NCBI RefSeq assembly: GCF_039555335.1
Contig: NC_092628.1
Location: forward strand, 81,246,315 to 81,310,314
Source of the DNA: Amphiura filiformis
Lineage: Eukaryota > Echinodermata > Ophiuroidea > Amphilepidida > Amphiuridae
Length of the DNA: 64,000 bases
Direction: 5' to 3'
Of this stretch, positions 1 to 64,000 are shown one piece after another. Made by a program: the position numbers and the translations under genes. The first letter of the stretch is position 1; each line of letters begins with the position of its first letter. Under the pieces are notes generated by a model. The model searched no databases. It was not told the DNA's origin and saw only the letters and a list, made by a program, of their open reading frames with translations.

Positions 1-264
1 GCATGTGCAAAGGGGGGGGGGGGTGCAAAGATTTTTGGCAAGCCGGGAGGGGGGACAAGCGATTTTAGGCAGACTGAGAGGATAAGCATTTTGCAATTTC
101 ACCCTCCCGGGCTCAGATAATTATTGCACAGCCCCAAACAATACTAGGCATGCTAGGTGGGATGAGCAAATTATGTATTTACAAGAAAATGATATAGACC
201 TAAAATTCTGGTTAAGTATGGGCCTACGTTGAGGTGAAAACCCGGGCTTGAATTTGATACATAA

Positions 265-412
265 GGACTCGGACTCGGACTCGGACTCGAACATTGAGGA
301 CTCGGACTCGGCCTCGGACTCGGACTTCAGAAATTGGCAGGGACTCGGACTCGGACTTGGACTCGGACACCAAGGACTCGGACTCGGACTCGGACTCGGA
401 TGATGAGGACTC
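265..412. repeat. (GGACTC)n hexanucleotide repeat
   Basis: An imperfect run of GGACTC units with a few interruptions. It reads as alternating Asp-Ser or Arg-Thr in the two open frames and could be mistaken for a small coding region. No start context, splice signal or conserved domain supports a gene. I treat it as a simple-sequence repeat. Confidence 0.85.
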
Positions 413-1660
413 GACTACAACACTGCTAAGTAGATTTGTGTTTTTGAGAGGAAATAATTGGATTCACAGTTCAGATCTTGTAGGTCATAAAGTAAATGGA
501 CTAAAACCAATCATATGAAGTCTGAACTTGCTTCAAGACCTGCAGGGCTTGCATACTGGCTCATATACTGAGTTGCAGTTCAAGGTCACCTTAATTAAAT
601 TTGAGTCAAATAGCTTTTGAGAAATTGCATTATAAACCTGAAGGTCTTCGTTGCTGTATTCTGAAATTCAGGGAGAGTCTTGATGACAGTTCATTTTCCA
701 AATGAAAGTACACACATATGCATATATCATTCAATAATTTTGATGGTGAATTTGAGGCAAGCCATCACATGAAGAAGGTTGGTGGTAGGAATGGGACTGT
801 TTACGGATTGTGTCTTTTACCCTATTCTCAGTTTGTCAAGCTGCCATTCACGACAGAGGGGTCAGTTAAAGTAACCATATTGTGGTCCTGGAGGTCCTGG
901 AAACCTATTTTATAATTTTAAGCACTACCTTCATAATATCAGGTTTGCTGGTGATCACTGCTAGTGAGCCTTTACTGAAGAGTGGCTCATGGAGCAATCG
1001 GAAGACTTCCATTTTGTTGCTGAAGAAGGTTTCAAAAAAAATTGCGACAGGTGTATTAAGTGACCATGTTCATGATTGAGATAGAAAGAAGTTGGCTATA
1101 TAGTACTCTTTAAGTACCTAGTTCTACGAACTTATTGACAGCCCCTCATTCCTAGGCAGAATGATGCACACCAGGACATTTCTTACTGTTGCCTCCTTGA
1201 TACCTACCCCATGTGTATAATTTAGAGACCAAAGTTTTCCGTTTTTTTAAAGGCAAATTCTGTTTTGTGAATTGCAATACCAGTTTCCACCAGTTTTCAG
1301 ATTGCAAAATTGCACCCTCAACACAGACAGGCCTTTATTCTTAGCATGAATTCGGAGTGTTTAAGGCAAAGCAAAGCTTAAAATTACATTAATTAGTCTG
1401 ACAAAGTCTTCTCTAAGTTATGACATGAACTGGTTTTCCACCAAAACGCTGAATTCCATTTTCTTTACTGGTAAAACAAACAACTTTGGTCTCTAGATAA
1501 TTATCATTGTATGAAAAGCCAATCTAGCCAGTTCTTGATGATATTGTGTGATTGAATTTTCACTTGAGCTGATCAAACTTTGCTCTTATAGGTTCTAGCT
1601 ATGTGAGAGAGTATGAACGTATAAATTAATATTGTCAAGAACTTCTTTTTGTACTAACAG
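413..1660. other. Unassigned stretch upstream of candidate exon
   Basis: I see no gene, strong repeat or RNA here. Short open frames exist around 700-1080 but lack domain-like composition. If the exon at 1661 is real, this may be intron of the same gene, because that exon needs a preceding exon ending one base into a codon. Confidence 0.4.
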
Positions 1661-2861
1661 AAAAAAGGAAGAAAAGAAGAAAGAAGACAAAACAGCTGGA
1701 GAGGAAACCTGATTTTGATGGTATGTGCTAGTTTGTAATGTGCAAGACTCACTCCTTTTAAAGGGAGAGTGGGATGTTGGGGGAGGGTTCTTAGTGGAAA
1801 TGAGAGTACTGTGTGCAGCATATTAGGAGTGCATTTTTAGCCATTTTGGTTTATTGATCAGTGGCCCTCAATTTCATAAACGTTTGGTTCGTAGTTTTGC
1901 AGATTAGAGACACAATCAAGGCCAAGGTCATACAAGCAACATAATTTGTAAATACACTTCTTAAGGGTTCCTTATTAGGAAAAATCCATTAGCCAAATTA
2001 AAATCCAAGATGGCTGCCACTAAATGACAAAATTAATCTTGCAAGGGATCAAATGACAAGACATGTACCAATATTTGCTTATAAATCATTTATTAAGAAA
2101 ACAGTTAGCCAATTCAAAATCCAAGATTGCTGCTATTTTTAAGATGGCTGCCCCTTAATCACAAATAGGCCTATCAATGAACAATTAAAGGATTAAAAGG
2201 TCATACAAGCACCAAAATTTGCAGGGAGGTTCCCTTTAAATCACATTTAGGAAACTAACATTTATTTAGCCATTTGAAATTCCAAGATTTGTTTTCTTAA
2301 TAAATGATTCAAAGGAAGGGTTACTGCAAATGTTGTATGATCATTTGATCCCTTGTTATTGTAATATTTGTCATTTAGTGGCAGTCATCTTGAAAATGGC
2401 AACCATCTTGGATTTTGATTTGGCTAACAGGTTTTCTGTAACCCATAAGGAGTGTATGTGCAAATTCTATGGCTTGTATGACCTTGGTCTCAAATGGATT
2501 AATCTGTTTGGGGTTTTTTTTCAACATTTTCTCAAAAAGTGCCAATTTTTCATCGTTTTTAGCCAAATTGATATAATTTCAGGTCTGTTTTTCGACAAAT
2601 TGGTTTAGACTCAAGTAGTTTTCTGGATTCCAACGCATACTGAAATATAAAATAACAATAACAAAAAAAGGCAGCCTTTTGAGATACAACAGTATGAGGT
2701 GCAGACTATGATTTGTTGACATAGCTTTGTGGTTTGAAACTTTGTTCTTAGGTGATGTTGCAACAAATGGAGCATCCAGTCTACCTTCTGAAGCCAGAAG
2801 TAAACAACCAATGGCAGGTTTGCATGACATGGCATCAACTTCATCGGAAAATTGCAGATAG
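1661..2861 (+). CDS. Candidate last two exons of an unknown gene (partial)
   Basis: Two exon-like segments fit together. The first, 1661-1720, follows a pyrimidine-rich tract ending CTAACAG and is followed by donor GTATGT. In the frame that works it encodes a very basic stretch (KRKKRRKKTKQLERKPDFD) resembling a nuclear localisation signal. The second, 2752-2861, follows TTTGTTCTTAG. Joining the leftover G of the first to GT of the second restores a Gly codon and gives about 35 further residues, Ser/Ala-rich, ending at TAG (2859-2861). The matching phases are the main support. The intron contains an inverted-repeat element (1918-2493). I do not recognise the family, and no upstream exon could be assigned. 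It could be a chance pairing of splice-like sites; transcript data would decide. Confidence 0.38.
1918..2493. mobile_element. MITE-like inverted-repeat element
   Basis: The left end (CCAAGGTCATACAAGC, near 1923) is repeated in inverted form at the right end (GCTTGTATGACCTTGG, near 2473). The arms continue to match inward: AAATCCAAGATGGCTGCCA near 2000 has its inverted counterpart near 2390-2420. The centre holds further copies of the same words at about 2110-2150. It encodes nothing plausible, and the overlapping short open frames are palindrome shadows. It is probably a non-autonomous DNA transposon; the superfamily is not determined. Confidence 0.6.
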
Positions 2862-3047
2862 CAGTGGTTGTGACATTAGAATGTTGCATTATGGTATTGC
2901 TACATTTGTAACTATAGCTGCCAGCAGAGATAAAAATGGAATGTTGCATTAAGGGGCTTGGCAAGTTTCTTCACTCAACGGATGCCGCACGTATGGCATC
3001 CTAGATCCAATAATGTATTAGGTCAATTGGCAAGCGAGTTTGAGTGA

Positions 3048-3324
3048 CATCAGGCACAGAATTGGAGAAGGAGAACCGGGACTTCCTATATATACTGCCA
3101 CATATAATTGCGCCGTCAGCTATGGGGAGAAAATTGGGGTATTCTGCATCTCATCTGAAGTGTCTTGGTACTTGTGTGCAGGTCGCATCAAGTGCATCTA
3201 TCAAATGCGCCCATCATACATGTCGCACTTGCATGACAACGAAACCGAATACCCCAAATTTTTACTCCATGCCTGTATCAAGATGGCGATCGAGTCCCGG
3301 TTCTCCTTCTCTAATTCTCTGATG
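3048..3324. mobile_element. MITE with about 32-bp terminal inverted repeats (copy A)
   Basis: The ends are inverted copies: CATCAGGCACAGAATTGGAG at the left, and the complement of CTCTAATTCTCTGATG at the right, continuing through GAGAACCGGGACT. The interior (about 3105-3290) matches the reverse complement of 9770-10010, so this is a dispersed family. The short open frames inside it are not conserved as protein in the other copy. Confidence 0.65.
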
Positions 3325-3924
3325 ACAGGTCAGATGCAACATTTCGAGTTTGTCTCTGTTAGCGACTGTAACCAAAACTAGGTTTGAATATGATTTTATA
3401 ATTGTTTGATATTTATTAGTACTAAATGTTCATCAAGATATTTGATTGGACATATTTTGTCACCTTGAAGAGATTAGATATAAATTACTGCTCATCAGAT
3501 CTGTACTTCAATAGTTGTTGCAGAACTTAAAGCAGAATTTTGTTAATGTTGTGTGAGAAAGTGGAAAATGACCCCCATTCATCCTGAGTTGGGTACTTGA
3601 TATGTGGCTTGTGACACTATGTATAGTTGCATAAAGATATTTGAGATGATGGGCTGGTTCAACCAATAACATTCTGATATCTCGATTCAATCACCCAGAA
3701 AGGACTGGGTTTAACCCCATGAGAACTACCTGTCGATTGGCCAAAAAGAAATTTTCATTATCAATTGGACCAATCAGCAACATTGTTAGAATAATTTCAC
3801 TACGCAAAAAAAAATGGGGTGAATTATTTGCAAAGCTCCATTCTGATTGGTGATTAAAGTGAAAATATAAAATGTAATTGACCAATCAGAGGCAATGTTA
3901 GATTGGCAGGTGGTGCACAGGGGA
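3325..3924. other. AT-rich spacer with CCAAT-type motifs
   Basis: No gene was found. Between about 3727 and 3910 there are several ATTGG/CCAAT words (for example ACCAATCAG). Roughly mirrored ends (ACCTGTCGATTGG near 3730, and TTAGATTGGCAGGT near 3900) suggest a degraded palindromic element. The rest is featureless. Confidence 0.4.
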
Positions 3925-4640
3925 TTAACCTGAATCTTTCACTGAGGGAGGGTGAGTTTCAAATGTAGCTGCTAATGTGTTCATTGCAATTGAAATTCAT
4001 ACTCCTCCAAAATCTTCCACAGGGGTAGTGTGGATTTTAAATGGAATAGCCCTAACACATCAGGCTATTAATACTGAGTGCAATCTTTCTAGTCTGACCT
4101 TGTTGCTATTTACACACTAAGACAACAAAATACTGAGAAATATGACTGCGACTTGATCAATGCGTATCAAGAATAGCATATTCCAGAAATATGAGTGATG
4201 CAAATAAATGTGGTGGTTATTCCAGTTGAAATTCACACTACCCCTGTGGAAGATATAGAAATATCTTTCATAGGGCGAGTATGAATTTCAAATGGAATAA
4301 ATGCAGTAGGCAGCTTTTTTGTACACCCTCTGAGAAAGATTCAATATGAATCTTCCACTGAGGAGGGTGTGTTTCAAATGGAGCAGCTAATGTATTCATT
4401 CCATTTGAAATTCATACTCCCCCTATGAAAGATATTTCCAAAATCTAGGTGTGTCTGTCATCATGGAAAATGATGAGACACTTACCGAGGAAGAAGTAGA
4501 ATCTTCCACAGGGGTAGTGTGGATATTAAGAAGAATCTTCCACAGGGGTAGTGTGGATTTTAAGAAGAATCTTCCACAGGGGAAGTGCGGATTTTAAGAA
4601 GAATCTTCCACAGGGGTAGTGTGGATTTTAAATAGAATAG
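3925..4640. repeat. Cluster of short repeats built on AATCTTCCAC and ATTCCATTTGAAATTCATACTC
   Basis: Words such as AATCTTCCACAGGGGTAGTG and CATTTGAAATTCATACTC recur in both orientations between 3930 and 4640. At 4498-4633 a 34-bp unit is repeated four times head to tail with few changes. This looks like fragments of a palindromic MITE with secondary tandem amplification. No coding potential. Confidence 0.65.
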
Positions 4641-4904
4641 CCCAACACATCAGGCTATTAATACTGAGTGCAAGCTTTCTAGTCTGACCTTTTTGCTATT
4701 TTCACCCACATGATACGTCAGCAAAACACTCTGCAAAATATGATCGCGACTTGATTAATGCATAACAGGAATAGATATTGCATATTCTAGAAATATGAGT
4801 GACGCAAATCAAATTGAATACAATAGAATACAATAAATGCACAGGGTTTATTGCGGGTTGAAGTGATATTCCTGCATGTCAAGAAATGAATTGTTTGAGT
4901 CATG

Positions 4905-6430
4905 TATAAATAAATTGAAAAAAAGTTTTTAAAATACATTTTGCCAGCTGTCATGGCTGTGCGTAAATATAGAATTTTATATTTCTGAATAATGAAGAAG
5001 GAGGCAGCCTAAATGCTTCCCCTAGCAGGGCGTAAAACAATGCGAGACCAAAATTAACCAGAAATAAACAATGCAAGCCCGAGAATTTGTGATTTAAATG
5101 ATGTGTTTGGGGCTCAAGCAAACTGACATATGAAAATTTTGAGAGAAAAAAAATCAGGACGCAGTGGGGATTGAACCCCGGTCGCTGGATTACCGGTCCA
5201 GAGTCAAACTCGGGTGAACTCAGGTAGTACAGTGGTTAATCCAGTGACCGGGGTTCAATCCCCACTGAGTCCTGATTTTTTTCTCTCGCAAAAGTTTCAT
5301 ATGTCATTTTGCTCGAGCCCCAAACACGTCATTTATATTTCTGGCCGGTAAACATAAAGAAGTTCTGTAGCTCTTGAATGAATCGATTTTATACAGAGGA
5401 GACAAGTTTTTACCAAGAAAAATGAGGGAAGCCATTAAAATCAAACAAGAGACCAACCCACCCTAAAAAGGGACAGGGGTCAAGAAAGGGTCAAGAACTT
5501 TCTAGGCCATATGATTCTCTTCTAGAAACACCATCACAAAGGACAAAAAAGGCATTGTCAACATTTAGAAACACTTGAGAATCACCAGCCAAGTCTACCA
5601 ACAGTTTCTCTGAAATATTTGGTTCAAAAAGTGAGTGTAGTTGACCAGTTTTAAAATATACTTTTGATATTCTGTAGATATGTAACTGTGTCATACAAAA
5701 ATAGCCAATCAAATGGTTTCAATTGGGCCTCCATTTTGCAAAAGTTTCTCACTTCTGAGGGGGGCGCAACCCCTTGCGTCACGAAAGCGCGACGCTATGA
5801 CCGCTTCGCATCCATTATTGCAATTCTTTACATCACCCTAACTGGCCCCCCACTTTCAAAATCGTTCTGCCGCCTCTGGGTTGCAGTGATATTATATTTA
5901 AGTTGTGTATGAATAAATTGAAACAAAAAAGGTTTTTAAAATACATTTTTCCAGCTGTGCATAAATATAGAATGTTATGTTGCTGTCATTTATATTTCTG
6001 GCCAGTAAACATAAAGAAGTTCTTTAGATCTTGAATGAAAAGATTTATACAGAGAAATGTACCCTGAATAGGGACAGGAGTCAAGAACTTTTATAATATA
6101 TGATTTTCTTCTAGAAACACCATCACAAAGGACATTGTCAACATTCAGAAACACTAGAGAATCATCAGCAGTCTACCAACAGTAGTACCGCTGATGGTAG
6201 AAAACAGTTTCTCTGAAATAATTGGTTCAAAAAGTAAGTGGTATTGACCAGTTTTAAAATATACTTTTGGTTCTGTATATCTGTTTCTGGATCAAATTGC
6301 ACAATAAAAATAAGCCTGCCTTGTAACCTTGCGAAAATAGGCCCTAGTCTTAGTAGTCTATTGAACAATATCATATAATCAACAATAGTGTAAAATTAGA
6401 GCACCAAATGGCTTCAACTTGAAAAATATT
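4905..6430. repeat. Direct duplication split by an inverted-repeat insertion
   Basis: Sequence around 4905-4985 and 5330-5715 recurs at about 5908-6430. Examples are the shared ATTTCTGGCC[G/A]GTAAACATAAAGAAGTTCT block at 5335 and 5992, and the TTTTTAAAATACATTTT[T/G]CCAGCTG block at 4928 and 5934. The first copy is interrupted by the tRNA-like inverted repeat at 5097-5335. Part of 5700-5770 (AATGGTTTCAATTGGGCCTC) also resembles 57460-57510 and 58045-58100, indicating a dispersed family. Confidence 0.6.
5097..5335. mobile_element. Inverted-repeat element with tRNA-like (A/B box) arms
   Basis: Two arms of about 100 bp face each other around a short loop near 5205-5215. Each carries GTTTGGGGCTC, a CATATGA word, GAGAGAAAAAAA, TCAGGAC and a GGGGTTCAATCCCC block. 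That last block matches the tRNA B box (T-arm) consensus. The right arm also has an A-box-like GGTAGTACAGTGGTTAA only about 20 bp before its B box, so the anticodon region is missing. I infer a tRNA-derived SINE or MITE arranged as a foldback, not a working tRNA gene. It sits inside one copy of a local duplication and is absent from the other, so it is a later insertion. Confidence 0.65.
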
Positions 6431-6965
6431 TCAACATATCAGGGGGCCATATTCTCCTTCAGACAAGCATGACAAAAAACATGTCCTGATGTACCGTTTT
6501 GCTCAAATGGTCCCAAACTTCAAAGATTGTTCCACCGCTCTTGCTTTGGAGTCAAAATTGTTCCACCGCTCTTGCTTTGGAGTCGCTTTACATGTAATGC
6601 TTGGATTTTCCTCTGGTAAATTAGCATATAAAACATACATGTTAAATTGTTCATATATGTCACCTATACTTTGTTTAACTTATAAATGTGTGGCAAGACT
6701 CATAACATTGTGGATTGATATAGAATGGTGTGTGTTGGGCAAGGCACCTATACTAACACTAGTTGCGCTCTGCATAATATGTGACTGGTGGGTGCTTTTG
6801 TGAATTACAGAAGCGTAATTTGGGAATCTTAGTTTTTGTTTTTTGTTACTTTGCGAGTTGCTTAGTAACAAAATACAAATACCTTTTGCCATTTTTAAGT
6901 TGAACAATGTGGTAGATTTCAGCCAGATAGTCATCTCAATGCTTGTGTGTGTTATTTTATCTCTC
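6431..6965. other. Unassigned spacer with a 31-bp tandem duplication
   Basis: TTCCACCGCTCTTGCTTTGG occurs twice in tandem from 6530, with a period of 31 bp. No gene, RNA or larger element was recognised in the rest. Confidence 0.4.
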
Positions 6966-7305
6966 TTAAAAGGGCATTTTGTGATCCACAGCATCATCCC
7001 CCCACTTTCTCAAAAAATGTTGAGATTTTCACTGGAAACCTCTGGCTACATAATGTTTATGTACAAAAAATTTCTTGCAGATTAATTAGTTTAGCAAAGA
7101 TATCGTGAAATTTGAATTTCGTTCTGGTATACCAGAACGAAATTACAACACATTGTGTATGGAGCAGTGTAATGCACATAATCATGCATAATTCGCAAAC
7201 CCAATATCGGAATCAACTGAAATTTTTGGGATACGCTTTTTTCGTGGATATCTACTGAAAAATGTCATAAAAAGAGGATGCTAGGATAACGAAATACTCC
7301 TTTAA
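6966..7305. mobile_element. MITE with a perfect central palindrome (copy A)
   Basis: The ends are inverted repeats: TTAAAAGGGCATTTTGTGATCC at the left, and the complement of GATAACGAAATACTCCTTTAA at the right. At 7116-7143 is a perfect 28-bp palindrome centred on CTGGTATACCAG. A second member of the family lies in opposite orientation at 62554-62862. Short open frames inside are incidental. Confidence 0.75.
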
Positions 7306-7614
7306 CAAGGTGTAATCTTCAGTTATACCAACCTATATATCAACCATATTTACATTCAGAAGTGTTGGAGATAATCTGGATGAAATGGATATAAAGTGCT
7401 ACTGTGTTAAAGTATTCTTTTAACTCTTCAAATTCTCAAATATGAGTGCAATAAGTAAAATGTGCAATTAATCATTTTATAATTATGAATATTTACTACT
7501 CAAAATTTATAGTAAGAACAAAAGTAAATACAGAGGGTGAAAAGTCTCTGCAAGTCTAGCGGGTGATGCTATCTTCTGAGAGAAGACTGGCCACATAACC
7601 TGGTTATTAGTTGA
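7306..7614. other. AT-rich spacer, nothing recognised
   Basis: I see no gene, repeat or structured element in this interval. Confidence 0.4.
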
Positions 7615-7975
7615 AGGTGCAGGTTTCTGGGGGGGCACTCAACGGAAATGTTGGTAGGGGTGTGCGCCGAACTTTAGGAACTAAGAACTGATTTTGGGCA
7701 AAATATGGGCTTGATGAACTGAAATTTCAACATTTTTGATGGGTCTTGTGAACTAAAATTGGGCCAAACTATAGGCTTTGGAGCTAAAAAATTCCAAAAT
7801 TTTCCTAGTTTTGGCTAAAGAGCTACAATTGTCAGAGTTTGAGGCTCAAAGAACTGGAGCATGATCCAAATACGGATCTTAAAGAACTGCTGGAGAGCAT
7901 GAAAAAGGGACCCTTGACAGCCACACTTACCCGTACCACATTTACATGTGAGTACCCCCCCTTCCGGGGTGCAGG
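7615..7975. mobile_element. MITE-like element with G-rich degenerate ends
   Basis: The left end TGCAGGTTTCTGGGGGGGCA and the right end (complement of GTGAGTACCCCCCTTCC, closing GGGGTGCAG) are imperfect inverted repeats sharing a GGGGGG-C-ACTCA core. The interior has repeated words GAACTAAAATTGGGC and AAAGAGCTACAATTG. It is probably an old non-autonomous transposon. The minus-strand open frame across its right half is not supported as a gene. Confidence 0.5.
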
Positions 7976-8371
7976 TTAAGGGTAACATTAAAATTGTCGC
8001 TATATTAGGGAAATCTAGCTTCTTTCGGTGAACTTGTGTGTCACTCATTATTTAACTAATTATGCCAAGTTTTTACACAAGATTTTACAAGGTCTTTCAG
8101 ACTAAGTATGATTTGAAGGATTTGAAAATAATTTTCCCAGGGGATTAAGATGGGGGCTGAATCTGCCATTGATTACAGTGCCTTGATTGACAATATCATT
8201 TAATGCAAGAGATGAATATTGAATCAATTTGTGCAGTATTAAAGTGCTGTTTATATTAATATGTGTTTGCTAAAAGTGCTTAAGATTTGAACAAATGTGT
8301 TTGTGTAAGCATCAAGAACAAGTGAATTTACAGGGTGGAATTTTTTATGTTAGTTGTAAGGCTAGAAAAAT

Positions 8372-8712
8372 ATTGTTTGATTGTCCATAGATTAGTCCAC
8401 TCCAAAGGGTAGTGTCGGTCGGACAAATTTTTTTAAATATTTTTTTTAAAGGTCATAGCCAAAACATGACTATGTCTTTAATTAGCTTAATAAATATAAC
8501 CCAAATAGGTACCACTTCATGTTTTTAAAACAGTTTAGAAGTGTGAAAAAACTGTTTAAAATCTTTTCAGAATGTCAAAACTTTTGATAGGAAAAAAAAC
8601 TTTATCTGGAATTTACAAAATAAGGTCGGTATTCTTTTGTGCAATAAAACAAACACATTTTTTTCCAGATTTTCCAGATTAGGGTTGGTCGAAGGAGGAC
8701 AATCAAACAACT
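8372..8712. mobile_element. MITE with TTGTTTGATTGTCC terminal inverted repeats
   Basis: A 14-bp perfect inverted repeat, TTGTTTGATTGTCC at the left and GGACAATCAAACAA at the right, bounds about 340 bp of AT-rich noncoding DNA. Sub-terminal GTCGGTCGGAC and GGTTGGTCGAAGG also correspond loosely. The target duplication is not clear, so the superfamily is undetermined. Confidence 0.65.
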
Positions 8713-8869
8713 TTTTTTTTGCCCAACTGTAGTAATAATTTCATTTAAATGAAGACAAGTACTACAATTGTATCAAAATGTGGGCAAGCAAAAATACTGA
8801 TCAAACCGATCAAAATACATCAGAAATACATACCAATCAGAGTGAATTTGATTCACTTCTGGTGGCGTA

Positions 8870-9203
8870 TACCGTATTTCGTCAAATAGTCGCCCCCCCC
8901 CCCTCAAATAAACGCCCCACCACTTTTTTCAACCAAGATGTTCCAAAAATGCCGATATTTCCATGCTATCTTGTGCAGTAAGCTTACCAAGTTGCGCACA
9001 TGGTCAGTAATAGCAGCAATAAATGGCGAAAATCTGCCTCAGAAACCCGGACGTGAACCAAAAGTCAGTGTCAAAAGTTCATAGTTCGTCATTTTAGCAT
9101 GACTGTTAAGCTTACCTAATGATTTTAATGGGAATTGTCATGCTAAAAATGACCTCTAATAAACGCCCCCCCCCCCTTGGGAAAATGTTGACGAAATACG
9201 GTA
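8870..9203. mobile_element. Tc1/mariner-type MITE (TACCGTATTTCGTC ends)
   Basis: The terminal inverted repeat TACCGTATTTCGTCAA is followed by C-rich AATAAACGCCCC words, mirrored at the right end (TTGACGAAATACGGTA). TA dinucleotides at both borders suit a TA target-site duplication, as for Tc1/mariner relatives. The ends also carry runs of C. No transposase is present, and the small open frame over the left end is incidental. Confidence 0.7.
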
Positions 9204-9659
9204 TGCATTTGTTAGTCACGCAGCGTATGTGGGCATTTGTCAGGCCAAGTTCATTCATATGAAATGTTTATTATAAAAGACATTTTTCCAAGAAATTGGT
9301 TAAGAGAGTTGTTGTGGGCACTAAATCGATAGTGTGGATTTGAGGTACATGTTGGGGTGTGGGAGTGTGCATGTGTTAATTAACATTTTGATGTCTTTAT
9401 CATGAATCAAATTTGAATTTAAACGGAAACAATCCTTGACTAGAATTACACAGAGTCTGTATCTATAATGCACAAAATTACCTTGTATGTTGAAGATTGT
9501 ACATAAGAGTCTAATATGTAAATGATGGTTACCCATGGTGCAATATTTTGTGGTGCACAGTATAATGAACAAATCAAATTAATTTATGGCACAAATGATC
9601 AAATTGTATTTTTTATTATCATATAAATAAAGCAATATTGTTTATATACATGTAATTTT

Positions 9660-10690
9660 AAAGGTTAATCACTTAATTTTAGCAATGCACAATTGTTTTG
9701 GTGCGCAATAAATAAAATGTGTAATGCTTATTTTGTTTGTAAATACCACAATTAAAACCAGAGAACCTGATGCAACAACCATCTTGATACACGCATGGAG
9801 CGAAAATTGGGGGTATACAGTTTCTCTTGGAATGCACTCAAAGTAATTGTTGTCATGCAAGTGCAACATTGCATACTAGATGCATTTGAGAGAGGCATTT
9901 GATGTGACCTGCACACAATACCTATTACACTTCAGATGAGATGCAGAATAGGTTTCATATGTATCAGCAAGGACCCGAATACCCCCAATTTACTCCCCAT
10001 AACTGATGGGAATACTGTACATGGTGATTGGTGGTATTAGTGAGTTTGGGTTTTCTGGTTTTAATTTTGTGGTAATTACAGACATTGAATGATTTATGGC
10101 ACTATTGCATCAGTTTCTATGAAAGCTACAATTATTTTGGTGCACAATAAAATATGTTTATGTGCAAACATTTCAATGATTTATGGCCCTACTTATTGCA
10201 GCAGTTTCAAAGACCCCGTTTACACACAGAGAAGTCAACTTCAATTGCGACATCAAATTTATATAGCGACTAAGGATTAGTATAATTTATTGATGGGGTG
10301 CTTACACGGCAGTGGACTTCAAAACAAATTGTGAATTGAATTTTACATTATCATTTTCTCATGCTTCAAATATGCTCTGGGTCATCATTAGAAGTTGACT
10401 TCTGCAGTTGAGTTCAAAACACAGCCACCCTGTTTACATACAAATGAAGTCAAGTTCAAATTCGTAAACAGGGTCTGAGAAAGCTGCAATTATTTTGGTG
10501 CACAATAAGATGTGCAATTTTTTGTTATTAAAAACATCCCAATGATTTATGACGTACACTACTTATTGCAGTATAGTTTCTAAGAAAGCTACAATTATTT
10601 TGGTGCACAATAAAATGTGCGATGCTTATTTTGTTTGTTATTGCAAGCATTCCAATGATTTATGACACTTCTTATTGCAGTAGTTTCTAA
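9660..10690. repeat. Array of related repeats with ATTATTTTGGTGCACAATAA
   Basis: The words ACAATTATTTTGGTGCACAA, AATGATTTATGGC and TTATTGCAG[C/T]A recur at about 10088-10200, 10486-10560 and 10575-10690, with a related copy near 9683-9730. Units are about 100-115 bp and are separated by unique sequence around 10210-10480. There is no coding support. Confidence 0.55.
9746..10072. mobile_element. MITE (copy B of the 3048-3324 family, inverted)
   Basis: The ends CCACAATTAAAACCAG and CTGGTTTTAATTTTGTGG are inverted repeats. The core (about 9770-10010) is the reverse complement of the core at 3105-3310: shared words include CATGCGTGTATCAAGATGG and CTGCATCTCATCTGAAGTGT when read on the minus strand. 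This identifies a dispersed non-autonomous element. The open frame on the minus strand is not preserved between the copies. Confidence 0.65.
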
Positions 10691-11465
10691 GAAGGCTTCT
10701 ATTCAAATTGGAAAATAAGTTCAATTGAAGAATGTAGTTCGAAGAAATACTCAAGTGTAAAAATGTAGTTCTTCAGAAATGGTGGGATTATTTTTTAAGG
10801 TTTCCTGTTTCCAGGAACTTGACTCATTTTATGAAAAAAGTTGTGTAAAATTTACAGTCTTCATAATACTTTCGCTTTAATGTATGCAAGCTAGTTTAAA
10901 AATAGTAGTTAAAAAATGAAACCAGTCGGAACTATTTTTTGATACTTGAGTACTTCCACTGCATGCTTCAATAAATGCTGTATGTGATTGGTAGCAATCA
11001 GGCGATGACAAAAAAAAACCCCTGTACTATATAGGCGGATGTACCTTTCAAGTAGGGTTGGTCATTCAGGCGTTTTTTATTTTTTGTTTGCAATATTTTC
11101 CTTCATTTTGCATGTGTTTCATAATAAAAATGCATTTCAAAATAAATAAATAAATAATATTTACCCAAAACAGCTGATTTTACATGCATGCAACAATTTT
11201 CGTCAAACTCTGTCCACGTTTGGCCAAAAACGACTGCATGAATTTTCATGCATACAGCAAATTAAAAAAAAAAATCTTACTAGCGGAAAATCTGGGTCCG
11301 TCAGGCCCGTAGAACAGGGATTTGTTTTGTCATCTCAGCAACATTTATAGAAATGTTTCACTTAAACCAACAAGACCATATCTTGATGCATCATACCTTT
11401 TTGCACTAAAACTGTAGGCCTACAATTTCATGTTGAATGTTCAGTTTCCTCAACTCTAAATGTGT
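10691..11465. other. AT-rich spacer, no feature recognised
   Basis: I see only low-complexity AT-rich sequence, including an AATAAATAAATA run near 11140. No gene or RNA could be supported. Confidence 0.4.
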
Positions 11466-11795
11466 AGACCTGCCAACTGTCCCTCATTTTGAGGGACTGT
11501 CCCTCAATTAGGGTTTTCCAAAGTGAAAAAGAGGGACAGTCCTGCTTTTTGAACATATCAGTGATGGCAAATTTAAATGCAAGAACAGCAGAAAATGATG
11601 CGAATTTCACTTTAAAATTTTGCTATAGCATTGTCTTCAGTCTAATGTGATAAATTTAGACCTGCAAAACTTTCCCTGAATTCTGAAATAATTGCACACC
11701 TCAAGTCTTTGAATTTGTCAGTACTTGGTTTGTGTACATATACAAGGTTTTGGCCTCAATGTCCCTCTTTCTGACTTTGGTAGGTTGGCAGGTCT
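11466..11795. mobile_element. hAT-type MITE with 8-bp target duplication
   Basis: Inverted ends AGACCTGCCAAC and GTTGGCAGGTCT bound 330 bp. The 8 bases AAATGTGT occur immediately outside both ends (11458-11465 and 11796-11803), an 8-bp target-site duplication typical of hAT elements. Inside, GTCCCTC words recur in both orientations. It carries no transposase, so it is a non-autonomous member; the perfect duplication suggests a fairly recent insertion. The minus-strand open frame inside it is incidental. Confidence 0.8.
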
Positions 11796-12374
11796 AAATG
11801 TGTGGTGCTCAAGTGTTAAATCACCAAAGATTAACTGAACAACACAAATTATCATGCAAGTACACAGAAGATGCAATTAGAAGTACAATTCGCCTGGTGA
11901 GTGCAATGTAAATGTATTAACCATTTCATCATTTTGCTGGGAAAGGTGTTTTTGTATTTCAAATTGTTTACTTATTTATTGTTTTTATTTAATGAAAAAT
12001 GAATTAATGACTTAAAATAACTTAAAATATGTGCATTTACTTTAATAATCTATTATAAAGTGTTGCAGATTTCCTTTTACAAATTAAGCATACTGCTCAC
12101 CGTCCAGCGCATATTATTTTGCACAAAGGTCTTATGCACACGCTTGACGTCACACACATATATGTCAGGGCTAACACTTATAACATTATAATTCCTCAAT
12201 TTTGCCCAAAATGGCACAAATGACTATAATATCGCACTCACCCATTTAATTACTTATTCAAATATTACTTGGGATCAATATTATCATAAGCGAACAAACC
12301 AAAAGATTGATAAATCTGTATGAACAAAAACTAATTTAATTATATGATTTGAAGACATTACAAACTTTCTTTCC

Positions 12375-12560
12375 AAAGGTGGGTGACTGGCCCCTTAAGT
12401 TGTCTACAATTTTTAATACAATGTTACTTACATCAATACACATATTTTGTTAAAATTGACGCCCAAAGAATGTATTCTACAACAACATTATCGTAATTTT
12501 GACTCCACAATTCACCCAGGTTAACTTAAAATTCACCTTATTTGGCATTTTGATTATACT
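12375..12560. repeat. Dispersed repeat, copy 1 of 3
   Basis: The block from AAAGGTGGGTGACTGGCCCC through TTGTTAAAATTGACGCCCAA to the following TTTTGAC-CCA words recurs at 13137-13330 and partly at 13988-14140. The two later copies flank a reverse-transcriptase fragment. It does not look like coding sequence. Confidence 0.7.
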
Positions 12561-12659
12561 TGTACATAACATTTATATAATAATGTGATTATATCATTTT
12601 TTCAAGAAGAGCAGTGACTTAAGATTTTGATAAAAAACAATTGTGTAACAACCGGGATA

Positions 12660-12850
12660 ACACCCAATATTATAGAGTAAGCAATTTCAATTGTTTACAG
12701 TCATACATGAAATAGTAATGTTATGCTCACTACATTCCTTTGTAACTTTCTTTCCCTGCAATCACAAGATAAAACTCATCATGCAGTGTATAAATTAAAT
12801 CAATTTGAATAAAAATCATTATCATAATATAATTTATAAATAATGTCCAA
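12660..12850. repeat. Diverged piece of the RdRP-unit flank
   Basis: The words ACAGTCATAC, ATGAAATAGTAATGTTA and CATGCAGTGTATAA occur in the same order and orientation at about 26560-26660 and 39160-39270. This shows that the repeating RdRP unit, or its flank, once extended left of copy 1. Confidence 0.6.
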
Positions 12851-13136
12851 ATGTGTGTTTATTTTGTTTTTCAAAGATGTTATTGAATAATTGAGGAGAC
12901 ATTATGTTATATGTATTTATATTTTACCCCAAGTGCCAACTTTAAGGGCTCGGATAGTGATGTTTGCACAATATTTTTGTTGGACCTAAGTATTTTTAAT
13001 AATTTTCATAACATTTGTATTATATTGCAAATTTAAAAAAAAATCAAAATTATTTGATATCAGAAGGACATTCCTCATATTCAGAATGCAATTTGGTGTG
13101 TCTGATGTGCTCTCAAGCCCCACAAAAATACTGTGC

Positions 13137-13330
13137 AAAGGTGGGTGACTGACCCTTTAAGTGGTCAACAATTTTGAATACAATATCACTTAAAAATCAA
13201 TACACATATTTTGTTAAAATTGACGCCCAAAGAAATTTATGTATTGTACAACAAAATTATCATAATTTTGACCCCATAACAATTCACACAGGGTAACTTA
13301 CAATTATTTCAAAAATAAAAATCAAGAGCT
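13137..13330. repeat. Dispersed repeat, copy 2 of 3 (left border of the RT fragment)
   Basis: It closely matches 12375-12560, and its latter half matches 13988-14140. It abuts the LINE fragment at about 13331, so the reverse-transcriptase piece lies between two direct copies. Confidence 0.7.
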
Positions 13331-13987
13331 GTTCATGATCAATTATATGAATATATGAGTAATGTAGGACTGTTATCAAATGCTCAATCAGGATTTCGTC
13401 CGAATCATTCCACAACAACAACCCTTCTAGATGTTCAAGATTACATTTTAAAGAATATGGATACAGGTTATGCTACAGGCGTTTTATTTATAGACTTAAA
13501 GAAAGCATTTGATACTGTAAATCATGATATTCTGATTAGTAAACTTAAACAATATGGGGTATATGGGGATGAATTATTATGGTTTAAATCATACTTAAAC
13601 AACAGAGAACAAACTGTTAATGTTAACTCAACTTTTTCTGACTTTAGGCCAATTGATATTGGTATTCCTCAGGGCTCAATTTTAGGTCCTTTACTGTTTA
13701 TCATTTTTGTTAATTGTTTACCTAATGCTGTGTCTGAATGTAAAACTGTAATGTATGCAGATGATACCTCTTTAATGTGTAAAGCTAAAAATGAATCTGA
13801 TCTTAAAATTCAAATGGAGTCATGTCTAAGTAAGGTAGCTGAATGGTTCAAAGTAAACAAACTCACTTTAAATGTTGAAAAGACTAAGTTTATGATCTTT
13901 GGTACAAACAAAATGCTTGAAAAGTTCAACAATATACATTTATTATATAACAACAATGACATTGAAAGAGTAGATGAGTTTAAAAAA
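13331..13987 (+). pseudogene. LINE reverse-transcriptase fragment (truncated)
   Basis: The translated frame shows core reverse-transcriptase motifs of a non-LTR retrotransposon in the correct order. These are FRPNHSTTTTLLD (finger), FIDLKKAFDTVNH (motif A, first catalytic Asp), GIPQGSILGPLLF (motif B), YADDTSL (motif C, the catalytic Asp pair) and LNVEKTKFMIFG beyond it. The set resembles the Jockey/CR1 group. Endonuclease, the rest of ORF2 and the 3' tail are missing. Past about 13987 the frame runs into an unrelated repeat and stops at 14080, so the last 30 or so residues of the open frame are not element sequence. It is flanked on both sides by the same dispersed repeat. It is a dead fragment although its frame is still open. 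Confidence 0.85.
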
Positions 13988-14140
13988 ACAATTTTGAATA
14001 CAATATCACTTAAAAATCAATACACATATTTTGTTAAAATTGACGCCCAAAGAATGTATTCTACAACCAAATTATCATAATTTTGACCCCACAACAAGTC
14101 AAACAGGGTAACTTATAATTATTTCAAAAATGAAAATCTT
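13988..14140. repeat. Dispersed repeat, copy 3 of 3 (right border of the RT fragment)
   Basis: From ACAATTTTGAATACAATATC to GGGTAACTTATAATTATTTC it matches the second half of 13137-13330 almost exactly. The reverse-transcriptase frame terminates inside it. Confidence 0.7.
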
Positions 14141-14279
14141 ATTGCCTCCCTGGGCCAGAATTCCAGTAGTCATAACCAAGATAACGACATACTTGTATCA
14201 CATTATCTTAGTTAATTTCAATATGTGGGACAAACTTACATTAATTAACTCCAAGATACCAAGTATATATATACCATTC

Positions 14280-15480
14280 TTTAAAAAAAATATTCCAAAT
14301 GGGGTCTTTATTCGTCTCATCAGAAGAACCCTTGATGGTTCTTATAGTAAGGAACCATACCAGAAACTTTGGTCACTCTACGAACTTTTCGGTTCTCTTG
14401 CCACTTTGCCGTTCTCTAAAGCTGTAATGGTTCTCTAGAGGCTTTTGAATATTCAGGAACCATTTTTAAGGGCTCAAGTGTGAGTGTCCCCTTTTGGAAC
14501 TTTTTTTTTATTCTTAAGAGTGAGGAAAAAGGCATGCCTGGACTAGACTACATCCGAGGGTCATTCAATAAGTTCTACCTCTGCCCTTGGAACATGGAAG
14601 TTTCTTCAATCTCAGCATGATTATACATTGGAATGTCACCTTCAAATGAGGGCAAATGTATATTGATTCCTTTTCCAGATTTTTGAAGGTGACCTCAGGT
14701 TCAAAATAAGATTTGATATGATACATCAAAAAAAGCCCAAACAGAACGATGGCCAGGAATAAAATGCATTTAAACTTTTTTTGTATAGGCATATAATAGA
14801 GATAATTTTTGCTGAAATGTTTTGTTCATCTTTAAGAAAAATATTTGATTACAGTTCTTATCTGCTGTTTTGTGTGGGGGTTTGTGTGCTAAAAAGCAAC
14901 GTTTTCTTGGAGTGAAGTAACCTTTTTGTACATAACTGGTATTTACATTTACTACTAGACGTTGATATATGAAGGTGGAGGCTGAACTTTTTGAATTTAC
15001 AATCGTACATACATACATCCCCTCACCGCCACAAACCTACACACGCACAGTTGGAGGCATTTACAAACGTACGTAGACTTAATTATACAATAAAACTATG
15101 CGCTTTACAGAGAAAGGACTGATATATATTAATACAGAAATATAAAGCAAGTAAACGAATTAAATATTTGGTTACAAATCAGTTGACTGTCCTATCGCGA
15201 TTGGTAATAAGTTTCATCCAGAGTATAATACACTTTACCAACACCAATTCTGGAATGAGTTGTTGCATGTTGTTCGGAATGTTGTTGCATATGTAGTAAT
15301 CTTGTTAGGGCTTGGACTAAGGTCCATCTATTCCACCAAAAGACTGAAGCCAAGTCGCTGAGCTATCGATTTTTGAGGTAGTGTGCTTTTGGCGGTGGGA
15401 AAATCTTGCTTCATTGGTCAAAAGTTAATCGCTCGTCGATAAAATAAAAAGCAAATAATAGCTAGGCCTTATTCCCAAAG
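14280..15480. repeat. Diverged downstream flank of RdRP unit 1
   Basis: Scattered blocks match the better preserved flanks of copies 2 and 3. The GGAACCA...GGTTCAAGTGTGAG-type block near 14450 matches 27230-27300. The GCATGCCTGGACTAGACTACAT block at 14532 matches 27412. The CTATCGCGATTGGTAAT block at 15190 matches 27620, and GACTGAAGCCAA near 15343 matches 27958. Between them lies an insertion-like stretch beginning near 14552 with GAGGGTCATTCAATAAGTTC, which resembles a mariner terminal repeat; only that end is recognisable. No gene supported. Confidence 0.55.
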
Positions 15481-16476
15481 TATTTTAATCTGGAAATAAC
15501 TGAGAATGATGATGTTTGCACTATTGTTTGCACTATTATGCTATTTTCATTTCCAGTCTCCCCTAAGGTCGACATGCCGTATACGATGGAGTCAGGAGGG
15601 GCCTCACACATGAGGCATAGGCCTATATAGATGTGCTGCTCCAGTCCGGTACTTCGATATGGTTATATGTTTGATTTGAAGACAAAAAGTCTTAGATAGC
15701 GAAAAATACATTTTCGGCGATATTATAAATCATACCCTTAGAAATGAATATGCCTATGGGTTTGCAGCTCTGAGCCGCACATCAGAAAATAATTAGGCCC
15801 ATATGGTACCCCTCTCCGCTCTGTTTCGGTGGTACACCGGCCTCAATCCACACCCATGTCAAAAAATCTATCACTGGTCCCTAATACCATTTCCAAAAGG
15901 TTTCAAATTTATGGGTTTCTAATGTGGCCTAAGTTCAATTTGGGAGAGGGGCAAGTAAGGAAACGGCGCGGTGGTAGAATAAGAGAGGAAACGAGTTCCG
16001 GGGGTAACTTTTGCCGGGTTTGATGACACAGCCTAGTGAAACCAAACCAGTATCGTATCACCAGATTATTAGTATCGGAAGACAACGCGACTGAGAAGAC
16101 AAAAATGAAAAAGTACCTCGTTCCCGCGCCTATTCATACAATTGATGACAGTTTTTACAGTAGGCCTACACCTCGGTTAGGTTGTACTGCTGAGAGGATG
16201 CATTCTGCAATGTTGAGTTTCTTGTGGTTTCTTCATCATCATACTACGAAGCATACGGAGCATCGGATGAACGTACATAATAGAAATGTTTGTAAGATGA
16301 TGGTGCATCTGTCAAGACTTGCGACTGATCCTTGAAATTACGCCATTGATTTGACATCGCATACCTCTGTATAACGGAACTTAATTACAAGTGAACTGTA
16401 CTGTTAATGTAAGAGCAAATTGATTCTTTTGGTGAGAAGTAATAATGCGTCGCCAAACCATGGCCACACTATTTCT
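15481..16476. other. 3' flank of RdRP copy 1
   Basis: There is no separate gene. The block near 16048-16090 (CAGTATCGTATCACCAGATTATTAGTATCGG) corresponds to 29368-29412 and 44990-45040 of the other copies. There the equivalent site reads AATAAA on the minus strand, while here it is AATAAT. Transcript 3' ends may lie in this area. Confidence 0.45.
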
Positions 16477-19400
16477 TTACGACTCATCAGGCAAGTCATC
16501 GGGCATTTCATCCGGCACGTCATTGGGCACGTAATCAAAGTTTAACTGTGCGAGTAAATCCATGACATTGAAATTGTCAAATAGATCATCCTCAATGTCT
16601 TCCTTGAAGATCGATGGATCCTCTTCCCACTCCTGAATCCGATCATGAACCTCATTTACCTCAGACTGAGGACCTATCATGGTAACTCGTCCATTCGGTC
16701 GTTTGCCCCGTCCCATTGGTCGTATTGATGTTTCTATCTTTGGGAACTCATTGCTGAGTCTCCCTTGCCATACCGTGAAAGATGTGTAGAGGTTGTTACC
16801 TACCGTTACCGACACCTGTATCACTTCTTCACTGGAGTTGTCATATACTTGAAGGATACTGTGTATTGTACCGCAGAGTGCTAATTGATGATACGCCTTT
16901 TCAGCCAGAGTAGCGAGCTTTCTTACGTGTGCTTTTGATAGCTTTGGTTTCTGGCACATTGCAGGAACATAGCGATGTTCTTTGTGATAAAACATCCTTG
17001 TTGCGCAGAATGACAAGAATTCCACTAATAGCTTGATAGGCTTTTCAATCTCCCCATATTCATCAAGCTGGGTTGCGTCTTCTGCATTCCAGTATGCTTG
17101 CTGCCCAGCTTCAACAATAAAGGACCTTTGTATAGCGAAACCACATAGAAGAACTAAGAGTTCTATTGTACCAACTTCTTTGTCCAGTTTCTGAGTCTCA
17201 CGCCATTGCATAAGGACTCCTGCTGCAGTCCTCATCCACGGATTCTCTTCTAGGTAATGGAATACAATCGGGAGATCTTCAATGCTCCGTGGGTCTCCTT
17301 GAGCAGCTTGGTACAGGTTTGCATCAATAGCGTTAAGTTGATAGCCTTCCGCTTCTATTGCAAGGCGTCCCATTACAGATGGAACTACAATATTCAACGC
17401 ATCAGGGTTACGGTTGCGCACCTCACACAGAACGTCTGCTACCACCCAAGGAAAGCTAAGATACTTCTTGTCCCTCTGCCTGTACGTCACCATATACCAT
17501 GCCGATGCTTTGGCAAGACTTTCTTCTGGGAATGTAAGCAGGCTGTCCCGCCCTCCAAACTCTTCAAAGAACGCCCTTCTTGTTTTGTTCCACAGATGTT
17601 TTACTTTCACTGTGATGATGTTCTTGACATCGTAGATCTCGTTGCGCTGGGACACACGTTTACTTAGTCGCCCGATATTTCCAGATAACGCCTCGCTTTC
17701 ACTAGTTATGCCGTACTGTGTCAAAATGGCTTCTAGTTGCCGATTGTAGCGATTCAGGGATCTTTCGGCATCCTGTTGAAAGGCTTCCCTTCCAGGATAT
17801 TCCAGAGCAACATCAGGAGGAACATCAACGGGGTCTTTCTGTTGAATGGCTATCCGATCTATCTGACGACATTGACGAAAGAGATGACCCAGGATTTTCC
17901 CTGATCTGTATGTCGATTTATCACGTTTTCCCATGAAATCTGGATACCTATACGGACGTTCTTCCTTTTCTAGATCTGGGGAATAACCTGTTTTGGCAAA
18001 ATCAACCGCTTTGGAGAATTTTTCGGCAATACTGACACAAACTCTGGAAAAGATGTTAGTTATGTCAGCTTGAGCCAAATGAGCGTTTGCTATCAGACCT
18101 ACGTTGTCGTTCTTGATGTAATCCGCTATGTACTTGATCATATCGGATACTTCAATAGGTCCATTATGCCTTAACTTCTGTGGTGGTGTAAAATCCATCG
18201 GCTCTTCGTTGGCTCCTTCAAAAGTTAGCTCTGGCATCCAAGTGACGAAGTATTCGTCTCCATCTAGATCTGATCCAGCCATTTCATCAGGATGTGGTCG
18301 TTTACCACGTTGAGGGAACACGACACAGTCAACCATATGATGCAATTCTGGCACATCGACTGCCTCAAATTTGCGAAGATCACCGGGTGCTAAGGCAGGA
18401 AACTTGGTGATAACTACAGTGCCCGTGCGTACTTTCTTGGTAACCTGAGGTTTGTCTATCTGCTTGGAGTACTGGATAAACACTTGACCATAGTTAAGCT
18501 CACCTGTTTCGTCCAAAACCCCAATCATATTTCTGCCAAACTGAGACGGGATATCAATTCTGGCTTTTCTCTGGAGCTGGCCTGTCAAAGACAATGTAGC
18601 AAAACAAATTGGAGTCACAAGTAAGCTATAATCAAATCCATGAAGTCAAGCTATGTTATATTGTACTTTTATTATTTTCATGCTTTTCTTGATACTGTTG
18701 CCCTTTTTGCCCGTCATTCATAGATTTGTGTTGAGTTGTGTGTGATTCATCAAGCTTTGGAAACTATAAACAAATTTACTTTCCGCCAGCAGACAAATGC
18801 ACAGGTAGGATTGCTTATAGAGCAAACTACACTGATTTTAGCCTGTATCTTTGTGTATTTAGAAGTTGTGAATTCTTACCTATGCTATTTCGGTAAACAG
18901 CAAGTAGAAGTCCGCGGAAAAACGGTTCTGAGGTTAATCTTATGCCAGCTTCAACCACTTTGCGATAGTTGATGGACGTCTGTTGCGCTGCTCTTCTAGA
19001 TAGCGACTTCGCTGCTACATCATCGTCAAAGAACATTCCTCCCAGTTCATACAGCAAACCTTCCTGGAGTTCTTTGAAAATATCGTCTCCTACTCCAAGT
19101 CCAGACAAGAGAGTTATTGCTTGACGATTCAGATACAGCCGACCTGTTAATGATCAATATTGTTTGGACAAGATGGTGTGTAATCGACAACTTACACGGT
19201 CTATTTAAAATTAGAATTTCTTTTGCTCATTTTTGGATATACAAAATTGTTCACCATTACTTTATGCTGCCCATGATTTGCATAGGATTTACGTATTTGG
19301 TTCTATTTCATAAGAACTTCCAATCCAATCCCCTACCCACCCATCTCCAGTTCTGTCTCTCATTTGGTATCTCCTGTGTTTAGTGTTTTTGAATTTTAGT

Positions 19401-22169
19401 AAAATGAAATCTGTTAATTGTCTGGTCTTTTCTATGGAATACTGTCCTACGCCCCAAAGTTGGAGCTAAGTGGACAGGATTGATGGTTGCGCAATGTGGG
19501 TGAAGAAGTTACATGAGGCGGCTACTTTGAATGACTTTGTACTGGTTATGTTGATGATTTCTTCTGGTAGTGAGTTCTAATCTCTCGTAGTGAGAGGAAT
19601 AAAGAGGTTCTTGTAGCAGTCTTTGCTAGCCTGGATTAGGATGTAGCAGCTCTTATTTGGATAGCGAAGTTTGTGAGCCTGATGATTTTTCTACCGGTAG
19701 CGAGGTGTTCTACTAAATAAAACATTAATAACATTTCAAAACATTTTTCTTCTTTATAGCTTACATGGTTTCGAGTTGTTCATGATCTCTATCGTTTTGT
19801 GATCGCTTTGGAATTTTTCCATGCTCGTACGGTAGATGAGTTTATCGCCGTCGAGTCTTGGATCTATTCCTATCATTCCCTTACATCCTGCATATCGGAT
19901 CTGGAAAGCTGATGGGATCTTCTTTTTCCTGTTCCCTGTTATCTATTAATTAAATTATTATATGAAACAAAGTAGAGCGATAAGTGGATGTCAATATCAT
20001 AACGAGGTCATCTGGGTATTTACTTCTACTGTACTGCACACCCACCTTGCAGCAGTGGTGCAATGAATTGGCTACAAGAGCGTACTACAGATCAACTTAG
20101 AAGGAAGCCAGTGCAGTCTTCCTTCTCTTGCTCTAAAATTATTGTTTCGGTAATCTTTTGTCCGCGGACACCGAACGTGGGATCCACTTTATCTCCCATT
20201 GGTTTAAGTAATAATAATAATAAGTAATACTCTACATATTTTCATTGACTGGCGATCGCGGCTTTAAATTCGTGATAGCCCGAAATGTTATACTGATCTC
20301 TTGATCAGACTAGACCGTTCCAGAACGAGCAAAACAATGGAAATTATTAATGTATCCCTAAAACAAATTGGAACCCAGATCCGGACCCAAAAGTCCAAAC
20401 TGATGTCTTACCTTTGCAGCTAGCGATGAAGAAACTCTACCAATACCATCAGAGAAACAGTACTTTCCATCAGCACTCTTAATATCATCATCACGCTCCA
20501 CCTGTCCCGCTTCCACGGTGACTTTTACACTTTCTTCAGATGTAGAGAAACACTGTCCCATTCGAGAGACGTAAGTGGCCACACACGTGATGTTGGTAAA
20601 GGTCCCCATCCATTGCCTGACATTACTGGTTGTGTTTCCTTTCAGGTCTATCGAGTAGAGCCAACAACCATGATCTCTCAGTTGACTATTAGAGCAAGCG
20701 AGGAACTCGTAGCAACGGTCACCAATGTGAATTCCTGAAGTGAGAACATCCACGACCCGACGTGTTATCTCGTCCCCCTGTGAGGTATCAAAACTACCAA
20801 GCTTGGTGAAAGTTTCGTCTCGGAACACAACACGCATGCAAAATTCTTCCCCGTATTCTCGCAGAACTCTATTCTCGGCCATTAGTTCTGCTGGTAGGAG
20901 AAGACATCGGGTTGGAGTAACTATAGCGCGTCGAACGAATCTACAATTATCGTAATGGTCGTCTTCTACATCGTCGCTATCAAGAGCAGCTTTGAAATTG
21001 ATCTCAAACTGTTCAGCTAGGTCAAGAAATCTATCTCCTTCCAGTGTTGGATCCACCTGTAACGCCAATTGTTGAAGCGCTTTCAGAGCTGCAGGATGGT
21101 TCTTGAGATGGATTTTGTTAAGCATAGCGAAAAGTCGTGTTGCTCTATCTGTGATCAAAAATCCTTGCGACAAAAGACACTCTAATATATACACCAGATC
21201 AAAATCCCCACCAAATCGTGGCAAAGCAGCTGACGCTGTTGGGAATCTCGTAAACACGTGTGTCCAATGAATCCTGTATTTGAAAACTTGGAATCGGCTG
21301 ATGACTCCTTGGAACTTTTGGCATGATTTCTCTGAGACTGATATTGAAAGAACGGACGAATTGCCAATGATCTCTGTACTACAACAGCAAGTTCGTGTTA
21401 CTCTTTTTACAGTTGTGTCAGAATCACGATCACGAACAATTTGGTGGAATGTAGGTGGTGCCTTAAGCATGAAGTATACAGAAAGTCCAGGTCTATCTTG
21501 TGGATAATCTACAAGAACGAATTCTTGCAGATCATCGTAACGTACGCGAAGTCTGTACTCGTACTCGACTCCTCTATCGGACTGACAATGGAATAGCATG
21601 GTAAAGAATCTACTGTCGTGCTCAAAGTCAATGGAAGTGGACTTGTCTCGAGACTTGTCTTTGTTACCCTTTCTTACTAGCTTTACTGTGTCAGGATTAA
21701 TAAGTGATATGTGTTTGTAATGTTCTACAAATGTCCATCTATCTTCCATGCATCCGAGTGAAAAACTGCATAATTTGATGTTTTCATGAACATTTGATGT
21801 TCGGCCCTTGCGTGTATATGCTGCTTCCATGTCGGTTGACATCCATAATTTCCAGTTGTACGTATTGCAAAGTTCGCACCAAAGACGACATGAATGGAGA
21901 AATTGATTGAAGAAGTGGTCGGGTTCGGTTCCATGATAATTAATATTGAACTCACAGTAATAAGGGATTTGTATGCTTGCAGCGCTTAGAAGTGATATTC
22001 CTTCTTCCCTGTGCTCTCTAAAGTTGTGCAAGAGACCACCAAAAGTGCATTCGATAAAGTTGGGACAGCGATTCAAGGTGCCTTGGTCAGCACAGACCAC
22101 GGTCAGTTTGGTATGATGTAGAGTACATTGACCGGTGCCCCGATATCCGGAAGCATATCCGGAAGCCAT
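16477..22169 (-). CDS. Cellular RNA-dependent RNA polymerase, copy 1 (4 coding exons)
   Basis: Predicted exons on the minus strand are 20412-22169, 19765-19942, 18880-19143 and 16477-18581. All introns are GT-AG, and phases 0, 1 and 1 join without a stop to give 1434 aa. The protein follows the eukaryotic RdRP family (QDE-1/EGO-1/RDR). Motifs are VRRAIVTPTR (about 412-421), FLACSNSQLR (489-498), RMGQCFS (536-542), FSDGIGR (572-578), IPSAFQIRY (595-603), LNRQAITLLSGLGV (650-663), VLDETGEL (755-762) and PQRGKRPHP (823-831). The catalytic DLDGD, which binds metal, is at 838-842 (bases 18256-18270). By family, it copies RNA templates into dsRNA for small-RNA pathways. The N-terminal 350 residues match nothing I recognise. 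The tail is acidic and ends in PDE/PDD repeats. The start is supported by an in-frame TGA just upstream. This is the most diverged of the three copies. Confidence 0.92.
19440..19690 (-). mobile_element. LINE ORF2 C-terminal fragment in RdRP copy 1 intron 2
   Basis: Read on the minus strand, this segment encodes a KDCYKNLFIPLTTRD-NSLPEEI-type stretch, the usual end of Jockey/CR1-like LINE polymerases, with an in-frame stop. Introns 2 of copies 2 and 3 are only about 280 bp, while this one is 621 bp, so the extra DNA is an insertion private to copy 1. A related fragment lies at 28253-28592. Confidence 0.6.
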
Positions 22170-22214
22170 AATTTGCGAATCGGCGGCAACCAGAGTATTG
22201 CGTCACCTGCGTTA

Positions 22215-22253
22215 TTAACAGAGGTACCAAAACATGGTTTCGTCAATAATTCT
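22215..22253 (-). promoter_or_regulatory. 5' splice acceptor and short upstream ORF of RdRP copy 1
   Basis: TTTTATCTTTCAG just beyond 22253 is a good acceptor and is conserved before the coding exon in all three copies. In the leader an ATG at 22235 opens a six-codon frame closed by TAA. A same-position mini-ORF is present in the other two copies, so it could dampen translation of the main ORF. Confidence 0.5.
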
Positions 22254-22328
22254 CTGAAAGATAAAATATTTGGTTACAGGTCAATAGTCAGAAGGGTCAC
22301 TTGTGAAAAAAGAACAATGAAGATCGTT

Positions 22329-22445
22329 ATAACCCATAGTCCTTACCGTAACCCTAACCTATAAGCAACCCCTTAATCCTAAACCTAACTCTACCTCAAA
22401 ATCCCTAACGCTGTCTCTGACCCTAATCTTAATCCTAATCCACAG
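22329..22445. repeat. Degenerate CCCTAA (telomere-like) repeat, copy 1
   Basis: The run includes AACCCTAACC, CCTAAACCTAACTCTA and CCCTAATCTTAATCCTAATCC. It lies in the predicted intron between the noncoding 5' exon and the first coding exon. Equivalent runs are found at the same place in copies 2 and 3. It is too degenerate to be an active telomere. Confidence 0.6.
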
Positions 22446-22681
22446 TGATCCAATTCTCTGAGTTGTAGCTAGTGATGCTGCGATAAACCCATACGCGCTT
22501 CTTTAACCCTAGGGCCTATATGTAAACAGGCATATATGTAAACTTATTAGAACTTTACAGAATTGAACATATAAATTATCAGCCGGGAAACCAGCCTCAT
22601 ATAAATAGTTTTTCACCATTCGCAACGCCATTAGCTGCCATTTCACACATATAGTTATTCACATTTTACAGTAATACTTAC

Positions 22682-22935
22682 CACACCTACAAGTTCATGC
22701 GATTTCCTTCAATTATGAATAACTGAATGACATATCCTTATTTACCCTTGCTGAATGTGTACGGTAATTCAAAGTCTGGTGATTTGACCCTGTAATCATG
22801 ATAATGACACAGCGAACCAGCAGTGCAAGGCAGTAAGCTAGTGACTCATTAAACATGGCAGATATATATAGATAGATATATACCCTGGATAGTGGATTGC
22901 GTGAGTGTAGTGCGACGAGGGGAATTCCCAACTAG
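22682..22935 (-). promoter_or_regulatory. Predicted promoter and noncoding first exon of RdRP copy 1
   Basis: GGGGAATTCCC at 22919-22929 is a perfect kappaB (Rel/NF-kappaB) consensus. A TATA-like run (22862-22882) follows 36 bp nearer the gene, and a splice donor (GGTAAGTATT, intron starting 22681) lies about 180 bp further. The layout fits a TATA promoter with a short noncoding exon spliced to the acceptor at 22253. The block around the kappaB site is better conserved among the three copies than the surrounding DNA. Binding and transcription start are inferred, not shown. Confidence 0.5.
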
Positions 22936-23019
22936 CAGTTACGTACGTAGTCGTGTAGTACAATGTGTACACAGACAGTGGGAAATCCATATTGCGTAAT
23001 CATTATGGATAGTATTACT

Positions 23020-23120
23020 ATTTAATATTATGATTATTATTATTATGATGATGATGATGATTATAACCATATTATTAAGATTGTTATAATTATGATTATT
23101 ATCAATTTCATCATCTTCAT
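23020..23120. repeat. ATT/ATG-rich microsatellite
   Basis: Runs of TTATTATTATTATGATGATGATG and related words; a simple-sequence tract. A shorter counterpart (TTATTATTATCATCATCATT) is near 51670 in copy 3. Confidence 0.6.
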
Positions 23121-23396
23121 TAATTATTTCTGTTTATAACAACGTGTGTGTACCGTAACCGTGTAGCCTACTTTGTTTTTTAATATCAAGAAGTCTGTTT
23201 TGCTAAAACAAAAAGAGGCCATAAGCTACTAATATATAGGACTTATATAGAAATGTGGGGTAAAAGCATCAAGTCATAAATTTCCGGCTATTTGAAAGGG
23301 TTGCACGAAACCCTAAGCTTGAATACGGGATTTTTTTTATCCCACAGTGGCTTCCGTTTGTAGAAAGGTGAAACAAGTTACCTTAAAAATTCCAAA

Positions 23397-23730
23397 GATT
23401 AAAAAGGTAATCTATTCGATTGCGCTGAGGGAGAAATCAAAGCTTAGATTAAAAATTCATCTAATAGGTTAAAAATGAGCTAATCTGAATTATATTACAA
23501 TATTAATCTTTTTAATAATTTGGATAAGTCTTGAATAAGTGTCTATTTTAATCCTAGTTTAATCCATGCTAAGATTAAAAAGTTAATCTTATGGATTTGA
23601 ATTTTAATCTATAAGATTAAAAAATAGTAGTGCAATTTAGATGAGTTCAATTCCGATCTATTAGATTAATAATTTTTAATCTAAGTTTCGATTTGTCCCT
23701 CATCACAATCGAATAGATTAACTTTTAATC
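23397..23730. mobile_element. MITE with about 70-bp inverted repeats, private to copy 1
   Basis: The left arm GATTAAAAAGGTAATCTATTC, followed by GATTGCGCTGAGGGA, is mirrored at the right end (TCCCTCATCACAATC, GAATAGATTAACTTTTAATC). The interior is rich in TTAATCT words. Copies 2 and 3 lack it at the matching place before the satellite, so it inserted into unit 1 only. Confidence 0.75.
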
Positions 23731-23792
23731 GTAAAAAATTAGAGAGTATCTCGGGGGCATGCTATATACTTTAAAGGCCTGCAGTTTGTTTT

Positions 23793-26097
23793 TGAGATAT
23801 GGAACACGTCGCGCCAAGTATTGTAGTCGTCCAGGGCTGGAAAATATTATAAATCTTGCTTTTCTGTGTGTATTGGTGGTGATCCAGGGGTAGGAAATTG
23901 TACTATTTGTGTCACCTTGGTTCTGAACGCATCGAGCATATTTGGAGGTCATCCAGGGACAGGAAAGAGTACTTATTGTTTTACCCCCAGGCCGGGGTTT
24001 TACCCTAATTCTTCGTAGAGATATGGAACACATCGAGCATTGGTGGTCATCCAGAGACAGGAAAGAGTACTTATTGTGTTACCTTGATTCTTTGTAGAGA
24101 TATGGAACACATCGAGCATTGATGGTCATCAAGGGGCAGGAAAGAGTAGTTATTGTGTTACCTTAATTCTTTGTAGAGATATGGAACACATCGAGCATTG
24201 ATGGTCATCCAGAGACAGGAAAGAGTACTTATTGTGTTACCTTGATTCTTTGTAGAGATATGGAACATATCGAGCATTGGTGGTCATCAAGGGGCAGGAA
24301 AGAGTACGTGTGTTACCTTGATTCTTTGTAGAGATATGGAGCACATCGAGCCTTGGTGGTCATCCAGAGGCAGGAAAGAGTACTTATTGTGTTACCTTGA
24401 TTCTTTGTAGTTGGAACACATCGAGCATTAGTGGTCATCCAGAGGCAGGAAAGAGTACTTATTGTGTTACCTTGATTCTTTGTAGAGATATGGAACACAT
24501 CGAGTATTGGTGGTCATCCAGGGACAGGAAAGAGTACTTATTATATTACCTTGATTCTTTGTAGAGATGTGGAACACATCGAGCATTTGTGGTTATCCAG
24601 GGGCAGGAAAGAGTACTTATTGTGTTACTATGATTGATTCTTTGTAGAAAATTGTTAAACACATCGAGTATTGCTGGTCATCCAGGGGCAGGAAAGAGTT
24701 GGCCTACTTATTGTGTTAACTTGATTCTTTGTAGAGATATGGAACACGTCGAGCATTGGTGGTCATCAGGGGCAGGAAAGAGTACTTATTGTGTTACCTT
24801 GATTCTTTGTAGAGATAAGGAACACATCGAATATTGGTGGTCATCCAGGGACAGGAAAGAGTACTTATTATGTTACCTTGATTCTATGCAGAGATATGGG
24901 ACATATCGAGCATTGGTGGTCATCCAAGGGGCAGGAAAGAGTACTTATTGTGTTACCTTGATTCTTTGTAGAGATATGGAACACGTCGAGCATTGGTGGT
25001 CATCCAGGGACAGGAAAGAGTACTTATTATATTACCTTGATTCTTTGTAGAGATGTGGAACACATCGAGCATTTGTGGTCATCCAGGGGCAGGAAAGAGT
25101 ACTTATTGTGTTACTATGATTGATTCTTTGTAGAAAATTGTTAAACACGTCGAGTATTGCTGGTCATCCAGGGGCAGGAAAGAGTTGGCCTACTTATTGT
25201 GTTAACTTGATTCTTTGTAGAGATATGGAACACGTCGAGCATTGGTGGTCATCAGGGGCAGGAAAGAGTACTTATTGTGTTACCTTGATTCTTTGTAGAG
25301 ATATGGAGCACATTGAGCATTGGTGGTCACCCAGGGGCTGGAAAGAGTACTTATTGTGTTTCCTTGAATCTTTGTAGAGATCTGGAACACGTCGAGCATT
25401 GGTGGTCACCCAGGGGCTGGAAAGAGTACTTATTGTGTTACCTTGATTCTTTGTAGAGATATGGAACACGTCGAGCATTGGTGGTCACCCAGGGGCTGGA
25501 AAGAGTACTTATTGTGTTTCCTTGAATCTTTGTAGAGATATGGAACACGTCGAGTATTGGTGGTCATCCAGGGGCTGGAAAGAGTACTTATCGTGTTACC
25601 TTGATTCTTTGTAGAGATACAGAACACATTGACTGGTCATCCAGTGGCAGGAAAGAGTACGGTGGTCATCCAAGGGCAGGAAAGAGTACTTATTGTGTTA
25701 CCTTGATTCTTTGAGGAGATATGGAACATATCGAGCATTGGTGGTCATCCAGGGGCAGGAAAGAGTACTTATTGTGTTACCTTGATTCTTTGTAGAGATA
25801 TGGAACATATCGAGCATTGGTGGTCATCCAGGGGCAGGAAAGAGTACTTATTGTGTTACCTTGATTCTTTGTAGAGATATGGAACATATCGAGCATTGGT
25901 GGTCATCCAGGGGCTGGAAAGAGTACTTATTGTGTTACTTTGATTCTTTGTAGACATATGGAAGACATGGAGCATTGGTGGTCATCCAGGGGCAGGAAAG
26001 AGTACTTATTGTGTTACTTTGATTCTTTGTAGAGATATGGAAGACATCGGGCATTGGTGGTCATCCAGGGGCAGGAAAGAGTACTTATTGTGTTACA
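23793..26097 (+). repeat. 79-bp satellite array 1 (about 29 monomers)
   Basis: Head-to-tail monomers of 79 bp follow the pattern GAGATATGGAACACATCGAG, CATTGGTGGTCATCCAGGGG, CAGGAAAGAGTACTTATTGT, GTTACCTTGATTCTTTGTA. Variants include GGTCACCCAGGGGCTGG and occasional deletions. A block beginning about 24634 recurs at 25120, pointing to internal duplication of about 486 bp. Small open frames across it (HWWSSRGRKEYLLCYLDSL-like) are by-products: 79 is not a multiple of 3, so frames rotate. There are no unique spacers, so this is not a CRISPR-like array. Confidence 0.95.
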
Positions 26098-28252
26098 TGT
26101 TTTGATGGAGCACATGCATCATTTTTCATCATTCTGGCCGGGTGCATTCCGGTTATCTTTTATCACATGATATACAGACAAATGACAATGAACGACAATT
26201 ATACCATGATTTTGGGTCAAAGAGCATGTTTTAACTAATTCTGAAGAGGAAATATATACCTTTTAATATCGCGGAATGTGGCAAAATATTGTTTTCTGAA
26301 TTGACAGTCGTCGTGATAATTTCCCAAAAACTGAACCCCCTGAGTGTATCTAATAATTTACAGAAAAAAATTATAATCACAACATTTACCATGTAATAAC
26401 AAGACGTGCATTGGTTAAATTTGGTAAAAATCTTTTAATGCATAAATATACTTACAAAACATATAAATATAACATGTTCACCACTCATTTTTCTGAAAAC
26501 TCTTGTTTTATTTTATTTTATAATTTTATTTCATTAGAACAAGATTACAAACAATTGTTATTAACAGTCATACAATCATGAAATAGTAATGTGAAGATCA
26601 CAACATTTATCTGTAACTTTCTTCAGTTTGATCACAAAATAAGATAAACTCGTCATGCAGTGTATAATTTAACATACAGAAGTGGGAAAAATATTGAAAA
26701 TTATTCTTCATCAGCTAAACAAGCACACATTTTAGGTACTTAATTTGTAAAAGGTCCCCAATTCTCCAAATATAAGAAGGGATTATACCAATCGTAATCT
26801 AACATTGGCCTTTCTTACGAGGCTGCAGAAGCTCTAATTGAAGACCTGAGCGCAAGAAGACCATAAGTCCACTTGGCCCATCAACATGTATACACTATGC
26901 GTATAGTATACAAATACGTATATACTGCCATGAGAGGTTCTGGTTAAAACTATGGGCCCGAGGTGAGATCAATATTACTATTGATATCAATGAACAAGAA
27001 TCTATTAATGAAGGATATAATTTCGTATAGTTTGGTAATGTTTTATACATGTTCAGGGGCCAAAACAAATCTTTCACAACCTTTCATGATGTTTTCACCC
27101 TGGAACATGTATTAGACATAAAAACCCTCAGCAACTATACGTAAGTTTAGTGTATACATGTTGAGGGGCCAAGTGGACTTACGGCCTTCTTGCGCTCAGG
27201 TCTTCAATTGTTCTCTGAAGGGTTCTTCAATGTTTAGGAACCACTTGAGGGTTCAAGTGTGAGGGTTCTTCAAGAGGACACTTTAGAACCATTTTGAAAC
27301 ATTTTTTTGCAAGAGTGGTATGAAAATTGGTAGGATGAAACAGTATGACGAGTTATGATGCTGCGTAATGTTGTGTCATGTTATTTGCATATTTATTCAT
27401 GCTAATTAGATTTGCATACCTGGACCAGACTACATTTTAATTTATATACATGCTATATACATACTCGTGCATAATTATTTTACAGCCCCACATATGCTTG
27501 TTTATGAAACTAAACAAATAGCTATACTTAACAATATTAGATTGATACATAACAAGAAAACAAAGCAAATTTAGAAGAAGTAAAAGCTAATTAAACATTT
27601 ATACAAATTTGTTGCACTATCCAATCGCGATTGGTAATGTGTTCCAGAGTTGACAATCCATTCGACCGCCAGTGGTATTCGCCGCGAAATAGTGATGTGC
27701 AAATGTTCATCATTAATTTTTTGGCACAAATAATTTTGACAAAATATGACGTCACTTACATTAACATCAATCTCCTAATTTGCATATAGCCGTCATATCC
27801 CCAGCTAGCTCGCCCACGTGATTGGTTCTTCAGCGATCTAGGTATTATTTACATCTATGGAACAGTATAACGTCAGGGCAATACATAGAAAAAATTGTGC
27901 AAACACATTGCTATGGTAATTCATCCTGTTACATAACTACTTCTACTGCGATTAAAGACTGAAGCCAATGAGACCTTTAATCTACAACTGAATTTGTCTC
28001 TGATTGATTTTTGACCAACGAGGTAGAGCTTTGACAATTTTACTTCATTTGTCAAAGGTCAATCACTCGTCGCTCAGCAAGACAGCAACTGTGAGTTTGC
28101 AACCGAAATTGCCGCAGCCAGCGTATTATGTGGTCACGCAAAACATCAAGGTACATTAGTGCTGGCGTTGACTTGTGTATGTGTCAAAGTCGATCAACCC
28201 ATTTCCATGATCAATCAGAAAAATGTTGCAGCTGGCATCGAATACTGGGAAT
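26098..28252. repeat. Shared downstream flank of RdRP unit 2
   Basis: This matches 38694-42205 nearly base for base once the insertions there are removed. Landmarks are TTTTTTGATGGAGCACATGC at the satellite edge, CATGCAGTGTATAATTTAAC, GACCTGAGCGCAAGAAGACC, and GCTCAGCAAGACAGCAACTG near 28071. A palindrome-like pair GACCTGAGCGCAAGAAG (near 26844) and CTTCTTGCGCTCAGGTC (near 27183) bounds about 360 bp, probably a MITE; copy 3 keeps only its left part. I see no gene. Confidence 0.75.
26842..27202. mobile_element. MITE-like element with GACCTGAGCGCAAG inverted ends
   Basis: TTGAAGACCTGAGCGCAAGA at the left and TCTTGCGCTCAGGTCTTCAA at the right are perfect inverted repeats, followed inward by matching AAGTCCACTTGGCCC and CAACATGTATACACTA words. 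Copy 3 (about 39450-39560) has lost the right half. No coding content. Confidence 0.7.
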
Positions 28253-28592
28253 GTATACAGTCTTGAGTTTGGTACTGTCCAACACTCCAGAATGGAGACA
28301 AACGGCCAGGATGTGTGATCTGCGCTGTGGTTTTGATAATTCTTGCTAGTCTTGGTTGCTTAGATACTTGGTTACTGCAGTTTTGAAGGTTTCTGGTTTT
28401 GTGATGCTGATTAGGTGTGGTGGAAGAGAGTTCCAATCACGTATTGTCTTTGGTACAAATGAGTTTTTGTAGCAGTCTTTATTTGCTGATATAGTTGAGT
28501 AAGATTCCGGATGATGATGCCGCGACTGGCGCTGGACGGGCTGTAGAAGGGCAGGGACAGGTCACCTAGATTTGCTTGTTGAAAAACGCAAG
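28253..28592 (-). mobile_element. LINE ORF2 C-terminal fragment, private to unit 2
   Basis: The minus strand encodes a typical LINE polymerase end: KDCYKNSFVPKTIRDWNSLP followed by TFKTAVTKYL. The equivalent position in unit 3 joins GTATAC directly to AACTAAAGCAA, so this piece is an insertion in unit 2 (or a clean loss from unit 3). A GTA[TA/TG]AC-like repeat at both ends may be a target duplication. It is a truncated, inactive fragment. Confidence 0.65.
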
Positions 28593-29391
28593 TACATGTA
28601 CAACAACTAAAGCAATTTGTTGATATTTCAAATATTTATTGAAGGGGTGTTAGTGGGGTCTATCTAAAATTTGTTCCTTTTTTCCCGTGTCAAAATCTAG
28701 TCATCGCAGACTTCTCTATTTCGGGGCTGTACAGTATATTTAGTAATATTCCGGAACAGGGAAAATTAATATTGGGGGCATTTTGGCAAGCCGAAAGAGG
28801 GAGAGGGGCAAATTTTGGATTATTACCCAACAAAGTGTTCAACAATGCAAATTCTGCTCGCTGCTACACCAATGATAGGCGTAAATCACAAAAACGTCTC
28901 GCAGCCTATAAACTTTTGCGCCGTACGCGGCCGCGGGGGGGGGGCAGACGGATCATCATGGGGGTGCTGCTACAGCCCGGTGTAACAGTCGGTACTTGTT
29001 GTCGGAAAATCTTCAACTAAGAAGTACACTGCAGTTGTTTTTAGTCAAATGGCCAAACTAGAATTAATGTGGCTCGTGCTGACTCGCTTGAGAAACCGCC
29101 CCATGGGGGCCCCGCCCGGGGGGGGGGCGATGAGCAAATATTCCCCTCTCCGTCTTAACCCCACCCCAGTCAAAACTAATGGGCTTCCAACATTTGGCTT
29201 ATTTAAATGAGAGTGGGACGCCAGGGTTGGAAGGAGGAGAAGAATTTGATAGATAGACCGTCGAGGATGAGAGGCGAGCTGCTCAGGGGCAAGCTTTGCC
29301 CAATTTATGATGAATAGGTTGAGTATCATTCGTTGCTTCTAAGCTCGTTTAAAGAAAACCAAATCAGTATCGCCGGTTACCACCAGATTTA
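28593..29391. other. 3' flank of RdRP copy 2
   Basis: This matches 43984-45015 of copy 3 apart from a MITE inserted there. It contains G/C runs (GGGGGGGG near 28936 and 29118) and no gene. TTTATT at 29388 gives AATAAA on the minus strand directly at the copy 2 stop codon. The same AATAAA in copy 3 (about 45013) is 240 bp past its stop, where it could serve as a polyadenylation signal. Confidence 0.5.
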
Positions 29392-29427
29392 TTACTCGAG
29401 TAGCATCGGAAGAGTTGATGCACTATC

Positions 29428-30041
29428 TTCTTCTTCTTCTTCTTCTTCTTCTTCTTCGTCTTCTTCGTCTTCTTCTTCGTCTTCTTCTTCTTCTTCTTCG
29501 ACGTACGATTCATCACGATAGTCATCGTATTCATCACGACCGTCATCGTACGATTCATCGTGATATTCATCGTACGATTCATCGTGATAGTCATTGTACG
29601 ATTTATCGTGATAGTCATTGTACGATTCATCGTGATAGTCATCGTACAATTCATCTCGATAGTCATCGTATTCTTCGTCGTCTTCTTCTTCTTCTTCTTC
29701 TTCTTCTTCTTCTTCTTCTTCTTCTTCTTCTTCTTCTTCTTCTTCTTCTTCTTCTTCTTCTTCTTCTTCTTCTTCTTCTTCTTCTTCTTCTTCTTCTTCT
29801 TCTTCTTCTTCTTCTTTCTTCGTCTTCTTCGTCTTCTTCTTTTTCTTCTTCTTCTTCTTCTTCGTCGTCTTCTTCTTCTTCTTCTTCTTCTTCGTCTTCT
29901 TCTTCTTCTTCTTCTTCGTCTTCTTCTTCTTCTTCTTCTTCGTCTTCTTCTTCGTTTCTTCTTCGTCTTCTTCGTCTTCTTCTTCTTCTTCTTCTTCTTC
30001 TTCTTCTTCTTCTTCTTCTTCTTCTTCTTCTTCTTCTTCTT
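29428..30041. repeat. (GAA/TTC)n expansion inside RdRP copy 2
   Basis: Plus-strand CTT/TTC runs include one pure tract at about 29681-29814 (about 44 units) and another at about 29965-30041, separated by TCG-interrupted and frame-shifted runs. The block 29499-29675 between the repeats is a second copy of the 24-bp tail repeats at 30042-30250. So a (TTC)n plus tail-repeat segment was duplicated and expanded. On the gene strand it reads as Glu/Lys/Arg with no stop in any frame. Long GAA/TTC tracts can form triplexes and impede transcription (known for this repeat class). Confidence 0.95.
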
Positions 30042-30270
30042 CGACGTACGATTCATCACGATAGTCATCGTATTCATCACGACCGTCATCGTACGATTCA
30101 TCGTGATATTCATCGTACGATTCATCGTGATAGTCATTGTACGATTCATCGTGATAGTCATTGTACGATTCATCGTGATAGTCATTGTACGATTCATCGT
30201 GATAGTCATCGTACGATTCATCGCAATAGTCATCGTACGATTCATCAGACAAGTCATCAGACAAGTCATC
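30042..30270 (-). repeat. 24-bp coding repeats (DESYDDYH tail) in RdRP copy 2
   Basis: CGTACGATTCATCGTGATAG-type units of 24 bp (with TCAT completing the unit) repeat about seven times and encode an eight-residue Asp/Tyr/Ser/Glu motif. They are followed toward the protein body by 15-bp units (TCATCAGACAAGTCA) encoding DLSDD. The repeat is in frame with the polymerase. Confidence 0.85.
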
Positions 30271-33200
30271 AGACAATTCATCAGTGTCATCCTCAAAGAT
30301 GTCTTCTTCGAAGACCCTTGGGTTAACTTCCCATTCTTGAATCCGATCCTGAACCTCATTTACCTCAGACTGAGGACCCATGATGCTTACTTTTCCATTC
30401 GGTCGTTTGCCCTGTCCCGTTGGTCGTATTGATATCCCTACCTTTGGGAACTCATTGCTAAGTATCCCCTGCCATGCTGTGAAAAATGAACCGAGGTCAT
30501 TACCTACGGTTACGAACTCCTCTTTGAATTCTTCACTGGAGTTGTCATATACTTGAAGGATACTGTGTATTGTACCGCAGAGTGCCAATTGATGATACGC
30601 CTTTTCAGCCAGAGTAGCGAGCTTTCTTACATGTGGGTTTGATAACCTTGGTTTCTGACACGATACAGGAACATACCTATGCTCTTCGTGATAAAACATC
30701 CTTGTTGCGCAGAATGAAAAGAATTCCACTAATAGCTTGATAGGCTTTTCATCCTTCCCATGGTCATCAAGCTGGGTTGCCTCTTCTTCATTACAGTATG
30801 CTTGCTGTCCAGCTTCAATAATAAAAGACCTTTGTATAGCGAAACCACAGAGAAGAACTAAGAGTTCTATTCTTCCAACTTCTTTGTCCAGGTTTTGAGT
30901 CTCACGCCATTTCATTAGCACTCCTGCAACAGTCCTCATCCACGGATTTTCTTCTAGGTAGTGAAATATAACCGACAGATCTTCATTGCTCCGTGGGTCT
31001 CCTTGTGTAGTTTGGCACAGAGTCTCATTAGTAGCGTTAAGTTGATAGCCTTCAGCTTCTATCGCAAGGCGTCCCATTACAGATGGAACTACAATAGTCA
31101 ACGCATCGCGGTTACGTTTTCGCACCTCACAGAGAACGTCTGATACTACCCAAGGAAAACTAAGATACTTCTTGTCCCTCTGCTTGTACGTCACTATATA
31201 CCATGCCGATGCTTTGGCAAGACTTTCTTCCGGAAAAACAAGCAGCCTGTCTTTTCCTCCAAACTCATCAAAGAATGCTCTTCTTGTTTTGTTCCACAGG
31301 TGTTTTACCCTTAATGTGACGATTTTCTTGGCATCGTAGATCTCGTTGCGCTGGGACATCCGTTTACTTAGTCGCCCGATATTTCCGGACAATGCCTCGC
31401 TTTCACTAGTAATGCCATATTGTGTCAAAATTGCTTCTAGCTGCCGATTGTAGCGATTCAGGGATCTTTCGGCATCCTGTTGAAAGGCTTCCCTTCCTGG
31501 ATATTCCAGCACGACATCAGGAGGAACATCGATGGGTTCTCTCTGTTGAATGGCTATCCGATCTATCTGACGACATTGACGGTAGAGATGACCCAGGATT
31601 TTACTTGATCTGTATGTCGATTTGTCAAGTTTGCCCATGAACTCTGGATACATATATGGACGTTCTCCTTTTCCTAGATCTGGAGAATAACCGGTTTTGG
31701 CAAAATCTACCGCTTTGGAGAATTTTTTAGCAATACTCATACAAACTTGGGAAAAGATGCCATTTCTGTCAGCTTGAGCCAAATGAGCGTTTGCTATCAG
31801 ACCTACGTTGTCGTTCTTGATGTAATTCGCCATGTACTTGATCATATCGGATACTTGAATAGGTCCGTCGTGCCGTAACTTCTGTGGTGGTGTAAAATCC
31901 ATCGGCTCTTGGTTGGCCCCTTCAAAACGGAACCCTGGCATCCAAGTGACGAAGTACTCATCTCCATCTAGATCTGATCCAGCCATTTCATCAGGATGTG
32001 GTCGTTTACCTCGCTGAGGGAACACGACACAGTCAACCATATGATGCAATTCTGGCACATCGACTGCCTCAAATTTGCGGATATCACCGGGTGCTAAGGC
32101 AGGAGACTTGGTGATAACTACAGTACCCATGTGTACTTTCTTCGCAACCTGAGGTTTGTCCATGTGCTTGGAGTACTGTACAAACACTTGACCGGAGTTT
32201 AGCTCACCTGTTTCGTCCAAAACACCAACCATATATCTACCGAGATGAGAGGGAATTTCAATTCTGGCTTTTCTCTGTAGTTGGTCTGTCGGTGGTCAAA
32301 GAACGAAATGGAATGTAAAGTAAATCTTACTGTTTTATTACTTTGATGCTTTCTTGATAATATTATCTTTTTAATTGTTCTATAGCTGTTTGTTGAGTTT
32401 TGGCTCTACCTTTGGATGGACGATCTTAACATTTGGACTATCTGCGCTACGTACGTTTGTTTCACAATCACCAGAAATGTGTACACAAGTAACATCGATT
32501 CTAATTCTAGAGCAAATACTGCCATTTTTTGTTCGTTTCTTCGGATCGTTTATTAGAAGTTGTGTAATCTTACCAGCTCTTACCTATTCTATTTCGGTAA
32601 ACAGCAAGCAGAAGTCCGCGGAAATACGGTTCTGAGGTTAAACTTATACCAGCTTCAACCACTTTGCGATAGTTGATGGACGTCTGTTGCGCTGCTCTTC
32701 TAGATAGCGACTTCGCTGCTACGTCATCGTCAAAGAACATTCCTCCCAGTTCATACAGCAAACCTTCCTGGAGTTCTTTGAAAATATCGTCTCCTACTCC
32801 AAGTCCAGACAAGAGAGTAATAGCTTGACGATTCAGATACAGTCGACCTGTTAACGATCGAATATTGTTTCATATCGTGATAAACTAACGACAGAAAAAA
32901 AGTTTTACCCAAATTGTATTGTAGGGATCCTAGCCAAGATGGCGTGTAATCGAAAATTGAAACGGTAACTATTAACCGGGTTGTACAATATTCGTGTGGG
33001 CGCGCGCAATTTAAGCAAATTATTGTGTTGCTATTTATGGGTTTTTGTAAAGTGAACTCTATTAATGATAAATTATACTACATAAGCTAATAAAGATATT
33101 TTAAAAGTATTTTTCCTTCTAGCTTACATGGTCTCGAGTTGTTCATGATCTCTATCGTTTTGTGATCGCTTTGGAATTTTTCCATGCTCGTACGGTAAAT

Positions 33201-35482
33201 GAGTTTATCGCCGTCGAGTCTTGGATCTATTCCTATCATTCCCTTGCATCCTGCATATCGGATCTGGAAAGCTGATGGGATCTTCTTTTTCCTGTTCCCT
33301 GTTATCTGTTAATTAAATTATTATAGGAAATAAAAAGAGTGATAAGTGGATGTCACTATCACAACGAGAATTGGCAAAGCAAGAGCGTACTATACAGAGC
33401 ATTTTAAAAGGAAATTAGTCTTCCGTCTTTGCTCTAAAATTATTGTTTTGGTAACGGACACCGAACGTAGGATTCACTTTATCCGCCATTGGTAAAAGCT
33501 CTCAAATAAGTAATATTCGTCAAATTTCCATTGACTGGCAAAGTTAATGCAGAACCTCAAATACTTGTGACAGCACGAAATGTTTATATTGATCTCTTGA
33601 TCAGGCTAGACCGTTCCAGAAAGAGCAAAACAATAAATATTATTATTTTATCCCTAAAACAAATTGGAACCCAAATCCGGACCCGAGAGTCCAAACGAAT
33701 GCCTTACCTTTGCAGCTAGCGATGACGAAACTCTACCAATACCATCAGAGAAACAGTATTTTCCATCAGCACTCTTAATATCATCCTCACACTCCACCTG
33801 CCCTGCTTCCACAGTGACTTTTACACTTTCTTCCGATGTAGAAAACATTGTCCCATTCTGGAGACGTAAGTGGCTACACACGTGATGTTGGTAAAGGTCC
33901 CCATCCATTGCCTGACATTACCAGCTGTGTTTCCTTTCAGGTCTATCGAGTAAAGCCAACAACCGTGATCTCTCAGTTGACTATTAGAGCAAGCGAGGAA
34001 CTCGTAACAACGGTCACCAATGTGAATTCCTGAATTGAGAACATCCACGACCCGTCGTGTTATCTCATCACTCTGTGAGGTATCAAAACTACCAAGCTTA
34101 CCGAAAGTTTCATCTCTGAACCTAACACGCATGCAAAATTCTTCGCCGTATTCTCGCAGAACTCTATTCTCGGACATTAGTTCTGCTGGTAGGAGAAGAC
34201 ATCGTGTTGGAGTAACTATAGCGCGTCGAACGAATCTACAATTATCGTAATGGTCGTCTTCTACATCGTCGCTATCAAGAGCAGCTTTGAAATTGATCTT
34301 AAACTGTTCAGCTAGATCAAGAAATCTATCTCCTTCCAGTGTTGGATCCACCTGTAACGCCAATTGTTGAAGGGCTTTCTGAGCTGCAGGATGGTTCTTG
34401 AGATGGATTTTGTTAAGCATAGCGAAAAGTCGTGTTGCTCTATCAGTAATCAAAAATCCTTGCGACAAAAGACACTCTAATATGTACACCAGATCAAAAT
34501 CCCCACCAAATCGAGGCAAAGTAGTTGATGCTACCGATGTCGAGATTCTTGTAGATACACATGTCCAGTAAATCTTGTATTTGAAAACTTGAAATCGGCT
34601 AATGACTGATTGGAAAGTACGGCATGATTCCTCTGAGACTGATATTGAAAGAACTGACGAATTACCAATGATCTCTGTACTACAACAGCAGGTCCGTGTT
34701 ACTCTTGGCAACGGTGTATGTGAATCACGATCAATTCGTTTGATAGTAGGTGGCGCCTTAAGCATGAAGTATACAGAAAGTCCAGGTCTATCTTGTGGAT
34801 AATCTACAAGAACGAATTCTTGCAGATCATCGTAACGTATGCGAAGTTTGTACTCGTCCTCGACTCCTCTATCGGACTGACAATGGAATAGCATGGTAAA
34901 GAATCTACTGTCATGTTCAAAGTCAATGGAGGTGGACTTGTCTTTGTTACCTTTTGTTACTGTGTCAGGATCGATAGGTGATAAGTGTTGGTAATGTTCT
35001 ACAAATGTCCATCTATCTTCCATGCAGCCGAGTGAAAAACTACTTAATTTGATGTCTACATGAACATTTGATGTTCGGCCCGTGCGTGTATATGCTGCTT
35101 CCATGTCGGTTGACATCCATAATTTCCAGTTGTACGTATTGCAAAGTTCGCACCAAAGACGACATGAATGAAGAAATTGATTGAAGAAGTAGTCGGGTTC
35201 GGATCCATGATAAGTAGGCCTAATATTGAACTGACAGTAATAAGGGACTCGTATGCTTGCAGCGCCTAGAAGTAAGCTCCCTTCCTCCCTGTGCTCTCTG
35301 AATTTGTGTAAGATCCCACCGAAAGTGCGTTTGATTAAGTTGGGAAGACGATTCAAGGTGCCTTGGTCAGCACAGACCACTGTCAGTTTGGTATGATGTA
35401 GAGTAGCATGGTCATTGCCCTGGCCAGTATCCCGATATCCGGAAGCCATAATTTGCGAATCGGCAGTAACCAGAGTATTGCG

Positions 35483-35518
35483 TCAGAGGCACCAAAACAT
35501 GGTTTCGTCAATAATTCT
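35483..35518 (-). promoter_or_regulatory. 5' splice acceptor and short upstream ORF of RdRP copy 2
   Basis: The acceptor ATCTTTCAG ends at 35519, and the exon begins 35518. An ATG at 35500 opens a five-codon frame (MFWCL) ending TGA at 35483. The same mini-ORF exists in copy 3. Confidence 0.5.
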
Positions 35519-35612
35519 CTGAAAGATAAAATGTTTATTGCATGATTACAGGTCGATAATCAGAAGGATCATTAGTCCGAACACCCAACAGAGCCGGTCG
35601 TTGTAAACCATA

Positions 35613-35745
35613 ATCCTTACCCTAACCTATAACCTAAACCCTATACCTACAATACTAACTCTAAACCTAACACTGGCACTAACCACAATCTAACTCTATA
35701 TGCCGAACCCTAAATCCTAACCCAAATCTTAACCCTAATCCGAAC
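35613..35745. repeat. Degenerate CCCTAA (telomere-like) repeat, copy 2
   Basis: Words CCTAACCTATAACCTAAACC and TCTTAACCCTAATCC, in the same relative place as in copies 1 and 3, within the predicted 5' intron. Confidence 0.6.
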
Positions 35746-36129
35746 CTGAAATATCATAAACCCTGTTCATCCATCCTTTGCGTACTATATCCTTTAGATA
35801 CACGAGCTGTTCCTTATTGAGTTAGGGGCATTGAAAATGGGGGAAAATGTCTACTTTTATGATTGGTTTAATTTGAGAACGGATTTGCAGCTAGCGATAA
35901 AACCATACGCTTCTTTAACCCTACAGGCCTAGGAGTAAAACTTAAAAATTACACGACAAATAGTAAGGTGTAAATATTAGAACTTGTCAACTTCCATACA
36001 TTTATATAAATCAGGGCGTGAAATAATGAATAGTGTATCAACGCCCCGCCATTAGTTCACATTTATATATTCAATAAATGCAACACAAGTCATTATGGTT
36101 ATTTACATACACAATAATACTTTACATAC

Positions 36130-36390
36130 CCAGAAGTTCATGCGATTTCCTTCACAGTTTGTACGTTAATGACCGAATGGCATAGCCTTATTTAGCTCCC
36201 TGCTGAATGTGTTCGGTGAAGTGTGGTGATTTGACACTTTAATGACAGTGAACAAACAGTATACTGTATCGCAGCAAGCTGGCGACTCATTTAATTCAAA
36301 CATATAAGAGATTAATGCACCGTTAACCGATAAATAATGGATAATAATCGATTGCATGAGTGTACTGCAATGAGGGGAATTCCCAACTAG
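36130..36390 (-). promoter_or_regulatory. Predicted promoter and noncoding exon of RdRP copy 2
   Basis: GGGGAATTCCC (36374-36384) is preserved. The TATA-like run seen in copies 1 and 3 is largely replaced; only a CTTATATG word remains near 36305. A donor GGGTATGTAAAG begins the predicted intron at 36129. With the frameshift in the coding exon, the altered TATA region suggests relaxed constraint on this copy. Confidence 0.4.
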
Positions 36391-37054
36391 CAGTTATGTA
36401 CGTAGGTGTGTCCTGCGTGTGGTACAATGTACACAGGTGGTATTGTGTAACTACATGTATTATTGATAGTATTAGTTCATTACTCGGTGGTCACTCGATA
36501 GTTGGCCCAACAATAACTTTAAAAATATTCTTGATCCTTCACACAGCTCAAAGACTTTGCCATGATTTACCATGGATAAGTTCTGTACATTTAGTCCATT
36601 GACTAAGGTCTGTGACCATTGTTGAGGAGTTAAGAAGATAAATAAATGCCAGAAGCTATTCTATTGTGGTGGATATCCAACTTACAGTTATGTCAACATT
36701 TGGTTACTCATCTATAATAAAGACAAATAATGATTATGTGTTTCTGTTATAATCAAATCACTGTGTATCTTTATTGGGCGAATTATCGTGTGTCCACCAG
36801 TAATGTTCACTTTATAAGATTATTATATGATTATTAAAATAATTATTTACAACAATATGTGTGACCGTGTCCATTGTGCTAAAAAACATGAACAAAATGT
36901 TGATTTTCAAGAGATCGTAACTTAAGTTTAATATAATGGATATTTTGGGATAAAATCAGCAAATAATCACAAATATGCCATTTCAGGTTACTAGTATATC
37001 AAGTCAATCTATTTAAACGGTTGCACCAACCCTGAGCTTGAATATAGGATTTAT
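36391..37054. other. Spacer between promoter and satellite, unit 2
   Basis: AT-rich sequence, partly alignable to 22930-23340 of unit 1 (for example GGTTGCAC-AACCCT-AGCTTGAATA near 37019 and 23299). No gene seen. Confidence 0.4.
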
Positions 37055-38693
37055 GAGATATAGAACACGTCGAATATTGGTGGTCATCAGTGGCGTGCCT
37101 GGTCATCCAGAGGCAGGAAAGAGTACTTATTATGTTTCCTTAATTCTTTGTAAAGATATGGGACACACTGAGCATTGTGGTCATTAAGGGACAGGAAAGA
37201 GTACTTATTGTGTTACCTTGATTCTTTGTAGAGACATGGAACACATTGAGCATTGGTGGCCATCTAGGGGTAAGAAAGAGTACTTATTGTGTTACCTTGA
37301 TTCTTTGCAGAGATATGAACACATCGAGCATTGGTGGTCATCCAGAGGTAGGAAGGAGTACTTATTGTGTTACTTTGATTCTTTGTAGAGATATGGAACA
37401 CATCGAGCATTGGTGGTCATCCAGGGGCAGGGAAGAGTACTTATTGTGTTACCTTGATTCTTTTTGGAGAGGTGGAACATATCGAGCATTTGTGGTCAAC
37501 CAGGGGCTGGAAAGAGTACTTATTGTGTTACCTTGATTCTTTGTGGAGAGATGGAACATATCGAACATTGGTGGTCATCCAGGGGCTGGAAAGAGTACTT
37601 ATTGTGTTACCTTGATTCTTTGTAGAGATATTGAACACATCGAACATTTGTGGTCATCCAGGGGCAGGAGAAAGAGTACCTTGATTCTTTGTAGAGATAT
37701 GGAACACATCGAGCATTTGTGGCCATCCAGGGGCAGGAAAGAGTACTTATTGTGTTACCATGAACCTTTGTAGAGATACAGAACACATCGAACATTTGTG
37801 GTCATCCAGGGGCAGGAAAGAGTACTTATTGTGTTACATTTTTTGATGGAGACATGGAACACATTGAGCATTGGTGGCCATCTAGGGGTAAGAAAGAGTA
37901 CTTATTGTGTTACCTTGATTCTTTGTAGAGATATGGAACACATCAAGCATTGGTGGTAATCCAGGGGCAGGAAAGAGTACTTATTGTGTTCCTTTGATTC
38001 TTTGTAGAGATATGGAAGACATCAAGCATTGGTGGTCATCCAGGGACAGGAAAGAGTACTTATTGTGTTACCTTGATTCTTTTTGGAGAGGTGGAACATA
38101 TCGAGCATTTGTGGTCATCCAGGGGCAGGAAAGAGTACTTATTGTGTTACCTTGAACCGTTGTAGAGATATGGAACACATTGAGCATTGGTGGCCATCTA
38201 GGGGTAAGAAAGAGTACTTATTGTGTTACCTTGATTCTTTGTAGAGATATGGAACACATCGAGCATTGGTGGTCATCCAGGGGCAGGAAAGAGTACTTAT
38301 TGTGTTACCTTGATTCTTTTTGGAGAGGTGGAACATATCGAGCATTTGTGGTCAACCAGGGGCTGGAAAGAGTACTTATTGTGTTACCTTGATTCTTTGT
38401 GGAGAGATGGAACATATCGAACATTGGTGGTCATCCAGGGGCTGGGAAGAGTACTTATTGTGTTACCTTGATTCTTTGTAGAGATATTGAACACATCGAA
38501 CATTTGTGGTCATCCAGGGGCAGGAGAAAGAGTACCTTGATTCTTTGTAGAGATATGGAACACATCGAGCATTTGTGGCCATCCAGGGGCAGGAAAGAGT
38601 ACTTATTGTGTTACCATGAACCTTTGTAGAGATACAGAACACATCGAACATTTGTGGTCATCCAGGGGCAGGAACGAGTACTTATTGTGTTAC
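37055..38693 (+). repeat. 79-bp satellite array 2 (about 20 monomers, with an 856-bp internal duplication)
   Basis: Same monomer and orientation as array 1. Positions 37246-37800 recur at an 856-bp (partly 934-bp) offset, including matching rare variants such as GGCAGGAGAAAGAGTACC. At about 37836 the sequence ACATTTTTTGATGGA, which normally marks the right edge of the array, occurs inside it. This shows that part of the array together with its edge was duplicated in tandem. Confidence 0.93.
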
Positions 38694-39787
38694 ATTTTTT
38701 GATGGAGCACATGCATCATTTTTCATCATTCTAGCCGGGTGCATTCTGGTTACAAATGTTATCTTTTAGCACATGATATACAGACAAATGACAATGGACG
38801 ACAATTATACCATGATTTTGGGTCAAAGAGCATGTTTTAACTAATTCTGAAGAGGAAATACCTTTAAATATCGCGGAATGTGGCAAAATGTTGTTTTCTG
38901 AATTGACAGTCGTCGTGATAATTTCCCAAAAACTGACCCCCCTGAGTGTATGTAATAATTTACAGAAAAAAAATTATAATCACAACATTTACCATGTAAT
39001 AACAAGACGTGCATTGGTTGAATTTGGTAAAAATCTTTTAATGCATAAATATATTACAAAACATATAAATATAACATGTTCACCACTCATTTTTCTGAAA
39101 ACTCTTTGTTTTATTTTATTTATAATGTTATTTAATTAGAACAAGATTACAAACAATTGTTAACAGTCATACAATCATGAAATAGTAATGTTAAGATCAC
39201 AACATTTATCTGTAACTTTCTTCAGTTTGATCATCACAAAATAAGATAAACTCGTCATGCAGTGTATAATTTAACATACAGAAGTGGGAGAAAATATTGA
39301 AAATTATTCTTCATCAGCTAAAAAAGCACACATTTTAGGTACTTAATTTGTAAAAGGTCCCCAATTCTCCAAATATAAGAAGGGATTAGGTTAATACCAA
39401 TCGTAATATAATATTGGCCTTTCTTACAAGGCTGCAGAAGCTCTAATTGAAGACCTGAGCGCAAGAAGACCATAAGTCCACTTGGCCCATCAACATGTAT
39501 ACACTAAAGTTGCGTATAGTATACAAATATATACTGCCATGAGAGGTTCTGATTAAAACTATGGGCTCTTCAATGTTTGGGAACCACTTGAGGGTTCAAG
39601 TGTGAGGGTTCTCAAGAGGACACTTTAGAACCATTTTGAAACATTTTTTTGCAAGAGTGGTATGAAAATTGGTAGGATGAAAAAGTATGATGAGTTGATG
39701 CTGCGTAATGTTGTGTCATGTTATTTGCAGATTTATTCATGCTAATTAGATCTGCATACCTTAGCCAGACTACATTATAATTTATAT
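38694..39787. repeat. Shared downstream flank of RdRP unit 3, first part
   Basis: It matches 26098-27440 closely, beginning with TTTTTTGATGGAGCACATGC. It lacks about 300 bp corresponding to 26940-27230 (the right part of the MITE there). No gene seen. Confidence 0.7.
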
Positions 39788-41146
39788 TAGGGATAACCAT
39801 CAACATTTCATGTTGCCCCTATTGCTACAAAAGATTGTTTTCTGGATAGAACTCATCAACAGAAGTATTTTGGTGGTTAAATGGTCAAAATCGGTCAAAA
39901 ACTTTTCGAATTATGAATTTTCAAAGTTTCCCATTCTGACCGGTCATTGGAACGAAATAAAATGACAAGGTCCAAAAATAGCAATTGAGAGCAAAATTGG
40001 CATAAGCATATATTTACCTTTATATATATTTCTTTATTTTAACATATATGCAAACATGAAACAAGCATATTGTGAAAGTATCAAAAGGGTTTCTTATGAA
40101 ATGGCACTTTACTAGTCAATGGCATAAATTATTTTTTCAAACCGAGGCATTGAAATCATGCATTTAGAGAACATTTGCCAAAAATCATCCAAGATGGCCG
40201 ATACGGCACAAAATCAAAATTGCACTAAGTCCAGGTGAACTTTTTTTTTCACAACCAAAAATGTCAATGTTATTGGGTTTAATATGACCAATTAGTAGGT
40301 GTATGCAAACAAAATCTTAAGTGTCATTGAAGGTCATTGACTCATTCACAACAATAGAGGTTATCCACTTCAATCATCATGCTCATGTGTGACTTCTAAC
40401 AAAAGGTGCTGGTTCCCGTAGTATTCTTCATTCAAACCAATTCAATGCATGACCTCGGAGTCACCTGCATGACTTTCGCGGGCTATTTTGAAACAGTTAT
40501 GGTTGCACATTCAGGTACTTCTTTTGAAAGTTCTAAACAAGGTATAGCCAGCAGCAAGTTGTAGATGGTATAGGCCTAAATATAAGAAAACGTTTAGGGT
40601 TGAAATCAGGTGAAAAATACATCGAATGAGCACGAAACTTCACATTTATGTTCAGAAAGGTGTCTTCTTAGCATGATTCGAAAGGAGTATGGAAATTCCA
40701 AAGGGAAGCTGGTGATTTAATTTGTAACTCGAGATCTACTTGTTCAAATTTTTTTCCTTTTTACAGAGGGTATGATAGAGGTATTACTAGCAACTCTGCC
40801 AAATTACAGCTCAGTAGGCCACGTTTTTCACCTGAAATTATTGACATGAATATTTTGTGCCATTCTTGAGCAGTGCTGAACTTAGCCACTGGCAATTAAA
40901 CGCACTGTGGCGATGAAACAATTTTGACTCGCACTTACAGGAAAATGAAATAAGTTGTGTTGCTGTAATTTGCAAGATAGTTACAAAATATAATTGGTAT
41001 TCACTTCCCCAATTTGTACAGAAAAATATTGAAAAATAAAAGAATGAGATCAATTTAGAAATGTCTGTGCAAGCAGTGCACAGTTGAGCTCCCTGCATGT
41101 CTATGGGAGCGTTCTAATCATGTTGATGGTTCATTGGTCATCCCTA
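39788..41146. mobile_element. 1.36-kb non-autonomous DNA transposon, private to unit 3
   Basis: The ends TAGGGATAACCATCAACAT and, inverted, TAGGGATGACCA...CCATCAACAT bound the element. The bases TTTATAT occur directly outside both ends (39781-39787 and 41147-41153). Unit 2 has one uninterrupted TTTATAT at the empty site (about 27443). It is therefore a clean insertion after units 2 and 3 separated. The interior has no convincing transposase; only short open frames are present. Confidence 0.8.
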
Positions 41147-42206
41147 TTTATATACATGCTATATACATACTCGTGCATAATTATTTTATAGCCCCACATA
41201 TGCTTGTTTATGAAACTAAACAAATAGCCATACTTAACAATATTAGATTGATACATAACAAGAAAACAAAGCAAATTTAGAAGAAGTAAAAGCTAATTAA
41301 ACATTTATACAAATTTGTTGCACTATCCAATCGCGATTGGTATGTTAATGTGTTCCAGAGTTGACAACCCATTCGACCGCCAGTGGTATTCGCCGCGAAA
41401 TATTAGTGATGTAACAGGATTATAATTTGGAGTTTTCATATAACAAAACCAAAATTTTGACACAGACCTGACAGTTTTGTATGTCTTGAACGACATACTT
41501 GTTTAGAGTGATTGGTATCCCATCATCCTCTTTGCTGGTGGTAACACGTCAGCTCCATCCTCAGGGGGCGTGGTCTTGAGGAGTCTTGGTAGGCCCCTCA
41601 TCTCTGTTCTTTGGGGTTTTCACAATATAACAGTTATGGAAAGAAAAGTGCAAATGTTCATCATTCATTTTTTGGCACAAATAATTTTGACAAAATATGA
41701 CGTCACTGACATAAACATCAATCTCCTAATTTGCATATAGCCGTCATTCCCCAGCTAACTCGCCCACGTGATTGGTTCTTCAGCGATCTAGGTACTATTT
41801 ACATCTATGGAACAGTATAACATCCGGGCAATACATAGAAAAAAAATAGTGTAAACACATTGCTATGCTATGGTAATTCATCCTGTTACATAACTACTTC
41901 TACTGCGAATAAATATTGAAGCCAATGAGACCTTTAATCTACAACTGAATTTGTCTCTGATTGATTTTTGACCAACGAGGTAGAGCTTTGACAATTTTAC
42001 TTCATTTGTCAAAGGTCAATCACTCGTCGCTCAGCAAGACAGCAACTGTGAGTTTGCAACCGAAATTGCCGCAGCCAGCGTATTATGTGGTCACGCAAAA
42101 CATGAAGGTAAATTAGTGCTGGCGTTGACTTGTGTCAAAGCAAAGTCGATCAACCCATTTCCATGATCAAACAGAAAAATGTTGCAGCTGGCATCGAATA
42201 CTGGTA
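41147..42206. repeat. Shared downstream flank of RdRP unit 3, second part
   Basis: It matches 27444-28246 of unit 2 except for about 235 extra bases at 41413-41647. The extra segment starts AACAGGATTATAATTTGG and ends GGAAAGAAAA; I see no clear inverted ends, so its nature is open. No gene seen. Confidence 0.65.
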
Positions 42207-43976
42207 CAGTTAGGACGCTGGACAACCGATTGTTATTGTTCTGCAAGGCTCACTCAGTCATTTAATAAGGCAATACAAACGATCGAATTTGGTATTCAAA
42301 TGAACAAAATTTTGAGTTACACCTTTTCAGTGTAACATTTTTTTTCTCGGCCAAATGAAAAGCAATAATTTTCATTTTTTTAGTAAATGTCAGGAAAAAC
42401 TGTAATGCTTGATACTGTATTTTTTTCTCAAATCTTAGTGTTAAACTTAGTCGTGAAATTCAGTCATTTAGTGTAAGATTTTCGATTTTGATAGGCTTCA
42501 ACTCTGCCCGTGAGCCTTTTTTGGATCAACCTTTTAGCTTTTCAAAGTAATATAGTTCGCTAAAGAAGGATTTTTCCCAACTTTCTAACGCACATCACCG
42601 TGAGCGATATATCATAGTTTTGTCAGAATTTCCGTTTTGATTCCATAATTTTTGACTACCAGCTGAAAAAATTTAAAATCCACGAGTGAAATACTAGCAT
42701 TGTGGATCGATATCTCTGGGTGCCCGGCCTGGATACAGTTTTGCCAGAACTTCAATATAGCAAAGAAATTACCTAGTGTTTCGGTATAGTGCCTTTTGTT
42801 TGTGTTTGTTTGAAATTGCTTAAACCCACCGAAAGTCATAATGAAGCAGCCAAAACAATACAAGGTTAAACACGGAAGTTTATAACAACCTATTATATAA
42901 TGACCTAAAGGAAAAATCATTTATGGTAACAATGAGCCTTGCATTGTAAGTCATGGTTAAAATGTGTTGAGTACCCACCCCACCCCCATAGGCCTACATA
43001 ATATTACATACCGGTACCTTATAATATTTATATAGCACGGCTATAGCTATACATTTAGAAAGTAGGTCCTATAGCGCTAAATTATGACAAATAGGCCTAC
43101 ACAAACCCGAACGCAAGTCTGAAGGGTGTAATGAAAATGCCAACCCGCGATGGGGGGGGGTCATTCAAAATTCACCTGGAGATAGGAGGGACAGAAAATT
43201 AAAATCCCCTCTAATAACACGCGAATTTTTCTAGGTTTGGACAGTGGATTTTCCCATGGACCTCATCCTAGGTAAATAAATAAACAAACAAACAAACAAA
43301 CAGACAAAATGGTTTTCATAATCATGGAATCCATGGCCCCTATAAATTGAAATTGCAGGCTATCACGGGAGCAAATTTCCAAAATCCACCTCATTTACCA
43401 GAATTGGGGATTTGGGCTACCAAATCGCTGGTCAGGCAATCCTGGTTTTCAATGGAAAAGGGACCTGGGTTGACAACAATTGAAATATCGATTATTTCTC
43501 CTGGTTGCTCTCGAGGTAAAGTACTAAGTTTGACATTTTCGGAGCATAAAGGGGAAAAGGGTAAAATAAAAACGGAAATTCTGACAAAACTATAATATAT
43601 AGACCCACACGATGTGCTTTACAGAGGTGGGAAATATCTTTCTTTAGCAAACTATATTAGTTTGAGACGCTAAAAATGAATTCTGTAAAAAGCTCACGGG
43701 CGAACTAAAGGCCTATAAAAATCAAAAATATCGCACTAAAAGACACAATTTGATGCTTAATTTTAACACCAGGATTTTTTAAAAAAATGTTCATCCAAGC
43801 ACTATGTTTTTATTTGACATTACTGAAGAAAAAAAAAAATGTTGCTTTATATTTGACCGAGAAAATAAATTTCATAGCAAAAAGGTGTATCTCGGAATTG
43901 TGTTGATTTTAACATGTATCGATCGACTTTTAGCGCGACTAAGCAGAACAAAAGATCGGTTGTCCTGCGTTTAGAC
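42207..43976. mobile_element. 1.77-kb foldback element with about 430-bp inverted repeats, private to unit 3
   Basis: The termini share GGACAACCGAT and TTGTTCTGC in inverted orientation. The match continues inward for about 430 bp: CTCGG[C/T]CAAAT, CGCCCGTGAGC-like, AATATAGTT[C/T]GCTAAAGAA, and GTTTTGTCAGAATTTCCG (left near 42618, right near 43568 inverted). The central 900 bp contains AAACAAACAAACAAAC and GGGGGGGG runs and no transposase. The empty site is seen in unit 2 (ACTGG / AATGTATAC near 28243). This is a large foldback-type DNA element. Confidence 0.75.
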
Positions 43977-44020
43977 TGGCTAATGTATACAACTAAAGCA
44001 ATTTGTTGATATTTCAAATA

Positions 44021-44273
44021 TGTGACCCCTCAGCACAACTGAGCCCTGAAGTCGCCAATCATCATTTTTGAGATATTCAAACAAAATATTCTGCTTGAAA
44101 TTAGCTTTAAAATGATGTATATCATGTCTATAGTACTTGACATTTAAGTAGTGAAAAATCAATAAAACAGTCAATAAATCCTTTGTTTCCTATTGTTTAT
44201 TGTTAAGTTCGATGGAGCATATCTCAATAGTGGCACTGGCGACATCCGGACTCAGTTGTGGAGGATGGTCACA
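44021..44273. mobile_element. MITE with TGTGACC ends, private to unit 3
   Basis: Ends TGTGACC...CAACTGAG and the inverted CTCAGTTGTG...GGTCACA are flanked by TA. Unit 2 has the empty site CAAATATTTATTG (about 28630). A TA target duplication suits a Tc1/mariner-type element, although a 4-bp ATAT duplication fits equally. Confidence 0.75.
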
Positions 44274-45251
44274 TATTTATTGAAGGGGTGTTAGTGGGGA
44301 CTATCTAAAATTGGTTCCTTTTTTCCCGTGTCACAATCTAGTCATCGCAGACTTCTCTATTTCGGGGCTGTACAGTATATTTAGTAATATTCCGGAACAG
44401 GGAAAATTAATATTGGGGGCATTTGGCAAGCCGAAAGAGGGAGAGGGGCAAATTTTGGATTATTACCCAACAAAGTGTTCAACAATGCAAATTCTGCTCG
44501 CTGCTACACCAATGATAGGCGTAAATCACAAAAATGTCTCGCAGCCTATAAACTTTTGCGCCGTACGCGGCTGCGGGGGGGGCAGACGGATCATCATGCT
44601 GCTATAGCCCGGTGTTACAGTCGGTAGGGGGCCTACTTGTTGTCGGAAAATCTTCAACTAAGAAGTACACTGCAGTTGTTCTTAGTCAAATGGCTAAACT
44701 AGAATTAATGTGGCTCGTGCTGATTCGCTTTAGAAATCGCCCCGATGGGGGCCCCGCCCGGGGGGCCGAAGAGCAAATATGCCCCTCTCCGTCTTAACCC
44801 CACCCCAGTCAAAACTAATGGGCTTCCAACATTTGGCTTATTTAAATGAGAGTGGGACGCCAGGGTTGGAAGGAGGAGAAGAATTTGATAGATAGACCGT
44901 CGAGGATGAGAAGCGAGCTGCTCAGGGGCAAGCTTTGCCCAATTTATGATGAATAGGTTGAGTATCAAGCTCGTTTAAAGAAAACCAAATCAGTATCGCC
45001 GGTTACCACCAGATTTATTACTCGAGTAGCATCGGAAGACAACATCCATTCATTATGATATATCACAACGGCATCACAGAATACGTAGTTTGTGCCGACG
45101 GCTTCAGATTGTATGAGTTGATGGATTATGTTGTTTGTTTCTTGGCATCATAATAGCAAGCATACTAGACTAGCATTCCGGACTATCATAGACGAGCGCA
45201 TACATTGAACAATGCTTGTAAGATGGAGAATTCATCGGGCACATTTTAAAA
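44274..45251. other. 3' flank of RdRP copy 3
   Basis: It matches 28635-29412 of unit 2. AATAAA on the minus strand (about 45013-45018) is a plausible polyadenylation signal 240 bp beyond the stop. The stretch 45040-45250 is absent from unit 2, where GAA repeats replace it, but its left edge resembles copy 1 (GCATCGGAAGACAAC). Confidence 0.5.
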
Positions 45252-48200
45252 TTAATCTCGATAGTCATCGTATTCATCGCGATAGTCATCGTATTCATCG
45301 CGATAGTCATCGTATTCATCACGATAGTCATCGTATTCATCGCGACAGTCATCGTACGATTCATCGTGATAGTCATTGTACGATTCATCGTGATAGTCAT
45401 TGTACGATTCATCGCAATAGTCATCGTACGATTCATCAGACAAGTCATCAGACAATTCATCAGTGTCATCCTCAAAGATGTCTTCTTCGAAGACCCTTGG
45501 GTTAACTTCCCATTCTTGAATCCGATCCTGAACCTCATTTACCTCAGACTGAGGACCCATGATGCTTACTTTTCCATTCGGTCGGTTGCCCTGTCCCGTT
45601 GGTCGTATTGATATCCCTACCTTTGGGAACTCATTGCTGAGTATCCCCTGCCATGCTGTGAAAAATGAACCGAGGTCATTACCTACGGTTACGAATTCCT
45701 CTTTGAATTCTTCACTGGAGTTGTCATATACTTGAAGGATACTGTGTATTGTACCGCAGAGTGCCAATTGATGATACGCCTTTTCAGCCAGAGTAGCGAG
45801 CTTTCTTACATGTGGGTTTGATAACCTTGGTTTCTGACACGATACAGGAACATACCTATGCTCTTCGTGATAAAACATCCTTGTTGCGCAGAATGACAAG
45901 AATTCCACTAATAGCTTGATAGGCTTTTCATCCTTCCCATGGTCATCAAGCTGGGTTGCCTCTTCTTCATTACAGTATGCTTGCTGTCCAGCTTCAATAA
46001 TAAAAGACCTTTGTATAGCGAAACCACAGAGAAGAACTAAGAAATCTATTCTACCAACTTCTTTGTCCAGTTTTTGAGTCTCACGCCATTTCATTAGCAC
46101 TCCTGCAGCAGTCCTCATCCACGGATTTTCTTCTAGGTAGTGGAATATAACCGACAGATCTTCATTGCTCCGTGGGTCTCCTTGTGTAGTTTGGCACAGA
46201 TTCTCATTAGTAGCGTTAAGTTGATAGCCTTCAGCTTCTATCGCAAGGCGTCCCATTACAGATGGAACTATAATAGTCAACGCATCGGGGTTACGTTTAC
46301 GCACCTCACAGAGAACGTCCGATACTACCCAAGGAAAACTAAGATACTTCTTGTCCCTCTGCTTGTACGTCACTATATACCATGCCGATGCTTTGGCGAG
46401 ACTTTCTTCAGGAAAAACAAGTAGACTGTCTTTTCCTCCAAACTCATCAAAGAATGCTCTTCTTGTTTTGTTCCACAGGTGTTTTACCTTTAATGTGACG
46501 ATTTTCTTGGCATCGTAGATCTCGTTGCGCTGGGACATCCGTTTATTTAGTCGCCCGATATTTCCTGACAATGCCTCGCTTTCACTAGTGATGCCATACT
46601 GTGTTAAAATTGCTTCTAGCTGCCGATTGTAGCGATTCAGGGATCTTTCGGCATCCTGTTGAAAGGTTTGCCTTCCAGGATATTCCAGTGCAACATCAGG
46701 AGGAACATCGACGGGGTCTTTCTGGTGAATGGCTATCCGATCTATCTGACGACATTGACGGTAGAGATGACCCAGGATTTTACTTGATCTGTATGTCGAT
46801 TTGTCAAGTTTGCCCATAAAATCTGGATACATATATGGACGTTCTCCTTTTCCAAGATCTGGAGAATAACCGGTTTTGGCAAAATCTACCGCTTTGGAGA
46901 ATTTTTTAGCAATACTCATACAAACTTGGGAAAAGATGCCATTTCTGTCAGCTTGAGCCAAATGAGCGTTTGCTATCAGACCTACGTTGTCGTTCTTGAT
47001 GTAATTCGCCATATACTTGATCATATCGGATACTTGAATAGGTCCGTCGTGCCGTAACTTCTGTGGTGGTGTAAAATCCATCGGCTCTTGGTTGGCCCCT
47101 TCAAAACGGAGCCCTGGCATCCAAGTGACGAAGTACTCATCTCCATCTAGATCTGATCCAGCCATTTCATCAGGATGTGGTCGTTTACCTCGCTGAGGGA
47201 ACACGACACAGTCTACCATATGATGCAATTCTGGCACATCGACTGCCTCAAATTTGCGGATATCACCGGGTGCTAAGGCAGGAGACTTGGTGATAACTAC
47301 AGTACCCGTGTGTACTTTCTTCGTAACCTGAGGTTTGTCCATGTGTTTGGAGTACTGTACAAACACTTGACCGGAGTCTAGCTCACCTGTTTCGTCCATA
47401 ACACCAACCATATATCTACCGAGATGAGAGGGAATTTCAATTCTGGCTTTTCTCTGTAGTTGGCCTGTCGGTGGTCAAAGAACGAAATGGAATGTAAAGT
47501 AAATCTTACTGTTTTATTACTTTGATGCTTTCTTGATAATATGATCTTTTTAATTGTTCTATAGCTGTTTGTTGAGTTTTGACTCTACCTTTGGATGGAC
47601 GATCTTAACATTTGGACTATCTGCGCTACGTACGTTTGTTTCACAATAACCTGATCACCAGAAATGTGTACACAAGTAGCATCGATTCTAATTCTAGAAC
47701 AAACACTACCATTTTCTGTTCGTTTCTTTGGATCGTTTATTAGAAGTTGTGTAATCTTACCTATGCTATTTCGGTAAACAGCAAGTAGAAGTCCGCGGAA
47801 AAACGGTTCTGAGGTTAATCTTATGCCAGCTTCAACCACTTTGCGATAATTGATGGACGTCTGTTGCGCTGCTCTTCTAGATAGCGACTTCGCTGCTACG
47901 TCATCGTCAAAGAACATTCCTCCCAGTTCATACAGCAAACCTTCCTGGAGTTCTTTGAAAATATCGTCTCCTACACCAAGTCCAGACAAGAGAGTAATAG
48001 CTTGACGATTCAGATACAGTCGACCTGGTAATGATCAAATATTGTTTCATATCGTGAAAAACTAACGACAGGAAAGAGGTTTTACCCAAATTGTATTGTA
48101 GGGATCCTAGCCAAGATGGCGTGTAATCGAAAATTGAAACGGTAACTATTAACCGGGTTGTACAATATTCGTGTGAGCGCGCAATTTAAGCAAATTATTG

Positions 48201-50620
48201 TGTTGCTATTTATGGGTTTTTGTAAAGTGAACTCTATTAATGATAAATTATACTAAATAAGCTAATAAAGATATTTTAAAAGTATTTTTCCTTCTAGCTT
48301 ACATGGTCTCGAGTTGTTCATGATCTCTATCGTTTTGTGATCGCTTTGGAATTTTTCCATGCTCGTACGGTAGATGAGTTTATCGCCGTCTAGTCTTGGA
48401 TCTATTCCTATCATTCCCTTGCATCCTGCATATCGGATCTGGAAAGCTGATGGGATCTTCTTTTTCCTGTTCCCTGTTATCTGTTAATTAAATTATTATA
48501 GGAAATAAAAAGAGTGATAAGTGGATGTCACTATCACAACGAGAATTGGCAAAGCAAGAGCGTACTATACAGAGCATTTTAAAAGGAAATTAGTCTTCCG
48601 TCTTTGCTCTAAAATTATTGTTTTGGTAACGGACACCGAACGTAGGATTCACTTTATCCGCCATTGGTAAAATAAGTAATATTCGTGAAATTTCCATTGA
48701 CTGGCAAAGTTAATGCAGAACCTCAAATACTTGTGACAGCACGAAATGTTTATATTGATCTCTTGATCAGGCTAGACCGTTCCAGAAAGAGCAAAACAAT
48801 AAATATTATTATTTTATCCCTAAAATAAATTCGGTGGAACCCAAATGCGGACCCGAGAGTCCAAACTATTGCCTTACCTTTGCAGCTAGCGATGACGAAA
48901 CTCTGCCGATACCATCAGAGAAACAATACTTCCCATCAGCACTCTTAATATCATCTTCATGCTCCACCTGCCCTGCTTCCACAGTGACTTTTACACTTTC
49001 TTCAGATGTAGAGAAACACTGTCCCATTCGAGAGACGTAAGTGGCCACACACGTGATGTTGGTAAAGGTCCCCATCCATTGCCTGACATTACTGGCCGTG
49101 TTTCCTTTCAGGTCTTTCGAGTAAAGCCAACAACCATGATCTCTCAGCTGACTATTAGAGCAAGCGAGGAAATCGTAGCAACGGTCACCAATGTGAATTC
49201 CTGAAGTGAGAACATCCACGACCCGACGTGTTATCTCATCACTCTGTGAGGTATCAAAACTACCGAGCTTACCGAAGGTTTCGTCTCGGAACACAACGCG
49301 CATGCAGAATTCTTCACCGTATTCTCGCAGAACTCTATTCTCCGCCATTAGTTCGGCTGGTAGGAGAAGACATCGGGTTGGAGTAACTATAGCGCGTCGA
49401 ACGAATCTACAATTATCGTAATGGTCATCTTCTACATCGTCGCTATCAATTGCAGCTTTGAAATTGATCTTAAACTGTTCAGCTAGATCAAGAAATCTAT
49501 CTCCTTCCAGTGTTAGATCCACCTGTAACGCCAATTGTTGAAGCGCTTTCTGAGCTGCATGATGGTCTTTGGGATGGATATTGTTAAGGATAGCGAAAAG
49601 TCTTGATGCTCTATCAGTGATCAAAAATCCTTGCGACAAAAGACACTCTAATATATACACCAACTCAAAATCCCCACCAAATCGAAGCAAAGCAGCTGAT
49701 GCTACCGATGTCGATATTCTTGTAGATACACATGTCCAGTAAATCTTGTATTTGAAAACTTGAAATCGGCTAATGACTGATTGGAAAGTACGGCATGATT
49801 CCTCTGAGACTGATATTGAAAGAACTGACGAATTACCAATGATCTCTGTACTACAACAGCAGGTCCGTGTTACTCTTGGCAACGGTGTATGTGAATCACG
49901 ATCAATTCGTTTGATAGTAGGTGGCGCCTTAAGCATGAAGTATACAGAAAGTCCAGGTCTATCTTGTGGATAATCTACAAGAACGAATTCTTGCAGATCA
50001 TCATAACGTACGCGAAGTTTGTACTCGTACTCGACTCCTCTATCGGACTGACAATGGAATAGCATGGTAAAGAATCTACTGTCATGTTCAAAGTCAATGG
50101 AGGTGGACTTGTCTTTGTTACCTTTTGTTACTGTGTCAGGATTAATAAGTGATATGTGTTTGTAATGTTCTACAAATGTCCATCTATCTTCCATGCATCC
50201 GAGTGAAAAACTACTTAATTTGATGTCTACATGAACATTTGATGTGCGGCCCGTGCGTGTATATGCTGCTTCCATGTCGGTTGACATCCATAATTTCCAG
50301 TTGTACGTATTGCAAAGTTCGCACCAAAGACGACATGAATGAAGAAATTTATTGAAGAAGTAGTCGGGTTCGGATCCATGATAAGTAGGCCTAATATTGA
50401 ACTGACAGTAATAAGGGACTCGTATGCTTGCAGCGCCTAGAAGTAAGCTCCCTTCCTCCCTGTGCTCTCTGAATTTGTGTAAGATACCACCGAAAGTGCG
50501 TTTGATTAAGTTGGGAAGACGATTCAAGGTGCCTTGGTCAGCACAGACCACTGTCAGTTTGGTATGATGTAGAGTAGCATGGTCATTGCCCTGGCCAGTA
50601 TCCCGATATCCAGAAGCCAT
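45252..50620 (-). CDS. Cellular RNA-dependent RNA polymerase, copy 3 (4 coding exons)
   Basis: Exons on the minus strand are 48878-50620, 48303-48480, 47761-48024 and 45252-47464. Introns of 397, 278 and 296 bp are GT-AG, and the joined frame is open for 1465 aa. All family motifs seen in copy 1 are present five residues earlier, including DLDGD at about 833-837 (bases 47139-47153), so a working polymerase is predicted. The C-terminal tail carries DLSDD units, then DESYDDY-type units (24 bp) and DDYRDEY units (21 bp), ending DDYRD before TAA. The body is very close to copy 2, but several patches (for example HYKHISLINPD, GIRLTSEPFF and DPVDVPPDVALEYPGR) follow copy 1 instead, suggesting gene conversion. 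The expected role is synthesis of dsRNA from RNA templates in RNA interference. The start codon is preceded by an in-frame stop and a conserved splice acceptor. Confidence 0.92.
45256..45440 (-). repeat. 21- and 24-bp coding repeats (acidic tail) in RdRP copy 3
   Basis: CGTATTCATCGCGATAGTCAT (21 bp, DDYRDEY) repeats about four times nearest the stop. It gives way to 24-bp CGTACGATTCATCGTGATAG-type units and then 15-bp TCATCAGACAAGTCA units. All are multiples of three and stay in frame. Confidence 0.85.
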
Positions 50621-50653
50621 AATTTGCGAATCGGCAGTAACCAGAGTATTGCG

Positions 50654-50689
50654 TCAGAGGCACCAAAACATGGTTTCGTCAATAATTCT
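50654..50689 (-). promoter_or_regulatory. 5' splice acceptor and short upstream ORF of RdRP copy 3
   Basis: ATCTTTCAG precedes the exon start at 50689. ATG at 50671 opens a five-codon frame (MFWCL) closed by TGA at 50654, identical in layout to copy 2. Confidence 0.5.
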
Positions 50690-50779
50690 CTGAAAGATAA
50701 AATGTTTATTGCATGATTACAGGTCGATAATCAGAAGGGTCATTAGTCCGAACACCCAATAGAGCCGGTCGTTGTAAAC

Positions 50780-50945
50780 CATAATCCTTACCATAACCCT
50801 AACCTATAACCTAAACCCTAACCTAACTATGATACTAAACCTAATCCTAACTCTAAACCTAACCTAAACGCTAAACCTAACTCTATATCCCAAATCATAA
50901 ACCAAATCTTAACCTAATCCGAACATGAAATACCATAAACCTAAG
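50780..50945. repeat. Degenerate CCCTAA (telomere-like) repeat, copy 3
   Basis: The longest of the three runs, with ATAACCCTAACCTATAACC and TAAACCTAACCTAAACGC. It sits in the predicted 5' intron. A further short CCCTAACCCTAAACCCTAACC run occurs at about 51830-51855, upstream of the promoter. Confidence 0.65.
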
Positions 50946-51286
50946 TTCATTCATCCTTTTCGTACTATACCCTTTGAATAAACGAGCTATTCCCTATTGA
51001 GTTAGGGGCATTGAAAATGGAAGAAAATGGCTAATTTTACTTTCAGAACGGAGTGCAGCTAGCGATAAAACCATACGCGTCTTTAACCCTGTATATAAAC
51101 AGGCCTATGAGTAAGAGTAAGGTGCAAATAGTAGAACTTCCACACATTTGTATAAATCAGCCTCATATGAATAGTGTATCATCAACGCCGCGCCATTAGC
51201 TAACATCACATTGCACACATTATATATTCACAAAATCCATCACATCAATTCATGGTTATTTACATACACAATAATACTTTACATAC

Positions 51287-51540
51287 CCAGAAGTGCATGC
51301 GATTTCCTTCGTAATTGCTACCTTAATGACTGAATGACATATCCTTATTTTATACCTCGCTGCTGAATGTGTTCGGTAAAGTCTGGTGATTTGACACTGT
51401 ATTAAATGACACAGTGAACCAACAGTGCACTGCAGCGCAGCAAGCTGGTGACTCATTTAATTCAAACATGGCAGAGATATATATAGATGCGCCGGGAACC
51501 GATGGCGTGAGTGTTCTGCGATGAGGGGAATTCCCAACTA
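51287..51540 (-). promoter_or_regulatory. Predicted promoter and noncoding exon of RdRP copy 3
   Basis: GGGGAATTCCC at 51525-51535 is followed 40 bp nearer the gene by CTATATATATC (51475-51485, minus strand). A donor GGGTATGTAAAG starts the predicted intron at 51286. A second, weaker kappaB-like word GGGAAATCC is just upstream (near 51576), and is also found in copy 1 near 22981. The arrangement is that of a TATA promoter with a proximal Rel-type site. Transcription start is inferred near 51450. Confidence 0.5.
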
Positions 51541-52076
51541 CATGTAGTGTGTGGTAAATGTACACAGAATGGCTGGGAAATCCATATTTAAATACTGTGT
51601 TATTATTATTAATGTATTAGTTTCACTTTATAAGATTATTATATGATTATTATAGATTATTATAATTATGATTATTATTATTATCATCATCATTATTTAA
51701 ATCATTCTTTATAACAATCTGTGTGTACCGTGTACATTTTTGTTTCTCTCACAATTCAAGAAATCCACTGTGCTAAAAACATGAACAAAATGTTGATTTG
51801 GAGCGATTACCGAATAGTCTCATTTTACCCTAACCCTAAACCCTAACCATAAATTCCATAAACGAAGACTGGACGCATGTCTAGCAAGGTGTACCCAGTT
51901 CGGTAATTGTACCCAGTTTGATAACTGTAACAAGTGCAAGTTGACACACGTACACATCGGGTTAATTTCCCGCGCGAAAATGTGCGATTTCACACTATTT
52001 TATACCCAAATCAAGGTGTTTGTCGAATGTGTGCGTAATTAAATAGTACTAAGAACAATTAATATTTCTTTTTTAC
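51541..52076. other. Spacer between promoter and satellite, unit 3
   Basis: AT-rich sequence with TTATTATT runs and a short telomere-like motif. Partly alignable to units 1 and 2. It contains two near-identical GTACCCAGTT[C/T]G[G/A]TAA words near 51893-51920. No gene seen. Confidence 0.4.
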
Positions 52077-53880
52077 ATTGGTGGTCATCCAGAGGTAGGA
52101 GAGAGTACTTATTGTGTTACCTTGATTCTTTGCAGAGATATGGAACACATCGAGCATTGGTGGTCATCCAGGGGAAGGAAAGAGTACTTATTGTGTTATC
52201 TTGATTCTTTGTAGAGATATGGAACACATCGAGCATTGGTGGTCATCCAGGGAAGGAAAGAGTACTTATTGTGTTACCTTCATTCTTTGTAGAGATTTTC
52301 AACACATCGAGCACTGGTGGTCATCCAGTGGCAGGAAAGAGTACTTATTGTGTTAACAAGATTCTTTGTAGAGGTGTGGAACACGTTGAGCATTGGTGGT
52401 CATCCAGGGGCAGGAAAGGGTAACTTGATTCTTTGTAGAGATACGGAACACATTGAGCATTAGTGGTCATCCAGGGGCAGGAAAGAATACTTATTGTGTT
52501 ACTTTGATTCTTTGTAGAGATACGGAACACACTGAGCATTGGTGGTCATCCAGGGGCAGGAAAGAGTAGTTATTGTGTTACCTGATTCTTTGTAGAGATA
52601 TGGAACACATCGAGTATTCGTGGTCATCCAGGGGCAGGAAAGAGTACTTATTGTGTTATCTTGATTCTTTGTCGAGATATGGAACACATCGAGCATTGGT
52701 GGTAATCCAGGGGTAGGAAAGTGTACTTATTGTGTTATCTTGATTCTTTGTAGAGATGTGGAACACGTCGAGCATTGGTGGTCATCCAGGGGCAGGAAAT
52801 TGTAGTTATTGTGTTACCTTGATTCTTTGTCGAGATATGGAACACATCGAGCATTGGTGGTAATCCAGGGGTAGGAAAGTGTACTTATTGTGTTACCTTG
52901 ATTCGTTGTAGAGATATGGAACACGTCGAGCATTGGTGGTCATCCAGGGGCAGCAAAGAGTACTTATTGTCTTACTTTGATTCTTTGTAGAGATGTGGAA
53001 CACGTCGAGCATTGGTGGTAATCCAGGGGTAGGAAAGTGTACTTATTGTGTTATCTTGATTCTTTGTAGAGATGTGGAACACGTCGAGTATTGGTGGTCA
53101 TCCAGGGGTAGGAAAGAGTACTTATTGTGTTATCTTGATTCTTTGTAGAGATGTGGAACACGTCGAGCATTGGTGGTAATCCAGGGGTAGGAAAGTGTAC
53201 TTATTGTGTTATCTTGATTCTTTGTAGAGATGTGGAACACGTCGAGCATTGGTGGTAATCCAGGGGTAGGAAATTGTACTTATTGTGTTATCTTGATTCT
53301 TTGTAGAGATATGGAACACGTCGAGCATTGGTGGTAATCCAAGGGTAGGAAAGTGTACTTATTGTGTTATCTTGATTCTTTGTAGAGATGTGGAACACGT
53401 CGAGCATTGGTGGTAATCCAGGGGTAGGAAAGTGTACTTATTGTGTTATCTTGATTCTTTGTAGAGATGTGGAACACGTCGAGTATTGGTGGTCATCCAG
53501 GGGTAGGAAAGAGTACTTATTGTGTTATCTTGATTCTTTGTAGAGATGTGGAACACGTCGAGCATTGGTGGTAATCCAGGGGTAGGAAAGTGTACTTATT
53601 GTGTTATCTTGATTCTTTGTAGAGATGTGGAACACGTCGAGCATTGGTGGTAATCCAGGGGTAGGAAATTGTACTTATTGTGTTATCTTGATTCTTTGTA
53701 GAGATATGGAACACGTCGAGCATTGGTGGTAATCCAAGGGTAGGAAAGTGTACTTATTGTGTTATCTTGATTCTTTGTAGAGATATGGAACACATCGAGC
53801 ATTGGTGGTCATCCAGGGCCAGGAAAGAGTACTTATTGTGTTATCTTGATTCTTTGCAGAGATATGGAACATATCGAGCA
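52077..53880 (+). repeat. 79-bp satellite array 3a, with a 395-bp higher-order repeat
   Basis: The monomer is as in array 1, but the dominant variant here is GATGTGGAACACGTCGAG with GGTAATCCAGGGGTAGG. A distinctive pattern of five monomers starting near 53086 repeats at 53481, exactly 395 bp (5 x 79) later, so a higher-order unit has formed. About 23 monomers. Confidence 0.95.
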
Positions 53881-54180
53881 TTTTTGACTTTTTTGACGAA
53901 GAAAGTATAAAGAACCTAAATGTTTCTCTCGCTACGCTCGCAAATGGGCGAATTTGGATCTTGTTTGACCGAAAACCATAAATAAACATGGTTTTTTCGC
54001 TCGCTACGCTCGCAAAGTGGAAAATTTTGGCCTTTGGTGATTTTTTTTTGGTTGGGGGGGTATCCCTGCCTACACCCCTGCCTCCAACACCCCCTCCCCG
54101 CAAGCTTGTTGCCGCTGGATGATCACCAAGACTTTACATCGCCAACGTGCAGTGACTTTTTTCATCTAAAATAGCCCCTG
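53881..54180. other. 300-bp insertion inside satellite array 3
   Basis: Non-satellite DNA with two copies of CTCGCTACGCTCGCAAA-type words (near 53929 and 54000) and a TTTTTTTTGGTTGGGGGGGT run. It interrupts a monomer, and the satellite resumes at 54181 with GAACACGTCGAGTATTGG. The minus-strand open frame over it is fused to satellite sequence and is not a gene. Probably a fragment of a dispersed repeat. Confidence 0.6.
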
Positions 54181-57123
54181 GAACACGTCGAGTATTGGTG
54201 GTCATCCAGAGGTAGGAAAGTGTACTTATTGTGTTATCTTGATTCTTTGTAGAGATATGGAACACATCGAGCATTGGTGGTAATCCAGGGGTAGGAAAGT
54301 GTACTTATTGTGTTATCTTGATTCTTTGTAGAGATGTGGAACACGTCGAGCATTGGTGGTAATCCAGGGGTAGGAAAGTGTACTTATTGTGTTATCTTGA
54401 TTCTTTGTAGAGATGTGGAACACGTCGAGTATTGGTGGTCATCCAGGGGTAGGAAAGAGTACTTATTGTGTTATCTTGATTCTTTGTAGAGATGTGGAAC
54501 ACGTCGAGCATTGGTGGTAATCCAAGGGTAGGAAAGTGTACTTATTGTGTTATCTTGATTCTTTGTAGAGATGTGGAACACGTCGAGCATTGGTGGTAAT
54601 CCAGGGATAGGAAAGTGTACTTATTGTGTTATCTTGATTCTTTGTAGAGATGTGGAACACGTCGAGCATTGGTGGTAATCCAAGGGTAGGAAAGTGTACT
54701 TATTGTGTTATCTTGATTCTTTGTAGAGATGTGGAACACGTCGAGCATTGGTGGTAATCCAGGGATAGGAAAGTGTACTTATTGTGTTATCTTGATTCTT
54801 TGTAGAGATGTGGAACACGTCGAGTATTGATGGTAATCCAGGGTAGGAAAGTGTACTTATTGTGTTATCTTGATAGTAGAGATGTGGAACACGTCGAGCG
54901 TTGGTGGTAATCCAGGGGTAGGAAAGTATACTTATTGTTTTATCTTGATTCTTTGTAGAGATATGGAACACGTCGAGCATTGGTGGTAATCCAGGGGTAG
55001 GAAAGTGTACTTATTGTGTTATCTTGATTCTTTGTAGAGATATGGAACACATCGAGCATTGGTGGTCATCCAGGGGTAAGAAAGTGTACTTATTGTGTTA
55101 TCTTGATTCTTTGTAGAGATATGGAACACGTCGAGCGTTGGTGGTAATCCAGGGGTAGGAAAGTGTACTTATTGTGTTATCTTCATTCTTTGTAGAGATA
55201 TGGAACACATCGAGTATTGGTGGTAATCCCGGGGTAGGAAAGTGTACTTATTGTGTTATCTTGATTCTTTGTAGAGATATGTAACACATCGAGCATTGGT
55301 GGTAATCCAGGGATAAGAAAGTGTACTTATTGTGTTATCTTGATTCTTTGTAGAGATATGGAACACATCGAGCATTGGTGGTCATCCAGGGGTTGTGTTA
55401 TCTTGATTCTTTGTAGAGATATGGAACACATCGAGCATTGGTGGTAATCCCGGGGTAGGAAAGTGTACTTATTGTGTTATCTTGATTCTTTGTAGAGATA
55501 TGGAACACGTTGAGCATTGGTGGTCATCCAGGGGAAGGAAAGTGTACTTATTGTGTTATCTTGATTCTTTGTAGAGATGTCGAACACGTCGAGCGTTGGT
55601 GGTAATCCCGGGGTAGGAAAGTGTACTTATTGTGTTATCTTGATTCTTTGTAGAGATATGGAACACATCGAGCATTGGTGGTCATCCAAGGGTAGGAAAG
55701 TGTACTTATTGTGTTATCTTGATTCTTTGTAGAGATATGGAACACGTCGAGCATTGGTGGTAATCCAGGGGTAGGAAAGAGTACTTATTGTGTTATCTTG
55801 ATTCTTTGTAGAGATGTGGAACACGTCGAGCATTGGTGGTAATCCAGGGATAGGAAAGTGTACTTATTGTGTTATCTTGATTCTTTGTAGAGATGTGGAA
55901 CACGTCGAGTATTGGTGGTAATCCAGGGATAGGAAAGTATACTTATTGTGTTATCTTGATTCTTTGTAGAGATATGGAACACATCGAGCATTGGTGGTCA
56001 TCCAGGGGTTGTGTTATCTTGATTCTTTGTAGAGATATGGAACACATCGAGCATTGGTGGTAATCCCGGGGTAGGAAAGTGTACTTATTGTGTTATCTTG
56101 ATTCTTTGTAGAGATATGGAACACGTTGAGCATTGGTGGTCATCCAGGGGAAGGAAAGTGTACTTATTGTGTTATCTTGATTCTTTGTAGAGATGTGGAA
56201 CACGTCGAGCGTTGGTGGTAATCCCGGGGTAGGAAAGTGTACTATTGTTGTGTATCTTGATTCTTTGTAGAGATATGGAACACATCGAGCATTGGTGGTC
56301 ATCCAAGGGTAGGAAAGTGTACTTATTGTGTTATCTTGATTCTTTGTAGAGATATGGAACACGTCGAGCATTGGTGGTAATCCAGGGATAGGAAAGAGTA
56401 CTTATTGTGTTATCTTGATTCTTTGTAGAGATGTGGAACACGTCGAGCATTGGTGGTAATCCAGGGATAGGAAAGTGTACTTATTGTGTTATCTTGATTC
56501 TTTGTAGAGATGTGGAACACGTCGAGTATTGGTGGTAATCCAGGGATAGGAAAGTATACTTATTGTGTTATCTTGATTCTTTGTAGAGATATGGAACACA
56601 TCGAGCATTGGTGGTCATCTAGGGGTAGGAAAGTGTACTTATTGTGTTATCTTGATTCTTTGTAGAGATGTGGAACACGTCGAGTATTGGTGGTCATCCA
56701 GGGGTAGGAAATAGTAGTTATTGTGTTATCTTGATTCTTTGTAGAGATATGGAACATATCGAGCATTGGTGGTCATCCAGGGGTAGACAAGTGTACTTAT
56801 TGTGTTATCTTGATTCTTTGTAGAGATATGGAACACGTCGAGCGTTGGTGGTAATCCAGGGATAGGAAAGTGTACTTATTGTGTTATCTTGATTCTTTGT
56901 AGAGATATGGAACACGTCGAGCGTTGGTGGTAATCCCGGGGTAGGAAAGTGTACTTATTGTGTTATCTTGATTCTTTGTAGAGATATGGAACACGTCGAG
57001 CATTGGTGGTAATCCAGGGATAGGAAAGTGTACTTATTGTGTTATCTTGATTCTTTGTAGAGATATGGAACACGTCGAGCGTTGGTGGTAATCCCGGGGT
57101 AGGAAAGAGTACTTATTGTGTTA
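54181..57123 (+). repeat. 79-bp satellite array 3b, with a 616-bp higher-order repeat
   Basis: About 37 monomers in the same orientation. A truncated monomer (CCAGGGGTTGTGTTATC) at 55391 recurs at 56007 with its neighbours, a 616-bp spacing, showing duplication of a block that includes a deletion-bearing unit. Variant GGTAATCCCGGGGTAGG is common here. Confidence 0.95.
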
Positions 57124-58326
57124 CGAGGGTTTACTGCAAACGCACAAAACACGCGTATTTAGGCGTTCAGACACTTTACGGACCCCTTCAAATCCAAAGT
57201 CCCAAAGTCCAACGCGTACAAAATCTTGAAAACGTACGCGTTCAAATATTGCAAGATTTGAATAGAGAAACACCCGATATTTTGCATTTATTCTCGGCTT
57301 TTGGCATTTAGGACCTACTCCCGATATGCAGGGCCCGTCACATTTTGTCAGCATCGGTCCATACATGTTTAGTTTAGTGATTGCGAGTCTAAAGACTTGT
57401 ATAGTGTCAGTTTGAAATTTTGCAAATTGAGTTCGGGTCCTTTTTCTGTTTAAATGATGCACCAAATGGCTTCAATTGGACATTCATTTTGCAACATTTT
57501 CCCTCTCAGGGGGGACATACCCCTCAGACACTCCCATGCGTAGTGGATAAACAAGTGGCCATTTTCGGTTCTGCTTGCCAATTTAGGCCATATTTTTAAC
57601 ACATCACGCGCATTTCAGCACAAAATCAATTGAAAGAACATCTTAAGACCGATATTCAACTTCTAGTAAACGAAATTAATTAGTGGTAGGGCCTAGGCCT
57701 TATTTGCTCCGCGCGCAATTGGGGGGGGCATTATGTATCCTTAGCCCTGGGCGCCACAACCCCTAGCTACGCCACTGCCCGCGTCTAAGATATTCTCGGG
57801 TGGGGTGGGGGTGGGGGTAGGGGCGCTACCAACCCTAGTTTCGGCATTGCATCCCCCTGCGTAGTTGATAAACAAATGGTCACTTTCACATGCTTTCGAT
57901 ATATGCTAATTTATGTTTAAAACAATTTATAGGCCTACCATAATAGGGTAAACTTGCCGTCCACGAAAGGCTCCGTGGACTGCTCATTTCACAAATTTTC
58001 CGCTTTTTAAACTAAACCTTTACATATTAATAGTGCCAAAATGGCCAAATTGTTTCAATTAGGTCTTCATTTTGCAAACGTTTCTTACTTCTCAGTTGGG
58101 CATTTTTTACATTTTATTATATTCTTCTAAAATTGCCCCCCCCCCCCCTTCCTAACTGCTTTAGATCCGCCACTGCTCCAAAAACACACACATTGTTAAA
58201 AATGTCAAAAATAATATATATTATAAAAATACCCCTTGGGCAATGTTTTGGACCCCTTCAGAGAAAAAAATTCACAATTGAAAGGGTCCAAAAATACCCC
58301 TTCAGCAAAATGCTTAAAGAAAACCC
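57124..58326. other. Non-satellite island between arrays 3 and 4
   Basis: About 1.2 kb of different sequence. ATGGCTTCAATTGGACATTC (near 57465) and TTGTTTCAATTAGGTCTTCA (near 58047), both followed by TTTTGCAA and a CTCAG-GGG word, belong to a family also seen at 5705 and 6405. C- and G-runs occur at 57720 and 58138. I see no gene; the minus-strand open frame at 57121-57465 has no recognisable domain. Confidence 0.5.
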
Positions 58327-59900
58327 TGTGTGTTACCTTGATTCTTTGTAGATATGAAACACATCGAGCATTGGTGGTCATCCAGGGTGAGGCAGGAAAG
58401 AGTACTTATTGTGTTACCTCGATTCTTTGTAGAGATATGGAACACATCGAGCATTTGTGGTACTCCAGGGGCAAGAAAAAGTACTTATTTTGTTACCATG
58501 ATTCTTTGTAGAGATATGGAACACATTGAGCATTGGTGGTCATCCAGGGGCAAGAGAAAGAGTACTTATTGTGTTACCTTGATTCTTTGTAGAGATATGG
58601 AGCACATTGAGCATTGGTGGCCATCTAGGGGTAGGAAAGAGTACTTATTGTGTCACCTTGATTCTTTGTAGAGATATGGAACACATTGACCATTGGTGGT
58701 CATCCAGGGGCAGGAAAGAGTACTTGATGTGTTACCTTGATTCTTTGTAGAGATATGGAGCACATTGAGCATTGGTGGTAATCCAGGGGTAGGAACGTGT
58801 ACTTATTGTGTTACCTTGATTCTTTGTAGAGATATGGAACACGTCGAGTATTGGTGGTCATCAAGGGGCAGGAAAGAGTACGCGTGTTACCTTGATTCTT
58901 TGTAGAGATATGGAACACATCGAGCATTGGTGGTCATTCAGGGGCAGGAAAGAGTACTTATTGTGTTACTTTGATTCTTTGTAGAGATATGGAACACATC
59001 GAGTATTGGTGGTCATTCAGGGGCAGGAAAGAGTACTTATTGTGTTACCTTGATTCTTTGTAGAGATATGGAACACATCGAGTATTGGTGGTCATCAAGG
59101 GGCAGGAAAGAGTACGCGTGTTACCTTGATTCTTTGTAGAGATATGGAACACATCGAGCATTGGGGGTAATCCCGGGGTAGGAAAGTGTACTTATTGTGT
59201 TACAATGTACCTTGATTCTTTGCAGAGATGTAGAACACGTCGAGCATTGGTGGTCATCCAAGGGCTGGAAAGAGTACTTATTGTGTTATCTTGATTCTTT
59301 GTAGAGATATGGAACACATCGAGCATTGGTGGTCATCCAGGGCCAGGAAAGAGTACTTATTGTGTTACCTTGATTCTTTGTAGAAATATGGAACACATCG
59401 AGCATTGGTGGTCATCCAGGGCCAGGAAAGAGTACTTATTGTGTTATCTTGATTCTTTGTAGAGATATGGAACACGTCGAGCATTGGTGGTCATCCAGGG
59501 GCAGGAAATAGTAGTTATTGTGTTACTTTGCTTCTTTGTAGAGACGTGGAACACATCGAGCATTGGTGGTCATCCAGGGGCAGGAAAGAGTACTTGTGTT
59601 ACCTTGATTCTTTGTAGAGATATGAAACACGTCGAGCATTGGTGGTCATCCAGGGACAGGAAAGAAGTTTGGCGGTCATCCAGTTGTGTTACTTTGCTTC
59701 TTTGTAAAGATGTGGAACACATCGAGTCATCCAGGGGCAGGAAAGAGTACTTATTGTATTACCTTGATTCTTTGTAGAGATATGGAACACATCGAGCATT
59801 GGTGGTCATCCAGGGGCAGGAAAGAGTACTTATTGTGTTACCTTGATTCTGCGTAGAGGTAGAACACATTGAGAATTGGTGGTCATCCAGGTGATGGAAA
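58327..59900 (+). repeat. 79-bp satellite array 4 (about 20 monomers)
   Basis: Same monomer, closer to the GGTCATCCAGGGGCAGG variants of arrays 1 and 2 than to array 3, with several shortened units (for example AGAGTACGCGTGTTACC, twice). It decays near 59890 into GGTGATGGAAAATATTTG. Confidence 0.93.
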
Positions 59901-61060
59901 ATATTTGTTTTTCTAAATTCTTTGAAGATATTAGTCCATTTTATTTCAATAACAATACTATAACACTTTTGAGCATATAATTGTATTTCCCATCAATTGG
60001 TACACCTGATAACGATAACCTTGCGTTGCACCAGTGGTGGGACCGGGTCGTGTTTCATTTGACCTCTAATTTGCATAAAATATCGAAAAATGGTTTAACA
60101 CATGAAATATCGGCATAATTTTTATACTTCTGTTGTCAAATGAAATGAAAGAGTTAATTATCCTTTGTCACATGATACACAGGAAAATTACAACGGACGA
60201 TAACTGGGCCGTGATTTTGGGTCAAAAAGAATGTGACAAGATGAGGCGTGATATTGTTTTTAACAAGTGTATGTAATGTACCCAGCAAACACAAAACGTT
60301 GTCGACATCATTCGCAAAAGGTTATAAAAGGCTGTCAGAAAACGTTTAAATATCGAGTTATATAAAGGGTATAAAACGTTTTCATAACATTAAAAACATT
60401 TTTTGATAATCTACTGCCCATCAAATACAAAATGTTTTACAGAAAACGGTTAAATGTCGGGTTATATAATGGGTATAAAAACGTTTTAATAACATTCCAA
60501 TTTTTTTTTAAGCTTGATAAAAAACATTCTAAACAGAATGTTATTTAGCGGTTGAAAAAATATTTTGCGAAAAACGTTGCCCAAAATATTTGCAATAACG
60601 TTTTAAAAATGTTTTCATGACCTTTATATAACCCGACATTTAAATGTTATTAAAACGTGTTGAAAAAAACATCTTTTAAGATGTTTTTTTGTTTCTGTTT
60701 GCTGGGTGCAAATATTTTAAAATAATGTTATTTAAGTGTTGACAAAATATTTGGCAAAAAATGTTTGCAAAATAGTTTACAATAGCATTTTGAAAACATT
60801 TAAAAAATAATTGTTGTAGTGTGTTTTCATACAAAACGTTTTAAAACGTTTTCATGACCTTTATATAACCCGACATTTTAATGTTATCAAAACGTTTTTA
60901 CCTAAACCAAAAGCCAAAATATAACTTAATTAAAACGTTTTTGTGTTTGCTGATTAAATTTCCAGTAACTTGAAAATCACAGCGTTTACATGTACCATAA
61001 TTATAATACCATAATTATAATTAAGACGTGTATTATTTAAATTTGGTGAAAATTGCTCAT
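59901..61060. repeat. Diverged copy of the post-satellite flank, split by an insertion
   Basis: CACATGATACACAGGAAAAT...GATTTTGGGTCAAA near 60170-60232 matches 26164-26222. AAGACGTGTATTATTTAAATTTGGT near 61023 matches 26401-26427. The same order and orientation show that the tandem unit continues right of array 4 in degraded form. No gene was found. Confidence 0.6.
60278..60955. mobile_element. TIR element with CCCAGCAAACACAAAACG ends and internal copies
   Basis: The left end CCCAGCAAACACAAAACGTT is mirrored by AAAACGTTTTTGTGTTTGCTG at the right and again by TTTCTGTTTGCTGGGT near 60697. The interior repeats ACGTTTTCATGACC, TTTATATAACCCGACATTT and ATAACGTTTT words in both orientations. It looks like two nested or tandem members of one non-autonomous family, inserted in the satellite-flank sequence. 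Confidence 0.65.
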
Positions 61061-62553
61061 TTTGGGTTGAAAAGGGGTATTTTGGGACCAATATGTCAAC
61101 AAAAGCTTCAAGTCATGTATTTTTGGTGTTATACGATAATTGATCGATAGGGGTTGCATAACACTTTGGCCTGATTTTCAGGGGTTAAACCTTTTAAAAA
61201 CCATGACCTTTGGATCAAAATTCTTGTTATGGTCGCATGTCATGAATTGGTCATCCTTTGTGTAACATGATGTAAAATGAGAAAAATATCACCAATTGCG
61301 ATTCACTTCAACACAACTTTTAATGAATACATTTTAGACCATTATAAGTATATATTTCTGGAAAGCTTATATTACAAGGATGCCAAATCAACAAAGTACA
61401 ATGTCATAATACTGGGTGGGTAAGAAATATACAGGGTGGAACAACAACAAAATTAAAAATTTTCTTGTCATGACAAAATCCCAAATTTTCCTTTTCTGAA
61501 AGCTATGAAGCTCAAAATAAATATGGATTCAGAAAGTCATTGCATTGGTCCTTCAAACAAATTCGGAAGAAAAAGTTTGGTATCCCTTGCGTTAAACATA
61601 CAGGGTGGTCAAAAATTATAAAATAATTTTAAAATTTTTATGACATTTATCAATCAAAACTTTTTTCCTTAATTTCTGGCACTAAAACTAATAGCAAAAT
61701 TGAATTCCTCATCAAATTTCCTTAAAAATAGGTGTATTTTTGAATAAGCAGGGTGACTTGGGCAAGAGATAGACCATTTAGAAATGTCGGAGCATAATAC
61801 GCACACTTTGCACAGTAACATATAGGGAAAACTGTCTTAATTAGCATTTAATTAGGTAATTTATTAGTTACATCTTCGTTACAGTTGATCTACTATGAAG
61901 TAGATCTACAATCCAGGATGATATATGTGCAATTTGAGGTCCATGCTAGTTGTACTTTTTAAGATACAAAGGTTTGAAGTTTGCCATATTTTCACAATTT
62001 TGTGTATAACCCTATGGGGCTCCCCCGACCCGGCTCCCCCGACCCGGCTGCTCCATTGACACATCTTTACATATTGAGGTCTAAATCTCAAAGTTGTTGT
62101 CCAATTGACTTAGGAGTTTTTGTATTTGAAAAAGAACACAATTATCTACAAAATGACACCAAACTTTCTACAATAGGTATTACACTTTTAGAATAAACCT
62201 AAGTTGAATTGAAATGTGACAAAAGCGTTTTCATGTTACGGCTGCTCCATTTTTGGGTGACCTATTTGTGACATGCGACCTTATACATTTCTTATAATAA
62301 GATCATTTTTCAACTAATAATGGGTATTATAACGACAACATTTGCCGTTTTAATCCTTTAAATTTTGCAGAATTTTGCCTTGAAAATATTTGTTGCAATT
62401 TGAGGAAAAATACGCCAAAAACATACAATTTAAAACTTTTCTTACAATTACAGTCACAAAATTCAAAGACTTATATGAGTCTAAGCATTCAAAATTGATG
62501 CTATTAAAAAATAAAAAGTTTGCTCATAATTTTAATATTTTATGTTAATTCTC
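61061..62553. other. AT-rich stretch with CAGGGTG-type repeat words
   Basis: ACAGGGTGG occurs near 61433 and 61601, and GCAGGGTGACTT near 61749, each followed by A/T-rich sequence with related words. This resembles ends of short dispersed elements. A 16-bp CTCCCCCGACCCGGCT duplication lies near 62022. No gene or RNA could be supported. Confidence 0.4.
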
Positions 62554-62862
62554 TTAAAGGAGTATTTCGTGATCCTAGCATCCTCTATTTATGTCATTTT
62601 TTATTAGATATCCACGAAAAAAACCTATTCCCAAAATTTCAGTTGATTCTGATTTTGCGTTCGCGAGTTATGCGTTGTAATTTCGTTCTGGTGCACCAGA
62701 ACGAAATTCAAATTTCACGATATCTTTGCTAAACGAATTAATCTGCAAGAAATATTTTGTACATAAACATTATGTAGCCAGAGGTTTCCAGTGATATAAA
62801 AATCTCAACTTTTTTGAGAAAAGTGGGGGATGAGGCTGTGGATCACGAAATGCCCTTTTAAT
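62554..62862. mobile_element. MITE with a perfect central palindrome (copy B, inverted)
   Basis: Ends TTAAAGGAGTATTTCGTGATCC and the inverted GGATCACGAAATGCCCTTTTAA match the element at 6966-7305 in reverse orientation. A perfect 30-bp palindrome centred on CTGGTGCACCAG occupies 62679-62708. Non-coding. Confidence 0.78.
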
Positions 62863-63236
62863 TGGTTATCATAGATTTTAGAAAGATCATAGTAAAAGAT
62901 AGTATGACGAAAAATGCATATTTTGGTCCTCATTTAAAAAAAAATATTAAAATTTGACTTTTATTGCCAGTTAGAACTAACTAAAGGATTGGAATTTAGC
63001 TGCAAAAACATGATAGTATTTTTAATCCCAAAAAATAGTACTGAATTCTTCTATATAGAGCATTTCCAAAACGCCTCAAATTTCAGCTTAATTTAATTTG
63101 TCCATCGGAATAAATTCTATTCATTTTTGGGCCTAGAGAGTGATATAATATATGGCACTCATTGCCACCAAACATAATAGCAGTATAGCACTACAAACAT
63201 GTATTAAATACGTAAAAAAAATATAGGTAACAAATT
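62863..63236. other. AT-rich spacer, nothing recognised
   Basis: No gene, RNA or repeat could be supported here. Confidence 0.4.
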
Positions 63237-63424
63237 CGTAGTGAATTTGCTCTCAATGAGAGAAGACACAACTTATTTTGCTCTGAGTTTGCTGTCTTAT
63301 TTTGCTACTTATTTCAATTTTAACTTGCCGTAGTGAATTTGCTCTCAATGAGAGAAGACACAACTTATTTTGCTCTGAGTTTGCTGTCTTATTTTGCTAC
63401 TTATTTCAATTTTAACTTGCCTTC
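63237..63424. repeat. 94-bp perfect or near-perfect tandem duplication
   Basis: The unit starting GTAGTGAATTTGCTCTCAAT is repeated head to tail once, apparently without change, from 63237 to 63424. The identity indicates a very recent duplication, or an assembly artefact. Confidence 0.85.
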
Positions 63425-63497
63425 AATTTTTGACTTGAATTTGTTTTTAAACTACAGCATGTAGTTCTTGTTGTTTGCTTTATATATTGTTGTCTGT

Positions 63498-63535
63498 CCC
63501 TGAAGAAGAGCAGTTTATCTGCTCGAAACGTCGGT
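63498..63535 (+). ncRNA. Hammerhead-like ribozyme core motif (partial)
   Basis: CTGAAGA, then a perfect 6-bp stem (GAGCAG/CTGCTC) with a short loop, then GAAAC and GTC. CUGANGA and GAAA are the two conserved core strands of a hammerhead ribozyme, and such motifs are known from Penelope-like and other retroelements. Stems I and III are not evident, and one A is unpaired at the base of stem II. I call it a relic-like motif, not an active ribozyme. It is probably part of the repeat-derived sequence around it. Confidence 0.4.
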
Positions 63536-63559
63536 TGTTTTTTGTCTGTTAAGTGTTTC

Positions 63560-63990
63560 ACTGCTATGTACACAGTGATTTTCATCACTTCCAGTGTACT
63601 GTTTTCCTGACACTTTTGTGGGCTCTGGAATTGGCAATTTTTTGCCATCGCACTTTGCCTGTTTTGTGCCTACTCTGGATGTTTGGTTTAGCGTGTCTGT
63701 TTATATGCACAGTGATTTTCATCACTTGATTTTCATCACTTGTTCTAGTGCAGTTTTGTATTACCATTGATCCTCTTGTTGTTTTTGCAGGTTCAGCACT
63801 TACTTCTGTGGGCCTTGGAACTGGTAATTTTTGGCTATCGAACTTTGCCTACTTCTTCTGCCTACGTCTGATGTTTTTGTCCCCCTGCATACTGTCTAGT
63901 CTGTATTTTACTTGTTTCCCCACATCATGTTGGTGTACCTTGCTTTTTTTCTTTCCCATAGGTAACAACATTTAATTTTGTATTGGCTTA
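63560..63990. repeat. Imperfect direct repeats, likely retroelement-derived
   Basis: CACAGTGATTTTCATCACTT and following CTGTG-G-C-TGGAA-TGG-AATTTTT-GC-ATCG words occur at about 63570-63665 and again at 63709-63845. The short open frame here begins MQFCITIDPLVVFAGS and has no recognised domain. With the hammerhead-like motif just upstream, the region may be the edge of a Penelope-like or similar element that continues beyond the window. Confidence 0.4.
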
Positions 63991-64000
63991 ATTTCCATAT

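Follow-up and report, generated by a model that had tools for sequence, protein, structure and literature searches.

Three tandem RdRP genes on one strand

The window, by which we mean the whole 64-kb stretch of DNA analysed here, contains three tandem RNA-dependent RNA polymerase (RdRP) genes, all on the minus strand and each with four coding exons. An earlier note on this DNA had placed them between 16477 and 50620. The observation is real and these coordinates are exact, 16477 being the last base of the copy 1 stop codon and 50620 the first base of the copy 3 ATG. In copy 1, coding exon 1 (20412-22169, with the ATG at 22169) carries a PH-like domain and the beginning of the RdRP domain; exon 2 lies at 19765-19942, exon 3 at 18880-19143 and exon 4 at 16477-18581, the last of these holding the motif DLDGD (18270-18256) and the stop codon. 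The coding exons of copy 3 lie at 48878-50620 (PH-like domain at 50239-49757), 48303-48480, 47761-48024 and 45252-47464, and its exon 4 contains DLDGD at 47153-47139 together with a tail of acidic repeats. Spliced models gave open proteins of 1,434 amino acids for copy 1 and 1,465 for copy 3. All three introns of both copies are GT-AG and the phases read in them are 0, 1 and 1, which confirms the arrangement that the note had described (same strand, four coding exons, common splice phases).

Copy 2 has its coding exons at 33708-35449, 33128-33305, 32584-32847 and 29392-32285; exon 4 holds DLDGD at 31974-31960 and a long tail of E/K and D/E/Y repeats. Of its internal splice sites, six in number, four were recovered with the pattern used on copies 1 and 3. 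The other two, the donor of exon 3 and the acceptor of exon 4, each have a differing base nearby and were therefore read by eye. Exon 1 is one base shorter than that of copy 3, and the reading frame is consequently broken at codon 536 (copy 3 numbering). The idea that the break falls inside a run of equal bases was not borne out. As read, copy 2 could encode a product of only ~540 amino acids that includes the PH-like domain and lacks the catalytic motif; it is therefore either a recent pseudogene or the site of a sequencing error. The note's count of two intact copies and one damaged thus holds good, copies 1 and 3 being open and copy 2 frame-broken.

The genes encode eukaryotic-family RdRPs

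The Pfam RdRP model (PF05183) was matched from end to end (1-582 of 582, E 1.8e-170) by the spliced copy 3 protein taken without its tail, a likeness well beyond chance, and pieces of the domain were found on the exons of all three copies. The metazoan RdRP PH-like domain (PF25359, PH_met_RdRP) scored 58.4, 59.4 and 58.9 bits in copies 1, 2 and 3, against a cut-off of 27, and 56.8 bits against the same cut-off in the spliced copy 3 protein, where it covers residues 128-288. Its presence supports an animal genome, and the description of the N-terminal half as long and unrecognised has to be given up, as this domain sits there in every copy. Residues ~1-127 and 289-411 of copy 3 had no Pfam match. 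Both domains exceed their curated cut-offs and follow one another in the order PH-like, then RdRP. On the minus strand the string DLDGDEYF occurs at 18270, 31974 and 47153, with no occurrence found on the plus strand, so that DLDGD is present in each copy, as claimed. It aligned with the DLDGD of RDR2, and the form DbDGD, given as the active-site motif rule for RdRPs (PMC6396948), was found in all three copies. No viral RdRP family in Pfam was matched by the spliced copy 3 protein: a listing at E up to 10, from which HMMER filters remove most matches above 0.1, held, besides RdRP and PH_met_RdRP, just a DUF7752 match below threshold. The genes are thus eukaryotic-family RdRPs with a metazoan PH-like N-terminal domain.

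Other scans were run on the window and its products. In NCBIfam, two exon pieces of copy 3 fell into no family; nothing reached the gathering scores of Rfam, and ARAGORN called no tRNA genes. Among 29 further open reading frames, hand-picked and mainly longer ones from the 142 of at least 55 amino acids, Pfam returned no family above cut-off; the four sub-threshold matches (DUF6821, DUF5479, RAI16-like and NPFF) reached 13.3-17.5 bits, their cut-offs being 24.9-27. A further frame of the 142 is a piece of a reverse transcriptase. Searches for relatives gave 2 pattern matches in viral contigs (with the copy 3 exon 4 protein) and 33 in genome contigs (with the exon 4 alignment), none of them confirmed in either case. 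An AlphaFold model of the exon 1 protein, built on a three-row alignment, had a mean pLDDT of 28.5 and was set aside for that reason, and scanning the region upstream of copy 3 for bacterial-type promoters is uninformative for an animal gene.

Purifying selection and divergence between the copies

The copies are under purifying selection in all three pairwise comparisons: dN/dS was 0.29 between copies 1 and 3 (1,352 codons, tail excluded), 0.32 between copies 1 and 2, and 0.24 between copies 2 and 3 (1,349 of 1,356 codons). In codons 61-120 the ratio between copies 1 and 3 rose to 2.2, from 1 synonymous and 8 nonsynonymous differences; this window is too small and positive selection is not claimed. 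These ratios bear on the view that the array is decaying and that no copy is of importance any longer. The broken frame of copy 2 and the C-terminal repeat tails, which differ widely among the copies, would agree with decay; the low dN/dS of every pair speaks against it, as does the finding of a single frame break over the 1,356 codons compared in copy 2, and we regard general decay as very improbable.

Copy 1 is a separate paralogue, with a dS of 0.21 and intron identities of 53-80% to the others. Copies 2 and 3 are much closer, their introns being 96.8-98.7% identical and their 3' flanks 97.8%, with a coding dS of 0.03 over codons 1-297 and 0.05 over exon 4. This usual closeness is lost in a tract of the minus strand at 48905-49696 (copy 3 coordinates), within which the dS between copies 2 and 3 is 0.21, the same size as between paralogues. 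Site patterns shared by copies 1 and 2, 1 and 3, and 2 and 3 numbered 30, 24 and 16 inside the tract versus 37, 44 and 566 outside it, a result reached by none of 500 permutations. Synonymous differences between copies 2 and 3 likewise numbered 36 over ~200 sites in codons 298-581 versus 27 over ~633 sites in codons 1-297 and exon 4 (p 4e-9, with the boundary picked after inspection of the data and exons 2 and 3 excluded). The history of the copies is therefore mosaic. No donor sequence for the tract was found in the window, and old polymorphism could mimic gene conversion.

Satellite arrays and the origin of the array

A 79-bp satellite forms arrays on the upstream side of all three genes, at 24000-26096 for copy 1, at 37100-38693 for copy 2, and at 52076-57123 and again at 58329-59891 for copy 3. 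A Walker-A-like reading of the satellite was not supported. Copy 2 and its 3' side form a unit, B (26111-36389), that is collinear in six blocks with a unit C (38708-51540), the blocks being 95.6-98.8% identical without gaps. On the left, the close match between the units extends into the satellite arrays (24432-26957 versus 37100-39566). The upstream edge of the closeness does not lie at a satellite, because between 35,623 and 36,389, upstream of the ATG, the identity of copies 2 and 3 drops to 75% (87% without gaps). A coincidence of the unit edges with satellites on both sides rested on masked satellites and was weakened by the unmasked comparison. Beyond the arrays that precede copy 3, resemblance to the beginning of units B and C is limited to 77 bases (79%), and one further match of 31 bases is at chance level.

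Given a satellite upstream of every gene and the mosaic tract shared by copies 2 and 3, we consider unequal crossing-over combined with gene conversion the likeliest history. Unequal crossing-over, aided by the satellite arrays, would have produced the copies, and gene conversion would have swapped tracts among them.

It is also possible, at clearly less than even chances, that copies 2 and 3 represent both haplotypes of a single gene, joined end to end by the assembler at a satellite, the true array then having two genes. The six collinear blocks, together with the close introns, 3' flanks and coding dS values given above, are what two haplotypes would show; the B/C junction lies inside a satellite, a likely site for such an assembly error; and an assembly-made repeat is on record for one lancelet RdRP gene (PMC6396948). 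Against this stand the paralogue-sized dS of the mosaic tract, the divergent upstream flank and insertions of ~1.4 and 2 kb, seen as gaps between matched blocks, by which units B and C differ. The explanation is moreover inapplicable to copy 1, given its dS and its introns. Uncollapsed haplotypes, named at the outset as what would refute a local expansion, accordingly fail as an account of copy 1; copies 2 and 3 could still be haplotypes, because, the mosaic tract and the 5' flank excepted, they are ~96-99% identical without gaps.

The satellites might act as a 'gene accordion', repeatedly expanding and contracting the RdRP array by unequal crossing-over while conversion shuffles tracts among the copies, the donor being a copy or allele that lies beyond the window. 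We put this forward as a speculation that is rather unlikely to be right. Were it true, the number of RdRP copies would vary from one individual of the species to another, as would the length of the acidic tails and whether a given copy is intact. Were the satellites to drive copy number, they would also offer a simple path by which genes are quickly gained and lost. This would agree with Branchiostoma belcheri, where half of the individuals tested are reported to lack one of its six RdRP genes (PMC12373286).

A possible role in RNA silencing

The two intact copies would be expected to give active polymerases that turn an RNA template into complementary RNA, and this RNA could feed an Argonaute or Dicer silencing pathway. 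To the proposal as a whole, from unequal crossing-over and gene conversion to active copies feeding such a pathway, we assign an even chance. An amplifier of RNAi of the EGO-1, RRF-1 or RDR6 type is defined by gene-dependent secondary small RNAs. The role of animal RdRPs outside nematodes is disputed: a study of the lancelet saw no sign of a role in RNAi (PMC6396948), whereas RdRP-dependent small RNAs have been reported in tick cells (PMC10062562). The polymerases may have been retained for some function other than RNA silencing, a possibility raised for lancelets, where the same study describes RdRP genes that are intact and transcribed with no detectable siRNA products. The tick small RNAs argue against such a role, as does the stated need of nematode RNAi for RdRPs (PMC6396948), and we hold it to be doubtful here. 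Two intact, selected copies side by side with a possibly polymorphic third make the locus a natural test case.

Comparison with known polymerases

Among solved structures, the best match over the catalytic part was plant RDR2 (PDB 7roz and 7eu0, named RNA-dependent RNA polymerase 2), which also matched the start of the core. Four sequences named RNA-dependent RNA polymerase (2) were found in all, at E 2.3e-65 to 8.4e-61; 7w82 and 7w84 we take to be plant RDR2 as well. No match to RDR2 was seen in the exon 1 reading frame up to about residue 329, nor in that of exon 4 past about residue 415. Fungal QDE-1 (PDB 5fsw, so named in its title, with 2j7n and 7y7p presumably the same enzyme) has the catalytic motif region in common, at E 5.1e-14 to 3.4e-11, although just 113-118 residues were matched, far more weakly than in RDR2.

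RdRPs have been noted in Hydra and Nematostella (PMC9923473), and several copies per genome, as here, are described in other animals: six candidates in B. lanceolatum, three of them with the active site intact (PMC6396948), one to five copies in nine species of Acari (PMC7659050), and 38.9 copies on average in bdelloid rotifers (PMC7943196). The array is set against these by their descriptions only, and the portions of the lancelet, mite and tick, and bdelloid accounts at hand do not describe a tandem array with satellites. Among the literature matches listed, no title or abstract opening reports a satellite-flanked tandem array of animal RdRPs; subscription journals lie mostly outside this scope and absence from print is not claimed. 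With metazoan RdRPs the three copies share both Pfam domains, PH-like ahead of RdRP, and DbDGD, a likeness drawn through Pfam models rather than animal sequences; they differ in being three tandem copies with satellite between them and in the acidic repeat tails of copies 2 and 3. Animal genomes with several RdRP copies have already been described in the literature, and this array adds another member to that known kind.

Structure and domains of the three RdRP genes

Among the 20 ORFs of at least 120 aa in the window, six long minus-strand ORFs between 16,477 and 50,653 each matched the Pfam RdRP model (PF05183), as did a shorter ORF in exon 3 of copy 3. They belong to three minus-strand genes, copies 1, 2 and 3 (16477..22169, 29392..35449 and 45252..50620), and the bounds proposed in an earlier note were exact, 16477 being the end of copy 1 and 50620 the start of copy 3. 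With splice sites taken directly from the DNA, copies 1 and 3 gave open proteins of 1,434 and 1,465 residues; the four coding exons and identical splice phases previously read were confirmed in both spliced models (GT-AG introns, phases 0, 1 and 1). The identification as RdRP genes held against PF05183: the spliced copy 3 protein minus its D/E-rich C-terminal repeat tail covered positions 1-582 of the 582-position model (E 1.8e-170). The DLDGD motif claimed for each copy has three minus-strand occurrences (18270, 31974 and 47153), and it lines up with the DLDGD of plant RDR2. Scans of viral contigs and genome contigs confirmed no relatives of the exon 4 part.

The N-terminal half, described earlier as unrecognised and as a possible seat of a lineage-specific activity, does hold a recognisable domain. 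A Metazoan RdRP associated PH-like domain fills its middle in all three copies (residues 128-288 of spliced copy 3 without the tail, 56.8 bits, Pfam cut-off 27); on the same protein DUF7752 stayed below cut-off (18 bits against 29). No Pfam match at E up to 10 was listed for residues 1-127 and 289-411 of copy 3, or for piece 1-130 of copy 1 alone, negatives limited by the HMMER filters, which discard most matches above 0.1. A protein profile of exon 1 from the three copies recovered RDR2 across the beginning of the core; its three other rows were at chance level (E 0.79-1.9). Since the PH-like domain occupies the middle and the remainder, about 250 residues, has no Pfam match, we see no sign of an additional lineage-specific activity.

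As the earlier note had stated, two copies are intact and one is damaged: copies 1 and 3 are open, and the frame of copy 2, which they flank on both sides, is broken. Copy 2 has the same exon layout, with exons 2 and 3 equal in length to those of copy 3, and its exon 1 is one base shorter (1,742 against 1,743 bases). The reading frame is lost at codon 536, shortly before a stop; the comparison, which covered 1,356 codons and omitted the tail, showed no further gaps or in-frame stops. As it stands, copy 2 could encode a predicted product of some 540 residues that retains the PH-like domain but lacks the catalytic motif. The frame break may be a sequencing error.

Sequence features in and around the genes

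The C-terminal tails of copies 2 and 3 (29426-30246 and 45251-45463, minus strand) are built from D-, E- and Y-rich coding repeats with a unit of 21-24 bp. That of copy 2 has an additional TTC run spanning roughly 372 bases, which reads as E and K on the minus strand; in copy 1 the only such feature is a 12-bp repeat (4.4 copies, 16484-16536). Two minus-strand ORF pieces, at 28349-28561 and, in copy 1 intron 2, at about 19200-19650, are alike by eye and, we assume, resemble the tail of a retrotransposon protein. The latter may account for the greater length of this intron in copy 1 (621 bases against 278 in copy 3). A plus-strand reverse transcriptase fragment (13319-14080; RVT_1, E 1.1e-34) presumably derives from a non-LTR retrotransposon.

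An acceptor-like TTATCTTTCAG is kept 84, 69 and 69 bases upstream of the ATG in copies 1 to 3, with a further ATG, opening a short frame, between it and the start codon (22170-22264, 35450-35544 and 50621-50715, minus strand); because these elements are kept, they suggest a putative non-coding first exon in all three copies. Degenerate TTAGGG-like repeats, seen by eye and in part listed as tandem repeats, occur no more than a few hundred bases ahead of each ATG (about 22340-22440, 35600-35760 and 50780-50900, minus strand). A perfect 92 bp tandem repeat in two copies lies at 63237-63421.

Selection and possible gene conversion

Nei-Gojobori estimates from our own script gave a dN/dS of 0.29 for copies 1 and 3 (dS 0.215, dN 0.063; 1,352 codons, tail omitted), 0.32 for copies 1 and 2 (dS 0.205, dN 0.066) and 0.24 for copies 2 and 3 (dS 0.077, dN 0.019; 1,349 of 1,356 codons without gaps). 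All three pairs are under purifying selection; therefore the copies are, or once were, working genes. Constraint is uneven along the gene: between copies 1 and 3 the ratio was 0.40 in codons 1-297 and 0.21 in codons 298-581 of exon 1, and 0.13, 0 and 0.29 in exons 2, 3 and 4, respectively.

Copies 2 and 3 are mutual nearest kin over most of the gene. An exception is a mosaic tract in exon 1, roughly 0.8 kb long (49,696-48,905 in copy 3), where all three pairs are equally far apart, at 93-94% identity. The gene body has 717 two-state sites, at which patterns joining copies 1-2, 1-3 and 2-3 numbered 30, 24 and 16 within the tract versus 37, 44 and 566 outside, a contrast reached by none of 500 permutations, which account for the choice of the most extreme tract and assume independent sites. 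Synonymous differences between copies 2 and 3 were likewise concentrated in codons 298-581 (36 differences at about 200 sites, as against 27 at about 633 sites in exon 4 and codons 1-297 together; p 4e-9; the boundary was picked after seeing the data, and exons 2 and 3 were omitted). Those between copies 1 and 3 were uneven as well (chi-square p 9e-5 over 22 equally weighted windows of 60 codons, the shorter last window omitted). Because no pair is close throughout the tract, its donor was probably none of the three copies in their present form, implying a further copy or allele beyond the window. Exons 2 and 3 are 96.6-98.9% alike across the three pairs, despite copy 1 introns only 53-80% like those of the other copies; this could reflect constraint, conversion or both.

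Satellite arrays and the origin of the copies

A 79-bp satellite lies upstream of each gene. Of its 138 monomer matches, 133 fall in four arrays: 24000-26096 (26 matches), 37100-38693 (21), 52076-57123 (65) and 58329-59891 (21), of which the third and fourth both precede copy 3. One plus-strand frame of the satellite reads a Walker-A-like GGHPGAGKST; a repeat protein is not likely, since all Pfam P-loop matches were sub-threshold and 79 cannot be divided by three.

Copies 2 and 3 with their 3' sides, units B (from 26,111, the limit of the satellite mask) and C (38,708-51,540), are collinear in six blocks, 93.3-95.9% identical with gaps counted and 95.6-98.8% without; unit C is longer by about 1.4 and 2 kb of additional sequence. 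On the left the match continues into the satellite arrays (24432-26957 versus 37100-39566), and the edge can therefore be resolved no finer than the array. On the right, closeness stops at the gene 5' end, short of the satellite: in the upstream flank, identity between copies 2 and 3 is 75% (87% without gaps), a value close to the 72% (82%) between copies 1 and 2. On the far side of the two arrays that precede copy 3, similarity to the beginning of units B and C is confined to 77 bases (79%), apart from a 31-base match at chance level.

This arrangement fits unequal crossing-over between satellite arrays, which would multiply the gene, with the gene body later subject to conversion. Our main explanation, in which the two intact copies are also predicted active polymerases feeding silencing, we judge about as probable as its negation. 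It is weakened, as is the improbable broader reading of a satellite-driven array growing and shrinking by unequal crossing-over and conversion among copies, because units B and C, with gaps set aside, are for the most part just 1-4% divergent and the right edge is not at a satellite. The same closeness lends more weight to an alternative, that copies 2 and 3 are two haplotypes set in series at a satellite, which we still consider doubtful. That the copies might be uncollapsed haplotypes does not apply to copy 1, which is a separate gene.

Comparison with known RdRPs

Members of this family copy RNA from an RNA template. Plant RDR2 is a closer match to the present genes than QDE-1 and, on the RDR1/2/6 grouping that we assume, this hints at an RDR1/2/6-like type. 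Published reports describe RdRP products feeding silencing in nematodes, plants and fungi, with no siRNA sign for RdRPs in lancelet (PMC6396948), and RdRP-dependent small RNAs in tick cells (PMC10062562). Evidence on animals other than nematodes is thus divided. Silencing appears the likelier candidate function; a role outside RNAi, its main rival, seems rather unlikely. Animal genomes with several RdRP genes have been reported before, with six candidates in B. lanceolatum (PMC6396948), six genes in B. belcheri (PMC12373286), one to five in nine Acari species (PMC7659050) and 38.9 copies on average in bdelloid rotifers (PMC7943196); the interesting side of the Amphiura locus is its satellite-rich, mosaic array.
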